A stretch of 64,000 nt of DNA from Nitzschia sp. DOCU1 (lineage: Eukaryota; Bacillariophyta; Bacillariophyceae; Bacillariales; Bacillariaceae). The position numbers and the translations under genes were made by a program. Below the pieces are notes generated by a model. The model saw only the letters and a list, made by a program, of their open reading frames with translations, had not been told where the DNA came from and did no database searches. This document shows, one piece after another, positions 1 to 64,000 of the stretch (positions are counted from its first letter, which is position 1; the number at the start of each line of letters is the position of its first letter). The stretch spans positions 1,178,001 through 1,242,000 of the forward strand of contig OX596001.1 in the NCBI GenBank assembly GCA_951394045.1. The letters run 5' to 3'.

Positions 1-3000
1 GCGTTGGACTCTCTCAATGCTGCTTTCTCGCCCGACGATCCCTCAATTTGCAACTTGGACTTTCGCGTTTTCGAAAGTGTCCAAGTCGTATTCACGAATG
101 ATATGCAACGAGGACTTGACGCGGGTATCTCCTCGAGCACCCAATTCTCGGCACGAAAGCTTCAAGAAAACTTTTCACTGTTGTCGTCAGAGCCATCGTC
201 GAGTCCGACCACTGGCTTGGGCCAAACGCCAACTTACAGCACCACGAACACTGTCAGCTCGACCGTTGGGCTTTTGCTAGCTTCGGGCGCATGCGCTGGC
301 TGCAGCAATGATCTTTTCCCGGCGAACCAAGTTTCCAATGGTCGATCGTTGGAGCATCTTCGAGGCTTGGTCCAACAACGAACCCTTTCGCGACACCTCC
401 AAGCAAGTCGCCTTGCAGCAACCTCGAATTGTTTCTGTGGTTTAAACGCGACTGTTTTTGAAAGGTTTCCAAATATCTCGGAATTTCAAGCCATACTGGA
501 AGAGCAACTCCAGCTCGAGATTACATCCATGACTCAGGTCGAGAATGATGCTTTGGTTTTCACCTACCCATGTACAGATAATGTTACATCGTTCGACAAG
601 AACGTCAGTCTTGAGATCCAATACACTTGCGGAACCTCTAACGACCCGGAGTTGCCTGATGAGGTCAGGGCTTCGATTGCGGATGCATTCAAACAGACCT
701 ACAACTCCTTGAAAGCCAATGTGTGTGATCCATTCAATATCCGAGTTGATTCTGCTCGCGTGGTTGAAGTCGGCAATTTTCGGAATGGCACTTCTAGTCT
801 CCCCCTCCAACTCTCTTTGACTGTCCTATGCAACGGGTGCGATGTCAGCTCGACTAACCTCTACGGGTTTCCCTCCGACGATGGCTCGCCTTCCACAACG
901 ACCACGTCTCGGAGAGATCTTTCGTTTCTTGAAGAACGGCTCCAATATGTACCACCGGGAACACGCCGTGCACAAGAGGGAACGTGCACTTGCAGTGCTC
1001 TCCTTCCAAGACGGGCGCCCCTCGAGGCCGAAGTGACGGCTGCCATGAGTCCAGCGTTGCAAGGCTTGGGATTACCATGCATCGGAAATACCACGGAATG
1101 CCAGTTCGGCTCTGGATTTGGTGCGAACATTCTCTTTGAGATTCAGCTAGGCGCGACCCTTGATGAGGAAGCATCGGGAGCAGTTCTTCTTCAAGCCTTT
1201 ACCACGGTATTGGCAGGCGCTATCAACTGCGATAACCCATACCAATGCAACCAGGTTGCGGGCTATTTGACAGATGCGGATTTCGTGTTGGACTTTGTGT
1301 ACAACAGCATGGGACAGGGATCCTCCGACACGACCGCGGGTTCTACAACTAGAAGAGATCTGCAATTCTTCGATGGCATTGTCGATGCCAACTCGACCTT
1401 TAACGTTTCCGACGCTCCGTCTGCTTCGCCTACTATCGATTCTTCGCTGATTCTTTTGTCTTCATCAGGTGTCTGCAACGGTTGCCCGAGCGATTTGCTT
1501 AATGGAAACCAAGTAAGTTCCCGACGAGCTTTGGAAACTCTGGGGGACCTCAAGGACGGTCAAATGACGGATGCCAACGAATACCGTTTCTTGCAAGATG
1601 GTGGCGGCACTACAGCCGCCGAAGATTCTGCAACCTGCACCAACAATACAAGTGGCGAGAGCCGCCCCGAGTCGGATTGCTACTGTCCACTATCGTCTGT
1701 GGTAATAGCATCATCTTCTTTTGTGTTTGACCGAGCCGCGTTCGTTCAAGACATTATAGATACGGCGCGGCAGCTGGGCGGGGATTTCACCGTCATCGGG
1801 AGTCAAATTATGACTCAAGTTGAATGCTCGGCCGAAAGTACTTTCACAACGTCCATCACATTCGAATTCTCAGCTTATCAATGGATCATTTACAACATGA
1901 ATGATGTTCAAGTGCTCGGCAATAAGATTGCCCAGGCGTACAACAATTTGGTCCCGAAACACTGCGATCAATACTTTCGGAATTCCGTCACCTTGACCTA
2001 TGTTCCGGGGACTCTTGAACTGATATCCAACGATGGGTCCGGACGACACGGACGCGATCTGCAAATGGGCTGTTACAACTACATTGCTACATTCCGAGTG
2101 GATGGCCTGTGTCGGGGTTGTCAAGATCTGGGGAGCCCGATTCCATTGTTCGGCGCTAGCAGTTTGCGGAAATTGGGCGCTCGTGTAGTCGATTTGAAAG
2201 AGAAGGCCAATCAAGAACGACTTTGGGGTTTCAACGAAGATCGAATGACGACCATTTCCCCTGAAGATCTAAATTCTCGCGACCTTCAAGAAAGCGCCAC
2301 ATGCGTTTGCGATGAGATTGCCAGTCAGAATCCAGATGCTCCAAGTCGCGCAGATATCCAGAATGAAATATTATCTTTCAGCTGGGCCGCTCTTGGCAAA
2401 GGCACGATTTGCGGTCTGCCAGTTGATCCCGTTGTGGATTGTCCTCGAACGGCCTCAGAAATGGGCATTGCCGAAAGTATGCCTATTTCTTTCTTTGTGA
2501 GCCGTAAGGACGGGGAATGCTTAACTCTGGCCGATGTGACCTTGTTGGCCGAGACATTTATGCAAGAATATAACGCCATCAAGGGTGACGGTCGGTACTT
2601 TCCTTGCCAGCCTGAATATGTCCAAATCTCATCAGTGACCTTTGACCCAAATATCGTTGCGAATTGCGCCAGGCGTCGTCGCTTAGTCGACGGGCGATGG
2701 CTTCGGGACGGGATTACCGTGGAATTGGACTTTACAGCCAACTCCAATACTGGCACGAATCTTGCCCAGACCGCCAACACGGACAACGCCGTTGAAGCCG
2801 CACAGACCAATGTCAATCTCAAAACAGGTTTGACTGTTCTAAGTGAAGGATCGCCTAGTCCATCGAGTGTCCCGTCTGCATTTCCAAGTTCCTTCCCGTC
2901 TTCATTTCCAAGTTCTTTTCCTACCGACCACCCTTCCCCCGAACCCAATCCGTTCCCTACCATTACGCCATCGACTCGGCCGAGCGTCGCGACTTGTTTT

Positions 3001-3786
3001 CAAAATGAGTACCCATTTGGAGTCTCGGCGAGCGCAACTGAGCTTTTGCCTGTGGACTTGAACCCTTGTTTATGTGGTAAAAAGTGCAATTCCGAATACA
3101 TTCCTTTTGGCGAAGCATCTGTTCCCACTTCTTTGGTATGGGCCACGGCCGTCGCTCCAACGAACGACCGTACTGTCATTAAATTTTACGAGTCGAGTGG
3201 CCCCTTCGGTGACTGTTCGAACTGGAATTGCCTGTCTTCGGACATAATCTGTGATTATTCCGGTTGTTGCGACGAGGTGCTTTTGAGTCGAACTGAAAGT
3301 AATTTGGGAGCAACCGCCAATCAATATACCGGTGGTGAACCCGGTCCTGTCACGATTATTTTATCGGACACGCCTTCACGCCCGTGCGTAATCGATAGCT
3401 ATACAATGCAAGAGTGCGCGGGTCCGCCCCCGGCGTTCACCTACACCACAAATGATTCGGATTTTGCCTGTTGGTTCGATTTCGCCCCTGACGTTCTCAA
3501 CACTGCATTTTATATTGACGGCGATCCGAATGCATTCATTAGAGCCTTTGACAATATTGGAACGTGTACGTCATGGATCGAGCTGTATTCGGTTCCTGAC
3601 GAAGCGGCGCCATGTGCGTTATGGGTCTTCATCGACAGCCGCAATCCTTGGCCCGGCAGTTTCAATAGTATGAGTGCTATCGACTTGTCTTCGCTCTCTT
3701 TGGAACCAGGTCATACAGGTTACATGTTTTTGATTCAGGGGTTTGCCTCTTGTGACGAAATTCAGGTTTGCCTTGAGCCACCTTGA
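1..3786 (+). CDS. Secreted Cys-rich modular protein, 3' part (5' end outside window)
   Basis: The frame is open from base 1 to a TGA at 3784-3786, so 1,261 codons are visible and the start lies upstream. The protein is built of modules of about 200 aa. Each opens with a C-x-C pair and contains a YN-L...CDP/CDQ-F segment near its middle. Most close with a G-x-C-x-GC motif. Visible modules begin near residues 142 (NCFCG), 329 (TCTCS), 559 (DCYCP) and 769 (CVCDE), after the tail of an earlier one ending GACAGC. A Ser/Pro linker (PSSFPSSFPSSFP) at about 951-997 leads to a unique C-terminal Cys-containing domain (about 999-1261) with no family I recognise. The modules match the full-length gene at 52875-59408, which has a signal peptide, so secretion is inferred from the paralogue. 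The function is unknown; a cell-wall or extracellular-matrix role would fit the composition. Confidence 0.85.
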   Translation, partial: ALDSLNAAFSPDDPSICNLDFRVFESVQVVFTNDMQRGLDAGISSSTQFSARKLQENFSLLSSEPSSSPTTGLGQTPTYSTTNTVSSTVGLLLASGACAGCSNDLFPANQVSNGRSLEHLRGLVQQRTLSRHLQASRLAATSNCFCGLNATVFERFPNISEFQAILEEQLQLEITSMTQVENDALVFTYPCTDNVTSFDKNVSLEIQYTCGTSNDPELPDEVRASIADAFKQTYNSLKANVCDPFNIRVDSARVVEVGNFRNGTSSLPLQLSLTVLCNGCDVSSTNLYGFPSDDGSPSTTTTSRRDLSFLEERLQYVPPGTRRAQEGTCTCSALLPRRAPLEAEVTAAMSPALQGLGLPCIGNTTECQFGSGFGANILFEIQLGATLDEEASGAVLLQAFTTVLAGAINCDNPYQCNQVAGYLTDADFVLDFVYNSMGQGSSDTTAGSTTRRDLQFFDGIVDANSTFNVSDAPSASPTIDSSLILLSSSGVCNGCPSDLLNGNQVSSRRALETLGDLKDGQMTDANEYRFLQDGGGTTAAEDSATCTNNTSGESRPESDCYCPLSSVVIASSSFVFDRAAFVQDIIDTARQLGGDFTVIGSQIMTQVECSAESTFTTSITFEFSAYQWIIYNMNDVQVLGNKIAQAYNNLVPKHCDQYFRNSVTLTYVPGTLELISNDGSGRHGRDLQMGCYNYIATFRVDGLCRGCQDLGSPIPLFGASSLRKLGARVVDLKEKANQERLWGFNEDRMTTISPEDLNSRDLQESATCVCDEIASQNPDAPSRADIQNEILSFSWAALGKGTICGLPVDPVVDCPRTASEMGIAESMPISFFVSRKDGECLTLADVTLLAETFMQEYNAIKGDGRYFPCQPEYVQISSVTFDPNIVANCARRRRLVDGRWLRDGITVELDFTANSNTGTNLAQTANTDNAVEAAQTNVNLKTGLTVLSEGSPSPSSVPSAFPSSFPSSFPSSFPTDHPSPEPNPFPTITPSTRPSVATCFQNEYPFGVSASATELLPVDLNPCLCGKKCNSEYIPFGEASVPTSLVWATAVAPTNDRTVIKFYESSGPFGDCSNWNCLSSDIICDYSGCCDEVLLSRTESNLGATANQYTGGEPGPVTIILSDTPSRPCVIDSYTMQECAGPPPAFTYTTNDSDFACWFDFAPDVLNTAFYIDGDPNAFIRAFDNIGTCTSWIELYSVPDEAAPCALWVFIDSRNPWPGSFNSMSAIDLSSLSLEPGHTGYMFLIQGFASCDEIQVCLEPP

Positions 3787-4124
3787 GCCACCACCTTAGT
3801 AAGTATGCAATTCTGAGACGATTGATCCCTGCGTATACGGTGTGATTCGACACGACTCTGTTCACCCTCCCGCCGGGTGGTTGTTTCCACGCTCTGGTGG
3901 TCACATTTCATCCGCCTTACGTTGGCTTCCTCTTTCTTATTGACCTCACAGACTTGGAGACGACGATATGGTTTAGTCGAGATGGTCTTCGTAACGTTTG
4001 CCTGTCGCTGTCCGCCGTCCCCATTCGACCCAAACCAATCCTTGTCGCCAATACTATCCAATGCTCATTTTCTTCAGGATTGTGGCAGTAGCGGAAGGCT
4101 CGCACTCATGAGTGCCCATTAAGT
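3787..4124. other. Intergenic spacer with a 40-bp dispersed repeat
   Basis: There is no supportable gene between the Cys-rich gene and the decayed trefoil fragment. The spacer holds one copy (3961-4000) of a 40-bp sequence that recurs in direct orientation at 5437-5476. Confidence 0.6.
3961..4000 (+). repeat. Direct repeat, 40 bp, copy 1
   Basis: Begins CGACGATATGGTTTAG and ends CGTAACGTTTG. It matches 5437-5476 at 37 of 40 positions in the same orientation. Both copies sit next to degenerate sequence, so they may be ends of an old insertion, but no transposase or target-site duplication is visible. Confidence 0.6.
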
Positions 4125-4829
4125 CCGTTGCGAGAAACGTTTTCGAACGTATCGCAACTCGCCAAGGTGAAAATTTCAAGCCACCCACGGAATGCCCCAG
4201 CGTTGTCTGCTCCATTTGGACGGTTGGGATCAAGATAAAACCAAGTGAGCCGCCTTTCTTTGCTCGCTTGACCCATTCCACGAATGCCGATTCAACCTCA
4301 GAAAACTGGCAACGCCTACACCAGGACATTCCTAGCTCGTGAGCATCCAACTGGGGCCAAACGGAAGAGCCCGTGTTAAGTCAAAGAGCTTAGAGACTTT
4401 CCCCTCAGGGTTCCATCTTAGCAGTCTTGAATACAGCAATCAGGAAGAGTGCTCGGATGAATATCTTGGAATTGATGATAATAAAAGGAAGCTGATAGCT
4501 GAAGATTCTACGGTTGTTTCGGATCTTCTACCAGCAAACGGACTGGCTCCATGCCTTGTTCCCTGGATGGCACCCGCCGCTGTCCGTCAAAACGCCCCTG
4601 AGTCATGGATTGGAAACAAACAAACAAACTACGTGCGACATGCCACCCTTTACGTCGCCCATTCACCAGCTGGCGTTTCTCGCCCATTGATAATACAGAC
4701 TCGACTGGAAACTCATTCCCAGCCGAAGTGAACGTCCTTTTTGAAGTGGATGGCGCCAGTACGGTCTTGGACGATGGGCAACTCAGTGTAGCCCTATCTC
4801 AAGGGTATGGATCCTTGGTCGTTGTTTGA
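4125..4829 (+). pseudogene. Trefoil-like gene fragment (decayed copy of 6834-8292)
   Basis: The upstream part (4125-4190) matches 6604-6690 (shared core GAAAATTTCAAGCCACC). From 4339 one frame gives a peptide with EYLGIDDNKRKLIAED and PAAVRQNAPESWIG, corresponding to KYLGLDYGKKELIAED and PAAIRQEAPESWIG in the downstream copy. A second frame (to the stop at 4827-4829) gives the C-terminal match VLFEVDGASTVLDDGQ. The need to change frame near 4700 and the absence of the N-terminal trefoil repeats mark it as a truncated, frameshifted relic. Confidence 0.7.
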
Positions 4830-5088
4830 AGCTGTATGACACGTTATGGAAATGATAGAGCAGGCGATTGTTCATTCCCTTTTAATGAATCTTAAACTAA
4901 GAAAACGATCATCACTGCACATTCTTCGTTTTGCCAAAACAGTCAACCAGGTCGAACGTTGGTCGTTGTCACATGCCGAAATTGCTCTGCCGCATTGTAG
5001 AACTACTTGCGTTGCCAAAGTAAAAGCTGCCAAACAGATAGATTACATCTCACAATTCTAAACCAACAATGCTTGAATGCACTCAAAT
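4830..5088. other. Spacer, homologous to 8293-8596
   Basis: No gene is supported. The sequence is recognisably the same spacer as between the downstream trefoil-like gene and pirin. Shared blocks include AAATGATAGAGCAGGCG and CATGCCGAAATTGCTCTGCC. It is evidence for the cassette duplication. Confidence 0.6.
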
Positions 5089-5421
5089 CTATTCCGTGTT
5101 ATCTTCTTCCAACGGTCGCGCAGCTGCTCGCTTGTAATCCCATGGCACTCGTTTTGGAGGAAAGTCTCCGGATCGCAATTCCCTAAGTGTTTCGTATATT
5201 TGCTCTTGGGTATTCATGACGATCGGACCATGCCAAGCAATTGGTTCCTTGAGCTTTTTCCCAGCAAAGAGCATCACTCCAGCTTTGTTGTCGGATGAAG
5301 TGGTGACTTGGACACCGCGCCGCTCGTCCGCGTCTGCATCCAATAGTACTACGTTGCCTGCTTCAAGTTTCCCATCATGATTGTTGACCGAAGCCAATTC
5401 CCCCCATACACGTAAAGCATG
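5089..5421 (-). pseudogene. Pirin C-terminal fragment (pseudogene)
   Basis: Minus-strand translation gives the last 100 or so residues of pirin, nearly identical to the C-terminus of the intact gene at 8597-9586 (for example VMLFAGKKLKEPIAWHGPIV). A one-base deletion in a G run near 5400 shifts the frame: the intact gene reads TATGAGGGGGAA, the relic TATGGGGGGAA. Homology stops near 5421, so the N-terminal cupin with its metal-binding His and Glu residues is missing. The gene is dead and is part of the decayed cassette. Confidence 0.85.
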
Positions 5422-5436
5422 CGCCTGACGTTTGAT

Positions 5437-5476
5437 CGACGATATGGTTTAGTCGGGATAGTCCTCGTAACGTTTG
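5437..5476 (+). repeat. Direct repeat, 40 bp, copy 2
   Basis: Second copy of the 3961-4000 repeat with three substitutions. It starts about 15 bp after pirin homology is lost, so it may mark the breakpoint that truncated the pirin copy. Confidence 0.6.
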
Positions 5477-6171
5477 AGTCACTCCATCCGCCCTCGCTTT
5501 CTGCGATGCGCTCCCCATTCGGCTCAAGCATTTCAAGCTCAAAACGGAGTTCGAATAGAACTGTTGGATTAAAGTCATGTTCTTTCCGCCACAAGGGCAG
5601 AGTTTTCTGATGACCGATGTACGACGAGCCGCAGAAAGCATGTAACGTTAAAGGATCATAATCCTGAAGTAAATACGTATTTGTCTGACCATAACAATCT
5701 TAGTGGTCTGTTACGCTCAAAGTACATTGTCACTTCAATAGTACTTGTAGTAAACAATGAAAATGGGTGCTGTTTGGAACGCCAACATGGCAAAGACATG
5801 TCGTTATCATCGAAAAAGTCCCTCGGATCCAAATTTCGAGCAGTCATCTCCCATCCGTCATTTTGGCAGTCAGTCACGAATGGATCCAAAATAGTCAAAC
5901 TGGTCAGTTGAAGTCGATGGGGTCATGTCGTCTGTCGCTCCTCACGTAATCATCGTACCGGTAGTCCTCTGTTCGCCAACCGCCTTCCACGTGGCGTAAA
6001 GAGAGATGACATCAAACGATTTTTGACAATGACGCACGCCACAAATCCTAGTTCTATCTATCATCTGAATCCTACCTGCACGACTTTGCGTGTTTCCCTT
6101 TTTGCATTCATCTCAACCTTGAACGCCGCCTCTAGCCCCTACAAAGAAGAGTCGCTGATCTGTTAGCATCA
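5477..6171. other. Degenerate spacer, no gene supported
   Basis: I see no convincing coding sequence. 5872-5906 resembles 9930-9975 (AGTCAC..TGGATCCA..AGTCAAA..TGGTC), and 6100-6135 resembles the sequence just before the PDI-like start at 10262. It is therefore the remnant of the pirin-PDI divergent promoter region, with unrelated sequence in between. Confidence 0.5.
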
Positions 6172-6500
6172 ATGAAACGAACGGCGATGAAAAAAAGAAA
6201 GCTGCAAAGGCGAGAACTGACTTTTGATGCGTCGGAGTTATAGCGCCCGCACTGATGCCATTTGCAAAAGCCATTGCCCGTTGCGATGCCGCCGTCGTTG
6301 CCGTTCACGAAACAGCATTTTCTTTGGGTGTGTACTTTGCTTTGATTTCTTTGTTGCTCATTTCTAACAACACCGAAGGGGTTTCTTTTCCTGTCAACCC
6401 CACTCGGAACCGAGTCGGAAGACGACAGTACTGCTACTACGAGGGGAGGCGGCGGCAGCAGCAGCAGCAGCAGCAGCAGCGAAAGAAGAATTTTGGATGA
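6172..6500 (+). pseudogene. 5' fragment of the PDI-like gene (pseudogene)
   Basis: An ATG at 6172 opens a peptide MKRTAMKKRK...RRELTF that parallels MNETAVKKRT...RQELTL of the intact gene at 10262, then hits TAG at 6238-6240. The match resumes immediately (DAICKSHCPLRCRRR against AAICKSDRSLRPPRRR), so this is a premature stop rather than the natural end. The thioredoxin domains are absent. A CAG microsatellite lies at its end. It is the last element of the decayed cassette. Confidence 0.7.
6456..6481 (+). repeat. (CAG)n microsatellite
   Basis: About eight and a half perfect CAG triplets at the end of the PDI relic. The intact downstream gene has no such run at the equivalent place, so it probably expanded after the copy was inactivated. 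Confidence 0.8.
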
Positions 6501-6833
6501 CAATGGCGAGAACCCTAGTCATTCACCAAAGAAGATTCCGTACTGGAAGCCGTGGCCATGGCGACAATTCATTCTGATTCTCATGTTCTTTAGGATTTCG
6601 GCCGTCCGTTGCGGGAACCGTTGCCCTTCCCAAAGAATCTTCGAACATGTGGCAACTCGCCATGATGAAAATTTCAAGCCACCAATAAATTTGCCCCCGC
6701 ATTGTCTGCCGGTCTATGAAAACTCCATTTGGACTTTACAGATTTTGTCTTGTACCTGGCCTGCACCTGCTTCAAAGCGAGCACATACTTTGCCCACAAA
6801 TTGGATCATCTAAACTCTTGAGCCGAAACTAAA

Positions 6834-8292
6834 ATGTCCCAACCTGTTGTTACTTGTATCCCCACCTACGACAAAGAGCCAAGATACTATCTAAAGTCGG
6901 TCTCGACTGGCCTGTATCTGGTCGGTCGCGATGATGGAACTTTTGCAACAAGTTCAACTTGCAATGTCAATGCCTTGTGGGGGCTGGAAAGTGAAACAGG
7001 AAGTATCACCTGGCGTGGCAGCTGGTACGCCAAGTATTTGGTTTACGGGCTGAACTGGCAAGATATTGGACTTTCCTATTGTGATCAGAATGATACGCAC
7101 ATCAAACTTATTTCCATCAATAAGTCCCACGCCTCGGGCAAATTTGAGATGCAATGCCCAGCTCTCCAAATCCGTCTTGCCTGCTCCTCGAACGGGGAGG
7201 TCAAAGCTGTGAGTATCAATGACGAAGGGAGCCCGGAGGAATGCCAGTGGGAAACAAAGTTGGCAAGCGGAGAATTGTGCTTCATCTGCTGCAAGAGTGA
7301 CCACACTCGTTTGGCGTACAACGAAGCGGGTCAGGTTTGCTTCACCTCAGTCGATCCATCTATGCTCAAAACAAAATGGTGTCCCACCACAATTTGGCGC
7401 TTTGTGGAGTGCGGTGACGGAACAGTTGAAATTTTTTCATATGATTACCAAAATTACCTTGCTCTTGTCAACGGTCATCATGTAGCCTTCTTGACTGGCT
7501 CTGCAGCAAACGATTCAAACGATGGATTATCATTCGCAATTTCATTCGTGATGGTGTCCGAATCAAGTCCAGTGCTCAAGGGCTCTACCTTGGCAATGTC
7601 GGAGGCCGGTTAGCTGTCAAGGATCAAGATCAGGCGATGGGGGACGCCTTTCTCTGGTCGCTTGATCCAGCGCACGACTGTCAATTCTACGTCAAAGATC
7701 AGGCTAGTGAAGCAAGTTTTAACATTTTCCGCCTAAGCATTCGATGATGCCCCAACGGACAAGTCATGGTCGCAACACAAGACCGAAAGACCCTGCCCTC
7801 AGGGTTCCGTCTTGGCAGTCTTGAATTCAGCAAGAGTGGTGTCAGAATTAAGCACGCGAGTTCCAATAAGTATCTTGGACTGGATTATGGCAAAAAGGAG
7901 CTGATAGCCGAAGATGCTCCGGTTGATTTGGAATTCATGCAGTGCATGATAGATCCTTGTCGTTAGGACTTGCACCCTGGATGTTACCGGCCGCTATCCG
8001 CCAAGAAGCCCCAGAGTCCTGGATTGGACACCACCAGACCATGGAACTCACGTTCGACATGCCACCCTCTCTGCATCGCCCCTTCGCCAACTGGCGTTTC
8101 TGGTCCACTGACACGCCTTCTTCTTCCAAAATCAAAGTTGATGACGATGCAGCCTCGACATCTGGCATTTCAGTCCCTATGAGTGAAGTGGAAATCACCT
8201 TTGAAGCCGACGGTGCCAGTACTGTCTTCTTGGGGGATGGTCAAGTCAGTGTAGCCCACTCGCAAGACGATGAATCCTTAGTTGTTCTTTAA
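6834..8292 (+). pseudogene. Beta-trefoil (fascin-like) repeat protein, frameshifted
   Basis: An ATG at 6834 opens 259 codons beginning MSQPVVTCIPTYDKEPRYYLK, with a trefoil-like strand pattern YLKSVSTGLYLVG. Near 7535-7555 the homologous signal moves to another frame (VRIKSSAQGLYLGNV, then VRIKHASSNKYLGLD), which is interrupted by TGA at 7745-7747 and ends at 7965. It then moves to a third frame (PAAIRQEAPESWIG to VEITFEADGAS) ending at the TAA at 8290-8292. The repeated V-IK-S-YLG pattern is typical of fascin/DUF569-like beta-trefoils, which bind actin or sugars; no specific ligand can be named. Two frame changes plus a stop favour a pseudogene. Unrecognised short introns could explain some of this, but homology runs straight through the breakpoints. 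Confidence 0.6.
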
Positions 8293-8596
8293 GGTTGTTT
8301 GCCTAGATGAGACCATTTCAGACTCGCATATGACACAGGGGACCAAAAGCAACGTCATGAAATGATAGAGCAGGCGGTTGCTCATTCCCTTTTATAGAAT
8401 CTTAATTTCTAAAACAACCACCACTTCACTTTCTTCGTTTTGCAATTCAGTCAACAGTTCGGACAATGGTCGTTGTCGCATGCCGAAATTGCTCTGCCCA
8501 ATCTTCGAACTACTTTCGTAGCCAAGGAAAAAACTGTTCATACTCGTGCGGTTACTAGTAGAGTATGATACGTCCTCAGTTTGAATACAATCCAAT
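8293..8596. other. Spacer between convergent trefoil-like and pirin genes
   Basis: 3' flanks of two convergent genes. The spacer is duplicated in degraded form at 4830-5088. No further gene is seen. Confidence 0.6.
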
Positions 8597-9586
8597 CTAT
8601 TGCATCTTTTGTTCTTGGAACGGTCGCGCAGCTGCTCGCTTGTAATTCCATTGCACTCGTTTTGGAGGAAAGTTTCCCGATCGCAATTCTCTAAGTGTCT
8701 CGTGTATTTGCTCTTGGGTATTCATGACGATCGGACCGTGCCAAGCAATGGGTTCCTTGAGCTTTTTCCCAGCAAAGAGCATCACTCCAGCTTTGTTGTC
8801 GGATGAAGTGGTGAGTTTAATGTTTCGCCACTCGTCCGCGTCTGCATCCAATAGTACTACGTTGCCTGCTTCAAGTTTCCCATCATGATTGTTGACCGAA
8901 GCCAATTCCCCCTCATACACGTAAAGCATGGCTGTGTCCAAGCCAGTTTCTACGTCAAATGACAGAGATCCATTTCGTTCTAACTCAAAGTCAATCATCT
9001 GAACCGGTTGTACTGTTTGAAATGGACCTTTGACAAGTTCATCTTTTTGATGAAAATTGCCTGCCAATACACGAGCTTTGACATTCTCTCCCAGCGAGAC
9101 CAGTGGAAGATCCTTGGTGGGCACTGTGCCATATCGGGGATCATCCATTTTCCTTTCCGATGGCACGTTGATCCAAATTTGGAATCCTTGCATCAACACC
9201 CCCTTTTCGGTAGCTCCTCCTTCGGCATGTTCGACTCCACTGCCCGTCGACATCCACTGCATTCCGGGTGTTTCGTACGTTTCTCGGTTTCCAAGGGAGT
9301 CACCGTGTCGTCCCGTACCACTCTTAAGATACGAGGCAATGTCAAAGCCGCGATGGGGATGCCAATCGACCGGAAAATCATCTTCATCCTGAACAGGTCC
9401 CTGATTCTCTTTCATATCGAAATAGTCGCACATCAAAAAGGGGTCCGACAATTTGGAAGGAATTCCAGCTGGGAAGGCTTGTTTGACGGTTCTGTGATCC
9501 CCAAAAGGATGAGTCAAACCTTGTTTCGCAATTTTCTGAATGGCCATGAACATGCTAACTGTATTCGGACACGTAGTAGCTTTCAT
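8597..9586 (-). CDS. Pirin family protein (cupin)
   Basis: The first ATG in frame is at 9586, giving 329 aa, a little longer than the roughly 290 aa usual for pirins. The N-terminal cupin carries the pirin metal-site pattern: DWHPHRGFDI (His76, His78) and SGVEHAEGG (His120, Glu122). These correspond to the three His and one Glu that bind iron in known pirins. The second cupin ends the protein (YVYEGELASV, then AGVMLFAGKKL). Pirins are iron-dependent cupins, described as transcription cofactors or quercetin dioxygenases; the diatom substrate is unknown. The frame stays open upstream to a TTG at 9697 without another ATG, so a short 5' exon is possible. It is divergent from the PDI-like gene at 10262. 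A dead C-terminal copy lies at 5089-5421. Confidence 0.92.
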   Translation of the reverse strand: MKATTCPNTVSMFMAIQKIAKQGLTHPFGDHRTVKQAFPAGIPSKLSDPFLMCDYFDMKENQGPVQDEDDFPVDWHPHRGFDIASYLKSGTGRHGDSLGNRETYETPGMQWMSTGSGVEHAEGGATEKGVLMQGFQIWINVPSERKMDDPRYGTVPTKDLPLVSLGENVKARVLAGNFHQKDELVKGPFQTVQPVQMIDFELERNGSLSFDVETGLDTAMLYVYEGELASVNNHDGKLEAGNVVLLDADADEWRNIKLTTSSDNKAGVMLFAGKKLKEPIAWHGPIVMNTQEQIHETLRELRSGNFPPKRVQWNYKRAAARPFQEQKMQ

Positions 9587-10261
9587 GGAGGGTACAATCG
9601 CAAAAGATTGCGGTTTCAATCGTAAAGTATCTTGTGAGTGAAATGCAAACGATGGGCACGACGAGAGTGGTTTTCGGGGAACATCAAAGAATGCCAACCA
9701 AAATACCCTCGGAACGGAAATGAATTCTTTGGCACATCGGCGAAATTACGTGGCTGACTTGTTCGATCGCAGTGGCGTTCCTCTCGCCCCTCCTGCCTCC
9801 CCCGTTTCGGAACCGATAGACTTGGCCTCTTGATCAATGATATATTGAAAACGTTTGTGTTAAGGGTATACTGGAAAGCAACTATTAGCGACTACTAGCT
9901 AGATTGTACTCCCAGACAGGGCTCATGGAGAGAGTCACAAGTGGATCCAGAACCGAATGATAACTAGTCAAAATGGTCGTTTTGTTCGTCTTAGTCTATC
10001 TTCCCTGCCGCCGCGTGCGTCGCGGCCGGCAGGTCGGCGTCACCGTCTGTTCGCCTGCCGCGCCGGCCGCAGACGCTTCGCGACTCATTCGACCACCCGT
10101 CTCGATGGCGCCGTGAAAAATTTGACAATGACGCATCGCAGCATCATCCTACCGGTAGATGCACATTTTGTCGTTCCCCCCCCCTTGGCACTCGTCGCGA
10201 CCTTGAACACCCCCTCTAGCGTTTAGCCGGGCCCCACAGAGTCCCCCTGGGTACAATCAAA
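9587..10261. promoter_or_regulatory. Divergent intergenic region, pirin / PDI-like
   Basis: This 675-bp space between two divergent starts must hold both promoters. It includes a GC-rich stretch (about 10005-10090) with 9-bp inverted arms GCGGCCGGC (10022-10030) and GCCGGCCGC (10062-10070), and a poly-C run near 10185. No recognised transcription-factor site can be claimed. A degraded version lies before the PDI relic at 6172. Confidence 0.45.
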
Positions 10262-13006
10262 ATGAACGAAACAGCAGTGAAGAAGAGGACGTCGCGACGG
10301 CAAGAGTTAACGTTAGAGAAATCGAATGGCGGTGCTGCCATTTGCAAAAGCGATCGCTCTTTGCGGCCCCCCCGCCGCCGTCGTTCCGGATCACGGCATT
10401 ACACTTTGTTTTCATGCTTTGCTGTTATGTGCTTGTGGTTCGTTCCGAATGTGGCGAATGGATTTTCCGTCACGCCGACGCCAGAGGACGACAAAGTCGA
10501 CCAGGATTCAGAGAATACCCCCAGCCGTCCTACCAGAGAAACAACCGAAGAAGCAGTCGCTACTAAAGATCATCAGCGTGACCCCTTTGTCCCATTCAGG
10601 TCGGAAGATGGGGTCATGACGTTTGACTTTACGCAAGGCGTCGACTTGAGACACGCCAACCGGTTTGTAAAGGAGAGCGCCAAGAATCCACAAGGCGACG
10701 ACAAGGAAGACGAGGATACTTTGGCTACCAAAGATGCGAATAATGAATCATCGTCTTCCTTGTTTGTGACTCTGACAAGTGTGGAGGAACTCCAAGAATT
10801 GCTATTGCCTAGCAGTAGTAGTAGCAACGACGACGACGAGGCGGACGACACAGCCTCGCCAGGCCTATGGACCTTGCTCGTGTACAATCCGACTACAAAT
10901 GAATGTCCCGCTAGTACTCGATTGTTGCCTTTGTTTCACGCGGCCATTCGAGGTATACTATCGGAATTCTCTAGTTTCAATCGACAAAACTTGGGATTTG
11001 GACTCATTCCGGCACAATCATCGACCATGCCCTTGATTAAAACCTTGCAATTATCGTTTACGCCGACGATTGTCTTTTTGAAACGACAAGCCATCAATGA
11101 CGACGAAGACGAGTACGAATATCATTTGTGGACGATACCCTATGAGGGATCGACTCGTACTCTTTACGAGTTACAAGAAGGATTTCGTCACTTTTGGTCA
11201 CGTTTGATGCATTCTCAAGTCCGGCATCGCGTACGAGAATTGCCAGACGCTGCCATGCAACAACAAACGTTTTTGGAAGGTCTGACTCTTTCGGTATCCA
11301 CCATGCAGGATTTGCAAGATTTGGTGCTACAGCCAGAATATGGCATGTTTCCTGCCACTGTCGACGACGAGTCATCGTTGCCTTTGGATCCCTTGTTGTC
11401 GCAGGAGGAACAAGACTGGATTCGATCCTTGTGGAAGCATGGCAACTTTCAAAGTCAAGACCTCTGGGTGATTTGCCGTTGTGAACAAGAACTACTAGAG
11501 ACGGAAACAGATGACAAAGAAACCACAACTACTACCACCATGGATCAAGTGGCGGCCGTACTCTCCAGTCATCATCAAGTGGCCTTTTGTATCTTTCCGG
11601 CCGCGTCTTGCCCCATATCTTCCATGATGTCGACTTTTGAGGAGGATGAGAATAATAGTCTGCCAAGACAAGTTTGGGGGAATCAATCCAAACTTGTTTC
11701 GATATATCGAGTAAATGGCGAGGGCGACAACTCTACGTTGCAGTTAATGCATACCATGACGAACGATCCAACAACGACACCATCACTTTTGCAACTCTTG
11801 GCCCGCCTTTTGAGACCCAATGTTTTGTGGTGGGATCGACAATCCACGACTCCCATTGCATTTGCACCCTACTACGAGGTTCATGCGGTGTTGATTGTGG
11901 ACTTGGTCGAACATGTCAAGGACTCTACATCGCTACTTGCGACGGTAGTGGCCGAGTTTGGTCAGGTTTGTCAGAACTTTCACATGAAGCTTTCTGGCGA
12001 TTCTTCTTGGAGTTCTATTACTTCGGCAATCGAACAAGACATGGTGTGTTTGATCGTTCCATCTACCGAAACGCGTGTCTTGACTACCTTTGGCATCGAC
12101 ATTTGGTCGACTTTGGATGAACGGGTCGCCAGCTACAAAAAGCAGTCTAATGACGAAAACAGCAAAGGAGACGCTCGTACAGGCAGTTTTGATGCGGATG
12201 GCACTGCAACACCCACCCCCGTCCTTCCAGTCTTGTTGTTGACAAATCGGACCGAAACGCGAGGAGTCCAACGCTACTATTTGGATCCACCGCTATCCAC
12301 GCAGCCCGGCGAGTTGAGTCGTTTTGTTCAGGCCTTTTGGAACGGCGACTTGTATCCGGAACTTCACAGTACTGCCAACTTTGGTGGTACCTCATCGTCT
12401 CAAACAGAACGACGTCTTTCCAAGCCTCGTCAAAATTCCCATGGAGTCGCTGAATGGACCACCTATCATCACCACTTTCACATGGACGGCGGCGCGCCGC
12501 CTATACAACAACAAGGAGCGAATCAGGAACGCCTCAAATACAACCCGCCTCCTCATTCACTCTTGATGATTTATGCACCTACCTGTGGGCATTGTAAACG
12601 CTTGAGCATTGCCTGGAATTCGTTGGGCCGGCTCGTTCGACATTTGAAATGGGATTCATGGCTTCAAGTGGCTCGATTGGATGTGACACGAGAGGAATTC
12701 ACCGCTGTGGGAGCCTCCTTGTTGCCCAGTGTCTATTACTACTACAATGGTGACGGCGGCAGCAGCGACGACAAAAGTGGAAGCAAGACGTATCCACTTT
12801 GGTTTCAACGACGGGAAGTTGGATCAGTGAGTGATCCATTGGAAATTATCGATTGGCTCTTGGATGTGGGAGTAGGATTGCAGGCCGGCGAGTTGTTAGA
12901 GTCATTACTGGCCGTACAGCAAGACTCGCACGCTGCTACCGGTGATTCTGAAGACTCAAACGACGACGACGAAGCACCAAGTCTTGACGATAGCTCGTCA
13001 CAGTAG
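10262..13006 (+). CDS. Thioredoxin-fold / protein disulfide isomerase-like protein
   Basis: A 914-aa protein. A basic N-terminus is followed by a hydrophobic segment (about residues 46-68, FSCFAVMCLWFVPNVANGFS), which should act as a signal anchor or uncleaved signal. A Ser/Asp-rich stretch follows, then a region (about 160-285) with the outline of a thioredoxin fold but no CxxC. The C-terminal part has a clear active site, YAPTCGHCKR (Cys775, Cys778), with a following cis-Pro type segment LLPSVYYYY, as in PDI a-domains. The tail is acidic (EDSNDDDEAPSLDD) and lacks a KDEL/HDEL-type retrieval signal. It probably acts as a thiol oxidoreductase in the secretory route, possibly membrane-tethered. 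It is much longer than canonical PDIs (about 500 aa). A dead 5' fragment lies at 6172-6500. Confidence 0.85.
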   Translation: MNETAVKKRTSRRQELTLEKSNGGAAICKSDRSLRPPRRRRSGSRHYTLFSCFAVMCLWFVPNVANGFSVTPTPEDDKVDQDSENTPSRPTRETTEEAVATKDHQRDPFVPFRSEDGVMTFDFTQGVDLRHANRFVKESAKNPQGDDKEDEDTLATKDANNESSSSLFVTLTSVEELQELLLPSSSSSNDDDEADDTASPGLWTLLVYNPTTNECPASTRLLPLFHAAIRGILSEFSSFNRQNLGFGLIPAQSSTMPLIKTLQLSFTPTIVFLKRQAINDDEDEYEYHLWTIPYEGSTRTLYELQEGFRHFWSRLMHSQVRHRVRELPDAAMQQQTFLEGLTLSVSTMQDLQDLVLQPEYGMFPATVDDESSLPLDPLLSQEEQDWIRSLWKHGNFQSQDLWVICRCEQELLETETDDKETTTTTTMDQVAAVLSSHHQVAFCIFPAASCPISSMMSTFEEDENNSLPRQVWGNQSKLVSIYRVNGEGDNSTLQLMHTMTNDPTTTPSLLQLLARLLRPNVLWWDRQSTTPIAFAPYYEVHAVLIVDLVEHVKDSTSLLATVVAEFGQVCQNFHMKLSGDSSWSSITSAIEQDMVCLIVPSTETRVLTTFGIDIWSTLDERVASYKKQSNDENSKGDARTGSFDADGTATPTPVLPVLLLTNRTETRGVQRYYLDPPLSTQPGELSRFVQAFWNGDLYPELHSTANFGGTSSSQTERRLSKPRQNSHGVAEWTTYHHHFHMDGGAPPIQQQGANQERLKYNPPPHSLLMIYAPTCGHCKRLSIAWNSLGRLVRHLKWDSWLQVARLDVTREEFTAVGASLLPSVYYYYNGDGGSSDDKSGSKTYPLWFQRREVGSVSDPLEIIDWLLDVGVGLQAGELLESLLAVQQDSHAATGDSEDSNDDDEAPSLDDSSSQ

Positions 13007-13332
13007 TTGAAGCAGGTGACGAGATCCGTCACCATTGATGAAAGATCATCCTTTGATCTTTTGGAGGCATAGCTAGCTGCACACAATATAAAGCAAAGTA
13101 ACTCTTCAGAAAAGAGATGATTCTTCTTCGTAGCTTCCGATGAGGTCAATGTATGGCCTTCGCGCCCTTTTCAATCTTCCAAGTCCAGGTCGAATCAGTC
13201 GAAAACACGTCATTAATGACATCATCTGGCGAAATCTGCGTCCGAGATCGACCTCTTTCTATTTCCGCTCATTTCTGATTTCATCGGTAACTTGTTACGA
13301 CTTACTTTCGGACCGAGAGCCTCATCCCAGTC
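13007..13332. other. Intergenic spacer between co-directional genes
   Basis: 3' flank of the PDI-like gene and 5' flank of the plastid protein gene. No additional gene or clear regulatory element is seen. Confidence 0.5.
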
Positions 13333-14268
13333 ATGGTCTTCTCGAGCTGCAAGACGAGACTATTACTCTTATTGCTTTCCGTGCAAGCGTCAGCGTCGTT
13401 CGTCGGTGCCTTTTCGTCCCCGGTCCTCATTCGTCGCGAAATCGCAAACCTTCCGCCACATTATGCGTGGCGGCCGGACGCACTTTCCAGCCATCCCAAA
13501 GTCACCCCTGGTGGATCGACATCTTTGAGAGCTTCTTCGACCGATAGTGATCCCTCTTTTTTATCCAAAATCAATTCTCTCTATTTTGGATTATGGTCCA
13601 TATTCTTAACCTACGGTCTCTTTTTGAGTCCAGGCCAAGTAGGCGATCCGAATGATCTCCAAATCATTCAAGCCTATATGGATAATCCCACGGCTCCCTT
13701 GGGCATTAATCCTATTTTTCTTGTCATTTTCAATGGACTCGGAGTCCTGCCCTTTGTCGCGGCGCAACTGGCGTGTCCTCAAGGAGCCAAATCGGGATTA
13801 CCAGCCGCACCGTTTTTCGGGGCTGGATTGGCCATGGGATTTGGTGGATCTGGCATTTATTTGAGTTTTCGAGACAAGCCTGTCGACAAAAAGACAAAAT
13901 CGGAGGCATCGTGGTTCACACGCAATGTGTTGGAAAACAAATTGGCAAGTGTTGGTGCCATTGGATTGCTAGGAGCTGGAGTCCTATCGTCGGCCATGGC
14001 ATCCTCATCATCCTACACGGATTTTAGCAGTGTCGTGTCGGAATACATGACATTGCTTCAAACTAGCAAGTTCGTCAGTGTCAGTTCCTTGGACTTGGTA
14101 GTCTTTACCATTGCTACGTCATCCTTGATTCCCCGTGACTATCAATTGAGAGTTGGTGAAGACAAAGATGATGGACTCGGCCAAAAGATTGCCCTGGGTA
14201 GTGTCCTTGTGCCGATTTTGGGAGCCGCCTTGTATTGTCTATGGCGACCAAGTTTGCCGGAAGAGTAA
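13333..14268 (+). CDS. Plastid-targeted multi-pass membrane protein, unknown function
   Basis: 311 aa. The N-terminus (LLLLLLSVQASASFVGAFSS) is a signal peptide followed by the Ala/Phe junction typical of diatom bipartite plastid presequences (ASAFAP-like, here VGA-FSS), then a Ser/Arg-rich transit-like stretch to about residue 70. The mature part has about six hydrophobic segments, near residues 86-103, 122-145, 157-175, 203-225, 248-265 and 286-305. The conserved-looking loop SPGQVGDPNDLQII and the segment NPIFLVIFNGLGVLPFVAA suggest a thylakoid or envelope protein of the kind shared by algae and cyanobacteria, but I do not recognise a named family. The ATG at 13333 is chosen because it immediately precedes the signal peptide. 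Confidence 0.8.
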   Translation: MVFSSCKTRLLLLLLSVQASASFVGAFSSPVLIRREIANLPPHYAWRPDALSSHPKVTPGGSTSLRASSTDSDPSFLSKINSLYFGLWSIFLTYGLFLSPGQVGDPNDLQIIQAYMDNPTAPLGINPIFLVIFNGLGVLPFVAAQLACPQGAKSGLPAAPFFGAGLAMGFGGSGIYLSFRDKPVDKKTKSEASWFTRNVLENKLASVGAIGLLGAGVLSSAMASSSSYTDFSSVVSEYMTLLQTSKFVSVSSLDLVVFTIATSSLIPRDYQLRVGEDKDDGLGQKIALGSVLVPILGAALYCLWRPSLPEE

Positions 14269-15203
14269 ACAATGCGGGAGCTTTCTGATACAGTTCTAAA
14301 TCTAGTTTAGAGCAACAATATGGTTCCAATAGTACGATTTTGCTAGAGGCGTTACCAAGCGGAAGATTCTTTGTGCGCAGAGAATGATGACGTACTTGTA
14401 AAGTCCTCAAAGTAGTACATGTGAAAGGTAAAAGGAACAACGCCACTTCCTGCTTTGGGATGCTAATGGCTGCAGCGACCGGTAGTAGTAGTACCCTGCA
14501 CAGTCAAACGAGTCGAATCGTCTCGAAGAATAATCAATCGACGACAGCGTTTGGTTGTGCAGTCGCACTATAGTTAGTTAGTCGTTGTGCGACCAGAGAA
14601 AGGCCCAATTCGAAATGCGACAAAAATACGCGAATCAATGATCTTCATTCGTTCAGAGAAATGACCGCCTGGGAATGTGTTTAAGTGTAAATTATCTTGG
14701 CCGCAGTCGTAGGTACGTACAATTTGAGTTTGCGTTGACAAAGTTCAACAAAAGTGCAGCAAGATTCTTACATGGGCCTTTGCGAACTATGACCCTGCCA
14801 TTGTACTGAGTCAGCAACAATCGAAAACTGACCATGAGCACTATGTTGGAGGCAACACCGTGATAGGATCTTATTGTTTGGAGGGCTCGATTTGTTGCCC
14901 CCCGGGTTCTTACAGACGTCCCACAACAGACCTTAGTCAGTGGCGTTGTCCATATCGGCCTACAGAAGTTGCAATCGTTTCGCGGGTTTTGCGAGTCGTC
15001 GAGTTCCGGACACTTAAATTTGCCCAAAAATTGCCCAAAAATCGAACCTTTTCTGGGTTTTCTCATCTCACAAAGCGACTAGTTTAAAGAACGAACCGGT
15101 TTCGTAAACTTTGAGTTACGCTGGTTGTGGGACTGTAATTTTCAGTCTGCCTAGAGCTGCGCTTCGTTCGTGCAGTGGCAGTCTTTTTCAGGCAAAAAAC
15201 AGC
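14269..15203. other. Intergenic spacer, nothing recognised
   Basis: 935 bp without a supportable gene. Short open frames on both strands lack start context, family features or composition expected of protein. Confidence 0.5.
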
Positions 15204-15992
15204 ATGTGCAAAATCCTTCTTTTGGCAGTTTCGTTGGCGTCAGGCCTCTTCGTGACTTGCCATGCATGGATTCCGCTTCCTGCTGATTTATGCAAAATTA
15301 CTGGAGTGAAACGAATCGAAACGACGAGATGCGAAAAAATCGCGTATTTTTCACGTGTCCAGGCACCTACTACCTCGGCCCTGGGCGTGGATAAGCGGTG
15401 GTTTGTTCCTGACGATGAACAAGAAGAAAATGACGATGATGACTTGCCGGAGGGGTGGGTTACCAACGAAATGCTTCAGAAGGATCTTTTAGCCGATCCA
15501 CAAGTCAAGCGCAAAAATAAAAAGAAAGGTGGTTACAAGCCTCTGGACAATCGCGATCACCTCCCGTTTGCGGTACAAGAGATTACGCCGGACCCATACA
15601 CACGCCCCGAAGTCAAAAATCAACGCAAAATCAAAGCTCCCAACAAACTGCCAAAGTCGGACTTGTTGAGCTCCCGGCTCAGTCTAGTCAGCGGCGACGG
15701 CAAGGACAATACCTCCGCTACAGGTACTCTTTTAGGAGAATTTCAGCTGGACAAATCGACGACGTGTGGAGACATTATTTCTTTGGCCAATGGTCGTCAT
15801 TACAAGGTAGAAACGGCACGGTGTCAATACAAATATGCGGGTGGACAACGATTTGTCATGATACGCAAGATTCTAGAAGTCAAGGAAATTTCTCGAGCCA
15901 TTCAAGAAGCCCAACTCGAGCAATTGCTATCCGTTGCCGTCTCTGACAATAATAATGACGATGACTATTTGGAATCCGAAGGAACATTGTAG
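15204..15992 (+). CDS. Exported or organelle-targeted protein of unknown function
   Basis: 262 aa from the ATG at 15204. This start is preferred because it begins directly with a signal peptide (MCKILLLAVSLASGLFVTCHAW). The open frame extends upstream only through a TTG. After the signal comes an acidic patch (EEQEENDDDDLPEGW), a Lys/Pro-rich middle (about residues 95-160) and a more ordered C-terminal part (about 175-245). The latter has FQLDKSTTCGDI, ANGRHYKVETARCQYKYAGG and KILEVKEI, an arrangement seen in small stramenopile plastid-associated proteins of unknown role. The tail is acidic. No catalytic motif is visible. Plastid localisation is possible but the signal junction lacks a clear ASAFAP motif. 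Confidence 0.7.
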   Translation: MCKILLLAVSLASGLFVTCHAWIPLPADLCKITGVKRIETTRCEKIAYFSRVQAPTTSALGVDKRWFVPDDEQEENDDDDLPEGWVTNEMLQKDLLADPQVKRKNKKKGGYKPLDNRDHLPFAVQEITPDPYTRPEVKNQRKIKAPNKLPKSDLLSSRLSLVSGDGKDNTSATGTLLGEFQLDKSTTCGDIISLANGRHYKVETARCQYKYAGGQRFVMIRKILEVKEISRAIQEAQLEQLLSVAVSDNNNDDDYLESEGTL

Positions 15993-16787
15993 GGTGGAGT
16001 CAACGACTACTAGTCTAAGCAGAACCAATTAGAATTGCAATGTCCCACTTCAACTACACGGCAACGGCAGCGTCACCATTAGAGCGAGGGATAACAAGAC
16101 GTGGTGCCCCTGTTATATACCTACACAACACATGTTGTGACAGGTGAGTATAGTACAAAGAGTTTCACAACGACTTCAGCTAGTAGATTTACCGGAGAAT
16201 GACTTGGATGCTTCTAAAACGGAACTTGGTTGTAATTGTCGACTTGCGAACGTAGAGACGCGCAAAAGCCAGTACAGGTCACAACCAAGGAGCTTTGTGA
16301 ACGAGAGAATAAAGTAATGTAACTGCTGGAGGCGGCACCAATGTAATGCATAGCCACTATCTTGGCCGGAACGACGAGACCGCACTCTTTAGTTCGGCTT
16401 AAGTCGATACGTAACGCGTTGGTGCGCGCTGTTGCGCGCGACATGCAGTGCCTCGGCGCGGCGGAGCCACACGCGACAAGTGCTATGGGCTAGCATACTA
16501 CTATGTAGTAGCTAGCTATTCTTTCGGCACTACCCCCGACATGGCTCGGTATCACGACCAGTTATAGAGGTATTGTAGTTTCGTTACTTCGTTGCTATTG
16601 AAGTTAAAGTATGTAAATCATTTTTTCAGGTCAATCATCTTTTTTTGGTTTTCAATTGGAAATAGTTGATAGTTCTCATCTCGTTTCGTGTCTTTCATTA
16701 TTTTCATTTCCGTTCGCATTCTTTTTCTTTTCTTCGTAAAGCTCAATTCCACACTAGCATGAGTGCGTTTCGAGACACGCCGTCTCC
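15993..16787. other. Convergent intergenic region
   Basis: 3' flanks of the gene ending at 15992 and of the giant minus-strand gene ending at 16788. T-rich sequence at 16615-16740 lies just past the stop of the giant gene. A short perfect-looking inverted repeat is at 16489-16516. No gene is supported. Confidence 0.5.
16489..16516. repeat. Short inverted repeat
   Basis: Arms GCTAGC-TACTAC and GTAGTA-GCTAGC, separated by TAT with one bulged base, form a 28-bp hairpin. It lies between two convergent genes. Its function is unknown. Confidence 0.6.
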
Positions 16788-19700
16788 TTAAATGTCGGGT
16801 TCACCGCAAGTGCAGCACTCGCAAGCAATCATATCACAGTCAACCGAAATGGTGGAGAGTCGCTTCTGGTACATGTTATTGCACATTTCTTTGCTGACTT
16901 CGGCCTTGTCAGTTCCACTTCCGCCAACATCGCTGGACAGACCATTCTTGTTGCCCAGGTTGTTGAAGTGGAATGTCGCAGCCTCCAAGTTCGGCAGGTT
17001 AGCCAACTCGGTTGGAATTCCTCCTTCCAACTGGTTTCCGTGCAAGTACAACTGCTTGAGGCGCGGCGGTTGTCCCAACTCCGTTGGGATGGTACCCGTC
17101 AATTGGTTGTCATCCATCATGACGCGGCGCAAGTTCAAACTGCCGAGGTTGGCCGGGATCGTTCCACCGATTTCATTGTTTTCCATCATCATGACCTGCA
17201 AATCAGGCATGGTGCTGGGAATGTTATCAGGCAATGATCCGGTGAAACGATTGTAGGCAATGTCCCAGTACACCATGTCAGGGTATCGGAAGATAAATCC
17301 AGGCATGGGTCCTTCGAACTGGTTGAAGGCAAGGACAAAGGTGTCCAATTCGGACAAGGACGAGTAGTCAGATGGGAAAGTTCCGGTAATCATGTTATCG
17401 GACAAGGTCAACTCATACAGAGAAGACAAGATCGACAACTCGGGGGCCAGAGTTCCTTGGAGACCGTTGTCGTGGATACGTAGAACCTCCATCTGTTCCA
17501 CACGGTTGCACGGGTCCAAACCGAGACGGTTGTACCAGTCACACTCGTGCAAGTCAGACAACCACATGTCGTTCTCCAACCAATCTCCTCCATCCGTCTC
17601 GCAGAAGAAGACGGTGATGGCGTATCGTTGACGAATACGTTCCGATTGGAATTCCAACACATCCTTTCCAGTACGCAACCAGTCACGTGCCTTGGATTGA
17701 CACGTTCCTGGGATATCCATGAGTGCAAGATAACTTGGAGGCATATTGGGGCCAAGACCTTTCATGACGGCTTGGCAAGCCGCATCGTTGGCACAAGGGG
17801 CAAGTCCACTAGGGAACATTTTATCTGTGGCGGTCGGGGCATTGGGGTTATTTCCGAAGAGCGATTCGCCGGTAGTTGGCGCTGCCATCACTGTAGCCGG
17901 GGCGGTGACGTTGGCCAAACCTCCAGCAACCACACCAAGGGCAAGGAAGGTCCAAGCAGCGCATGGAACACCAGTGACGGGCTTGGGCTCGTCGTCCTCT
18001 TCCTCGGTGTACTCGCTCAAATCATCGGGCACAGAATTCAAAATTTCATCATCTTCATCCAAGGGAGACGAAGGCTCAGTAGCAACCATGTCTCTTGGGC
18101 GATCGAAGGGCGCATCGGGGGTGGCTCCAGCCCAATCATAGTTGGGTTCAGACTTTTTCCAGAGCGCGTCATCGGGCAAGTCCCTGTCCCAGCTGTAGTC
18201 GGGTTCCGGCTCTTCGCCTTCACCAGGACGAGGAACAGCGGCCAATTGGTCCGGACGAGCTCCGCTCCTGCAAGAGAGAGGGAGTGTGAGGAAAAACAAA
18301 AAAGTAAGAAACCAGGGAGAAACGAAAGCGAGATGCTGGATTGCCAGGCGAGACTTACCAATCATAAACGGGCTCATTCTTCTTCCAGAGTGCATCTTCG
18401 GGCTTGTCACCCGACCATTCAGCCAAGGGCTTGTCTACCGTCCAGTCCGCGTCGGGGCTGGCAACCTTGTACAAGGCGTCCTCTGGCTTATCAGACGACC
18501 AGTCAAAGTCAGGCTCGTCTCCTTCGCCGGGACGAGGCACGGCCGACAACTTGTCAGGACGAGCTCCGCTCCTTAAAAAACATACAACAAAGGCACAAAA
18601 GAGTGAGATTACGTCCTGAAACGCACCAAATGTCATCACAAAGTGATAAAACGAGACTTACCAATCATACACGGGCTCATTCTTCTTCCAAAGGGCATCC
18701 TCCGGCTTGTCAACGTCCCAGTTGGCATCGGGTCCTCCGCGTGGGTGACGGTCCCAGTCGTAGGGCTGCTCGTCTTCTTCGTCCTCTTCCATAGATGTTG
18801 GACGAGGGATAGCATTAATCGCACCAGGTCGTTCGAAGGGTTCGTCCTCGTCGTCTGGGGCGACAGGAACATGGGGATGGCGTTGCCATCCGTACTCGGG
18901 CTCGTCGGGCATCTTGGGGCGGCCGTCTCGAGGGATAGATCGCACATCTCCTGGGCGTTCGTAAAGGTCATCTTCTTCGGGCATTCCAGGCACCGTTCCG
19001 GCAGGAGGACGTTGCCAAGTCAATTCTGGGAAGTCCTCATCCTTGGGCTTGCCATCTCGAGGAATGGATCGCACGTCACCTGGGCGGTCGTAAATATCCT
19101 CTTCGTCGGGCGTTCCAGGGACCTTGCCCGCAGGTGGTCGCTGCCAAATCATCTCGGGGAAGTCCTCATCCTTCGGCTTGCCATCTCGAGGAATGGAGCG
19201 CACGTCACCGGGACGGTCAAACAAATCAGATTCATCGGGCATTCCGGGGACGGGCTGTTCCGGAGTACGCTGCCAAATCATCTCGGGGAAGTCCTCATCC
19301 TTGGGCTTACCATCTCGAGGAATGGAGCGCACGTCACCGGGACGGTCAAACAAATCAGATTCATCGGGCATTCCGGGGACGGGTTGTTCCGGAGTTCGCT
19401 GCCAAGTCAATTCAGGGAAATTTTCATCCTTGGGCTTGCCATCTCGAGGGATGGAGCGCACATCGCCAGGGCGATCAAACAAATCAGATTCATCGGGAAT
19501 TCCGGGGACAGGTTGTTCCGGCGTTCGCTGCCAAGTCAATTCAGGGAAATCTTCATCCTTGGGTTTGCCATCTCGAGGGATGGAGCGCACATCGCCAGGG
19601 CGATCAAACAAATCAGATTCATCGGGAATTCCGGGGACAGGTTGTTCCGGAGTACGCTGCCAAGTCAATTCAGGGAAATTTTCATCCTTGGGTTTGCCAT

Positions 19701-22700
19701 CGCGGGGGATCGAGCGCACATCGCCAGGCCTGTCGAACAAGTCTTCGTCCTCAGGCACGCCTGGGACTTTCTGGTTTGGCAAACGATCCCAAGACATTTC
19801 CGGGCTATCTTCTGGCTTGGGTTGACCATCTCGAGGGATAGAGCGCACGTCCCCTGGCCTGTCGAACAAATCAGACTCGTCAGGGGCTCCTGGTGCTCTC
19901 GAGCCAGGGAAGCGATCCCACGTTGTCTCCGGGAAGTCTTCATCCTTGGGCTTGCCATCGCGGGGGATCGATCGGATGTCGCCCGGACGATCGAAGACCT
20001 CGAGTGGTTCTTCACCTGGGCTGACAGGCAAAGATCGATTCCAGCTCGTCTCGGGCTCGATCTCCTCGGGGGTGCGTTCACGTGGAATGGAATTCAAGGC
20101 GCCAGGGCGCTCAAACGGGGTATCTTCGTCATCAGGAACGCCAGGGATCTTGTCTTCAGGGCTTCGTTCCCAAGCCATTTCAGGGTATTCATCGCTCTTG
20201 GGTGTACCGTCACGAGGGATGGATCGCACATCACCCGGACGGTCGAACAACGAATCGTCTTTGTCGCCAGGGCCACGAGGCTTATTGGGGGCACGGTCCC
20301 ATTCGGTTGGAGTGTCATCTGGGAACTCTTCTGGTTGGCCTGATCGCGGGTTGACAGGAAGCATTCCTGGGCGATCAAAGGGAGTTTCGAAATCGGGCAC
20401 CCCCGGCATGTCACTTGAGGGGTAGCGCTTCCATTGTAGGTCCGGGGAGTCCTCGTCCTTCGGCTTGCCATCACGGGGGATCGATCGGATATCTCCTGGA
20501 CGATCGAATACGTCCTGATCGTCTTGTTCAGGAGCAGGCTTGAACATCGATCGGGCCCAGTTCAGGTCGTCTTCAGGGATATCCTCGTCTGGGTGAGTTC
20601 TGGGGTGAGAATCAAGCTGTCCTGGACGATCAAAGGGAGTTTCCTCGTCGGGCACACCGGGAACCTTGTCGGACGGGAGGCGTCCCCAGTTCAGCTCGTC
20701 GTTGGGGCTGTCACTCTTAGGTGCGTCGCGTGGCACAGCATTCAGTTGTCCAGGTCGGTCAAATGGAGTTTCCTCGTCATCAACTCCTGGGATATGGTCA
20801 GGTTTAGCTCTCTTCCATTCGTACTCGGGCGTGTCCATGAACTTTGGCTTTCCATCACGAGGAATCGAGCGGACATCTCCAGGTCGGTCGAAAGTTTCGG
20901 AGCTATCAACATCCGTCGGTCGGTCGCCCCCGGGAAGGCGTGTCCAAGCATCGGGTGAATCGCCTTCCATGTCATCTGGCTGCTGAGGGCGAGGAATGGA
21001 ATTGAGCTGTCCGGGTTTGTCAAACGGAATATCTTCGTCAGGGACGCCCGGAACCTTCTGGTTCGGTTGACGGTTCCATTCCGTCTCAGGGACGTCATGA
21101 TCCTTGGGCTTTCCGTCCCTGGGGATGGAGCGGACATCTCCGGGCCGATCGAACGTCTCATCGGTGTCAACATCGTCCGGTTGTTCGCCTCCAGGAAGAC
21201 GGGTCCAACCATCGGGAGAATCGCTGTCCACGTCATCCGGCTGCTGAGGACGAGGGATGGAGTTCAGCTGGCCGGGTTTCTCGAACGGAATTTCCTCGTC
21301 GGGGACTCCGGGGACCTTCTGGTTGGGTTGACGATTCCACTCCTCCTCTGGGTGATCTTGGTCCTTGGGCTTTCCGTCCCTGGGGATCGATCGGACATCA
21401 CCTGGGCGATCAAACGGGGAATCGGAATCCAAGTCCTCCGGGCGCTTTCCTCCAGGGAAGCGGCTCCAGTTATCAGGGGAATCGCCATCAAAGTCACCTG
21501 GCTGCTGAGGTCGAGGGATCGAGCTGAGCTGTCCGGGCTTGTCGAAGGGAGTTTCTTCATCAGGAACACCAGGGAACCTGTCGTTGGGCAAGCGTGTCCA
21601 CTCGCTTTCCGGAGTCTCAAGTTCTTGAGGACGGCCGTCACGAGGGATGGATCGAACATCACCTGGACGATCGAAGGTTCCATCCACGTCATCAGGTCCG
21701 TAAGGCTTGTCTCCTGGGAGTCGGGCCCAGTCGTCCGGAGAATCGCTGTCCATATCTTCCGGTTGGCGAGGGCGAGGGATGGCATTCAATTGTCCAGGTT
21801 TGTCAAAAGGAGTTTCCTCGTCCGGGACGCCGGGGACCTTCTCGTTAGGAAGTCTGTTCCATTCTTCTTCTGGAACATCTTCGGCTGGAGGCTTGCCATC
21901 ACGAGGAATAGATCGAACATCGCCAGGTCTATCAAATGTGCCGTCGACATCATCTGGTCCCTCGGGTTTCTCGCCTGGAAGTCTGGCCCATTCGTCTGGA
22001 GAATCACCTTCCATGTCATCTGGTTGGCGGGGACGAGGGATTGCATTGAGCTGACCTGGTTTATCGAAGGGGGTATCTTCGTCAGGAACTCCGGGAACCT
22101 TCTGGTGAGGAAGACGATTCCATTCCTCCTCTGGGGAGTCCTGGTCCTTTGGCTTTCCATCACGGGGAATGGAGCGAACATCTCCAGGTCGGTCAAACGT
22201 CTCGTCAGAGTCAGCGTCCCCTGGTTTCGTTCCACCAGGGAAACGAGACCATTCATCCGGAGAGTCTCCTTCGAAATCTCCTGGTTGACGGGATTTCGGA
22301 ACAGAACTCGATTGTCCTGGTCGATTGAACGGCGTTTCCTCGTCGGGAACACCAGGGATTCTTTCTGTCGGGTAGCGGCTCCAATCGGACTGGGGTTCCT
22401 CTGGATTGACGGGTTTGCGGTCGCGAGGAATCGACTTAACGTCCCCGGGTCGAACGAAGGGCGTGTCTTGATCCGCAAGCGTTGACGGGGTGGTAGGCAA
22501 GCGTGACCATCCCATGTCGTCGTCCATTGGGCTGTCAACATCATCCCGATCCTTGGGTTCCACTGGAATCTGACCAGGTTTCTCGAAAGGAGGATTGTCA
22601 TCCACAACATCAATGCCGTTGTTCCTCATCCAAGTAAGAACATTTTCGATGTCCTTAGCACGGTCCTCAGGGGTCTGGCCATCCTTGCGCGGCAGCATCT

Positions 22701-25700
22701 GATCAATAGTCTTGAAAGGTACGACGGAAGGTTCGTCATCGTCATCAACGGGTTTAGTTGGCTTCTTGCGAAGCCAATCAATGATGTCATCAAGCTCACT
22801 AGCCTTCGGGCGCCGGTCGATGGGGATGCTCTGCAACTTGTTGAACTTGGGAGTATCATCGAACTTGGGCTCGTCCACTCCTCGGTTGCGCACCCACGTC
22901 AAGGCGTTGTCGATGTCCTTGGCACGATCCTCTGGGGTCTGGCCGGGCTTCTTGGGCAAAAGCTGATCGATGCGCTTGAACGGCTCGGTATCCGGAGAAT
23001 CGTGTTCCTTGGGGTTGCGGACCCAGTTGGTGATATCCTCAAGATCCTTAGCCTTCTGCTCAGGAGTTCGGCTGTCGGGCATAGGGATGTTCTTGGCCGT
23101 CTTGAATGGCTCATCGGGTCCGAACTCAGGCTCGTCGACTCCACGGTTGCGCAACCAGGTCAAAGTGTTATCAATGTCGTTGGCGCGGTCCTCGGGAGAC
23201 TGACCGGGCTTGCGGGGCAACAGCTGGTCGATACGCTTGAAGGGCTCGGTCTTTGGAGTTTCCTTCTCCTTCGGGTTGCGAGCCCAGTTGAGAATATCCT
23301 CAACGTCCTTAGCCTTCTGCTCGGGCGTTCGGTGATCGATGGGGATGCTCTGCAACTTGTTGAACTTGGGAGTATCATCGAACTTGGGCTCGTCCACTCC
23401 TCGGTTGCGCACCCACGTCAAGGCGTTGTCGATGTCCTTGGCACGATCCTCTGGGGTCTGGCCGGGCTTCTTGGGCAAAAGCTGATCGATGCGCTTGAAC
23501 GGCTCGGTATCCGGAGAATCGTGTTCCTTGGGGTTGCGGACCCAGTTGGTGATATCCTCAATATCCTTCTCCTTCTGTTGCGGAGTTCGGCTGTCGGGCA
23601 TAGGGATGTTCTTGGCCGTCTTGAATGGCTCATCGGGTCCGAACTCAGGCTCGTCGACTCCACGGTTGCGCAACCAGGTCAAAGTGTTATCAATGTCGTT
23701 GGCGCGGTCCTCGGGAGACTGACCGGGCTTGCGGGGCAACAGCTGGTCGATACGCTTGAAGGGCTCGGTCTTTGGAGTTTCCTTCTCCTTCGGGTTGCGA
23801 GCCCAGTTGAGAATATCCTCAACGTCCTTAGCCTTCTGCTCGGGCGTTCGGTGATCGATGGGGATGCTCTGCAACTTGTTGAACTTGGGAGTATCATCGA
23901 ACTTGGGCTCGTCCACTCCTCGGTTGCGCACCCACGTCAAGGCGTTGTCGATGTCCTTGGCACGATCCTCTGGGGTCTGGCCGGGCTTCTTGGGCAAAAG
24001 CTGATCGATGCGCTTGAACGGTTCAGCATCGGGGGAATCGTGTTCCTTGGGGTTGCGGACCCAGTTGGCGATATCCTCAATATCCTTAGCCTTCTGCTCA
24101 GGAGTTCGGCTGTCGGGCATAGGGATGTTCTTGGCCGTCTTGAATGGCTCATCGGGTCCGAACTCAGGCTCGTCGACTCCACGGTTGCGCAACCAGGTCA
24201 AAGTGTTATCAATGTCGTTGGCGCGGTCCTCGGGAGACTGACCGGGCTTGCGGGGCAACAGCTGGTCGATACGCTTGAAGGGCTCGGTCTCTGGAGTTTC
24301 CTTCTCCTTCGGGTTACGGGCCCAGTTGAGAATATCCTCAACGTCCTCAGCCTTCTGCTCGGGTGTTCGGCGGTCCATGGGGACGCTCTCCAACTTCTTG
24401 AACTTGGGAGTATCATCGAACTTGGGCTCGTCCACTCCTCGGTTGCGCACCCACGTCAAAGCGTTGTCGATGTCCTTGGCACGATCCTCCGGGGTCTGGC
24501 CGGGCTTCTTGGGCAAAAGCTGATCGATGCGCTTGAACGGCTCGGTTTCCGGGGAATCGTGTTCCTTGGGGTTGCGGACCCAGTTGGTGATATCCTCAAT
24601 ATCCTTCTCCTTCTGTTGCGGAGTTCGGCTGTCGGGCATAGGGATGTTCTTGGCCGTCTTGAATGGCTCATCGGGTCCGAACTCAGGCTCGTCGACTCCA
24701 CGGTTACGCAACCAGGTCAAAGTGTTATCAATGTCGTTGGCGCGGTCCTCGGGAGATTGACCGGGCTTGCGGGGCAACAGCTGGTCGATACGCTTGAAGG
24801 GCTCGGTCTCTGGAGTTTCCTTCTCCTTCGGGTTACGGGCCCAGTTGAGAATATCCTCAACGTCCTTAGCCTTCTGCTCGGGCGTTCGGCGGTCCATGGG
24901 GACGCTCTCCAACTTCTTGAACTTGGGAGTATCATCGAACTTGGGCTCGTCCACTCCTCGGTTGCGCACCCACGTCAAAGCGTTGTCGATGTCCTTGGCA
25001 CGATCCTCCGGGGTCTGACCGGGCTTCTTGGGCAAAAGCTGATCGATGCGCTTGAACGGCTCGGTTTCCGGGGAATCGTGTTCCTTGGGGTTGCGGACCC
25101 AGTTGGAGATATCCTCAATATCCTTAGCCTTCTGCTCAGGAGTTCGGCTGTCGGGCATAGGGATGTTCTTGGCCGTCTTGAATGGCTCATCGGGTCCGAA
25201 CTCAGGCTCGTCGACTCCACGGTTACGCAACCAGGTCAAAGTGTTATCAATGTCGTTGGCGCGGTCCTCGGGAGATTGACCGGGCTTGCGGGGCAACAGC
25301 TGGTCGATACGCTTGAAGGGCTCGGTCTCTGGAGTTTCCTTCTCCTTCGGGTTACGGGCCCAGTTGAGAATATCCTCAACGTCCTTAGCCTTCTGCTCGG
25401 GCGTTCGGCGGTCCATGGGGACGCTCTCCAACTTCTTGAACTTGGGAGTATCATCGAACTTGGGCTCGTCCACTCCTCGGTTGCGCACCCACGTCAAAGC
25501 GTTGTCGATGTCCTTGGCACGATCCTCTGGGGTCTGGCCGGGCTTCTTGGGCAAAAGCTGATCGATGCGCTTGAACGGCTCGGTTTCCGGGGAATCGTGT
25601 TCCTTGGGGTTGCGGACCCAGTTGGTGATATCCTCAATATCCTTAGCCTTCTGCTCAGGAGTTCGGCTGTCGGGCATAGGGATGTTCTTGGCCGTCTTGA

Positions 25701-28700
25701 ATGGCTCATCGGGTCCGAACTCAGGCTCGTCGACTCCACGGTTACGCAACCAGGTCAAAGTGTTATCAATGTCGTTGGCGCGGTCCTCGGGAGATTGACC
25801 GGGCTTGCGGGGCAACAGCTGGTCGATACGCTTGAAGGGCTCGGTCTCTGGAGTTTCCTTCTCCTTCGGGTTACGGGCCCAGTTGAGAATATCCTCAACG
25901 TCCTTAGCCTTCTGCTCGGGCGTTCGGCGGTCCATGGGGACGCTCTCCAACTTCTTGAACTTGGGAGTATCATCGAACTTGGGCTCGTCCACTCCTCGGT
26001 TGCGCACCCACGTCAAAGCGTTGTCGATGTCCTTGGCACGATCCTCTGGGGTCTGGCCGGGCTTCTTGGGCAAAAGCTGATCGATGCGCTTGAACGGCTC
26101 GGTTTCCGGGGAATCGTGTTCCTTGGGGTTGCGGACCCAGTTGGTGATATCCTCAATATCCTTAGCCTTCTGCTCAGGAGTTCGGCTGTCGGGCATAGGG
26201 ATGTTCTTGGCCGTCTTGAATGGCTCATCGGGTCCGAACTCAGGCTCGTCGACTCCACGGTTACGCAACCAGGTCAAAGTGTTATCAATGTCGTTGGCGC
26301 GGTCCTCGGGAGATTGACCGGGCTTGCGGGGCAACAGCTGGTCGATACGCTTGAAGGGCTCGGTCTCTGGAGTTTCCTTCTCCTTCGGGTTACGGGCCCA
26401 GTTGAGAATATCCTCAACGTCCTTAGCCTTCTGCTCGGGCGTTCGGCGGTCCATGGGGACGCTCTCCAACTTCTTGAACTTGGGAGTATCATCGAACTTG
26501 GGCTCGTCCACTCCTCGGTTGCGCACCCACGTCAAAGCGTTGTCGATGTCCTTGGCACGATCCTCCGGGGTCTGACCGGGCTTCTTGGGCAAAAGCTGAT
26601 CGATGCGCTTGAACGGCTCGGTTTCCGGGGAATCGTGTTCCTTGGGGTTGCGGACCCAGTTGGAGATATCCTCAATATCCTTAGCCTTCTGCTCAGGAGT
26701 TCGGCTGTCGGGCATAGGGATGTTCTTGGCCGTCTTGAATGGCTCATCGGGTCCGAACTCAGGCTCGTCGACTCCACGGTTACGCAACCAGGTCAAAGTG
26801 TTATCAATGTCGTTGGCGCGGTCCTCGGGAGATTGACCGGGCTTGCGGGGCAACAGCTGGTCGATACGCTTGAAGGGCTCGGTCTCTGGAGTTTCCTTCT
26901 CCTTCGGGTTACGGGCCCAGTTGAGAATATCCTCAACGTCCTTAGCCTTCTGCTCGGGCGTTCGGCGGTCCATGGGGACGCTCTCCAACTTCTTGAACTT
27001 GGGAGTATCATCGAACTTGGGCTCGTCCACTCCTCGGTTGCGCACCCACGTCAAAGCGTTGTCGATGTCCTTGGCACGATCCTCTGGGGTCTGGCCGGGC
27101 TTCTTGGGCAAAAGCTGATCGATGCGCTTGAACGGCTCGGTTTCCGGGGAATCGTGTTCCTTGGGGTTGCGGACCCAGTTGGTGATATCCTCAATATCCT
27201 TAGCCTTCTGCTCAGGAGTTCGGCTGTCGGGCATAGGGATGTTCTTGGCCGTCTTGAATGGCTCATCGGGTCCGAACTCAGGCTCGTCGACTCCACGGTT
27301 ACGCAACCAGGTCAAAGTGTTATCAATGTCGTTGGCGCGGTCCTCGGGAGATTGACCGGGCTTGCGGGGCAACAGCTGGTCGATACGCTTGAAGGGCTCG
27401 GTCTCTGGAGTTTCCTTCTCCTTCGGGTTACGGGCCCAGTTGAGAATATCCTCAACGTCCTTAGCCTTCTGCTCGGGCGTTCGGCGGTCCATGGGGACGC
27501 TCTCCAACTTCTTGAACTTGGGAGTATCATCGAACTTGGGCTCGTCCACTCCTCGGTTGCGCACCCACGTCAAAGCGTTGTCGATGTCCTTGGCACGATC
27601 CTCCGGGGTCTGACCGGGCTTCTTGGGCAAAAGCTGATCGATGCGCTTGAACGGTTCAGCATCGGGGGTATCGTGGGCCTTGGGGTTGCGGACCCAGTTG
27701 GTGATATCCTCAATATCCTTGGCCTTCTGCTGAGGAGTTCGACCATCCGGCATCGAAATGCTCGAGACTGGCTTGAACGGTGAATCGGGTCCGAACTCAG
27801 GCTCGTCGACTCCACGGTTGCGCAACCAGGTCAAAGTGTTATCAATGTCGTTGGCGCGGTCCTCGGGGGTCTGTCCAGGCTTCTTGGGAAGGAGCTGGTC
27901 GATACGCTTGAAGGGCTCAGTCTCGGGGGTGTCGTTCACCTTCGGGTTGCGGGCCCAGTTGAGAATATCCTCAACGTCCTTGGCCTTCTGCTCGGGCGTT
28001 CGACGGTCCATGGGGATGCTCTGCAACTTCTTGAAATTGGGGGTATCATCGAACTCGGGCTCGTCAACTCCTCGGTTGCGCACCCACGTCAAAGCGTTGT
28101 CGATGTCCTTGGCACGATCCTCTGGGGTCTGGCCGGGCTTCTTGGGCAAAAGCTGATCGATGCGCTTGAACGGTTCAGCATCGGGAGTATCGTGGGCCTT
28201 GGGGTTGCGGACCCAGTTGGTGATGTCCTCAATATCCTTGGCCTTCTGCTGAGGAGTTCGACCATCCGGCATTGAAATGCTCGAGACTGGCTTGAACGGT
28301 GAATCGGGTCCGAACTCAGGCTCGTCGACTCCACGGTTGCGCAACCAGGTCAAAGTGTTATCAATGTCGTTGGCGCGGTCCTCGGGGGTCTGTCCAGGCT
28401 TCTTGGGAAGGAGCTGGTCGATACGCTTGAAGGGCTCAGTCTCGGGGGTGTCGTTCACCTTCGGGTTGCGGGCCCAGTTGAGAATATCCTCAACGTCCTT
28501 GGCCTTCTGCTCGGGCGTTCGGCGGTCCATGGGGATGCTCTGCAACTTCTTGAAATTGGGGGTATCATCGAACTCGGGCTCGTCAACTCCTCGGTTGCGC
28601 ACCCACGTCAAAGCGTTGTCGATGTCCTTGGCACGATCCTCTGGGGTCTGGCCGGGCTTCTTGGGCAAAAGCTGATCGATGCGCTTGAACGGTTCAGCAT

Positions 28701-31700
28701 CGGGAGTATCGTGGGCCTTGGGGTTGCGGACCCAGTTGGTGATATCCTCAATATCCTTGGCCTTCTGCTGAGGAGTTCGACCATCCGGCATCGAAATGCT
28801 CGAGACTGGCTTGAACGGTGAATCGGGTCCGAACTCAGGCTCGTCGACTCCACGGTTGCGCAACCAGGTCAAAGTGTTATCAATGTCGTTGGCGCGGTCC
28901 TCGGGGGTCTGTCCAGGCTTCTTGGGAAGGAGCTGGTCGATACGCTTGAAGGGCTCAGTCTCGGGGGTGTCGTTCACCTTCGGGTTGCGGGCCCAGTTGA
29001 GAATATCCTCAACGTCCTTGGCCTTCTGCTCGGGCGTTCGGCGGTCCATGGGGATGCTCTGCAACTTCTTGAAATTGGGGGTATCATCGAACTCGGGCTC
29101 GTCAACTCCTCGGTTGCGCACCCACGTCAAAGCGTTGTCGATGTCCTTGGCACGATCCTCTGGGGTCTGGCCGGGCTTCTTGGGCAAAAGCTGATCGATG
29201 CGCTTGAACGGTTCAGCATCGGGAGTATCGTGGGCCTTGGGGTTGCGGACCCAGTTGGTGATATCCTCAATATCCTTGGCCTTCTGCTGAGGAGTTCGAC
29301 CATCCGGCATCGAAATGCTCGAGACTGGCTTGAACGGTGAATCGGGTCCGAACTCAGGCTCGTCGACTCCACGGTTGCGCAACCAGGTCAAAGTGTTATC
29401 AATGTCGTTGGCGCGGTCCTCGGGGGTCTGTCCAGGCTTCTTGGGAAGGAGCTGGTCGATACGCTTGAAGGGCTCAGTCTCGGGGGTGTCGTTCACCTTC
29501 GGGTTGCGGGCCCAGTTGAGAATATCCTCAACGTCCTTGGCCTTCTGCTCGGGCGTTCGGCGGTCCATGGGGATGCTCTGCAACTTCTTGAAATTGGGGG
29601 TATCATCGAACTCAGGTTCATCAACTCCTCGGTTGCGCACCCACGTCAAGGCGTTGTCGATGTCCTTGGCACGATCCTCTGGGGTCTGGCCGGGCTTCTT
29701 GGGCAAAAGCTGATCGATGCGCTTGAACGGTTCAGCATCGGGAGTATCGTGGGCCTTGGGGTTGCGGACCCAGTTGGTGATGTCCTCAATATCCTTGGCC
29801 TTCTGCTGAGGAGTTCGACCATCCGGCATCGAAATGCTCGAGACTGGCTTGAACGGTGAATCGGGTCCGAACTCAGGCTCGTCGACTCCACGGTTGCGCA
29901 ACCAGGTCAAAGTGTTATCAATGTCGTTGGCGCGGTCCTCGGGGGTCTGTCCAGGCTTCTTGGGAAGGAGCTGGTCGATACGCTTGAAGGGCTCAGTCTC
30001 GGGGGTGTCGTTCACCTTCGGGTTGCGGGCCCAGTTGAGAATATCCTCAACGTCCTTGGCCTTCTGCTCGGGCGTTCGGCGGTCCATGGGGATGCTCTGC
30101 AACTTCTTGAAATTGGGGGTATCATCGAACTCGGGCTCGTCAACTCCTCGGTTGCGCACCCACGTCAAAGCGTTGTCGATGTCCTTGGCACGATCCTCTG
30201 GGGTCTGGCCGGGCTTCTTGGGCAAAAGCTGATCGATGCGCTTGAACGGTTCAGCATCGGGAGTATCGTGGGCCTTGGGGTTGCGGACCCAGTTGGTGAT
30301 GTCCTCAATATCCTTGGCCTTCTGCTGAGGAGTTCGACCATCCGGCATCGAAATGCTCGAGACTGGCTTGAACGGTGAATCGGGTCCGAACTCAGGCTCG
30401 TCGACTCCACGGTTGCGCAACCAGGTCAAAGTGTTATCAATGTCGTTGGCGCGGTCCTCGGGGGTCTGTCCAGGCTTCTTGGGAAGGAGCTGGTCGATAC
30501 GCTTGAAGGGCTCAGTCTCGGGGATGTCATTCACCTTCGGGTTGCGGGCCCAGTTGAGGATATCCTCAACATCTCTTGCCTTCTGCTCGGGCGTTCGGCG
30601 GTCGATGGGGATGCTCTTCATCTTATCGAACTTGGGAGTATCGTCGAACTCTGGTCCATCAACTCCTCGGTTGCGCACCCACGTCAAGGCGTTGTCGATG
30701 TCCTTGGCACGATCCTCCGGGGTCTGGCCGGGCTTCTTGGGCAAAAGCTGATCGATGCGCTTGAACGGTTCAGCATCGGGAGTATCGTGGGCCTTGGGGT
30801 TGCGGACCCAGTTGGTGATATCCTCAATATCCTTGGCCTTCTGCTGAGGAGTTCGACCATCCGGCATCGAAATGCTCGAGACTGGCTTGAACGGTGAATC
30901 GGGTCCGAACTCAGGCTCGTCGACTCCACGGTTGCGCAACCAGGTCAAAGTGTTATCAATGTCGTTGGCGCGGTCTTCGGGAGACTGACCGGGCTTGCGG
31001 GGTAGTAGCTGATCGATACGTTTGAATGGTTCAGTCTCGGGGGTGTCGTTCACCTTCGGGTTGCGGGCCCAGTTGAGAATATCCTCAACGTCCTTGGCTT
31101 TCTGCTCGGGCGTTCGGCGGTCGATGGGGATGCTCTGCAACTTGTTAAATTGAGGGGTGTTTTCGAATTCGGGCTGATCAACACCACGGTTACGCAACCA
31201 AGTCAAAGCGCTGTCAATATCTTTGGAACGATCCTCCGGGGTTTGCCCAGGCTTCTTGGGCAAAAGCTGGTCAACACGCTTGAACGCTTCAGTCAGGGGA
31301 GTGTCTTCCACCTTAGGATTGCGGACCCAATTGAGAACCTCTTCAATATCCTTGGCCTTTTGCTCAGGAGTGCGACGGTCGAACGGAATGCTTTGCATCT
31401 TATCGAAACGGGGAGTGTCCTCGAAATCGGGTTGATCCACTCCGCGATTGCGCAACCAAGTTAACGCGCTGTCAATATCGCTGGCGCGTTCTTTGGGAGA
31501 TTGCCCAGGCTTCTTTGGGAGTAATTGGTCAACGCGCTTGAATGCTTCGGTTTCGGGCGTGTCTTTCACATTCGGATTTCGCATCCAGTTAAGGATATCC
31601 TCCATATCCTTGGCTTTTTGCTCCGGTGTTCGGCGGTCGATAGAGATACTTTGCATTTTCTCAAAGGGGACCGTGGGTTCGTCGGTAAGGTCGACTCCAC

Positions 31701-34700
31701 GATTTCGAAGCCAAGTCAAAGCGTTATCGATGTCCTTTGCCCTTTCTTCGGGAGACTGGTTACTCTTCTTGGGAAGTAACTGATCGACTTTCTTGAATGG
31801 TTCAGTCTCGGGAGAGTCTTGCTCACGGGGGTTGCGGACCCAGTTGGTAATGTCCTCAAGATCCTTGGCCTTCTGCTGAGGAGTTCTGCTGTCGGGCAGT
31901 GGAACCATGCCAATTCTCTTGAAAGAAGGCGGGGTATCATCATCCCCAACATCAATTCCATTGTTCCTGCACCAGTTCATCGCCATCTCAATGTCGTTGG
32001 CCCGATCTTCTGGAGTCTGTCCTGGCTTCCTGGGAAGAAGCAAGTCCATCTTCTTGAAGATATCATTCGGGCCAGGCGGCACATCCTCTTTGTTTCGAAT
32101 CCACGTTAGCACGTCATCAAGGTCCTTCTGGCGATCTTCGGGGGATCTGCGGGTGGCCATGGGCTGCATAGGCTGCTTTTTGAAACCAGGGGCATTTGGC
32201 TCCTCGTCCAGCTTCACTCCGTTAGTGCGAAGCCAGTTGAGGACATTCTCAATCTCGTCCGCCCGGTCCTCGGGCGTTTGCTTTCGCTTCCTTGGCAACA
32301 TTTGGTCAATCTTCTTGAATTCACCAGTAGGATCTTCGGTCGGATTCATGCCATTGCGGATCCAGCTTAGAACATCATCGACGTCCTTGGCTCGGTCGTT
32401 AACCGTGCGCGGGCGCGATGGTTCAAATCCGTGCTTCTTGAAAGCTGGATGCGATGGAAGTTCATCCAAAGGAACGTCGTTGTTCCTGGCCCAGTCAAGA
32501 ACACCCTCGATCTCACGGGCCCTGTCTTCGGGCTTTTGAGTTCTCTTCTTTGGCAAAAGCTGGTCAACCTTCTCGAAGTCGCCAGTGACATCGTCAGCAA
32601 CGTCCTTGCCGTTTCGGAGCCATGTCAGCACATCATCCACGTCCTTCTTGCGGTCTTGGGGGGAACGACGAGTGACTGGAATGGAATGCAATTTATCAAA
32701 GCCGGGAACATCGCCGTCTTCGAATCCTGGTGTCGTGTTTCGAATCCAGTCCAATGCACCCTCGATATCCTTAGCACGGTCTTCGGGCGACTGTTTTGGC
32801 TTGGTTGGCATGTGTTGGTCGATGCGCTTAAACTCGCCGCTAGGATCATCTGTGGGCTGTTTGCCGTTTCGAATCCAAGTGGCAATATCATCAACGTCTT
32901 GAGAGCGTTCTTCTGGGCTTCTGCGCGAGAATGGCACCGAAGGAAGCTTGTCAAAGGGCAAAACAGCATCGTCGAAAGACGGCTGGACGCCGACATTTCG
33001 CATCCAGTCCATTACCCCTTCGATTTCGCGGGCACGGTCTTCAGGCGACTGGCGCTTCTTCTTTGGCAAAATTTGATCGATGCGCTTGAATTGGCCGGTA
33101 GGGTCCTCGGAATCAGGGGATCCATTTCGCAACCAGGTCAACACATCATCAACCTCCTTGCTGCGCTCGTCAGGGGAGCGTCGAGAGATTGGGAAGTCTC
33201 CGATTTTCTTCATTGGAGCGTCGGCTTCGTCCACCGCCGGAGATACACCATTGTTTCGCATCCAGTCAAGAGCGTTTTCGATTTCTCGAGCGCGGTCTTC
33301 GGGCTTTTGTCCGCGCTTGGAAGGAATCAACTGATCGATCTTCTTGAACTCGCCCAACGGGTCGTTTGAATCGTTCTTGCCACTTCTGATCCAAGTCATA
33401 ATGTTATCAAGATCCTCTTCACGATCCTCGGGGCCCCTTCTGGTAACAGGAATGGAGTCAAGTTTCGAAAAGCGGGGCAGGTCTTCGTCATCGAAGGCGG
33501 GTGAAACTCCCTTGTTTCTGATCCAGTTAAGAGCATTGTCGATGTCATGAGCTCGCTCAAGAGGCGTCTGTCCCTTTTTGCGCGGGAGCATTTGGTCAAT
33601 TCGTTTGAAATCGCCTTGGGGATCATCGACTTCGTCCCTGCCGTTTCTCAACCATGTCAAAACATCGTCGAGATCCTTGGCTGCTTGTTCAGGAGAGCGT
33701 CGGTCGATGGGAACACTGTCAACGGGTGAAAATGCCATATCTGGGAAGTCCTCGTCTGGACTAACACCATTGTTGCGCATCCAGTCAATCGCACCTTCAA
33801 TGTCACGAGCACGTCGCTCGGGAGACTGGCCAGCACGACGAGGGAGAAGCTGATCAACCTTCTTAAAATCACCCGTCACGTCGTCGGACGGATTCTTGCC
33901 GTTGCGCAGCCATGTCAACGCGTCATCCACATCCTTCTTGCGGTCTTCAGGAGAGCGGCGGGAGACCGGCACAGATCCAATCTTCTTCATGCCCGGGACG
34001 TCACGTTCGTCCTCAGATGGTTTAAAGCCGTGGTTGCGGCACCAATCTAGCGCTCCTTCAATCTCCCGTGCGCGATCCTCTGGCTTTTGGCCCTTCTTCT
34101 TAGGAAGGATTTGGTCGATCTTCTTGAACTCACCAGTAGGGTCGTCGGAAGGCTTCATGCCGTTCCTGATCCAAGTGCTGACATTATCAACATCCTTCTG
34201 ACGATCCTCGGGGCTTCGTCGAGACAAAGGGACCGAACCGGCCTTTTGGAAGGCAGGAGGCAAAGACTCATCGTCAGGAGACACGCCGTTGTTGCGCATC
34301 CAGTCAAGGGCGCCCTCGATCTCTCGAGCACGGTCTTCGGGAGATTGATTCTTCTTGCTTGGAAGCAACTGGTCGACCTTCTTGAAGTCTCCGGTTACAT
34401 CCTCCGAGTCGGGCTTGCCATTGCGCAACCAAGACATGACATTATCGACGTCCTTCTTGCGGTCTTCAGGCGAGCGCCTGGAAACTGGGATAGTGCCGAC
34501 CTTCTCGAAGGTTGGAGCATCCTCATCAAATGGAGATACGCCCTTGTTGCGGCACCAGTCCAAAGCAGCTTCAATGTCACGGGCACGGTCAGGAAGGGCC
34601 TGCCCCTTCTTGGTGGGCATCATCTGGTCGATCTTCTTGAAAGCGCCAGTAGGATCGTCCGAAGGCTTTTGGCCGCCCCGTAACCATGTCATAACATTGT

Positions 34701-37700
34701 TAACGTCCTTCTGCCTATCCTCGGGACTGCGACGGGAGACTGGGACTGACCCAATCGTCGACATCGGTGGCACATCGGCGTCTTCGAAATCCGGCGAGAC
34801 TGACTTGTTGCGCAACCAGTTCAAAGCATCTTCCATTTCTGTGGCTCGCTCACGAGGCGTCTGCCCCTTCTTCGCAGGAAGCATAGCGTCGATCTTCTGG
34901 AACTCCCCGGTCGGGTCGGCATCTTCAGACTTTCCGCTTCGCATCCAGGTCAAAATGTTCTCCAAATCCTTGGCACGTTGCTCGGGAGTACGGCGAGTGA
35001 CGTCCAACGAAGAAAGCTTGTCGAAGCTTCCGACGGGGAGATCCTCAGTTTCTGGCTGGACGCCGTTATTCCTCATCCAGTCCATCGCACTTTCGATGTC
35101 TCGTGCACGGCTCTCTGGGGATTGATTCTTGCGTCGAGGCAACATTTGGTCTACCTTCTTGAAATCGCCTGTAACGTCGTCGGATGGGTTCTTGCCGTTG
35201 CGCAGCCATGTCAACGCGTCATCCACATCCTTCTTGCGGTCTTCAGGAGAGCGGCGGGAGACCGGCACAGATCCAATCGTCTTCATGCCCGGGACGTCAC
35301 CTTCGTCCTCAGATGGTTTAAAACCGTGGTTGCGGCACCAATCTAGCGCTCCTTCAATCTCCCGTGCGCGATCCTCTGGCTTTTGGCCCTTCTTCTTAGG
35401 GAGGATCTGGTCGATCTTCTTGAACTCACCAGTAGGGTCGTCGGAAGGCTTCATGCCGTTCCTGATCCAAGTGTTGACATTATCAACATCCTTCTGACGA
35501 TCCTCGGGGCTTCGTCGAGACAAAGGGACCGAACCGGCCTTTTGGAAGGCAGGAGGCAAAGACTCATCGTCAGGAGACACGCCGTTGTTGCGCATCCAGT
35601 CAAGGGCGCCCTCGATCTCTCGAGCACGGTCTTCGGGAGATTGATTCTTCTTGCTTGGAAGCAACTGGTCGACCTTCTTGAAGTCTCCGGTTACATCCTC
35701 CGAGTCGGGCTTGCCATTGCGCAACCAAGACATGACATTATCGACGTCCTTCTTGCGGTCTTCAGGCGAGCGCCTGGAAACTGGGATAGTGCCGACCTTC
35801 TCGAAGGTTGGAGCATCCTCATCAAATGGAGATACGCCCTTGTTGCGGCACCAGTCCAAGGCAGCTTCAATGTCACGCGCGCGATCCTCTGGGCTTTGGC
35901 CCTTTTTCTGCGGGAGGATCTGGTCAATCTTCTTAAACTCACCGGTAGGGTCGTCAGACGGATTCATGCCATTCCTGATCCAAGTGGCAACACCGTCAAC
36001 ATCTTTTTTACGCTCCTCGGGGCTTCGGCGGGACAAAGGTACCGAACCGGCCTTTTGGAAGGCGGGGGGCAAAATCTCGTCGCTAGGAGACACGCCATTA
36101 TTTCGCATCCAGTCAAGGGCAGCCTCAATTTCTCGTGCACGGTCTTCGGGAGATTGATTCTTGCGACTTGGTAACATTTGGTCTACCTTCTTGAAGTCTC
36201 CTGTTACATCCTCAGAGTCAGGCTTGCCGTTGCGCAGCCACGTCATGGCACTATCAACGTCCCTCTTTCGGTCCTCAGGGGAACGTCGGGAGACCGGCAC
36301 AGATCCAATCTTCTTCATGCCCGGGGCGTCACCTTCGTCCTCAGATGGTTTAAAACCGTGGTTGCGGCACCAATCTAGCGCTCCTTCAATCTCCCGTGCG
36401 CGATCCTCTGGCTTTTGGCCCTTTTTCTTAGGGAGGATCTGGTCGATCTTCTTGAACTCACCAGTAGGGTCGTCGGAAGGCTTCATGCCGTTCCTGATCC
36501 AAGTGTTGACATTATCAACATCCTTCTGACGATCTTCGGGGCTTCGTCGAGACAAAGGTACCGAACCGGCCTTTTGGAAGGCAGGAGGCAAAGACTCATC
36601 GTCAGGAGACACGCCGTTGTTGCGCATCCAGTCAAGGGCGCCCTCGATCTCTCGAGCACGGTCTTCGGGAGATTGATTCTTCTTGCTTGGAAGCAACTGG
36701 TCGACCTTCTTGAAGTCTCCGGTTACATCCTCCGAGTCGGGCTTGCCATTGCGCAACCAAGACATGACATTATCGACGTCCTTCTTGCGGTCTTCAGGCG
36801 AGCGCCTGGAAACTGGGATAGTGCCGACCTTCTCGAAGGTTGGAGCATCCTCATCAAATGGAGATACGCCCTTGTTGCGGCACCAGTCCAAAGCGGCTTC
36901 GATGTCACGGGCTCGTTGAGGAAGGGCCTGTCCCTTTTTGGTGGGCATCATCTGGTCAATCTTCTTGAAGGCACCTGTTGGGTCGTCGGAAGGGTTCTTT
37001 CCGTTGCGCAACCACGTCAAAGCCGCATCTACATCATTCTTGCGATCCTCAGGAGACCGTCTGGAGACCGGGACTTCACCAATCTTTTTGAATCCCGGAA
37101 TATCTTCGTCGTCGAAGCCAGGGACGAGCCCCTTATTACGGACCCAGTCAAGATTTTTCTCGATATCGGTTGCTCTATCACGGGGGCTCTGCCCGGCTTT
37201 CTTCGGCAGGATTTGGTCGACTTTCTTGAAGTCTCCAGTCGGATCATCTTGCTCCTTTTGGCCATTGCGGAGCCACTTCAGAACAGCGATAAGATCCTTC
37301 TCCCTCTCTTCAGGCGTTCTTGGCGTAATGAACGTCGAGTCAGCAATAGGCACAGATGGCATATCGTCGAATTCATCTGGAGAGACACCGTTGTTACGCA
37401 TCCAGTCAAGGGCACCTTCAATGTCACGAGCACGTCGCTCGGGAGACTGGCCGGCACGACGAGGGAGAAGCTGATCAACCTTCTTAAAATCACCCCTCTC
37501 GTCGTCGGACGGATTCTTGCCGTTGCGCAGCCATGTCAACGCGTCATCCACATCCTTCTTGCGGTCATCAGGGGAACGACGGGAGACCGGCATAGATCCA
37601 ATCTTCTTCATGCCCGGGACCTCACCATCGTCCTCGGAGGGCTTGACACCATGGTTACGGCACCAGTCTAGTGCACTTTCGATTTCTCGGGCACGATCCT

Positions 37701-40700
37701 GGGGCGTCTGGCCCTTCTTCTTGGGGAGGATCTGGTCGATCTTCTTGAACTCACCAGTAGGGTCGTCGGAAGGCTTCATGCCGTTCCTGATCCAAGTGTT
37801 GACATTATCAACATCCTTCTGACGATCCTCGGGGCTTCGTCGAGACAAAGGGACCGAACCGGCCTTTTGGAAGGCAGGAGGCAAAGACTCATCGTCAGGA
37901 GACACGCCGTTGTTGCGCATCCAGTCAAGGGCGCCCTCGATCTCTCGAGCACGGTCTTCGGGAGATTGATTCTTCTTGCTTGGAAGCAACTGGTCGACCT
38001 TCTTGAAGTCTCCGGTTACATCCTCCGAGTCGGGCTTGCCATTGCGCAACCAAGACATGACATTATCGACGTCCTTCTTGCGGTCTTCAGGCGAGCGCCT
38101 GGAAACTGGGATAGTGCCGACCTTCTCGAAGGTTGGAGCATCCTCATCAAATGGAGATACGCCCTTGTTGCGGCACCAGTCCAAAGCAGCTTCGATGTCA
38201 CGGGCACGGTCAGGAAGGGCCTGCCCCTTCTTGGTGGGCATCATCTGGTCGATCTTATTGAACTCATCAGTAGGATCGTCCGAAGGCTTTTTGCCGCCCC
38301 GCAACCATGTCATAACATTGTCAACGTCCTTCTGCCTCTCCTCGGGGCTGCGACGGGAGACTGGGATGGCTCCAATCTTCGACATCGGAGGAACGTCAGC
38401 CTCGTCATCGGTGGATACAACACCCTTATTTCGGATCCAGTTGAGTTGAGACTCAATTTCCTTGGCTCGCTCACGAGGCGTCTGCCCCTTCTTCGCAGGA
38501 AGCATAGCGTCGATCTTCTGGAACTCCCCGGTCGGGTCGGCATCTTCAGACTTTCCGCTTCGCATCCAGGTCAAAATGTTCTCCAGATCCTTGGCACGTT
38601 GCTCGGGAGTACGGCGAGTGACGTCCAACGAAGAAAGCTTATCGAAGCTTCCGACGGGGAGATCCTCAGTATCCGGCTGGACGCCGTTATTCCTCATCCA
38701 ATCCATGGCACCCTCGATATCTCGGGCACGGTCTTCGGGGGATTGGTTTTTGCGAGTGGGCAAGACAAGATCGATCTTCTTGAACTTTCCATCGACGTCA
38801 TCGGATTGATTCTTGCCGTTGCGCAGCCAAGTCAGAACATTGTCAAGGTCCTTCTTACGTTCTTCGGGAGAACGACGCGATACGGGAACGGAGCCAATTT
38901 TGCTAAATGCCGGGGTATCTTCTTCGTTATCGACAGGTTTGACGCCGGTGCTTCGCATCCAATCGAGAGCCTTTTCGATGTCGTGGGCACGGTCTTTGGT
39001 CTTTTGTCCCTTCTTGACGGGCAAGATTTGGTCTACGCGCTTGAATTCCCCAGTAGGATCGAGAGAATCATCCTTCTTGTGCCGCATCCAGTTCATAACG
39101 TCGTCTAGGTCCTTCTTGCGCTGCTCCGGTGTTCGCTTCGATACTGGAACGGAACCAAGTTGCTTAAAGTCTGGTAGGCCTTCGTCGTCGCTAACGGAGA
39201 TGCCTTTGTTGCGCATCCAATCAAGGGCGCCTTCCATCTCTCGAGCGCGCTCTTCGGGCGTCTGGTTACGCTTCTTCGGCAAGAGACTGTCCACCTTTCT
39301 GAATTCTCCAGTTGGATCAAAGGTGGCATCGTCTTTTCCCTTGTTCCTGAGCCAGTTGAGCGTGTCGTCTAGATCCTTTGCCCTTTGCTCCGGGGTACGG
39401 CGAGACAATGGGACGGTGCCGATTTTGGAAAAGTTCTCGACGTCGTCCATATCCTCCGGAGCAACACCCTTGTTCCTCATCCAATCCAACGCAGACTCAA
39501 TATCGTGGGCACGCTCTTCTGGAGACTGTCCTCGCTTTACAGGTAGCATGGCATCCAGAATCTTGAATTCATTGGTGGGGTCGTCTGAGGCATTCTTACC
39601 ATTTCGGATCCAGTTCAATGCATTGTCAACATCCTTCTTGCGTTGTTCCGGCGATCGACGAGAGACAGGGATGGAACCGACATGGGACATCGGTTGCATG
39701 TCCTCATCGTCGGCCGCTGGTTGGACGCTCTTGCTTCGTAGCCAGTCCAGGGCGCCCTCGATCTCCCGTGCGCGTTCTCCTGGAGTCTCCCCACGCTTCT
39801 TGGGAAGAACAGCGTCCAGCTTTCGGAACTCGCCCGTGGGGTCCTTGAGTCCTTCCACCGGGGTGCCTTTGTTGCGGAGCCAGTTCATACAGTCATCAAG
39901 GTCCTTCCCTCTCTGTTCAGGAGTTCGTTGAGACGTAGGGACGGAACCCACCTTGCTAAATTTTTCAAGGAGGTCGTCGTCATCGTCAGGGGAAACACCG
40001 GAGTTGCGCATCCAATCCAGCGCTCCTTCGATGTCACGCGCACGGCTCTCCGGAGACTGCCCAGCTTTGCGAGGCAGTAGCTGGTCGACCTTCTTAAAGT
40101 CTCCCGTCGGGTCCTCCGAAGCAGGCTTGCCGTTTCGGGTCCAAGCCATGATGTTGTCTAGATCGGATTCCCGTTGTTCCGGAGTTCGGCGGCAGACAGG
40201 AAGTGAACCAACCTTCTTGAACGAAGGCAGGGGCTGGTCATCAGGTGTGCCGACATCCTTGCTTCGCATCCAGTCCAAGGCTGCCTCGATCTGACGGGCA
40301 CGTTCGTCCGACGATTGCCCACGTTTCTTTGGGATCATCGCATCAAGCTTCTTGAATTCTCCGGTAGGATCAAGGCTGTCCTCAACATCTGATCCGGTAT
40401 TCCTGATCCAGTTGAGAGTGTTATCGAGATCCTTGGCCCGTTGTTCAGGTGCTCGGCACGAAATTGGCACTCCGCCCATCTTCGTGAACTTGGCAACGGT
40501 ACTTTCGTCATGGGGGGACACACCGCTGTTTCGCATCCAGTCCAAAGCACCTTCGATGTCACGGGCTCGTTGTTCAGGCGTTTGACCAGGACGAACAGGG
40601 AGAAGTTGGTCTACCTTCTTGAAGTCGCCAGTAGGATCCTCCGTCTTGGGCTTTCCATTACGAAGCCAGTTCAGCGCACCTTCCACATCCTTCAACCTTT

Positions 40701-43700
40701 GCTCAGGCGATCGGCGGGAAATCGGCTGAGGCGGTACCTTCGCAAAAGGAGCGTCTTTGCCATCGAACGCTGGGCTGACTCCTTGCTGGCGTGCCCAATC
40801 GAGAGCTCCTTCTATCTCACGAGCGCGATCCTCCGGGGTCTGTCCACGCTTGATGGGAAGCAACGCGTCCATCTTGCGGAATTCTCCTGTGGGGTCAAGG
40901 ATGTCGTCGTTCTTGCCCTTGTTGCGGAGCCAGTTCAGGGCATCGTTAGTGTCCTTCTGGCGCTGCTCGGGAGTGCGTCGGGCCATGGGGACAGTTCCGA
41001 TCTTCTTGAAGATTTCAGAAGCGTCATCCTGGGTTGGGGAGACATCGTTTGAACGCATCCAATCAAGGGCGTTTTCAATCTCGCGGGCACGGTCTTCTGG
41101 GGACTGCTTCTTCTTCTTGGGGATGAATTGATCAATCTTCTTGAAGTTTCCAGTAGGATCATCAGAAGACTTCTTGCCGTTTCGAATCCAGTTGAATGCA
41201 GCATCCAGATCTTGCTTGCGTTGCTCGGGTGTTCGGCGGGACACAGGAACCGTGTCCAACTTGTCGAATCCAGGGAGAGGCTCCTCCGTGACGGGGCCGA
41301 CACTTCGATCACGTAACCAATCAAGGGCACCTTCGATGTCTCGAGCCCTATCCTCGCTCTTTTGACCGGCCTTCACAGGCAACAAAGCATCCAGCTTTCT
41401 GAATTCACCAGTTGGATCAGTGGTGTCATCATTGTTGCCCTTGTTTCGCATCCAGTTCAAACAATCCTCCAAATCTCTCTTCCTCTGCTCAGGCGTGCGG
41501 CGAGAGAGGGGAACGGTATCAACCTTGTTGAATTGCTCCAACGAGTCAACGCCCTCGGGGGTGACACTGTGGTTTCGCATCCAGTCCATGGCCCCTTCAA
41601 TATCGCGGGCACGATCCTCGGGGGTCTCGCCACGCTTTACGGGCAAAGTGGCATCCATCTTGCGGAACTCTCCGGTCGGGTCTAGGACATCATCGTTCTT
41701 GCCCTTGTTGCGCATCCAGTTGAGAGCATTATCGAGTTGCTTGAGTCTCGCTTCCGGAGATCGACGAGCGATATGCGCCGAGCCAGCCTTGCTGAAGGTG
41801 GGCAGGGGTTCTTCGCTCGAAGGAGAAACTCCTTTGTGGCGAGCCCAGTCCAATGCTCCCTCGATGGCTTGAGCACGATCTTCCGGGGTCTGTCCACTCT
41901 TCTTGGGGAGAGCGGCATCCAACTTGCGGAAATCACCAGTTGGGTCGAGGGCTTCGTCGTTCTTGCCCTTGTTTCGCAACCAGTTCAGAGCATCCTCGGA
42001 ATCCTTCTTACGTTGTTCTGGAGTACGTCCCGTAACGGGGACTGTTCCAGCCTTGCTGAATTGGGAAACGAATTCTTCGTCGTCGGCAGAGATGTCACGG
42101 TTTCGTAGCCAATCCAAAGCACCCTCAATCTCACGCGAGCGCTCCTCGGGCGTTTGTCCGATTCTTCGTGGCAAAACTTGATCAATCTTTCGGAAGTCAC
42201 CAGTGGGATCGTCGCCAGGCTTTCGCCCATTTCGCACCCAGTTCAGAGCGTCGCTCACGTCACGTGCGCGCTCTTCAGGGGTTCGTTGGCAAATAGGGAC
42301 GGCGCCAAACTTGTTGAAGGCAGGGAGGCTGTCATCAAAAGCTGGGTTGACGTCTTTGTGGCGGGCCCAGTCGAGAGCACTTTCGATTTGACGGGCACGG
42401 TCTTCTTCAGTCTGACCTCTCTTCGTCGGCAGAGAAGCATCAAGCTTTCGAAAGTTTCCAGTAGGATCCAAACCGTCGTCATTCTTTCCCTTGTTTCGAA
42501 GCCAGTTCATGGCATCAACCAAGTCCTTGGCTCGCTGTTCGGGGGTTCGGAGAGAGATGGGGACGGATCCCATTTTGTTGAAGGCCTCTAGATCGTCGAC
42601 GGCCACAGGCGAGACGCCGTTGTTCCTCATCCAATCCATGGCACCTTCGATGTCACGGGCACGCTCCTCGGGGGTTTGGCCTGGTCTGGCAGGTGGCAAC
42701 ATCTGGTCAATCTTCTTGAATTCACCGGTAGGATCTTCAGAATCATGTTTGCCGTTTCTCAGCCAGTTCAAGGCCGAAACCAGTTCGTCCTTCCTCTCTT
42801 CAGGCGATCGGACTGCAACAGGAACAGAGGAGATGGGCTTCATGGGTTCAACGTCGTCGTCGACCGACGGCTTGGCTCCGCTGGTTCGGACCCAATCCAT
42901 AGCGCCTTCGATGTCGCGAGCGCGTTCTTCGATAGTCTGGCCCTTCTTGCGCGGAAGCATGGCGTCCAACTTTCGGAAATCGGAAGTAGGATCGGTTTCT
43001 TCGTCGCTCTTGCCCTTCTTGCGCAACCAATTCATGGCATCGTCTAGGTCCTTGACTCGCTGCTCAGGAGTACGGCGAGAAACAGGGATGGTTCCGAGTC
43101 GTTTGAACTTCTCGAGAGGCGCAACATCTCCGGGCTTAACGTCATTGTTACGCATCCAATCAAGTGCACCCTCAATATCACGCGCACGGTCTTCGACGGT
43201 GCCTCGTTTTTTCTTGGGCAAAAGCTTGTCGAGCTTCTTGAATTCGCCGGTGGGGTCGTACTTCTTCTCCTTCTTCGATCCCTTGTTGCGAAGGAAGTTG
43301 AGGGCATTGTCCAGATCACCCATGCGCTGTTCAGGGGAGCGCTTGGTGATTGGCAGAGAGCCCACCATTTCCATTGGAGGCATGGCATCAACTTCGCCCT
43401 CCTTTGGCTCGCTGCTTCGGATCCAGTCGAGAGCTCCTTCGATCTCTCTTGCACGCTCTTCCGGGGTTTGCCCAGCCTTGCGAGGAAGCATGGCATCCAA
43501 CTTGCGGAAATCGCCAGTAGGATCTGAAGTCTTGTCGTCCTTGCCCTTGTTGCGAATCCAATTCATCGTGTCCGCAAGGTCCCTCGCCCGTTGTTCGGGC
43601 GTTCGGCGCGAGAAAGGCGCCTGTCCGGCCTTCTTGAACAAGGGAGCGAGTCCGGGGTCTTCTGGGCGTACTTCATGGTTTCGAATCCAGTCCATGACAC

Positions 43701-46700
43701 TTTCGATATCACGTGCGCGATCGTTCGGCTCTTGTCCCTTCTTGCGGGGGATCAGCTGGTCCAGCTTCTGGAATTCACCAGTAGGGTCGTACTTTTCTTT
43801 CTTCTTGTGGCGAATCCAGTTCATTGCGTTGCTGAGATCGCGAGCACGCTCCTCGGGAGAGCGCTTGCAAACAGGGAGGGAGCCGAGCTTGGAAAAATCA
43901 GCGGGTTCCTCGTCATCGGCAGGGGCTACTCCCTGGTTCCTCATCCAGTCCAAGGCCCCTTCCAACTCGCGGGCTCGTTCCTCGGCAGTTTGCCCCCGCT
44001 TCTTCGGCATCATGGCGTCCAATTTGCGAAACTCGCCGTTGGGATCGTTAACATCATCATTTTTTCCCATGCTTCGGATCCAGTTGAGAGCATTTTGGTA
44101 GTCTTGGGCGCGTTCCTCGGGAGTCCGACGTCCAATAGAAGTCATATCAACTGTCTCGAAACCAGGAGTGGGCTCATCTTCCACGGCATCTGCTCCCCCG
44201 CTTCGCAACCAGTCCAAGGCACCTTCGATTTCTCGGGCGCGCTGCTCAGGGGTCTGGCTCTTCTTCTTGGGTAGCAACGAGTCCAACTTGCGGAATTCGC
44301 CCTCGGGGTCGTACTTATCCTCTTTCTTCTGGCCCTTGCCCTTACCCTTTCGCATCCAGTTCATGACCTTCTCGAGGTCCTTAGCACGTTCCTCGGGCGA
44401 GCGACGGCCGATGTCAACCGTCGGTGCCTTCGTGAAGCCTAGCTTGCTTTCGTCAACACCATCGGGTGTGATTCCAGCGTTTCGGAGCCAGTTGAGAGCG
44501 TTCTGCATTTCAATGGCGCGCTCTTCGGCGGTCTGGCCCTTTCGTGGAGGCAACATGGAGTCAATCTTCTGGAACACGCCCGATGGATCTTCCTCCTTGC
44601 CTCCCTTGTTACGAAGCCAGTTGAGAGCATCCTGCATCTCCTTGGCGACCTCTTCGGGGCTTCGTTTTCCAGCGCTCTTGAAGTCGGCTTTCTCGAAGTC
44701 TGGGATACCGAGATCTCCCTCGTCGCTCACCAGGCCCTTTCCGCGCATCCAACCAAGAGCGTTCTGCATCTCCTTGGCACGGTCTTCAGGGGACTGACCC
44801 GCCTTCTTAGGCAGAGAAGCATCAAGCTTCTTGAAAACGCCAGTAGGATCGAAAAGCATGTCATCGGCAACGCTATCCTTGTTTCGCAACCAGTTTAAAG
44901 CTGCCTCCATTTCCTTCTGGCGTTCTTCTGGGCTTTTCTTAGTGGAAGAGGCGAAGCCGGCCTTGTCGAAGCCAGGAGAGTCGAGGTCGACATCTTCGCT
45001 AGCGAGTCCCTTGCTGCGCATCCAGGCAAGAGCATTCTCCATCTCTTTCGCACGGTCTTCGGGAGACTGTCCCGCCTTCTTGGGCAAGGAAGCATCTAGT
45101 GTCTTGAAAACACCAGAAGGATCGAATGAGTTGTTGTCAGCAGTGTCCTTGTTTCGCAACCAGGCCAACGCGGCCTCCATTTCCTTCTGACGTTCCTCGG
45201 GGCTCTTCTTAGTCGATGGGACGAAGCCGACCTTCTCGAAGTCAGGCATGCCTAGTTCTGCCTCGTCGCTCACAAGTCCCTTGCCGCGCATCCACGCAAG
45301 AGCGTTCTCCATATCCTTAGCACGATCTTCAGGGGACTGGCCCGCCTTCTTGGGCAAAGAAGCATCCAGTTTCTTGAAAACGCCGGTAGGATCGAAAAGG
45401 ATGTCGTTGTCGACACTGTCCTTGTTCCGCAACCAGGCCAACGCAGCGTCGATTTCCGCTTGGCGCTCTTCCGGAGATTTTCTGCTGGCGGAAGCAAATC
45501 CCGCCTTATTGAAAGACGGGTCTTCGGGCTCTTCCACGCTGACGTCCAAACCTTGCTGACGCATCCAGTTCATGGCCTTTTCGAGATCCTTGGCGCGGTC
45601 CTCGGCGGACTGGCCCTTCTTCTTCGGCATGGTAGCATCAAGCTTACGGAAGACTCCATCGGGGTCGTACTCGTCGTCCTTCTCTCCTTTGTTTCGGATC
45701 CAGTTCAAAGCATCTTGCAGGTCTTTGGCCCTTTCCTCGGCAGAACGAGTAGATGCAGAAACACCTCCGACCTTCTTGAAATCGGGGACATCAAACTCTT
45801 CGGCATCGGAGGGGTCAAGACCACGGTTACGCATCCATCCCAAAGCAGCGGAAATGTCCTTCGCGCGCTCCTCGAGAGTTTGTCCCTTTTTCTGTGGCAA
45901 ACTGGCATGGAGCTGCTTGAACACACCCGTGGGGTCCAAGGTGACGTCGCTCTGGTTACGCAACCATGCGAAAGCGGCAGCTTCGTCTCGGCTCTTGCCA
46001 TCGGAACCTGGGCGGTGGCCAACAGACGCTCCCCCGACTGGAGTAAAGCCTTCAACGTCAGGATCGTTCAAGTCATCCAGATTTACCCCCTGTGCACGCA
46101 GCCAGGCAAGGGCATTCTCCATATCCTTCGCTCGCTCCATCTCGGACTGTCCAGGGGCAGCGGCTCCAACAAACTTGTCCAGCTTGGAAAAGATGCTGTC
46201 AGGGTCCTCCTTTTCTCCCCCGTTGCGTAACCAGTTCAGGGCATCGCGCATGTCAGCGTCACGCTGTTCTTGGGAACGAGGAGCAAGTTTGACTCCACCG
46301 ACCTTGTCGAACGAAAGATCACCGTCGTCATCATAATCCAGGTTCAGGCCATTGGCACGCAACCAAGCCAAAGCATTCTCCATATCGGCGGCACGTTCTT
46401 CGGGCGCTTGTCCTTGCTTGCGTGGGATCAAGCTGTCCAACTGCGCAAAGCCAGAGTCGGGATAGTCATCGAAGCTATCACCCTTGTTGCGCAACCAGTT
46501 CAAGGCCTTGAGGCGGTCAGCATCACGCTCTTCTTGGGAACGGAAGCCCATGGGAACAATACCGAGTGTGTCGAAGCTCTCCACGGGAGTATCGTCCTCC
46601 TCAAGGTCCAAGCCTTGGTTGCGCAACCAAGCAAGAGCGTCTTCCATCTCCTTGGCTCGGTCTTCCTCGCTTTGTCCGGCCTTCTTGGGCAATATCTTCT

Positions 46701-49700
46701 CGAGCTTCTCGAACTTATCGTCGTCATCTCCACCAGATCGACGTCCACGCAGCCAGGCCAGAGCATCCTCCATCTCGCTGGCATTGGATTCGGCGCCAAG
46801 AGGCTTGAAGCCGTCGCCCAAACCATAGGCATCAAAATCAGGAGCATCGTCAAAGTCCGCATCACCCTTGTTGCGGAGCCAGCCAAGAGCCTTGTTCATG
46901 GCTTCGGCCTTAAGCTGCTCCGGGGTCTTGGCACTAGCTCCAGCGCCTGTACCAACCTTGGAAAAGGGATCGTCCAAATCGTCGAGCATGCTTGGGTCTT
47001 TGTTGCGGAGCCAGTCCAAGGCCTTAGCCATCTCATTGGCCTTGTCTTGGGCCGAGCGGCCATGGGCATCAACCGACGAGAACTTGTCGCTGTAGTCAGA
47101 GAAGTCAGGAACGTCGTCGCTGTCAAAGGCAGCACCATTGGAACGCAACCAATCCAAGGCCTTGTTCATCTGGGCTGCCTTTTGCTGTTCCTTCGACTTG
47201 GGAACAAACCCTAGACCATCGAGGGTCGAGAAATCGCTGTCATCGATATCCTCCATGTTTTCGGGGTTCTTGGTACGCAACCAGGCAAGAGCATTGTCCA
47301 ACTCCTTCTCGTCTCCAAAAACTCCGCTCTTGAGTGTAGAGAACTTCGAGTCGTACGTTTCAAGGGTGGGATCGTCCTCCACGTCGTCACCAGCGGTGGC
47401 GTTCTTGCGCAACCAGGCCAAAGCATCGGACATTTGATTCGCACGGAGCTCCTCGGCGGTCTTGGGGCGGACACCTACAGAGTCGAACTTGGTAGACTCG
47501 TCATCGTCCTTGTCATCAAAAGCCGGGTGCTTGCTCGTGCCAGCCGACTGCTTGCGAAGCCAGTCCAAGGCCGACGCATCACCCTTGCTCTCGGAAGCCC
47601 TAGAGCCAATAGCATGGAAGGAACCGACGGATCCCAATCCCAAAGAGATATCGTCATCAATGACATCGTCAGTGCTGCTGTTCTTGAGCCAATCCAAGGC
47701 AGAGGCCATTTCTTCGGCACGCTTCTCCTCTTCCGACTTGGGGCGAACTCCAGCAAAGGGCTTGCGTCCAGGAGCCGATTGATCGTCTTCGTCCTCCACG
47801 CCTTCCGCCTTGGCAGCTTGACGTTGACGCAACCAATCGAGAGCACCGCTGAATCCCGACTCCTTAATGTTGCTAGCCAAACCAGTCTTGTTCAAGACAT
47901 TATCAATCTTCTTGAACGAGTTGGCAGTAGCATCATCAACATCGGTCTTGGTACGCAACCAGGCCAACGCCGAAGACATGTCGGTAGGAGCGTCCTTTTC
48001 ACCCGACTTGGGCATGAGCGAATCAATCTTCTTGAAGGAAGCCAAAGACATGGCCACAGAAACGTCATCGTCAACATCGAGTTCGGCATCGTTGTGCTTG
48101 AGCCAATCCAAGGCAGACGCCATTTCTTGGGCACGCTTTTGCTCGTCCGACAAGGCAGTGACACCAGCACCCATACCGACAGGCTTCATGGGGGCCGTTT
48201 CCATAACTCCCAAGGTCTCTTGAATCTCTTCCATCATCTTGGATCGGAACCAGTCCAAGTTGGAGGCGTCCGGGACGTCCAAGGCAGGATGCTTGATATC
48301 GTACCAAGCCTGCGCCAACTGATCAAGTTTCTTCATCTTGTCCGCATCGGCAGGGATCTTGCCAGTAGTATCAATCGAGAACTGATTGCGTTTCCACCAC
48401 TCAATCGAATCCTCAATATCCTTGGCAATAGCCTTGGGCTTGCTCGACTTTTTGTAACCCCAGACATGGAAGATCTTGGCGAGATCTTGAGCACGTTCAT
48501 CTTCGACTTGATCGACATCAAAGTCCTTGGACTTGCCACGCATCCAGCGAATGGTAGCGTTGATCTCCTTGGCAGCCTCCTCGCGCTGCTCCTTGGACAT
48601 GTTAGCCTTTTGCCACAACTGCGCAAGCTTTTGGGCCTTGATGAAGTTCTCTTCATCTTCCATATCCTTGGACACGTCCATGTTCTTGCCATTGCGTTGC
48701 CACCAATTCAAGGAATCTGCCACATCGGCCGCGATCTTCTTGGCCTCCTTGGCACTCAGGTACTTGAATTCGTGTTCACCGATACCTCCATTCCCACGAT
48801 GCCAGTCGGCCAAGGTATCACTCACGACCTTGTGACGCATCATGGCAGGAACTGCTTCCAGGCGTTGTTCGACGGCATCATAATCCTTGCCCTTCTTCTT
48901 CCACCAGTTCATGGCATTGATCATGTCCTTGACAGTCTGCTCAGCTTCGGTCTTGCCCAGGTTGGAGGCATTGTGACGACGCCACGCCAAGAAGGCTTCC
49001 TTGAGTTTGGCCAAGAGAGCGCGTTCCTTGGGCTTCAACACCTTGATGGACTCGATATCAAACGTCTTGCCGTGATCACGCCACAAGTTGATGGCCTCTT
49101 GAATCTCTTCGGCATCCTTCTTGGTACGCTTCCAGGTAAAGGTTTGCTCGATATTCTTGTTGGGCTTCCAATGATCGACCAAGAGCTTGATCTTTTCCGC
49201 CGAAAAGACATCAGGAGGTCGGGCTGTCTTGGGATTAAAGGCTTCACCTTCATTACGCCACCAATCCAAAGTAGCATCCATTTCTCGAGCGACACCATCA
49301 GCCTCGTCGGCCAAAAGTTCGGAAGATTCCGCATGACGCAAACGCCAATCCATCATGGCTTGTTGCAAACGACGGAATTTAGCACCCTCCTCGCCAGAGT
49401 ATTGATCAAAAATCTCGGGATTGTAACCATTGCGTCTAAAGAAAATGAGAGCATCGGCAATTTCCTTGAGTTGTTCGGGAGTCGGATCGACCTTGTACCC
49501 CCACAACTTCAAGAGACCTTGCGCCTTTTGGAATTCGGGAGAAGCATCGGCTTGCGCCAAATCCTCAATCTTGCTGCCTTTGGATTGATACCACTCCAAT
49601 ACGCCCGCGAGTTGACTGGACAAGGCCTTCATGGACGAAGGAGTCAATTGATCACGCTTCAATTGCAAAAGAGCTTGTTCGACCATTTTGAGTTGAGCCG

Positions 49701-51225
49701 CCGTATCGGCATCCAATTGATCCATGGGAGTATCCTTGTACTTGGCCCAAAGCCCTAGAGCTTGTTTCATGGCCTTGGTACGAGCATCCCAGTCATCACC
49801 TTCCTTGTATCCAAACTTGCTCAACAAAGTCTTGCAATTGCGGAACATGAGGGAATCTTCTTCGGAAGCCATGAGAGGATCATAGCTCGAAGCATGAGCA
49901 TTCCACCATTTCAAAGCGGATTCCAGTTCGGTCGCGGAATTGTCTTGTTGGAGTTGCCAGTCGACTAGGAGGTCTTTGACGCGATTCATGGCCTGAAGGT
50001 AATGAGGATGAGATTCATCAAAACGTCCCGACAAGACAAGCTCCAAGCACGCTTGAAGGTCTTGAGCACGTCTCAAAGCTTCTTGCTTGTTGGTGCGAGC
50101 ATCAAACTTTGTCCATTCGGGGACAGGCAAGCCCTTGAGTTGCCATCCACCAAACAAGTCATTGACGCGAGTAAAGGTGGAAAGTTCCAGCTCCAATTCT
50201 TTGACATTGGCAACGTGTTGCTGGCCCTGGGTGGACCACCACTGAACGGCTTCTCGCAATTCCCGAGCCTTGGCTTCCGCCGACAATTCGGGCTTGCCGT
50301 ACGTTTTCAAAGCCTTGGTGACTTTGAGGGCCTTTTTCTTGTCCTTGGGATACGACTTGGCCGAACTAGGCACATAGTTAGCGTTAGCAGACCACCATTC
50401 GAGGATTTTCTTCATTTCCAAAGTATCATCCACACCCTGGGGGGCACCCGCCATGGCGCTACCGTCCTCATTTTGATACATTTTGGACCACCAATCCATA
50501 GCCGAAGCCATACGCTGAGCCCGTTCGGCGGCTTCCTGAGCGGATTTGGAGTGCTTGGCCTTTGGGGCGGCCGTAAAGCGAGACGCGACGCTCTTATCGT
50601 CTCCAGAAATACCCAGTTTCTTCTTTTGCGCATTTTCTTCTTGCTTTTGCTTGAGCATGGACATTAGGTCCGGCATGTCTTCCGTTTTAAAGTCCGTGTT
50701 ATTCGAAAACAGAGACACATCGTCTGCTGCTGAGGCACTAGCGGCATCTTCTTGTTCCCACCAGTTATCACCACCGGTAAACAAACCCGCTCCTGGCGCA
50801 GGAGCTGGCTCCGGTTCGGGTTCTGCCCCAGACGTCAACCAGGCCATGGCGTTGGCCATTTCATTCGCTCGACGCTGTGCTTCATCGGCATTTCCCTTGG
50901 CGACGGCAGCCTTGGGTTTCGTCTGATACTTGGCGGAAGCCACAGTGGATTCATCATCGACACCTGCGAGTTGCGTCACCATGCGTCCAATCGACGTGAA
51001 GAGACTGGGGGCATCTTCTTGCAAAGGCTCGATCGTGTCCTTGCCGCGTTTGACGGCTCCACTGGGCTTGGCGAGTCCTGCCTGAGCCATGCGGCCTGTG
51101 GAGACACGTCCACCGGTAATACCGCGGCCTCGACCGGCACGTCCCGCACGTCCCGGGGGAGGGACTCCTGCCGAACTAGTCGAGCTATTATCATCTTCTT
51201 CGGTTCCAAGTGTCCACCAACCCAT
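16788..51225 (-). CDS. Giant repeat rod protein with C-terminal transmembrane segment and LRR ectodomain (11,418 aa, 3 exons)
   Basis: Exon 1 is 51225-18662, exon 2 is 18571-18359 and exon 3 is 18267-16788. Their sum is 34,257 nt, divisible by three. The ATG at 51225 has an in-frame TAG only 18 nt upstream, so it is the first usable start. Domains in order: Gly/Arg-rich head (1-80); about twelve W-rich modules (80-995, cores such as MDWWSK, LDWWRN); acidic ALDWLR modules (about 1,020-1,740); regular modules of about 43 aa with a PE(D/Q)RA-(D/E)(I/L)-W(L/M/V)RN core (to about 9,530); Pro-rich repeats RPGDVRSIPRDGKP (about 9,550-10,840); DKPEDALWKKNEPVYDW units; one membrane span (about 11,026-11,055); an LRR N-cap with Cys; seven to eight LRRs (LKQLYLHGNQLEGGIPTEL type, about 11,184-11,365); and a Cys-rich end (CDMIACECCTCG). 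There is no signal peptide, so the rod should be cytosolic and the LRRs extracytoplasmic (signal-anchor topology). Diatom LRR receptor-like proteins have this anchor-LRR layout but far smaller N-terminal regions. The function is unknown. Confidence 0.85.
16947..17495 (-). other. LRR domain of the giant protein
   Basis: Seven clear and one partial plant-type leucine-rich repeats (LxxLxLxxNxLxGxIP), for example LRRVMMDDNQLTGTIPTELG. They are preceded by an N-cap with the motif RQRYAITVFFCETDGGDWL...HECDW and followed by a Cys-rich C-cap. Such domains bind peptide or glycan ligands or partner proteins. This one is predicted outside the cytoplasm. Confidence 0.9.
17880..17969 (-). other. Single transmembrane segment of the giant protein
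   Basis: Residues about 11,026-11,055, with core AAWTFLALGVVAGGLANV, follow a strongly acidic stretch (SEYTEEEDDEP). As the only long hydrophobic stretch in the protein it should act as a signal anchor. The orientation (rod inside, LRR outside) is inferred from family precedent. Confidence 0.75.
18268..18358 (-). other. Intron 2 of the giant gene (91 bp)
   Basis: Donor GATTG|GTAAGTCTCG and acceptor CTCTCTCTTGCAG|GAGCGGAGC. Removing it rebuilds a Trp codon (TG+G) and continues ...NEPVYDW-SGARPDQL... in frame. The donor is identical over ten bases to that of intron 1. Confidence 0.9.
18359..18571 (-). repeat. Exon 2: duplicated 71-codon exon
   Basis: Symmetric exon (phase 2 on both sides, 213 nt). 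It begins SGARPDKLSAVPRPGEG, nearly the same as the start of exon 3 (SGARPDQLAAVPRPGEG), and ends DKPEDALWKKNEPVYDW, the same as the end of exon 1. The exon and its flanking intron therefore arose by tandem duplication and can be added or removed without changing the frame. Confidence 0.85.
18572..18661 (-). other. Intron 1 of the giant gene (90 bp)
   Basis: Donor GATTG|GTAAGTCTCG immediately after NEPVYD, acceptor TTTTTTAAG|GAGCGGAGC. Without splicing, translation stops at TAA (18660-18658) inside the donor. With splicing the frame stays open into exon 2 at the same phase. Confidence 0.9.
18720..22570 (-). repeat. Pro-rich neck repeats (RPGDVRSIPRDG units)
   Basis: Roughly 30 tandem units of about 40-45 aa, many with the core FDRPGDVRSIPRDGKPK followed by an acidic spacer, a W-x-R and VPGxPDE. 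Two unit types alternate over part of the region (RPGDVRSIPRDG and KPGQLNAIPRPRQP). The units nearest the membrane are the most uniform (19000-19750). Proline and charge content predict an extended, flexible neck between the helical rod and the membrane. Confidence 0.85.
22814..31117 (-). repeat. Homogenised 519-bp tandem array, 16 units
   Basis: The same landmark (CGGTCGATGGGGATGCTCTG) occurs at 22814 and 31118, exactly 16 x 519 bp apart. Intermediate landmarks recur at constant 519-bp steps, so there is no net indel. Each unit encodes 173 aa, that is, four modules of about 43 aa in two unlike pairs. Two subfamilies are evident: units below about 27,650 carry KTAKNIPMPDSRTPEQ, those above carry KPVSSISMPDGRTPQQ. 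Several single-base markers recur with a 1,557-bp (three-unit) period between about 24,450 and 27,570, which suggests recent block duplication. Confidence 0.93.
31118..46000 (-). repeat. Diverged rod modules (about 43-aa units, about 86-aa pairs)
   Basis: The same module series as the 519-bp array but much more diverged. One member of each pair has (S/T)PE-RA-(D/E)IE-ALDWMRNxGV, the other RRTPEQR-KDLDxxLNWLRN followed by DPTGEFKK(I/L)DxxLP. The tryptophan and the flanking Arg-Asn are nearly invariant while spacers vary, consistent with purifying selection on a folded helical repeat. Confidence 0.85.
33740..38780 (-). repeat. Second block of recently duplicated rod segments
   Basis: A long, nearly identical segment recurs with equivalent points at 34355, 35651, 36683 and 37976, with spacings of 1,296, 1,032 and 1,293 bp. 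These are close to multiples of the 258-bp module pair (5, 4 and 5). It encodes GVSPDDESLPPAFQKAGSVP and neighbouring modules. This is a higher-order repeat independent of the 519-bp array. Confidence 0.85.
46000..48160 (-). repeat. Acidic ALDWLR modules
   Basis: Irregular modules with cores such as EMASALDWLK and EMEDALAWLR, separated by Asp-rich spacers (DDDVSVAMSL, DDDDKFEKLE). They connect the W-rich N-terminal domain to the regular rod. They look like evolutionary intermediates: a single Trp per core instead of WW, and not yet the strict PE-R pairing. Confidence 0.8.
48240..50990 (-). repeat. N-terminal W-rich modules
   Basis: About a dozen modules of about 85-90 aa with a (D/E)-A-(D/N/E)WW---G core, for example SAMDWWSKMYQNEDG, ATLDWWRNEGEAFNP, NAMNWWKKKGKDYDA and SLNWWQRNGKNMDV. 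Each has a second helix ending in -LxxW. They are strongly helical and charged. The family is unrecognised but clearly related to the DWLRN modules. Confidence 0.8.
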
Positions 51226-52874
51226 GATGATTGTGTAATATAACTAATAGAGGATTCTAACGCGAGAAGGTCCAAATTCAGGGAACTTAAATAACACTCG
51301 ACTCGAAAATCAGGCAAGTGTCAACGTCTGGGGTCCAAAAGAGAAGAGAAAGCTGTTGTAGTAGATAGCTTTCAAGCGCACAAAGGTAGTTGTTAAGATA
51401 GCTGTTTTGAGTTGCGGTTGCTGCAACAATGGTGTTAAGCTGGCTTGGGGGCAGCAGGCTAGCTAGCGGTGCTATCGCGGCGGCAGCGGTAGAGGTTCTT
51501 CAGAGCGTTTCGCGGGACTTTTTTCGCGGCGGCGGCGGCAAGTTACCACGCACGGGCGCTTACACGAGCCACTTGCTACTTGACTTGAAGCAATGGATGA
51601 TAGGAGGCTTCGCTTGGGCTCGCTTGTCTTGTAGGGAATCCTTTCTTTGCCGCGCAATGATTGGTGGATTCTACTTTTGGAGAATGACTCTTGGGCAAGA
51701 ATGACTCTAGCCATTCACTATGGCGTGGCAAGAATTTTGCGTAGAATTCTACGGAAGTGAAGATTGCATGCAAACTTCCACGCGTTTCCGCATAAATCAA
51801 GAGTCCCAAACTCCAAAATCGTCATAGATATGAGATACCAGAGTAGGCCCAACGCAATATCAAGACTAGAATAATGTGGCATCCAAGGGTGTAATGCCGA
51901 AAATATGCCGGTCACGTCCAAGCATCTGTCGTTGCAGATAAGAAACTCGGGATCGCTCACCGATATCTCGAAACGCCCACGGACAAATCAGGCGAACCAT
52001 GTTCTCCCAAAGAAGCCGAAAGAATTAGAGAAGCCTTTGTGTCAGTCGATACTTTCGTCCGTGTGTGTTCGAGGCTCACAACGAGCAGTTAATGATGACT
52101 TCGATTACAGTGGACCGGGCTGCCAGCGGTCGATCCTTGCGCAGACCTCGCACACATGGAAATCGCGGCACGAGCGGGCCATGCCGCCGCTTCCGAGTTT
52201 GCGTAATGAAATTGCTAAAATTATCGGTCCGACCATGACAATTGTTCTGTTTTTGGCCACTGCTTCCTGAAATCGTCATTTCCACTGCAGCAAATTCACA
52301 CAACAATTATTCCCTATACAAAGAGACTGTGTGTCGCTTTAATGCACTGGAAATGACGATATGATCGAGAAATGGTGACTGATATCGCGCTCACCATGGT
52401 GGTTGGTCTTTGATTTCTGTCGAGAGGTTTGAAACTCTGATCGGCGGTTGAGCTGAGCGGCACCTGAAAACCCGTACTGTTTTTAATTAATTTTATAGAG
52501 TATGAAGGAGGCGGCACCGTGATGGAAAGATCATGATAGGATTTTTATTGACTCAACAATCAACAATATGGCAATCAATTGAAACTGTTCGTTTGTGGCG
52601 ATGATACTCGTCGGGGTGCCTCTAACTCTTGTGGAAGATGCGGGCCGCCTCTCTATTTTACCGGTGGAGACAGGGAAAGAGCGTAAATTACACGATTTCG
52701 TTTTTCGGGTGTTTCTTAGGCGGGGCGGGGGACCAAGCCAAACGCTAACGTTGGATTGAGCATTGGTTTTGTGGCTTGACAATGAGATAACACACAAGAC
52801 GAAAACATCAAATCGTTGATGAAAAGTCATTATTCTTTATGTAACATGTATGATATTGAACGGGTGTTGCCAGT
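51226..52874. promoter_or_regulatory. 5' flank of the giant gene / 3' flank of the Cys-rich gene
   Basis: 1,649 bp without a supportable gene. The start context of the giant gene is CAATCATCATGGG with A at -3, and an in-frame TAG at 51244-51246. A GC-rich patch (GCGGCGGC type) lies at 51475-51540. Short open frames on both strands show no family features. Confidence 0.5.
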
Positions 52875-55800
52875 TCAATTTGTACATCCACAGCCAACGC
52901 AGGTCACGTCACCGGTCAAGTCTCGAGAAATATAATAAAATGCACCACCATCATTATAACCACCGCAAACAGCAGGGGCGACGCATTTGGCGTTACAAGC
53001 CGAAGCCTCAATTGTCACCAACGTTGCAGATTCACCAATAAAGTAGCAGGAATATTCTCCAATACAAGAATCATTGGCAACGGATACGGTCCCGCGGTTC
53101 AAAGTAGCAATGGACTCACACGCGACTAGTCCATTGCATGAGTTGCTGCCAATTGATACGGAAGTGGCACCAACAAACGCAAAACAATCATCGATATACA
53201 ACCGGCACGCCTGTGCTCCATTGCAGGAATAGGCACCCACAGTGATGGATGTAGTTTCCACAAGGTCGCAAGCGCTTTGGCCATTACAAGAACCAATGGA
53301 AATCGTGGCCACACCAGGCCATTGACATGCGCCGGGACCAGTGCAGCAGACATCAGGACCTGTCAATGAGTTACACCAAGTTTGCACGTCTGATACATAT
53401 CCAGTACACGAGTCCGACGTAGGGGTGCATGACTCCACCACGGATGGAACATTGGTGGGTTTTGACGTAGGAGTCTCACTTGGAAAAGGAGTCGGTAAAG
53501 AAGTTGGGAACGAACTTGGAAAAGAACTGGGAAACGAGCTTGGATAAGACGACGGGGCACTCGATGGACTCGTCGTTCCTGTACTGAGAGCAGTCAAACT
53601 TGTTTTCACGTTGACATTAGTCTGTGCAACCTCAACGACATTGTCCGCCATGGCGGCCCTGGCTACATCGGTGCCAGTATTGGACTGGAAAGTAACTCCG
53701 ATTTCAACGCTAATCCCGTCCCGAAGCCATCGCCCGTCGACTAATCGACGACGGCAATTCCCAACGATAGTTGGATCAAATGTCACCGATGAGATTTGGA
53801 CATATTCAGGCTGGCAAGGAAAGTACCGACCGTCACCCTTGATGGCGTTATATTCTTGCATAAAAGTGTCTGCCAATAAGCTCACATCGGCCAGGGTTAA
53901 GCAGGCCCCGTCCTTGCGGCTCACCCAGAAAGAAATCGGCATAGTCTCGGCGATTCCCGTCATGTCTGCGGCAGTTCGAGGACAATCGACAACGGGATCA
54001 ACTGGCAGACCGCAAATCGTGCCTTGGCCAAGGGCGGGCCAGTTGACAGGCGATATTTCATTCTGGATATCTGTACGACTGGGAGCATCTGGATTCTGAC
54101 TGGCAATCTCATCGCAAATGCATGAGGGGCTTTCTTGAAGGTGGCGAGAATTTCGACCTTTAGGGGAAATGTCCCAGCCTCGTTCTGGACGAGCGCTCAA
54201 TTTCCGCGAACTGCTAACGCCGAACAATGGAATCGGGCTCCCCAGATCTTGACAACCACGACACAGGCCATCCACTCGGAATGTAGCAATGTAGTTGTAA
54301 CACCCAATTTGCAGATCGCGTCCGTGTCTTGCGGACCCGTCGTTGGATATCAGTTCAAGAGTCCCCGGAACATAGGTCAAGGTGACGGAATTCCGAAAGG
54401 ACGGATCGCAATGTTTCGGGACCAAATTGTTGTACGCCTGGGCAATCTGATTGCCGAGCACTTGAACATCATTCATGTTGTAAATGATCCATTGAAAAGC
54501 TGAAAATTCGAATGTGATGGACGTTGTGAAAGTACTTTCGGCCGAGCATTCAACTTGAGTCATAATTTGACTCCCGATGACGGTGAAGTCCCCGCCCAGT
54601 TGCTGAGCTGTATCTATAATGTCTTGAACGAACGCGGCTCGGTCAAACACAAAAGAAGATGATGCTATTACCACAGACGATAGTGGACAGTAGCAATCCG
54701 ACTCGGGGCGGCTCTCGCCACTTGTATTGTTACTGCAGGTTGAAGAATCTTCGGCGGCTGAAGTGCCGTCGCCATCTTGCAAGAAACGGTATTCGTAGGC
54801 ATCCGTCATTTGACCGTCGTTGAGGTCCCCAAGAGTTTCCAAAGCTCGTCGGGCACTTACTTGGTTTCCATTAAGCAAATCGCTCGGGCAACCGTTGCAA
54901 ACACCTGATGAAGACAACAGAATAAGCGAAGAATCAATCGTAGGCGAAGCAGACGGAGCGTCGGAAACGTTAAAGGTCGAGTTGGCATCGACAATCCCAT
55001 CGAAGAATTGCAGATCTCTTCTCGTTGCAGAACCCGCAGTCGCGTCGGAGGATCCCTGTCCCATGCTGTTGTACACAAAGTCCAGCGAGAAATCCGCATC
55101 TGTCAAATAACCGGCAACCTGGTTGCATTGGTATGGGTTATCGCAGTTGATAGCGCCTGTCAAGACCGTGGTAAAGGCTTCAAGTAGAATTACTCCCGAT
55201 GCTTCCTCATCAAGTGTCGCACCTAGCTGAATCTCAAAGAGAATGTTCGCACCGAATCCAGAGCCGAACTGGCATTCCGTGGTATTTCCGATGCATGGTA
55301 ATCCCAAGCCTTGCAACGCTGGACTCATGGCAGCCGTCACCTCGGCCTCGAGTGGAGCCCTTCTTGGAAGGAGAGCACTACAAGTGCAAGTTCCCTCTTG
55401 TGCCCGGCGGGTTCCCGGTGGTACATATTGAAGCTTTTCGTCAAGAGACAAAAGATCTCGCCGAGACGTTGTTGTCGGTGCGTACGGCGAGCCATCGTCG
55501 GAGGGAAACCCGTAGAGGTTAGTCGAGCTGACATCGCACCCGTTGCATAGGACAGTCAAAGAAAGTTGGAGGGGAAGACTAGAAGTGCCGTTCCGAAACT
55601 TGCCGACTTCGATCACGCGAGCAGAATCAACTCGGATGTTGAATGGATCACACAAATTGGCTTTCAAAGAGTTGTAGGTCTGTTTGAATGTATCCGCAAT
55701 CGAAGCCTTCACCTCGTCGGAAAGTTCTGGGGCGTTAGAGGTCCCGCAAGTGTATTGGATCTCAAGACTGACGTTCTTGTCGAAAAATGTAACATTTTCT

Positions 55801-58800
55801 GTACATGGGTAGGTGAAAACCAAAGCATCGTAGTCGACCTGAGTTATTCCCGTAATCTCAAGCTGCGGGAGTCGCTCTTGCAATTTAGCCTGAAAATCCG
55901 AAATAGTTGGGACCCTGTCAACGACGGTCGCGTTCAACCCACAAAAGCAATTTGAGGTAGCGACAGTACTACCGTCTTGTAGATGCCGAGAACCCGTTCT
56001 TTGCTCGACCAAGCCTCGAAGATGCTCCCACGACCGGCTATTCGATACTTGATTGGAAGGAAATAGCTCATTGCTGCAGCCAGCGCAAGCGCCCGAAACA
56101 ACCAAAAGCCCTACAGTCGAACTGGCGGTGTTGTTCGTGGTGCTATTTGTCGGTGTCGAACCAAAAAGGGTGGTCGGACTCGACGATGGCTGCACTGACG
56201 TTAAGAATGCGGGATCGTCTTGAAGGTTTCGCGCCACGAATCGGGCACTCGAGACATCCTCGTTAAGTCGTCGTCGCATAGAATCCATAAATGCAACCTG
56301 AACTCCTTCAAAGACTTGAAAGTTCTTGTTGCAAATCGACGGATCGTCAGGCGAGAAAACCGAATTGAGAGCATCCAATGCGGCCGGCCCAATGATTTCC
56401 GAGTTTTCTTGAGCAGCCATTGGATCCGCAAAGGTAACTTGCAGCACGGAGTCGAACAAGCTTCCAAACGCACAGTCACCCACGACGCTGACATCGGGAC
56501 AATCCAAAGTAGCAGCTATCGCTGCGACCTGCACCTCAAACTCAGCGAGGAACTCGCTTTCCAAAATTCCTCGATCCACAGTTGCATCAGCCGAGCAGCT
56601 GCACACGTCTTGTTCTTGAAGGTTGCGTCCTCGTCGCTGCCTGTTTCGTTCTCGGTTAACCAAAAGGGTCCCGGATGGCAAATCAAATAGTCCAATCTCC
56701 TCGACAATACAATCAGGATCGGTACAGCGAAGCATTCCTGTCACCTCCACTTCCACGCCAAGTTTACCTCCTGCGGTGGCGACTCCTTCGCGAACAATGG
56801 TCGCGTTTTCAAGGATCCGAAAGTACGGATCACAATAGTTCCGGGAAGCCAACTGATTGTAAGACATGACGTATGCTAATCCAATGTTTTGCGCGTCGTT
56901 GAAAGATAAGCCTGTACCACACGTTTGATTAAATTCGACGATACTTCGAAATGTAAAGGGAAAAGGGGTCATGCCACATTTATAGGCGGAAATGACCTTC
57001 TCGTCGTTGATCTGCGATATACCCGTAATCTCAAGCTGCGGGAGTCGCTCTTGAAGCTTCGCTTGAAAACCCGAAATAGTTGGGACCCTGTCAACGACGG
57101 TCGCGTTCAACCCACAAAAGCAATTTGAGGTTGCGACAATACTACCGTCTTGTAGATGCCGAGAACCCGCTCTTTGCCCGACCAAGCCTCGAAGATGTTC
57201 CCACGACCGGCTACTCGAAACTTGATTGGAAGGAAAGAGCTCATTGCTGCAGCCAGCGCATGCGCCCGAAACAACCAAAAGCCCTACAGTCGAGCTGGCA
57301 GTGCTGTTCATGGTGCTGTTCGACGGTCTTGAACCAAAGACGGTGGTCGGACTCGACGATGGCTGTAATGAAGTCAACAATGCGGTATCGTCTTGAAGGT
57401 TTCGCGCCCCGAGGAATTGGGCACTTAAGCTATCCTCATCAAGTAATCGTCGCATACTAGCATTGTTCGTGAATTCAACCTGCACACTTTCAAAGACTTG
57501 AAAGTTCTTGTTGCAAATCGACGGATCGTCAGGCGAGAAAACCGAATTGAGAGCATCCAATGCGGCCGGCCCAATGATTTCCGAGTTTTCTTGAGCAGCC
57601 ATTGGATCCGCAAAGGTAACTTGCAGCACGGAGTCGAACAAGCTTCCAAACGCACAGTCACCCACGACGCTGACATCGGGACAATCCAAGGTAGCAGCTA
57701 TCGCTGCGACCTGCACCTCAAACTCAGCGAGGAACTCGCTTTCCAAAATTCCTCGATCCACAGTTGCATCAGCCGAGCAGCTGCACACGTCTTGTTCTTG
57801 AAGGTTGCGTCCTCGTCGCTGCCTGTTTCGTGTTTGGTCAACCAAAAGGGTTCCGGACGGCAAATCAAATAGCCCAATCTCATCCACAGTGCAATCAGGA
57901 TCGGTACAACGAAGCATTCCTGTCACCTCCACCTCCACCCCAAGTTTACCTCCTGCGGTGGCGGCTCCCTCTCGAACAATGGTGGCGTTGTGAAGAACTC
58001 GAAAGTACGGATCGCAATAGTTCCGGGAAGCCAACTGATTGTAAGACGTCACGTAAGCTATTCCAATGTTTTGCGCGTCGTTCGGGGATAGGCCCGACGA
58101 AGCACACGTTTGGTTGAACTCAACGATGCTTCGAAACGTAAACGGGACTTGATGCAAGCCACAAGTGGTTGTGACTGCAGGATGGATCGACACTAAAGCC
58201 ACAGAACCCGTAGCCCCCGACAGCCTTGTGGAGAACGATTCAAAGAGTTCATCCGTAGATACCAAACGTTGAGTAACATTTGTTTCACACGTACAGCCGC
58301 TCCCCCCAGAATAATTGAACGATGTTGGGACTTGGATCAAAGCATCAGGAGAGGCTTGAAACAACACATCCTGACTTTTGCACGCCTGACAGATTCCGCG
58401 AGCTCGGAGTTGAACTCGTTTATGGTTCGAGTCCAGAGCCAGTATTTCGTCCGTAGCGATAGTAATGTTGAGGATTTCGCGAAAATAGGGATCGCAAAAG
58501 GCAGGATTTCCTTCGACTGGGGCGGTTACCTCCTTATGGGAAGAGCGAAAGGCGTCCCCGATCGCATCCATTTGCTCCTGGGTCAAATTCATGCCACCTG
58601 TATCAACGATCGCCCAAACGATGCTTTCGAATTGAGTTTCCGGTACCCGCTGGGCGCAGCCTTCTTGGAGAGACCGCTTCTCGTCCTCGTCCTCTAAACT
58701 TGGAGTCCCTCCCTGCTCGATGATCTTCGTTTCTTCTGCTTCCGGAGAGTCTGACAACATGGGGGGCTCTTCAAAATCAGTCACCACAACCACCTTTAGG

Positions 58801-59408
58801 CTTTCATCGTCGTTCAGTGCCCTTTGAAGCTCTTTTTGCACGGAATCCGATAGCAATCTTGCGCTGCCGGTGCAGTCTCCGCAAGAATATCCAGTGACAC
58901 GAACGAAAACTTCCTCGTTTCGGACTAGTGGCTCCGAGACCTGATGAATAACGAGCCTGCAATCCTCGCCCTCGGTTTCGTCCATATACGACTTTGCGTC
59001 GGCGTCTTCATCGTTGTATTCTTTCTTCGAGAACATCGACAAGAACATGGATTCTTTTTCTTCTTCGTCTTCTTTCGGCCCGTCCTCCGAGGCCTTCTCG
59101 ACCTTCGTGACTAGAAAGGTTTTATCAAAAGGACGAGTCTCGTCTTGTGTGCAAGCGATCGTTGAAACCGCCGATGACATTGAAGAAGCCAATAGTACTT
59201 CCGCAAGTTTTCCTACGTTTTCTTCGCCGTGGACGACAGTAGGACTCTCAAGCCGATGGCGAAGATGGGGTGGTTGTTGATGCACCGCTCGGGCAGCGCT
59301 GTCGTCAGATTCCACACCGGCACCATTTGCTATTTCGACGAGCAGAGCATGCAACAACAAGAAGAAGAAACCAAAGAAACGAATACCACCGTGGCGTAGT
59401 CTTTGCAT
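52875..59408 (-). CDS. Secreted Cys-rich modular protein (full-length paralogue of 1-3786)
   Basis: 2,177 aa from the ATG at 59408; the frame extends 12 nt further only to a TTG. The N-terminus MQRLRHGGIRFFGFFFLLLH is a strong signal peptide, cleaved near ANGAG. About ten modules of about 200 aa follow. C-x-C openings lie near residues 369 (GCTCE), 539 and 933 (VCSCS), 761 and 1154 (NCFCG), 1339 (TCTCS), 1570 (DCYCP) and 1763 (SCICD); two more divergent modules precede them. Most modules contain a YN-L...CDPYFR-type segment and a closing G-x-C-x-GC. A Ser/Pro linker (PSSFPSSFPSSFP, about 1946-1985) leads to a C-terminal domain of SIGS-SCNG-AC repeats, seen in other stramenopile surface proteins. 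There is no membrane anchor. It is likely a cell-wall, matrix or adhesive protein; the function is unproven. Confidence 0.88.
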   Translation of the reverse strand: MQRLRHGGIRFFGFFFLLLHALLVEIANGAGVESDDSAARAVHQQPPHLRHRLESPTVVHGEENVGKLAEVLLASSMSSAVSTIACTQDETRPFDKTFLVTKVEKASEDGPKEDEEEKESMFLSMFSKKEYNDEDADAKSYMDETEGEDCRLVIHQVSEPLVRNEEVFVRVTGYSCGDCTGSARLLSDSVQKELQRALNDDESLKVVVVTDFEEPPMLSDSPEAEETKIIEQGGTPSLEDEDEKRSLQEGCAQRVPETQFESIVWAIVDTGGMNLTQEQMDAIGDAFRSSHKEVTAPVEGNPAFCDPYFREILNITIATDEILALDSNHKRVQLRARGICQACKSQDVLFQASPDALIQVPTSFNYSGGSGCTCETNVTQRLVSTDELFESFSTRLSGATGSVALVSIHPAVTTTCGLHQVPFTFRSIVEFNQTCASSGLSPNDAQNIGIAYVTSYNQLASRNYCDPYFRVLHNATIVREGAATAGGKLGVEVEVTGMLRCTDPDCTVDEIGLFDLPSGTLLVDQTRNRQRRGRNLQEQDVCSCSADATVDRGILESEFLAEFEVQVAAIAATLDCPDVSVVGDCAFGSLFDSVLQVTFADPMAAQENSEIIGPAALDALNSVFSPDDPSICNKNFQVFESVQVEFTNNASMRRLLDEDSLSAQFLGARNLQDDTALLTSLQPSSSPTTVFGSRPSNSTMNSTASSTVGLLVVSGACAGCSNELFPSNQVSSSRSWEHLRGLVGQRAGSRHLQDGSIVATSNCFCGLNATVVDRVPTISGFQAKLQERLPQLEITGISQINDEKVISAYKCGMTPFPFTFRSIVEFNQTCGTGLSFNDAQNIGLAYVMSYNQLASRNYCDPYFRILENATIVREGVATAGGKLGVEVEVTGMLRCTDPDCIVEEIGLFDLPSGTLLVNRERNRQRRGRNLQEQDVCSCSADATVDRGILESEFLAEFEVQVAAIAATLDCPDVSVVGDCAFGSLFDSVLQVTFADPMAAQENSEIIGPAALDALNSVFSPDDPSICNKNFQVFEGVQVAFMDSMRRRLNEDVSSARFVARNLQDDPAFLTSVQPSSSPTTLFGSTPTNSTTNNTASSTVGLLVVSGACAGCSNELFPSNQVSNSRSWEHLRGLVEQRTGSRHLQDGSTVATSNCFCGLNATVVDRVPTISDFQAKLQERLPQLEITGITQVDYDALVFTYPCTENVTFFDKNVSLEIQYTCGTSNAPELSDEVKASIADTFKQTYNSLKANLCDPFNIRVDSARVIEVGKFRNGTSSLPLQLSLTVLCNGCDVSSTNLYGFPSDDGSPYAPTTTSRRDLLSLDEKLQYVPPGTRRAQEGTCTCSALLPRRAPLEAEVTAAMSPALQGLGLPCIGNTTECQFGSGFGANILFEIQLGATLDEEASGVILLEAFTTVLTGAINCDNPYQCNQVAGYLTDADFSLDFVYNSMGQGSSDATAGSATRRDLQFFDGIVDANSTFNVSDAPSASPTIDSSLILLSSSGVCNGCPSDLLNGNQVSARRALETLGDLNDGQMTDAYEYRFLQDGDGTSAAEDSSTCSNNTSGESRPESDCYCPLSSVVIASSSFVFDRAAFVQDIIDTAQQLGGDFTVIGSQIMTQVECSAESTFTTSITFEFSAFQWIIYNMNDVQVLGNQIAQAYNNLVPKHCDPSFRNSVTLTYVPGTLELISNDGSARHGRDLQIGCYNYIATFRVDGLCRGCQDLGSPIPLFGVSSSRKLSARPERGWDISPKGRNSRHLQESPSCICDEIASQNPDAPSRTDIQNEISPVNWPALGQGTICGLPVDPVVDCPRTAADMTGIAETMPISFWVSRKDGACLTLADVSLLADTFMQEYNAIKGDGRYFPCQPEYVQISSVTFDPTIVGNCRRRLVDGRWLRDGISVEIGVTFQSNTGTDVARAAMADNVVEVAQTNVNVKTSLTALSTGTTSPSSAPSSYPSSFPSSFPSSFPTSLPTPFPSETPTSKPTNVPSVVESCTPTSDSCTGYVSDVQTWCNSLTGPDVCCTGPGACQWPGVATISIGSCNGQSACDLVETTSITVGAYSCNGAQACRLYIDDCFAFVGATSVSIGSNSCNGLVACESIATLNRGTVSVANDSCIGEYSCYFIGESATLVTIEASACNAKCVAPAVCGGYNDGGAFYYISRDLTGDVTCVGCGCTN
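55860..58140 (-). repeat. 1,182-bp in-frame tandem duplication inside the Cys-rich gene
   Basis: Equivalent points recur 1,182 bp (394 codons) apart, for example 57676 and 56494, 57698 and 56516. The stretch around 56,330-56,640 is virtually identical to 57,510-57,820. Each unit spans the latter part of one module, a VCSCS module and the start of an NCFCG module. The breakpoint therefore creates a chimeric module (NCFCG start fused to a FRSIVEFNQTC end) near 56,900-57,130. Confidence 0.85.
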
Positions 59409-59598
59409 GATGTTCAACAAGCAACAATCGACCAGAAAGAAGAAACTTCAGCAATTGTGTGCTTGCACAAACGACGCAACGAGTGGTGTAGCTTTCTTTC
59501 GGCATGCGTTGCAGAAAATTTCAGGTTGTGACATACCGGAGGTAAATGTGGCCTGACGTCTCGTGCATTAGTTGCACCGAAATACGGAGATAAATGTG

Positions 59599-59742
59599 GC
59601 CCGACTTCTTCAATGGGGGGTATAATAAGCGCTAAGGACAGACAGATGCTTTCAAGGAAAGGCTTATACACAAGCTATATTACTTAATGAGAGATCTCAA
59701 AAGGCCCGACTTCTTAAATGGGGGGTATAATAAACGCTAAGG
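59599..59742 (+). repeat. Direct repeat pair upstream of the Cys-rich gene
   Basis: Two copies of about 39 bp, at 59599-59637 and 59704-59742, differ at a few positions. A related half-repeat (GTAAATGTGGCCTGACGTCT) precedes them at about 59541-59560, matching ATAAATGTGGCCCGACTTCT. They may be promoter elements or a minisatellite. Confidence 0.65.
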
Positions 59743-60580
59743 GTAGACAGCAAGGAAAGGCTTTCTTTTACTTAAAGGCCCAATCACGAATATTAGTCCA
59801 TTGGGTCTTTTATTGAACCCGCTTTCCACGTCACAAATGCCGGCCTCCTCTTTCATTTCTTCTCCGACTGAGCCAAACCCGAGCCAGATTTGCCGCCACA
59901 TTCCATGCACGCAACAAACAAGACTTTCTTTCCTGGTTTGTGGCATCACATTTCCTTCCAAAGAGGATCGTTCCAATCTTATGCAGAAGCAAGAACAACA
60001 ATGCAAGAAAAAGTCTCATCTCATGAAAACACATGAGAGCTAGACCAATGTGGGATAGAGCAGTAAAAGCAACAAAACGATTTGAGGTGGACGGCAAAAC
60101 AACAACAAAAGACGCGCGATGAAACGACACGTCTGGAGTATTGTGCGTGCCCCTCTTGCATGGCCAATGATATTGTGGTGAGCTAGCGACATTTCTACAA
60201 GAATTCTTGTGGTTTACCGTTGAACAACCATGCACGTTTTCTTCCAAGCAACAACGTGAAGGAATCGACTCTCTACCAAAATCGTGACAAATGTGCAACT
60301 GGAGTAATTCATCAAAGAGCCTCGTCAGGCTGCATGGAGCATAGTCCATTGACCCACCATCCAAATCCATTGGAATATCATTCAAAGCCTCTAATGACTT
60401 GGCCTCGGTAGCAGCAATGCTCTTTCGTTCTGCAGCAGATTAATCTTTCCGCAAACTCTTGACATTTCGTTTGTAAATCTGGGATTGTCCAATGCTTGCT
60501 CTGTGCAACAAATCTTTCTACAAAAATTGTGGCGCAAACCCGTGGCGTTCTGTCTTTGTCATCGGGTGGATCTGGATGTG

Positions 60581-60597
60581 CCCCCCCCCCCCCCCCC
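60581..60597 (+). repeat. Poly-C tract (17 C)
   Basis: Uninterrupted run of 17 cytosines between GGATGTG and GCTGCC. Length is likely variable or subject to sequencing error. Confidence 0.85.
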
Positions 60598-60750
60598 GCT
60601 GCCCACAGGAGTTGCGAATCCATGACTATCACCCAGCACCTGAACATAGACTCCAATTTGACCAGTTGTTTTAAACAATCAGGATGGCCCATGACAAACC
60701 CCCAAAATGCATTGCTCTGATAGCTCCGGAGTCCTTCAGACCACCAGAAG

Positions 60751-61178
60751 GTGGATGGCTCTGTTCGAAAAGTGGATGGTCCTTCAGGGCAGACTGGGGA
60801 TCAATCGTCCGATGTCATTGAGTAATAGCAATAGCAAGTGAAAGTAACCTCAGATCATCGAACAAGATCCAAACATTAAAAAAGTATCCATTTCAGTCAT
60901 TTTCTTCCTGTTTCACGATACGCCTGAACAGCCCAAAAACGACTCCTTTAGTTGTTGATACAGTAAAACCAGCCACCACATCGTGGACCATGGATCATTT
61001 CCATCATCGGGCTTTAGTCCGATTCCAGCCTCACCATGCCCCTCGCCCACGGCCTCTTCCTCTGCCAAGGCATCAATCCGCCACTGTTAGCCGTAGGTGG
61101 GCAACTTGCCGAGGAACAAGCTAGAGCATTTGAAACCAACCCAAACAAAATGAGAGCCGCCACTTTTGGAGTAGGTCA
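60751..61178 (+). repeat. 428-bp direct repeat, copy 1
   Basis: Begins GTGGATGGCTCTGTTCG and ends GGAGTAGGTCA. It is nearly identical to 61311-61738, 560 bp downstream. No coding potential is recognised. Confidence 0.9.
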
Positions 61179-61189
61179 TTGGTAGCATG

Positions 61190-61311
61190 AGTCCGTCTGA
61201 TAGGGCTCCTCGGTTCTGCCATTCCAAGTGAGTTACAGAGGCATAAAATTGAGATACATGAGAATCTGTGTGATTGAAATGAAAGGCGTCAATCACTCAA
61301 AAAAGTGGCGG
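61190..61311 (+). repeat. 122-bp inverted-repeat arm, left
   Basis: Starts AGTCCGTCTGATAGGG and ends CACTTTTTTGAGTG-complement. Its reverse complement is at 61739-61860 with only a couple of mismatches. Together the arms enclose the second 428-bp repeat. Confidence 0.9.
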
Positions 61312-61738
61312 TGGATGGCTCTGTTCGAAAAGTGGATGGTCCTTCAGGGCAGACTGGGGATCAATCGTCCGATGTCAGTGAGTAATAGCAATAGCAAGTG
61401 AAAGTAACCTCAGATCATCGAACAAGATCCAAACATTAAAAAAGTATCCATTTCAGTCATTTTCTTCCTGTTTCACGATACGCCTGAACAGCCCAAAAAC
61501 GACTCCTTTAGTTGTTGATACAGTAAAACCAGCCACCACATCGTGGACCATGGATCATTTCCATCATCGGGCTTTAGTCCGATTCTAGCCTCACCATGCC
61601 CCTCGCCCACGGCCTCTTCCTCTGCCAAGGCATCAATGCGCCACTGTTAGCCGTAGGTGGGCAACTTGCCGAGGAACAAGCTAGAGCATTTGAAACCAAC
61701 CCAAACAAAATGAGAGCCGCCACTTTTGGAGTAGGTCA
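61311..61738 (+). repeat. 428-bp direct repeat, copy 2 (inside the foldback)
   Basis: Second copy, lying exactly between the two 122-bp inverted arms. Differences from copy 1 are single bases (for example ATTGAGTAA against AGTGAGTAA). The very low divergence implies a recent event. Confidence 0.9.
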
Positions 61739-61860
61739 CCGCCACTTTTTTGAGTGATTGACGCCTTTCATTTCAATCACACGGATTCTCATGTATCTCA
61801 ATTTTATGCCTCTGTAACTCACTTCGAATGGCAGAACCGAGGAGCCCTATCAGACGGACT
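61739..61860 (-). repeat. 122-bp inverted-repeat arm, right
   Basis: Reverse complement of 61190-61311. It starts CCGCCACTTTTTTGAGTG and ends CAGACGGACT. No flanking target-site duplication is obvious. Confidence 0.9.
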
Positions 61861-62426
61861 ATAGGGGGCCAAAAGCACGGGAACATGGGGTTAGGGTAGG
61901 TGCAGGGGCGCAAATCAGCCGTTGATTTTTTATACAATATTCACAAACATATAAATATATGTGTCACACCAAATAAATAAATTTGAAGCACACAGTCTAC
62001 CAACGGCCGCAACAGATGGAATGCCCGAACACAATACTAAGTAAATGTGTAGCACACATTCTACCAACGTCGACAAATAACGAAGGTCTGGGGCTGTAAT
62101 TAAGAACAATTGGCGCAAGCTCCCCACAAATGAGACTGCCAGGCAACAAAAGGGCTCTACCAAAGGCACGCAGGGCACACCGAAGTCGAGTTGGCGCCAA
62201 CTGCCGAAGCACAAAACGCAGAAAAACCCGTTCCACCAGCATTGTGAGGTGACCGTTGCAATGGCATTCCACAACTTTTGAAGCCACTGCCGTTGGAATG
62301 GCCATCCATGCTTCCAACGGCATCCTCTCTCTACATCTAAATAAGGTAGTAACAATTTTGGCACCCCCCTGCCAGAAATGTTACTACCTTTGAATAAGTA
62401 TAGAGGAGACGTCCTGCCCCCGCCCG
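61861..62426. other. Gene-poor spacer
   Basis: AT-rich at first (ATATAAATATATGTGTCACACC), then mixed sequence with two related blocks AGCACACA(G/T)TCTACCAACG at about 61987 and 62050. No gene is supported. Confidence 0.5.
62343..62390. repeat. Hairpin with 21-bp arms
   Basis: AAGGTAGTAACAATTTTGGCA and its near-perfect reverse complement (two mismatches) are separated by six C. The 48-bp foldback could be a MITE relic or a strong RNA hairpin if transcribed. Confidence 0.8.
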
Positions 62427-62580
62427 TCCTCACCATCATTGTTGTGGCACCTCCATCATCGTCGTCATGATCATCTTTATCATCTTCTGCTTCATCATTA
62501 TCATCATCGTCGTCCTCACCATCATTGTTGTCGCACCTTCATCATCGTCGTCATGATCTCTTCTGCTTCATCATTATCAT
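62427..62580 (+). repeat. 85-bp minisatellite, two units, CATCAT-rich
   Basis: GTCCTCACCATCATTGTTGT recurs at 62427 and 62512 with a shared downstream block of ATCATCGTCGTCATGAT and CTTCTGCTTCATCATTATCAT. It is low-complexity trinucleotide-like sequence. Confidence 0.75.
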
Positions 62581-62935
62581 GGCCATTGACATCCTCCATT
62601 GCTTCCTTTGCTCCATCCTTCCTCACTCACTTCCACTTACTCGTCATTGTTTGCAAATACGCCTTCGCAATCTATGAGTATATTCAACGCTTCAACTGGA
62701 AAGTTCCAAACAATTTCCACAAGACCATTGTGGAAGCAGATGGTGCCCCACCTCCAGTGGAAATGACGACGTTGATCATGAGGCTGAAGGAAATGTACCT
62801 TGAATCAAAGGGGCGAAACGTAAATGGCATCCAAACATAATGATAGCAAAACCTAGCCCACCACAATCGCCTGTTGCTATCTACGTCCTGCCTGCCTACT
62901 AGCTATTCTTCTTGCTGCTTTAATAGCATCCATTG

Positions 62936-63300
62936 AGTAGCCCCACAGCTGGGGACTCTGTTTGGTTTCTGCCGCAATGCTGCCGTTGCGCATGTCGAAC
63001 GCACAGCACCTCGCCGTGCTTTCACGACGTGTAGCCCCCCAGTCAGTTGCAGAGTTTTGCCTGGTTTTTGCCGCAATTCTTCCATTGCGCTCGATGGGCA
63101 CGCAGCGCAACATATCACCTTGTTTCCGCCGCAATCCTTCTGTCGCGCTCGCCGAAGGCGCACCACCATGTTTTTTCACCACATGTAGCCCCACAGTAGC
63201 AGAGGTTTGCCCGGTTTTTGCCGCCATTCTTTCAATGCGCAAATCAGCGCAACGGAAGACTTGCGGCAAAAACAGTTGCACATGACACAACTTTCTCCAC
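62936..63300 (+). repeat. Degenerate tandem repeat, TAGCCCC...TTTGCCGC units
   Basis: Units beginning GTAGCCCC(A/C)CAG and containing GGTTT(C/T)TGCCGC(A/C)AT followed by TTGCGC or ATGCGC occur near 62936, 63030 and 63185. A partial unit lies near 63115. Unit length varies from about 95 to 155 bp. Confidence 0.65.
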
Positions 63301-63445
63301 CACGTGTAGCCTCACCCACGCAAAGCAGCTGGTCATTCTGGCATGGTGTCATTATGACCCGCCCTGGTGCTTGATACCAACCAGCGGCTGCGGGTAAAGT
63401 TGCCCATAAAAAGCAACCGCGGGAAGGCGCGGTTGCATTTCAACC

Positions 63446-63537
63446 CCGGATGTGACAAATTTTCGTGATATCAACCGTAGTGTCCTGTTTGCAAACGGGA
63501 CACTACGCTCAATATCGCGCAAAATTGTCAAATCCGG
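63446..63537. repeat. 92-bp imperfect palindrome
   Basis: CCGGATGTGACAAATTTTCG at the left end pairs with CGCAAAATTGTCAAATCCGG at the right. The inner arms are CGTAGTGTCC and GGACACTACG, around a GTTTGCAAAC centre (63487-63496). A cruciform of this size may be a foldback element or a protein-binding site. Confidence 0.85.
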
Positions 63538-63653
63538 GTTCCTAATCCCTCCGGGACCCTTTCCTCAAAGCTCAAATTGACCATGGTGATGACATTGCGG
63601 TCCTCGAATCTGACGGCCTCCTTCAGTGGAACAAGCCTTGAGGAGGTTGCAAC

Positions 63654-63812
63654 ATGGACTGGCTGGAGGAGCTAGCAGCCGATCAGGATCTTAATCAACT
63701 CGCCAGGCTTCTCAACACGCCCCACAGGAAGAACAAGAAGTTCCTGGAGGATGGCCGAGACGATCTCGATGGCGACGAAGATGACGCCCCAGACTTTGAT
63801 GACGATGGCTAG
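63654..63812 (+). CDS. Small acidic ORF, doubtful
   Basis: An ATG at 63654 opens 52 codons ending at TAG 63810-63812. It reads MDWLEELAADQDLNQLARLL, then a Lys/Asp-rich tail DGDEDDAPDFDDDG. The amphipathic start and acidic end look protein-like rather than random. The DNA before it is also partly open, so it may be a 3' remnant of a larger gene or of a retroelement polyprotein. No family is recognised. Confidence 0.3.
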   Translation: MDWLEELAADQDLNQLARLLNTPHRKNKKFLEDGRDDLDGDEDDAPDFDDDG

Positions 63813-64000
63813 GGCTATTGCACCGTCTCTCCCCCCAACACTACTGCACATCGGGCTTCTACTACTACCGGCATGTCGCTCCAGGATGCTGACCCGGCGA
63901 CCCCCAAGAGCTCCAATCGGTGAAATGCGAAAGTGGTTCTCACCAAATTGGATTCATGCCGTTGGTGCTCGAGTCGGAACGAACCGCTTGGGAAGCATAT

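Follow-up and report, generated by a model that had tools for sequence, protein, structure and literature searches.

In this work we asked whether a single diatom gene can encode an unbroken protein of 11,418 residues and, if so, what such a chain might do in the cell. The question is raised by the window, by which we mean the whole 64,000-nucleotide stretch analysed here (C17:1178001-1242000 of genome assembly G000, which comprises 52,080,636 bases in 63 contigs). The original prediction placed in it a three-exon gene for a membrane protein consisting of a W-rich part, a rod, a Pro-rich neck, one membrane span, a leucine-rich repeat (LRR) domain and a Cys cap.

The gene and the joining of its parts

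All features of the gene lie on the minus strand, and when the frame and the splicing were recomputed they gave the same coordinates, exons, introns and length as had been predicted. An open frame of 10,855 codons runs from 51225 to 18661, stop-free across 32.6 kb. Exon 1 (18662..51225, residues 1-10855) carries the W-rich part, the rod and most of the neck, and its last codon is completed across intron 1 (18572..18661, 90 bp). It is followed by exon 2 (18359..18571, 213 bp, residues 10856-10926), intron 2 (18268..18358, 91 bp) and exon 3 (16788..18267, residues 10927-11418 and the stop), which encodes the end of the neck, the membrane segment, the N-cap, the LRR domain and the Cys cap. Both introns are of the GT-AG type, and the related protein P0014 is continuous over both splice junctions (YDW/SGGRPDKLAAVPRPGEG and YDW/AGARPEQLAAVPRP). 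The spliced coding sequence of 34,257 nt is an exact multiple of three and yields 11,418 residues and one terminal stop, with a predicted mass of 1.30 MDa and a pI of 4.95. The order of the parts was likewise borne out.

Could selection be keeping this frame open? Exon 1 contains no stops in the coding frame, compared with 194 and 713 in the other sense frames and 61, 146 and 403 in the antisense frames. Since periodicity by itself may keep a tandem repeat free of stops, these counts are insufficient and other controls weigh more. Decayed partial copies of the giant gene are present elsewhere in the genome, on C4 and C5, with 83-95% identity in each aligned piece. In BLAST alignments to exon 1 from which overlapping pieces were dropped, 9 of 14, 14 of 18 and 8 of 17 of their indels have lengths not divisible by three (3,782, 4,012 and 2,422 aligned columns, respectively). 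The first two of these copies end at the same point and appear to be duplicates of one another, and do not count as independent controls. Between nearby 43-codon units of the gene dN/dS is about 0.39, as estimated from 86 of 435 unit pairs, the remaining 349 being identical or having a pS of at least 0.6. The frame is intact in exon 1 and in the spliced coding sequence of this assembly. The decayed copies are found at positions 1-6000 of L009 and 1000-8000 of L011, close to where contigs C4 and C5 begin, and at C5:52-55k and 70-71k. The giant gene is also flanked by an inverted duplication (window 1-2924 on the plus strand and 53503-56381 on the minus strand, 86% over 2,939 columns) with a second piece (1-524 and 57025-57563, 74% over 542 columns); it holds long open frames for Cys-rich and Pro/Ser-rich proteins on opposite strands.

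The search for relatives in other diatoms that had been suggested with the original prediction did find partial chains of the same design. A query of 800 rod residues gave 13 matches among 7,994 scored candidates and a query of the last 700 residues gave 257 among 7,996 scored (120 listed), the searches being bounded by protein length. The rod relatives include P0001, a Bacillariaceae MAG protein, the Psemu1 models P0009 and P0011 (Psemu1 is presumably Pseudo-nitzschia multiseries) and P0010, an MMETSP entry with taxid 37318, Pseudo-nitzschia pungens. Organism labels are attached to 4 of the 13, and all four are Bacillariaceae, which are raphid pennates. MMETSP is a transcriptome set according to the excerpted text of PMC6261938.

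P0007 joins the W-rich part (48136..51225, residues 1-1030) to the rod (22561..48135, residues 1031-9555), with 355 of 800 columns identical and collinear from about window residue 880. P0010, which is a transcript, and P0012 join the rod to the acidic Pro-rich neck, the exon 1 portion of which (18664..22560, residues 9556-10854) extends through exon 2 and into exon 3. Among the matches listed, P0014, P0018, P0020, P0022, P0023, P0024 and P0026 span 98-100% of the 700-residue query at 49-69% identity and thus link the neck, the membrane segment and the LRR in one chain. Every neighbouring pair of parts is therefore joined in at least one relative; a relative spanning all of them was not seen among the matches examined. 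Together with the intact frame, these joined pairs support the prediction of one gene and one putative polypeptide. Relatives lend little support to the first 880 or so residues: part of P0013 is similar to residues 33-158, and a decayed copy matches from about residue 662. In P0013, which is 684 residues long, rod modules come first and the piece resembling residues 33-158 follows close to the end, which looks like a permuted order of parts. A more divergent set (P0042-P0047, P0050 and P0051) combines a neck of the DWNRN or a similar type with a membrane segment and a head; W-L/V-R modules with a different spacing also occur, eleven in P0051 and three in P0050.

The rod module and the two histories of the rod

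The rod contains 195 Trp, mostly spaced by 43-44 residues. Counted along the protein, the Trp-to-Trp distance is 43 or 44 in 186 of 280 intervals. A module HMM gave 208 matches between residues 118 and 9547, 198 of them with i-E < 0.01, and the earliest, which are weak, are the few copies located inside the W-rich part. The modules mostly alternate between two types, and a loose pattern counts 96 two-module units. The neck retains the 43-44 residue period and the W-R register, with a weak profile match to the rod. Because the W-rich part has weak module copies and the neck keeps the period, W-rich part, rod and neck may form a single repeat series that varies from one end to the other. The three had been described as distinct; their order holds, and their separateness may not, the weak match of neck to rod being kept in mind.

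The AlphaFold run on a few modules proposed with the original prediction was partly successful. For four modules, using an alignment of 64 segments which all come from the window protein, the whole model was poor (mean pLDDT 69.4, pTM 0.36). Within it, helices at 60-75, 83-94 and 103-119 have a block pLDDT of 78-86, with low-confidence linkers between them. Nothing in the PDB matches the model at E 0.001 or better, and we found no convincing Pfam or PDB relative of the module; the Pfam scan covered six pieces (residues 1-10854 and 10927-11418). The same two-module unit stands alone in other proteins of the genome, and with the helix blocks of the model this suggests that the folding unit is probably two modules, about 86 residues forming three helices and a linker, repeated about 96 times in series. 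We infer that the chain has about 96 beads, each about 60 residues long and separated from the next by a linker of about 26. At 0.36 nm per residue, we estimate that a taut chain of folded beads and neck would reach roughly 1.5-2 micrometres.

Rod units alone or in short runs occur in proteins encoded at C14:320-328k and C4:3612-3619k, and in the parts seen these proteins have no LRR or membrane segment. The first locus (L037, C14:320002-327822) is a 3,435-residue open frame with isolated two-module units, and stretches at the start of contig C8 (C8:2209-3348) score the same, as if copied. The second (L012 and L013) is a cluster of small proteins with short runs of rod modules, some with Lys-rich tails. 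In two of these proteins the domain start is MGCTAST, which we take to be a possible lipid-anchor motif.

Is the rod a single entity? It is continuous, but its early part is ordered, and a young expansion within it makes up about a quarter of the whole protein. We compared module order using one segment per Trp of each relative. In P0004, P0005 and P0006, 24, 23 and 23 segments best match window modules in strictly rising order (rho 1.00) over window residues 1,131-2,601, P0004 skipping 2 and 8 window modules; this defines an ordered early rod at 43366..47898 (residues ~1110-2620). P0003 follows window residues 3,303-4,133 for 18 of 20 segments and P0002 does so for 13 of 20. In P0001 and P0009 the order is not kept one-for-one with the window. 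P0010 and P0012 have segments like window residues 6,245-6,505 and then the neck. In the late array (22786..31185, residues ~6681-9480) a unit of four modules (173 residues, 519 bp) recurs 16 times at exact spacing. DNA identity between neighbours is 89-99.8% for 14 of the 15 pairs and falls to 52% for the remaining one, at the array end. When 228 module segments from 11 relatives were matched to the protein, none had its best match in the array. The array, about a quarter of the whole chain, is thus young and lineage-specific. The copy number of the array is the part of the gene most open to assembly error. The ordered early modules suggest specific partners, and the uniform array suggests length or compliance, or else drift.

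P0002 and P0004-P0006, which are predicted pieces of relatives, break off at one and the same place in the module (after IE..AL); P0002 and P0003 begin just past such a place. For both P0002 and P0006 the longest contig listed is 22,019 bases. It may be that these shared break points mark introns between modules, where the window has one uninterrupted exon.

The membrane segment and the LRR head

Exon 3 matches the Pfam families LRR_1 (57.0 bits) and LRR_8 (41.6 bits), both above the cut-offs, and in the head model the LRR domain (16947..17501, residues 11182-11366) has a block pLDDT of 84-97 behind a Cys-bearing helical N-cap (17502..17798, residues 11083-11181); a C-terminal Cys cap (16791..16904, residues 11381-11418) closes the chain. 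The N-cap is the best conserved part, with 59-92% identity in the closer relatives except P0015, which is 99-100% identical, and 55-60% in the divergent set. The LRR is 49-86% and 42-47% identical in these two groups, and the stalk varies. Ten Cys are invariant across 37 sequences, and the head has no N-glycosylation sequons, compared with 3.3 expected from its composition. A sequence similar to the rod motif (e.g. ALDWLRNKG), ARDWLRTGKD, occurs in the N-cap at residues ~11110-11130. Elsewhere in the genome the best match of the head reaches 119.8 bits (29% identity), compared with 1,156.5 for itself (87 of 466 candidates scored), a weak match which suggests that the head is single-copy.

Upstream of the head is a hydrophobic segment (17913..17969, residues 11026-11044, VPCAAWTFLALGVVAGGLA). 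It lies in the sole stretch with a Kyte-Doolittle value above 1.6 (residues 11022-11046, maximum 1.78); before residue 11000 no stretch rises above 0.89, so that neither an N-terminal signal nor a second span was seen. The 36 aligned relatives have values from 1.28 to 2.66, and TGVP stands at the start of the segment in 26 of 26 closer relatives. The single membrane span of the original prediction may correspond to a single conserved hydrophobic segment, but one that is weakly hydrophobic (four other LRR proteins of the genome reach 2.32-3.05) and has an acidic inner flank, which runs against the positive-inside rule. The most likely topology is a predicted single-pass one, with the N-terminus inside and the C-terminus outside or in a vesicle lumen.

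These features support the earlier assignment to LRR membrane proteins of diatom type. MRP2 and MRM2 of Pseudo-nitzschia multistriata are described in the excerpted text of PMC6261938 as kinase-less transmembrane LRR proteins. The window protein shares with them an LRR domain and a putative transmembrane region and has no recognisable kinase. As far as their description (not their sequence) allows a comparison, it differs in its predicted intracellular part of about 11,000 residues with a module not named in Pfam, in its weaker membrane segment with the acidic flank and in its head, which is conserved across relatives and not fast-changing. In their best rows other LRR proteins of its own genome are 29-38% identical to the head.

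Plant LRR receptors carry kinases. The best solved structures matching the head are plant LRR proteins, among them LRX8 and LRR ectodomains (best Foldseek E 1.5e-13); the fold is all they have in common, since the best matches are 19-33% identical. No kinase domain is among the Pfam matches in the six pieces (residues 1-10854 and 10927-11418), and we rejected a plant-type LRR receptor kinase for want of a cytosolic kinase there. Titin, spectrin and other elastic giants carry serial small domains on a giant chain, a likeness in how they work only; the same six pieces have no Ig, Fn3 or spectrin domain among their Pfam matches, and membership in these families was rejected.

The window protein is not the only giant of its LRR family in the genome. 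At C9:774-801k (C9:774000-801000; L023, L034, L035 and L036) we found an open frame of 8,999 residues with a Ser/Glu/Asp-rich repeat tail of 195-bp period, a strong membrane segment and two LRR heads. It resembles the window protein in its giant N-terminal region, its membrane segment and the family of its heads, and differs in its repeat, in the strength of the segment and in having two heads; in the parts examined it has no module of the window type. The original prediction knew of no diatom LRR receptor-like protein with a rod of more than 10,000 residues, and we also found no description of such a protein in the open-licence PMC literature.

What the chain may do

What could such a protein be for? 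We give about even chances to a single-pass membrane protein whose giant intracellular part serves as a tether or scaffold beneath a conserved LRR head. Each module pair is predicted to fold as three helices and a flexible linker, like beads on a string, and the cytosolic chain would be a long, extensible and multivalent tether or scaffold. The N-terminal part and the individually conserved early modules would hold specific intracellular partners, the late near-identical array would add reach and compliance and differ between lineages, and the LRR head would hold a conserved partner across the membrane.

The same modules could also gather cytosolic partners under an LRR receptor with no mechanical role, the length of the chain being set by valency. 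We regard such a docking scaffold as possible and somewhat unlikely. The single modules and short runs at C14:320-328k and C4:3612-3619k fit a general interaction module, and the early modules are individually conserved; however, 16 near-uniform units look more like length or dosage, which does not separate the two readings. Alternatively, the length might be largely neutral, with unequal exchange inflating the array and the cell tolerating a size that has no function of its own. The youth of the array, its near-identical neighbours and its absence from the best matches of the relatives agree with this, as do the decayed rod copies near contig starts. As an account of the whole chain we find it doubtful, because the frame is kept throughout and the rods of relatives lacking the array (P0001-P0008) are still long; it could hold for the array without holding for the remainder. 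An artefact of the model or assembly, in which several genes are joined on paper or repeats collapsed or expanded, seems extremely improbable. An assembler could miscount the 519-bp copies, and the gene is known here from genome sequence alone, but in relatives every two neighbouring parts occur together in a single chain, and the frame is intact over 32.6 kb.

Other readings concern the place of the chain. If the hydrophobic stretch were no topogenic signal, the whole chain could be outside or luminal and the rod an extracellular adhesive. The weak span with its acidic rather than positive flank would suit this, yet there is no N-terminal hydrophobic stretch, the rod has 15 Cys in 8,520 residues compared with 12 in the 369-residue head, and in the four related LRR proteins of the genome the spans are strong and flanked N-terminally by basic residues. 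We consider it very improbable. Could the protein instead organise silica or the cell wall, with its head in the lumen of the silica vesicle or under the wall and its acidic chain organising the vesicle membrane from the cytosol? It is of diatom type with a conserved head, and the net charge is -218 for the rod and -175 for the neck, but we found no paper in the open-licence PMC literature connecting LRR proteins with the silicalemma, and this role is quite improbable.

The cytosolic tether or scaffold that we prefer also admits a more specific reading. In the excerpted text of PMC11420354, the model of diatom gliding requires a continuum across the plasma membrane whose existence has yet to be explored, a transmembrane link of the gliding complex is proposed, and mechanical compliance is inferred from cells moving slower than their myosins. 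The window protein might be the missing membrane-crossing link, its head on the raphe adhesive strand and its chain of about 96 beads and micrometre reach on the actin-myosin track, where it would supply the compliance. Its appeal is that it would supply both the transmembrane continuum that the current model calls for and the compliance that this model infers; we nevertheless consider it decidedly unlikely. If the cell makes it in the form modelled here, the protein would rank as a very large membrane protein, at about 1.30 MDa, with a small helical module as its building block. It is also a clear example of a giant protein in which an older, ordered part is combined with a young one that resembles a satellite. 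Its conserved head and taggable ends make the membrane link of gliding testable.
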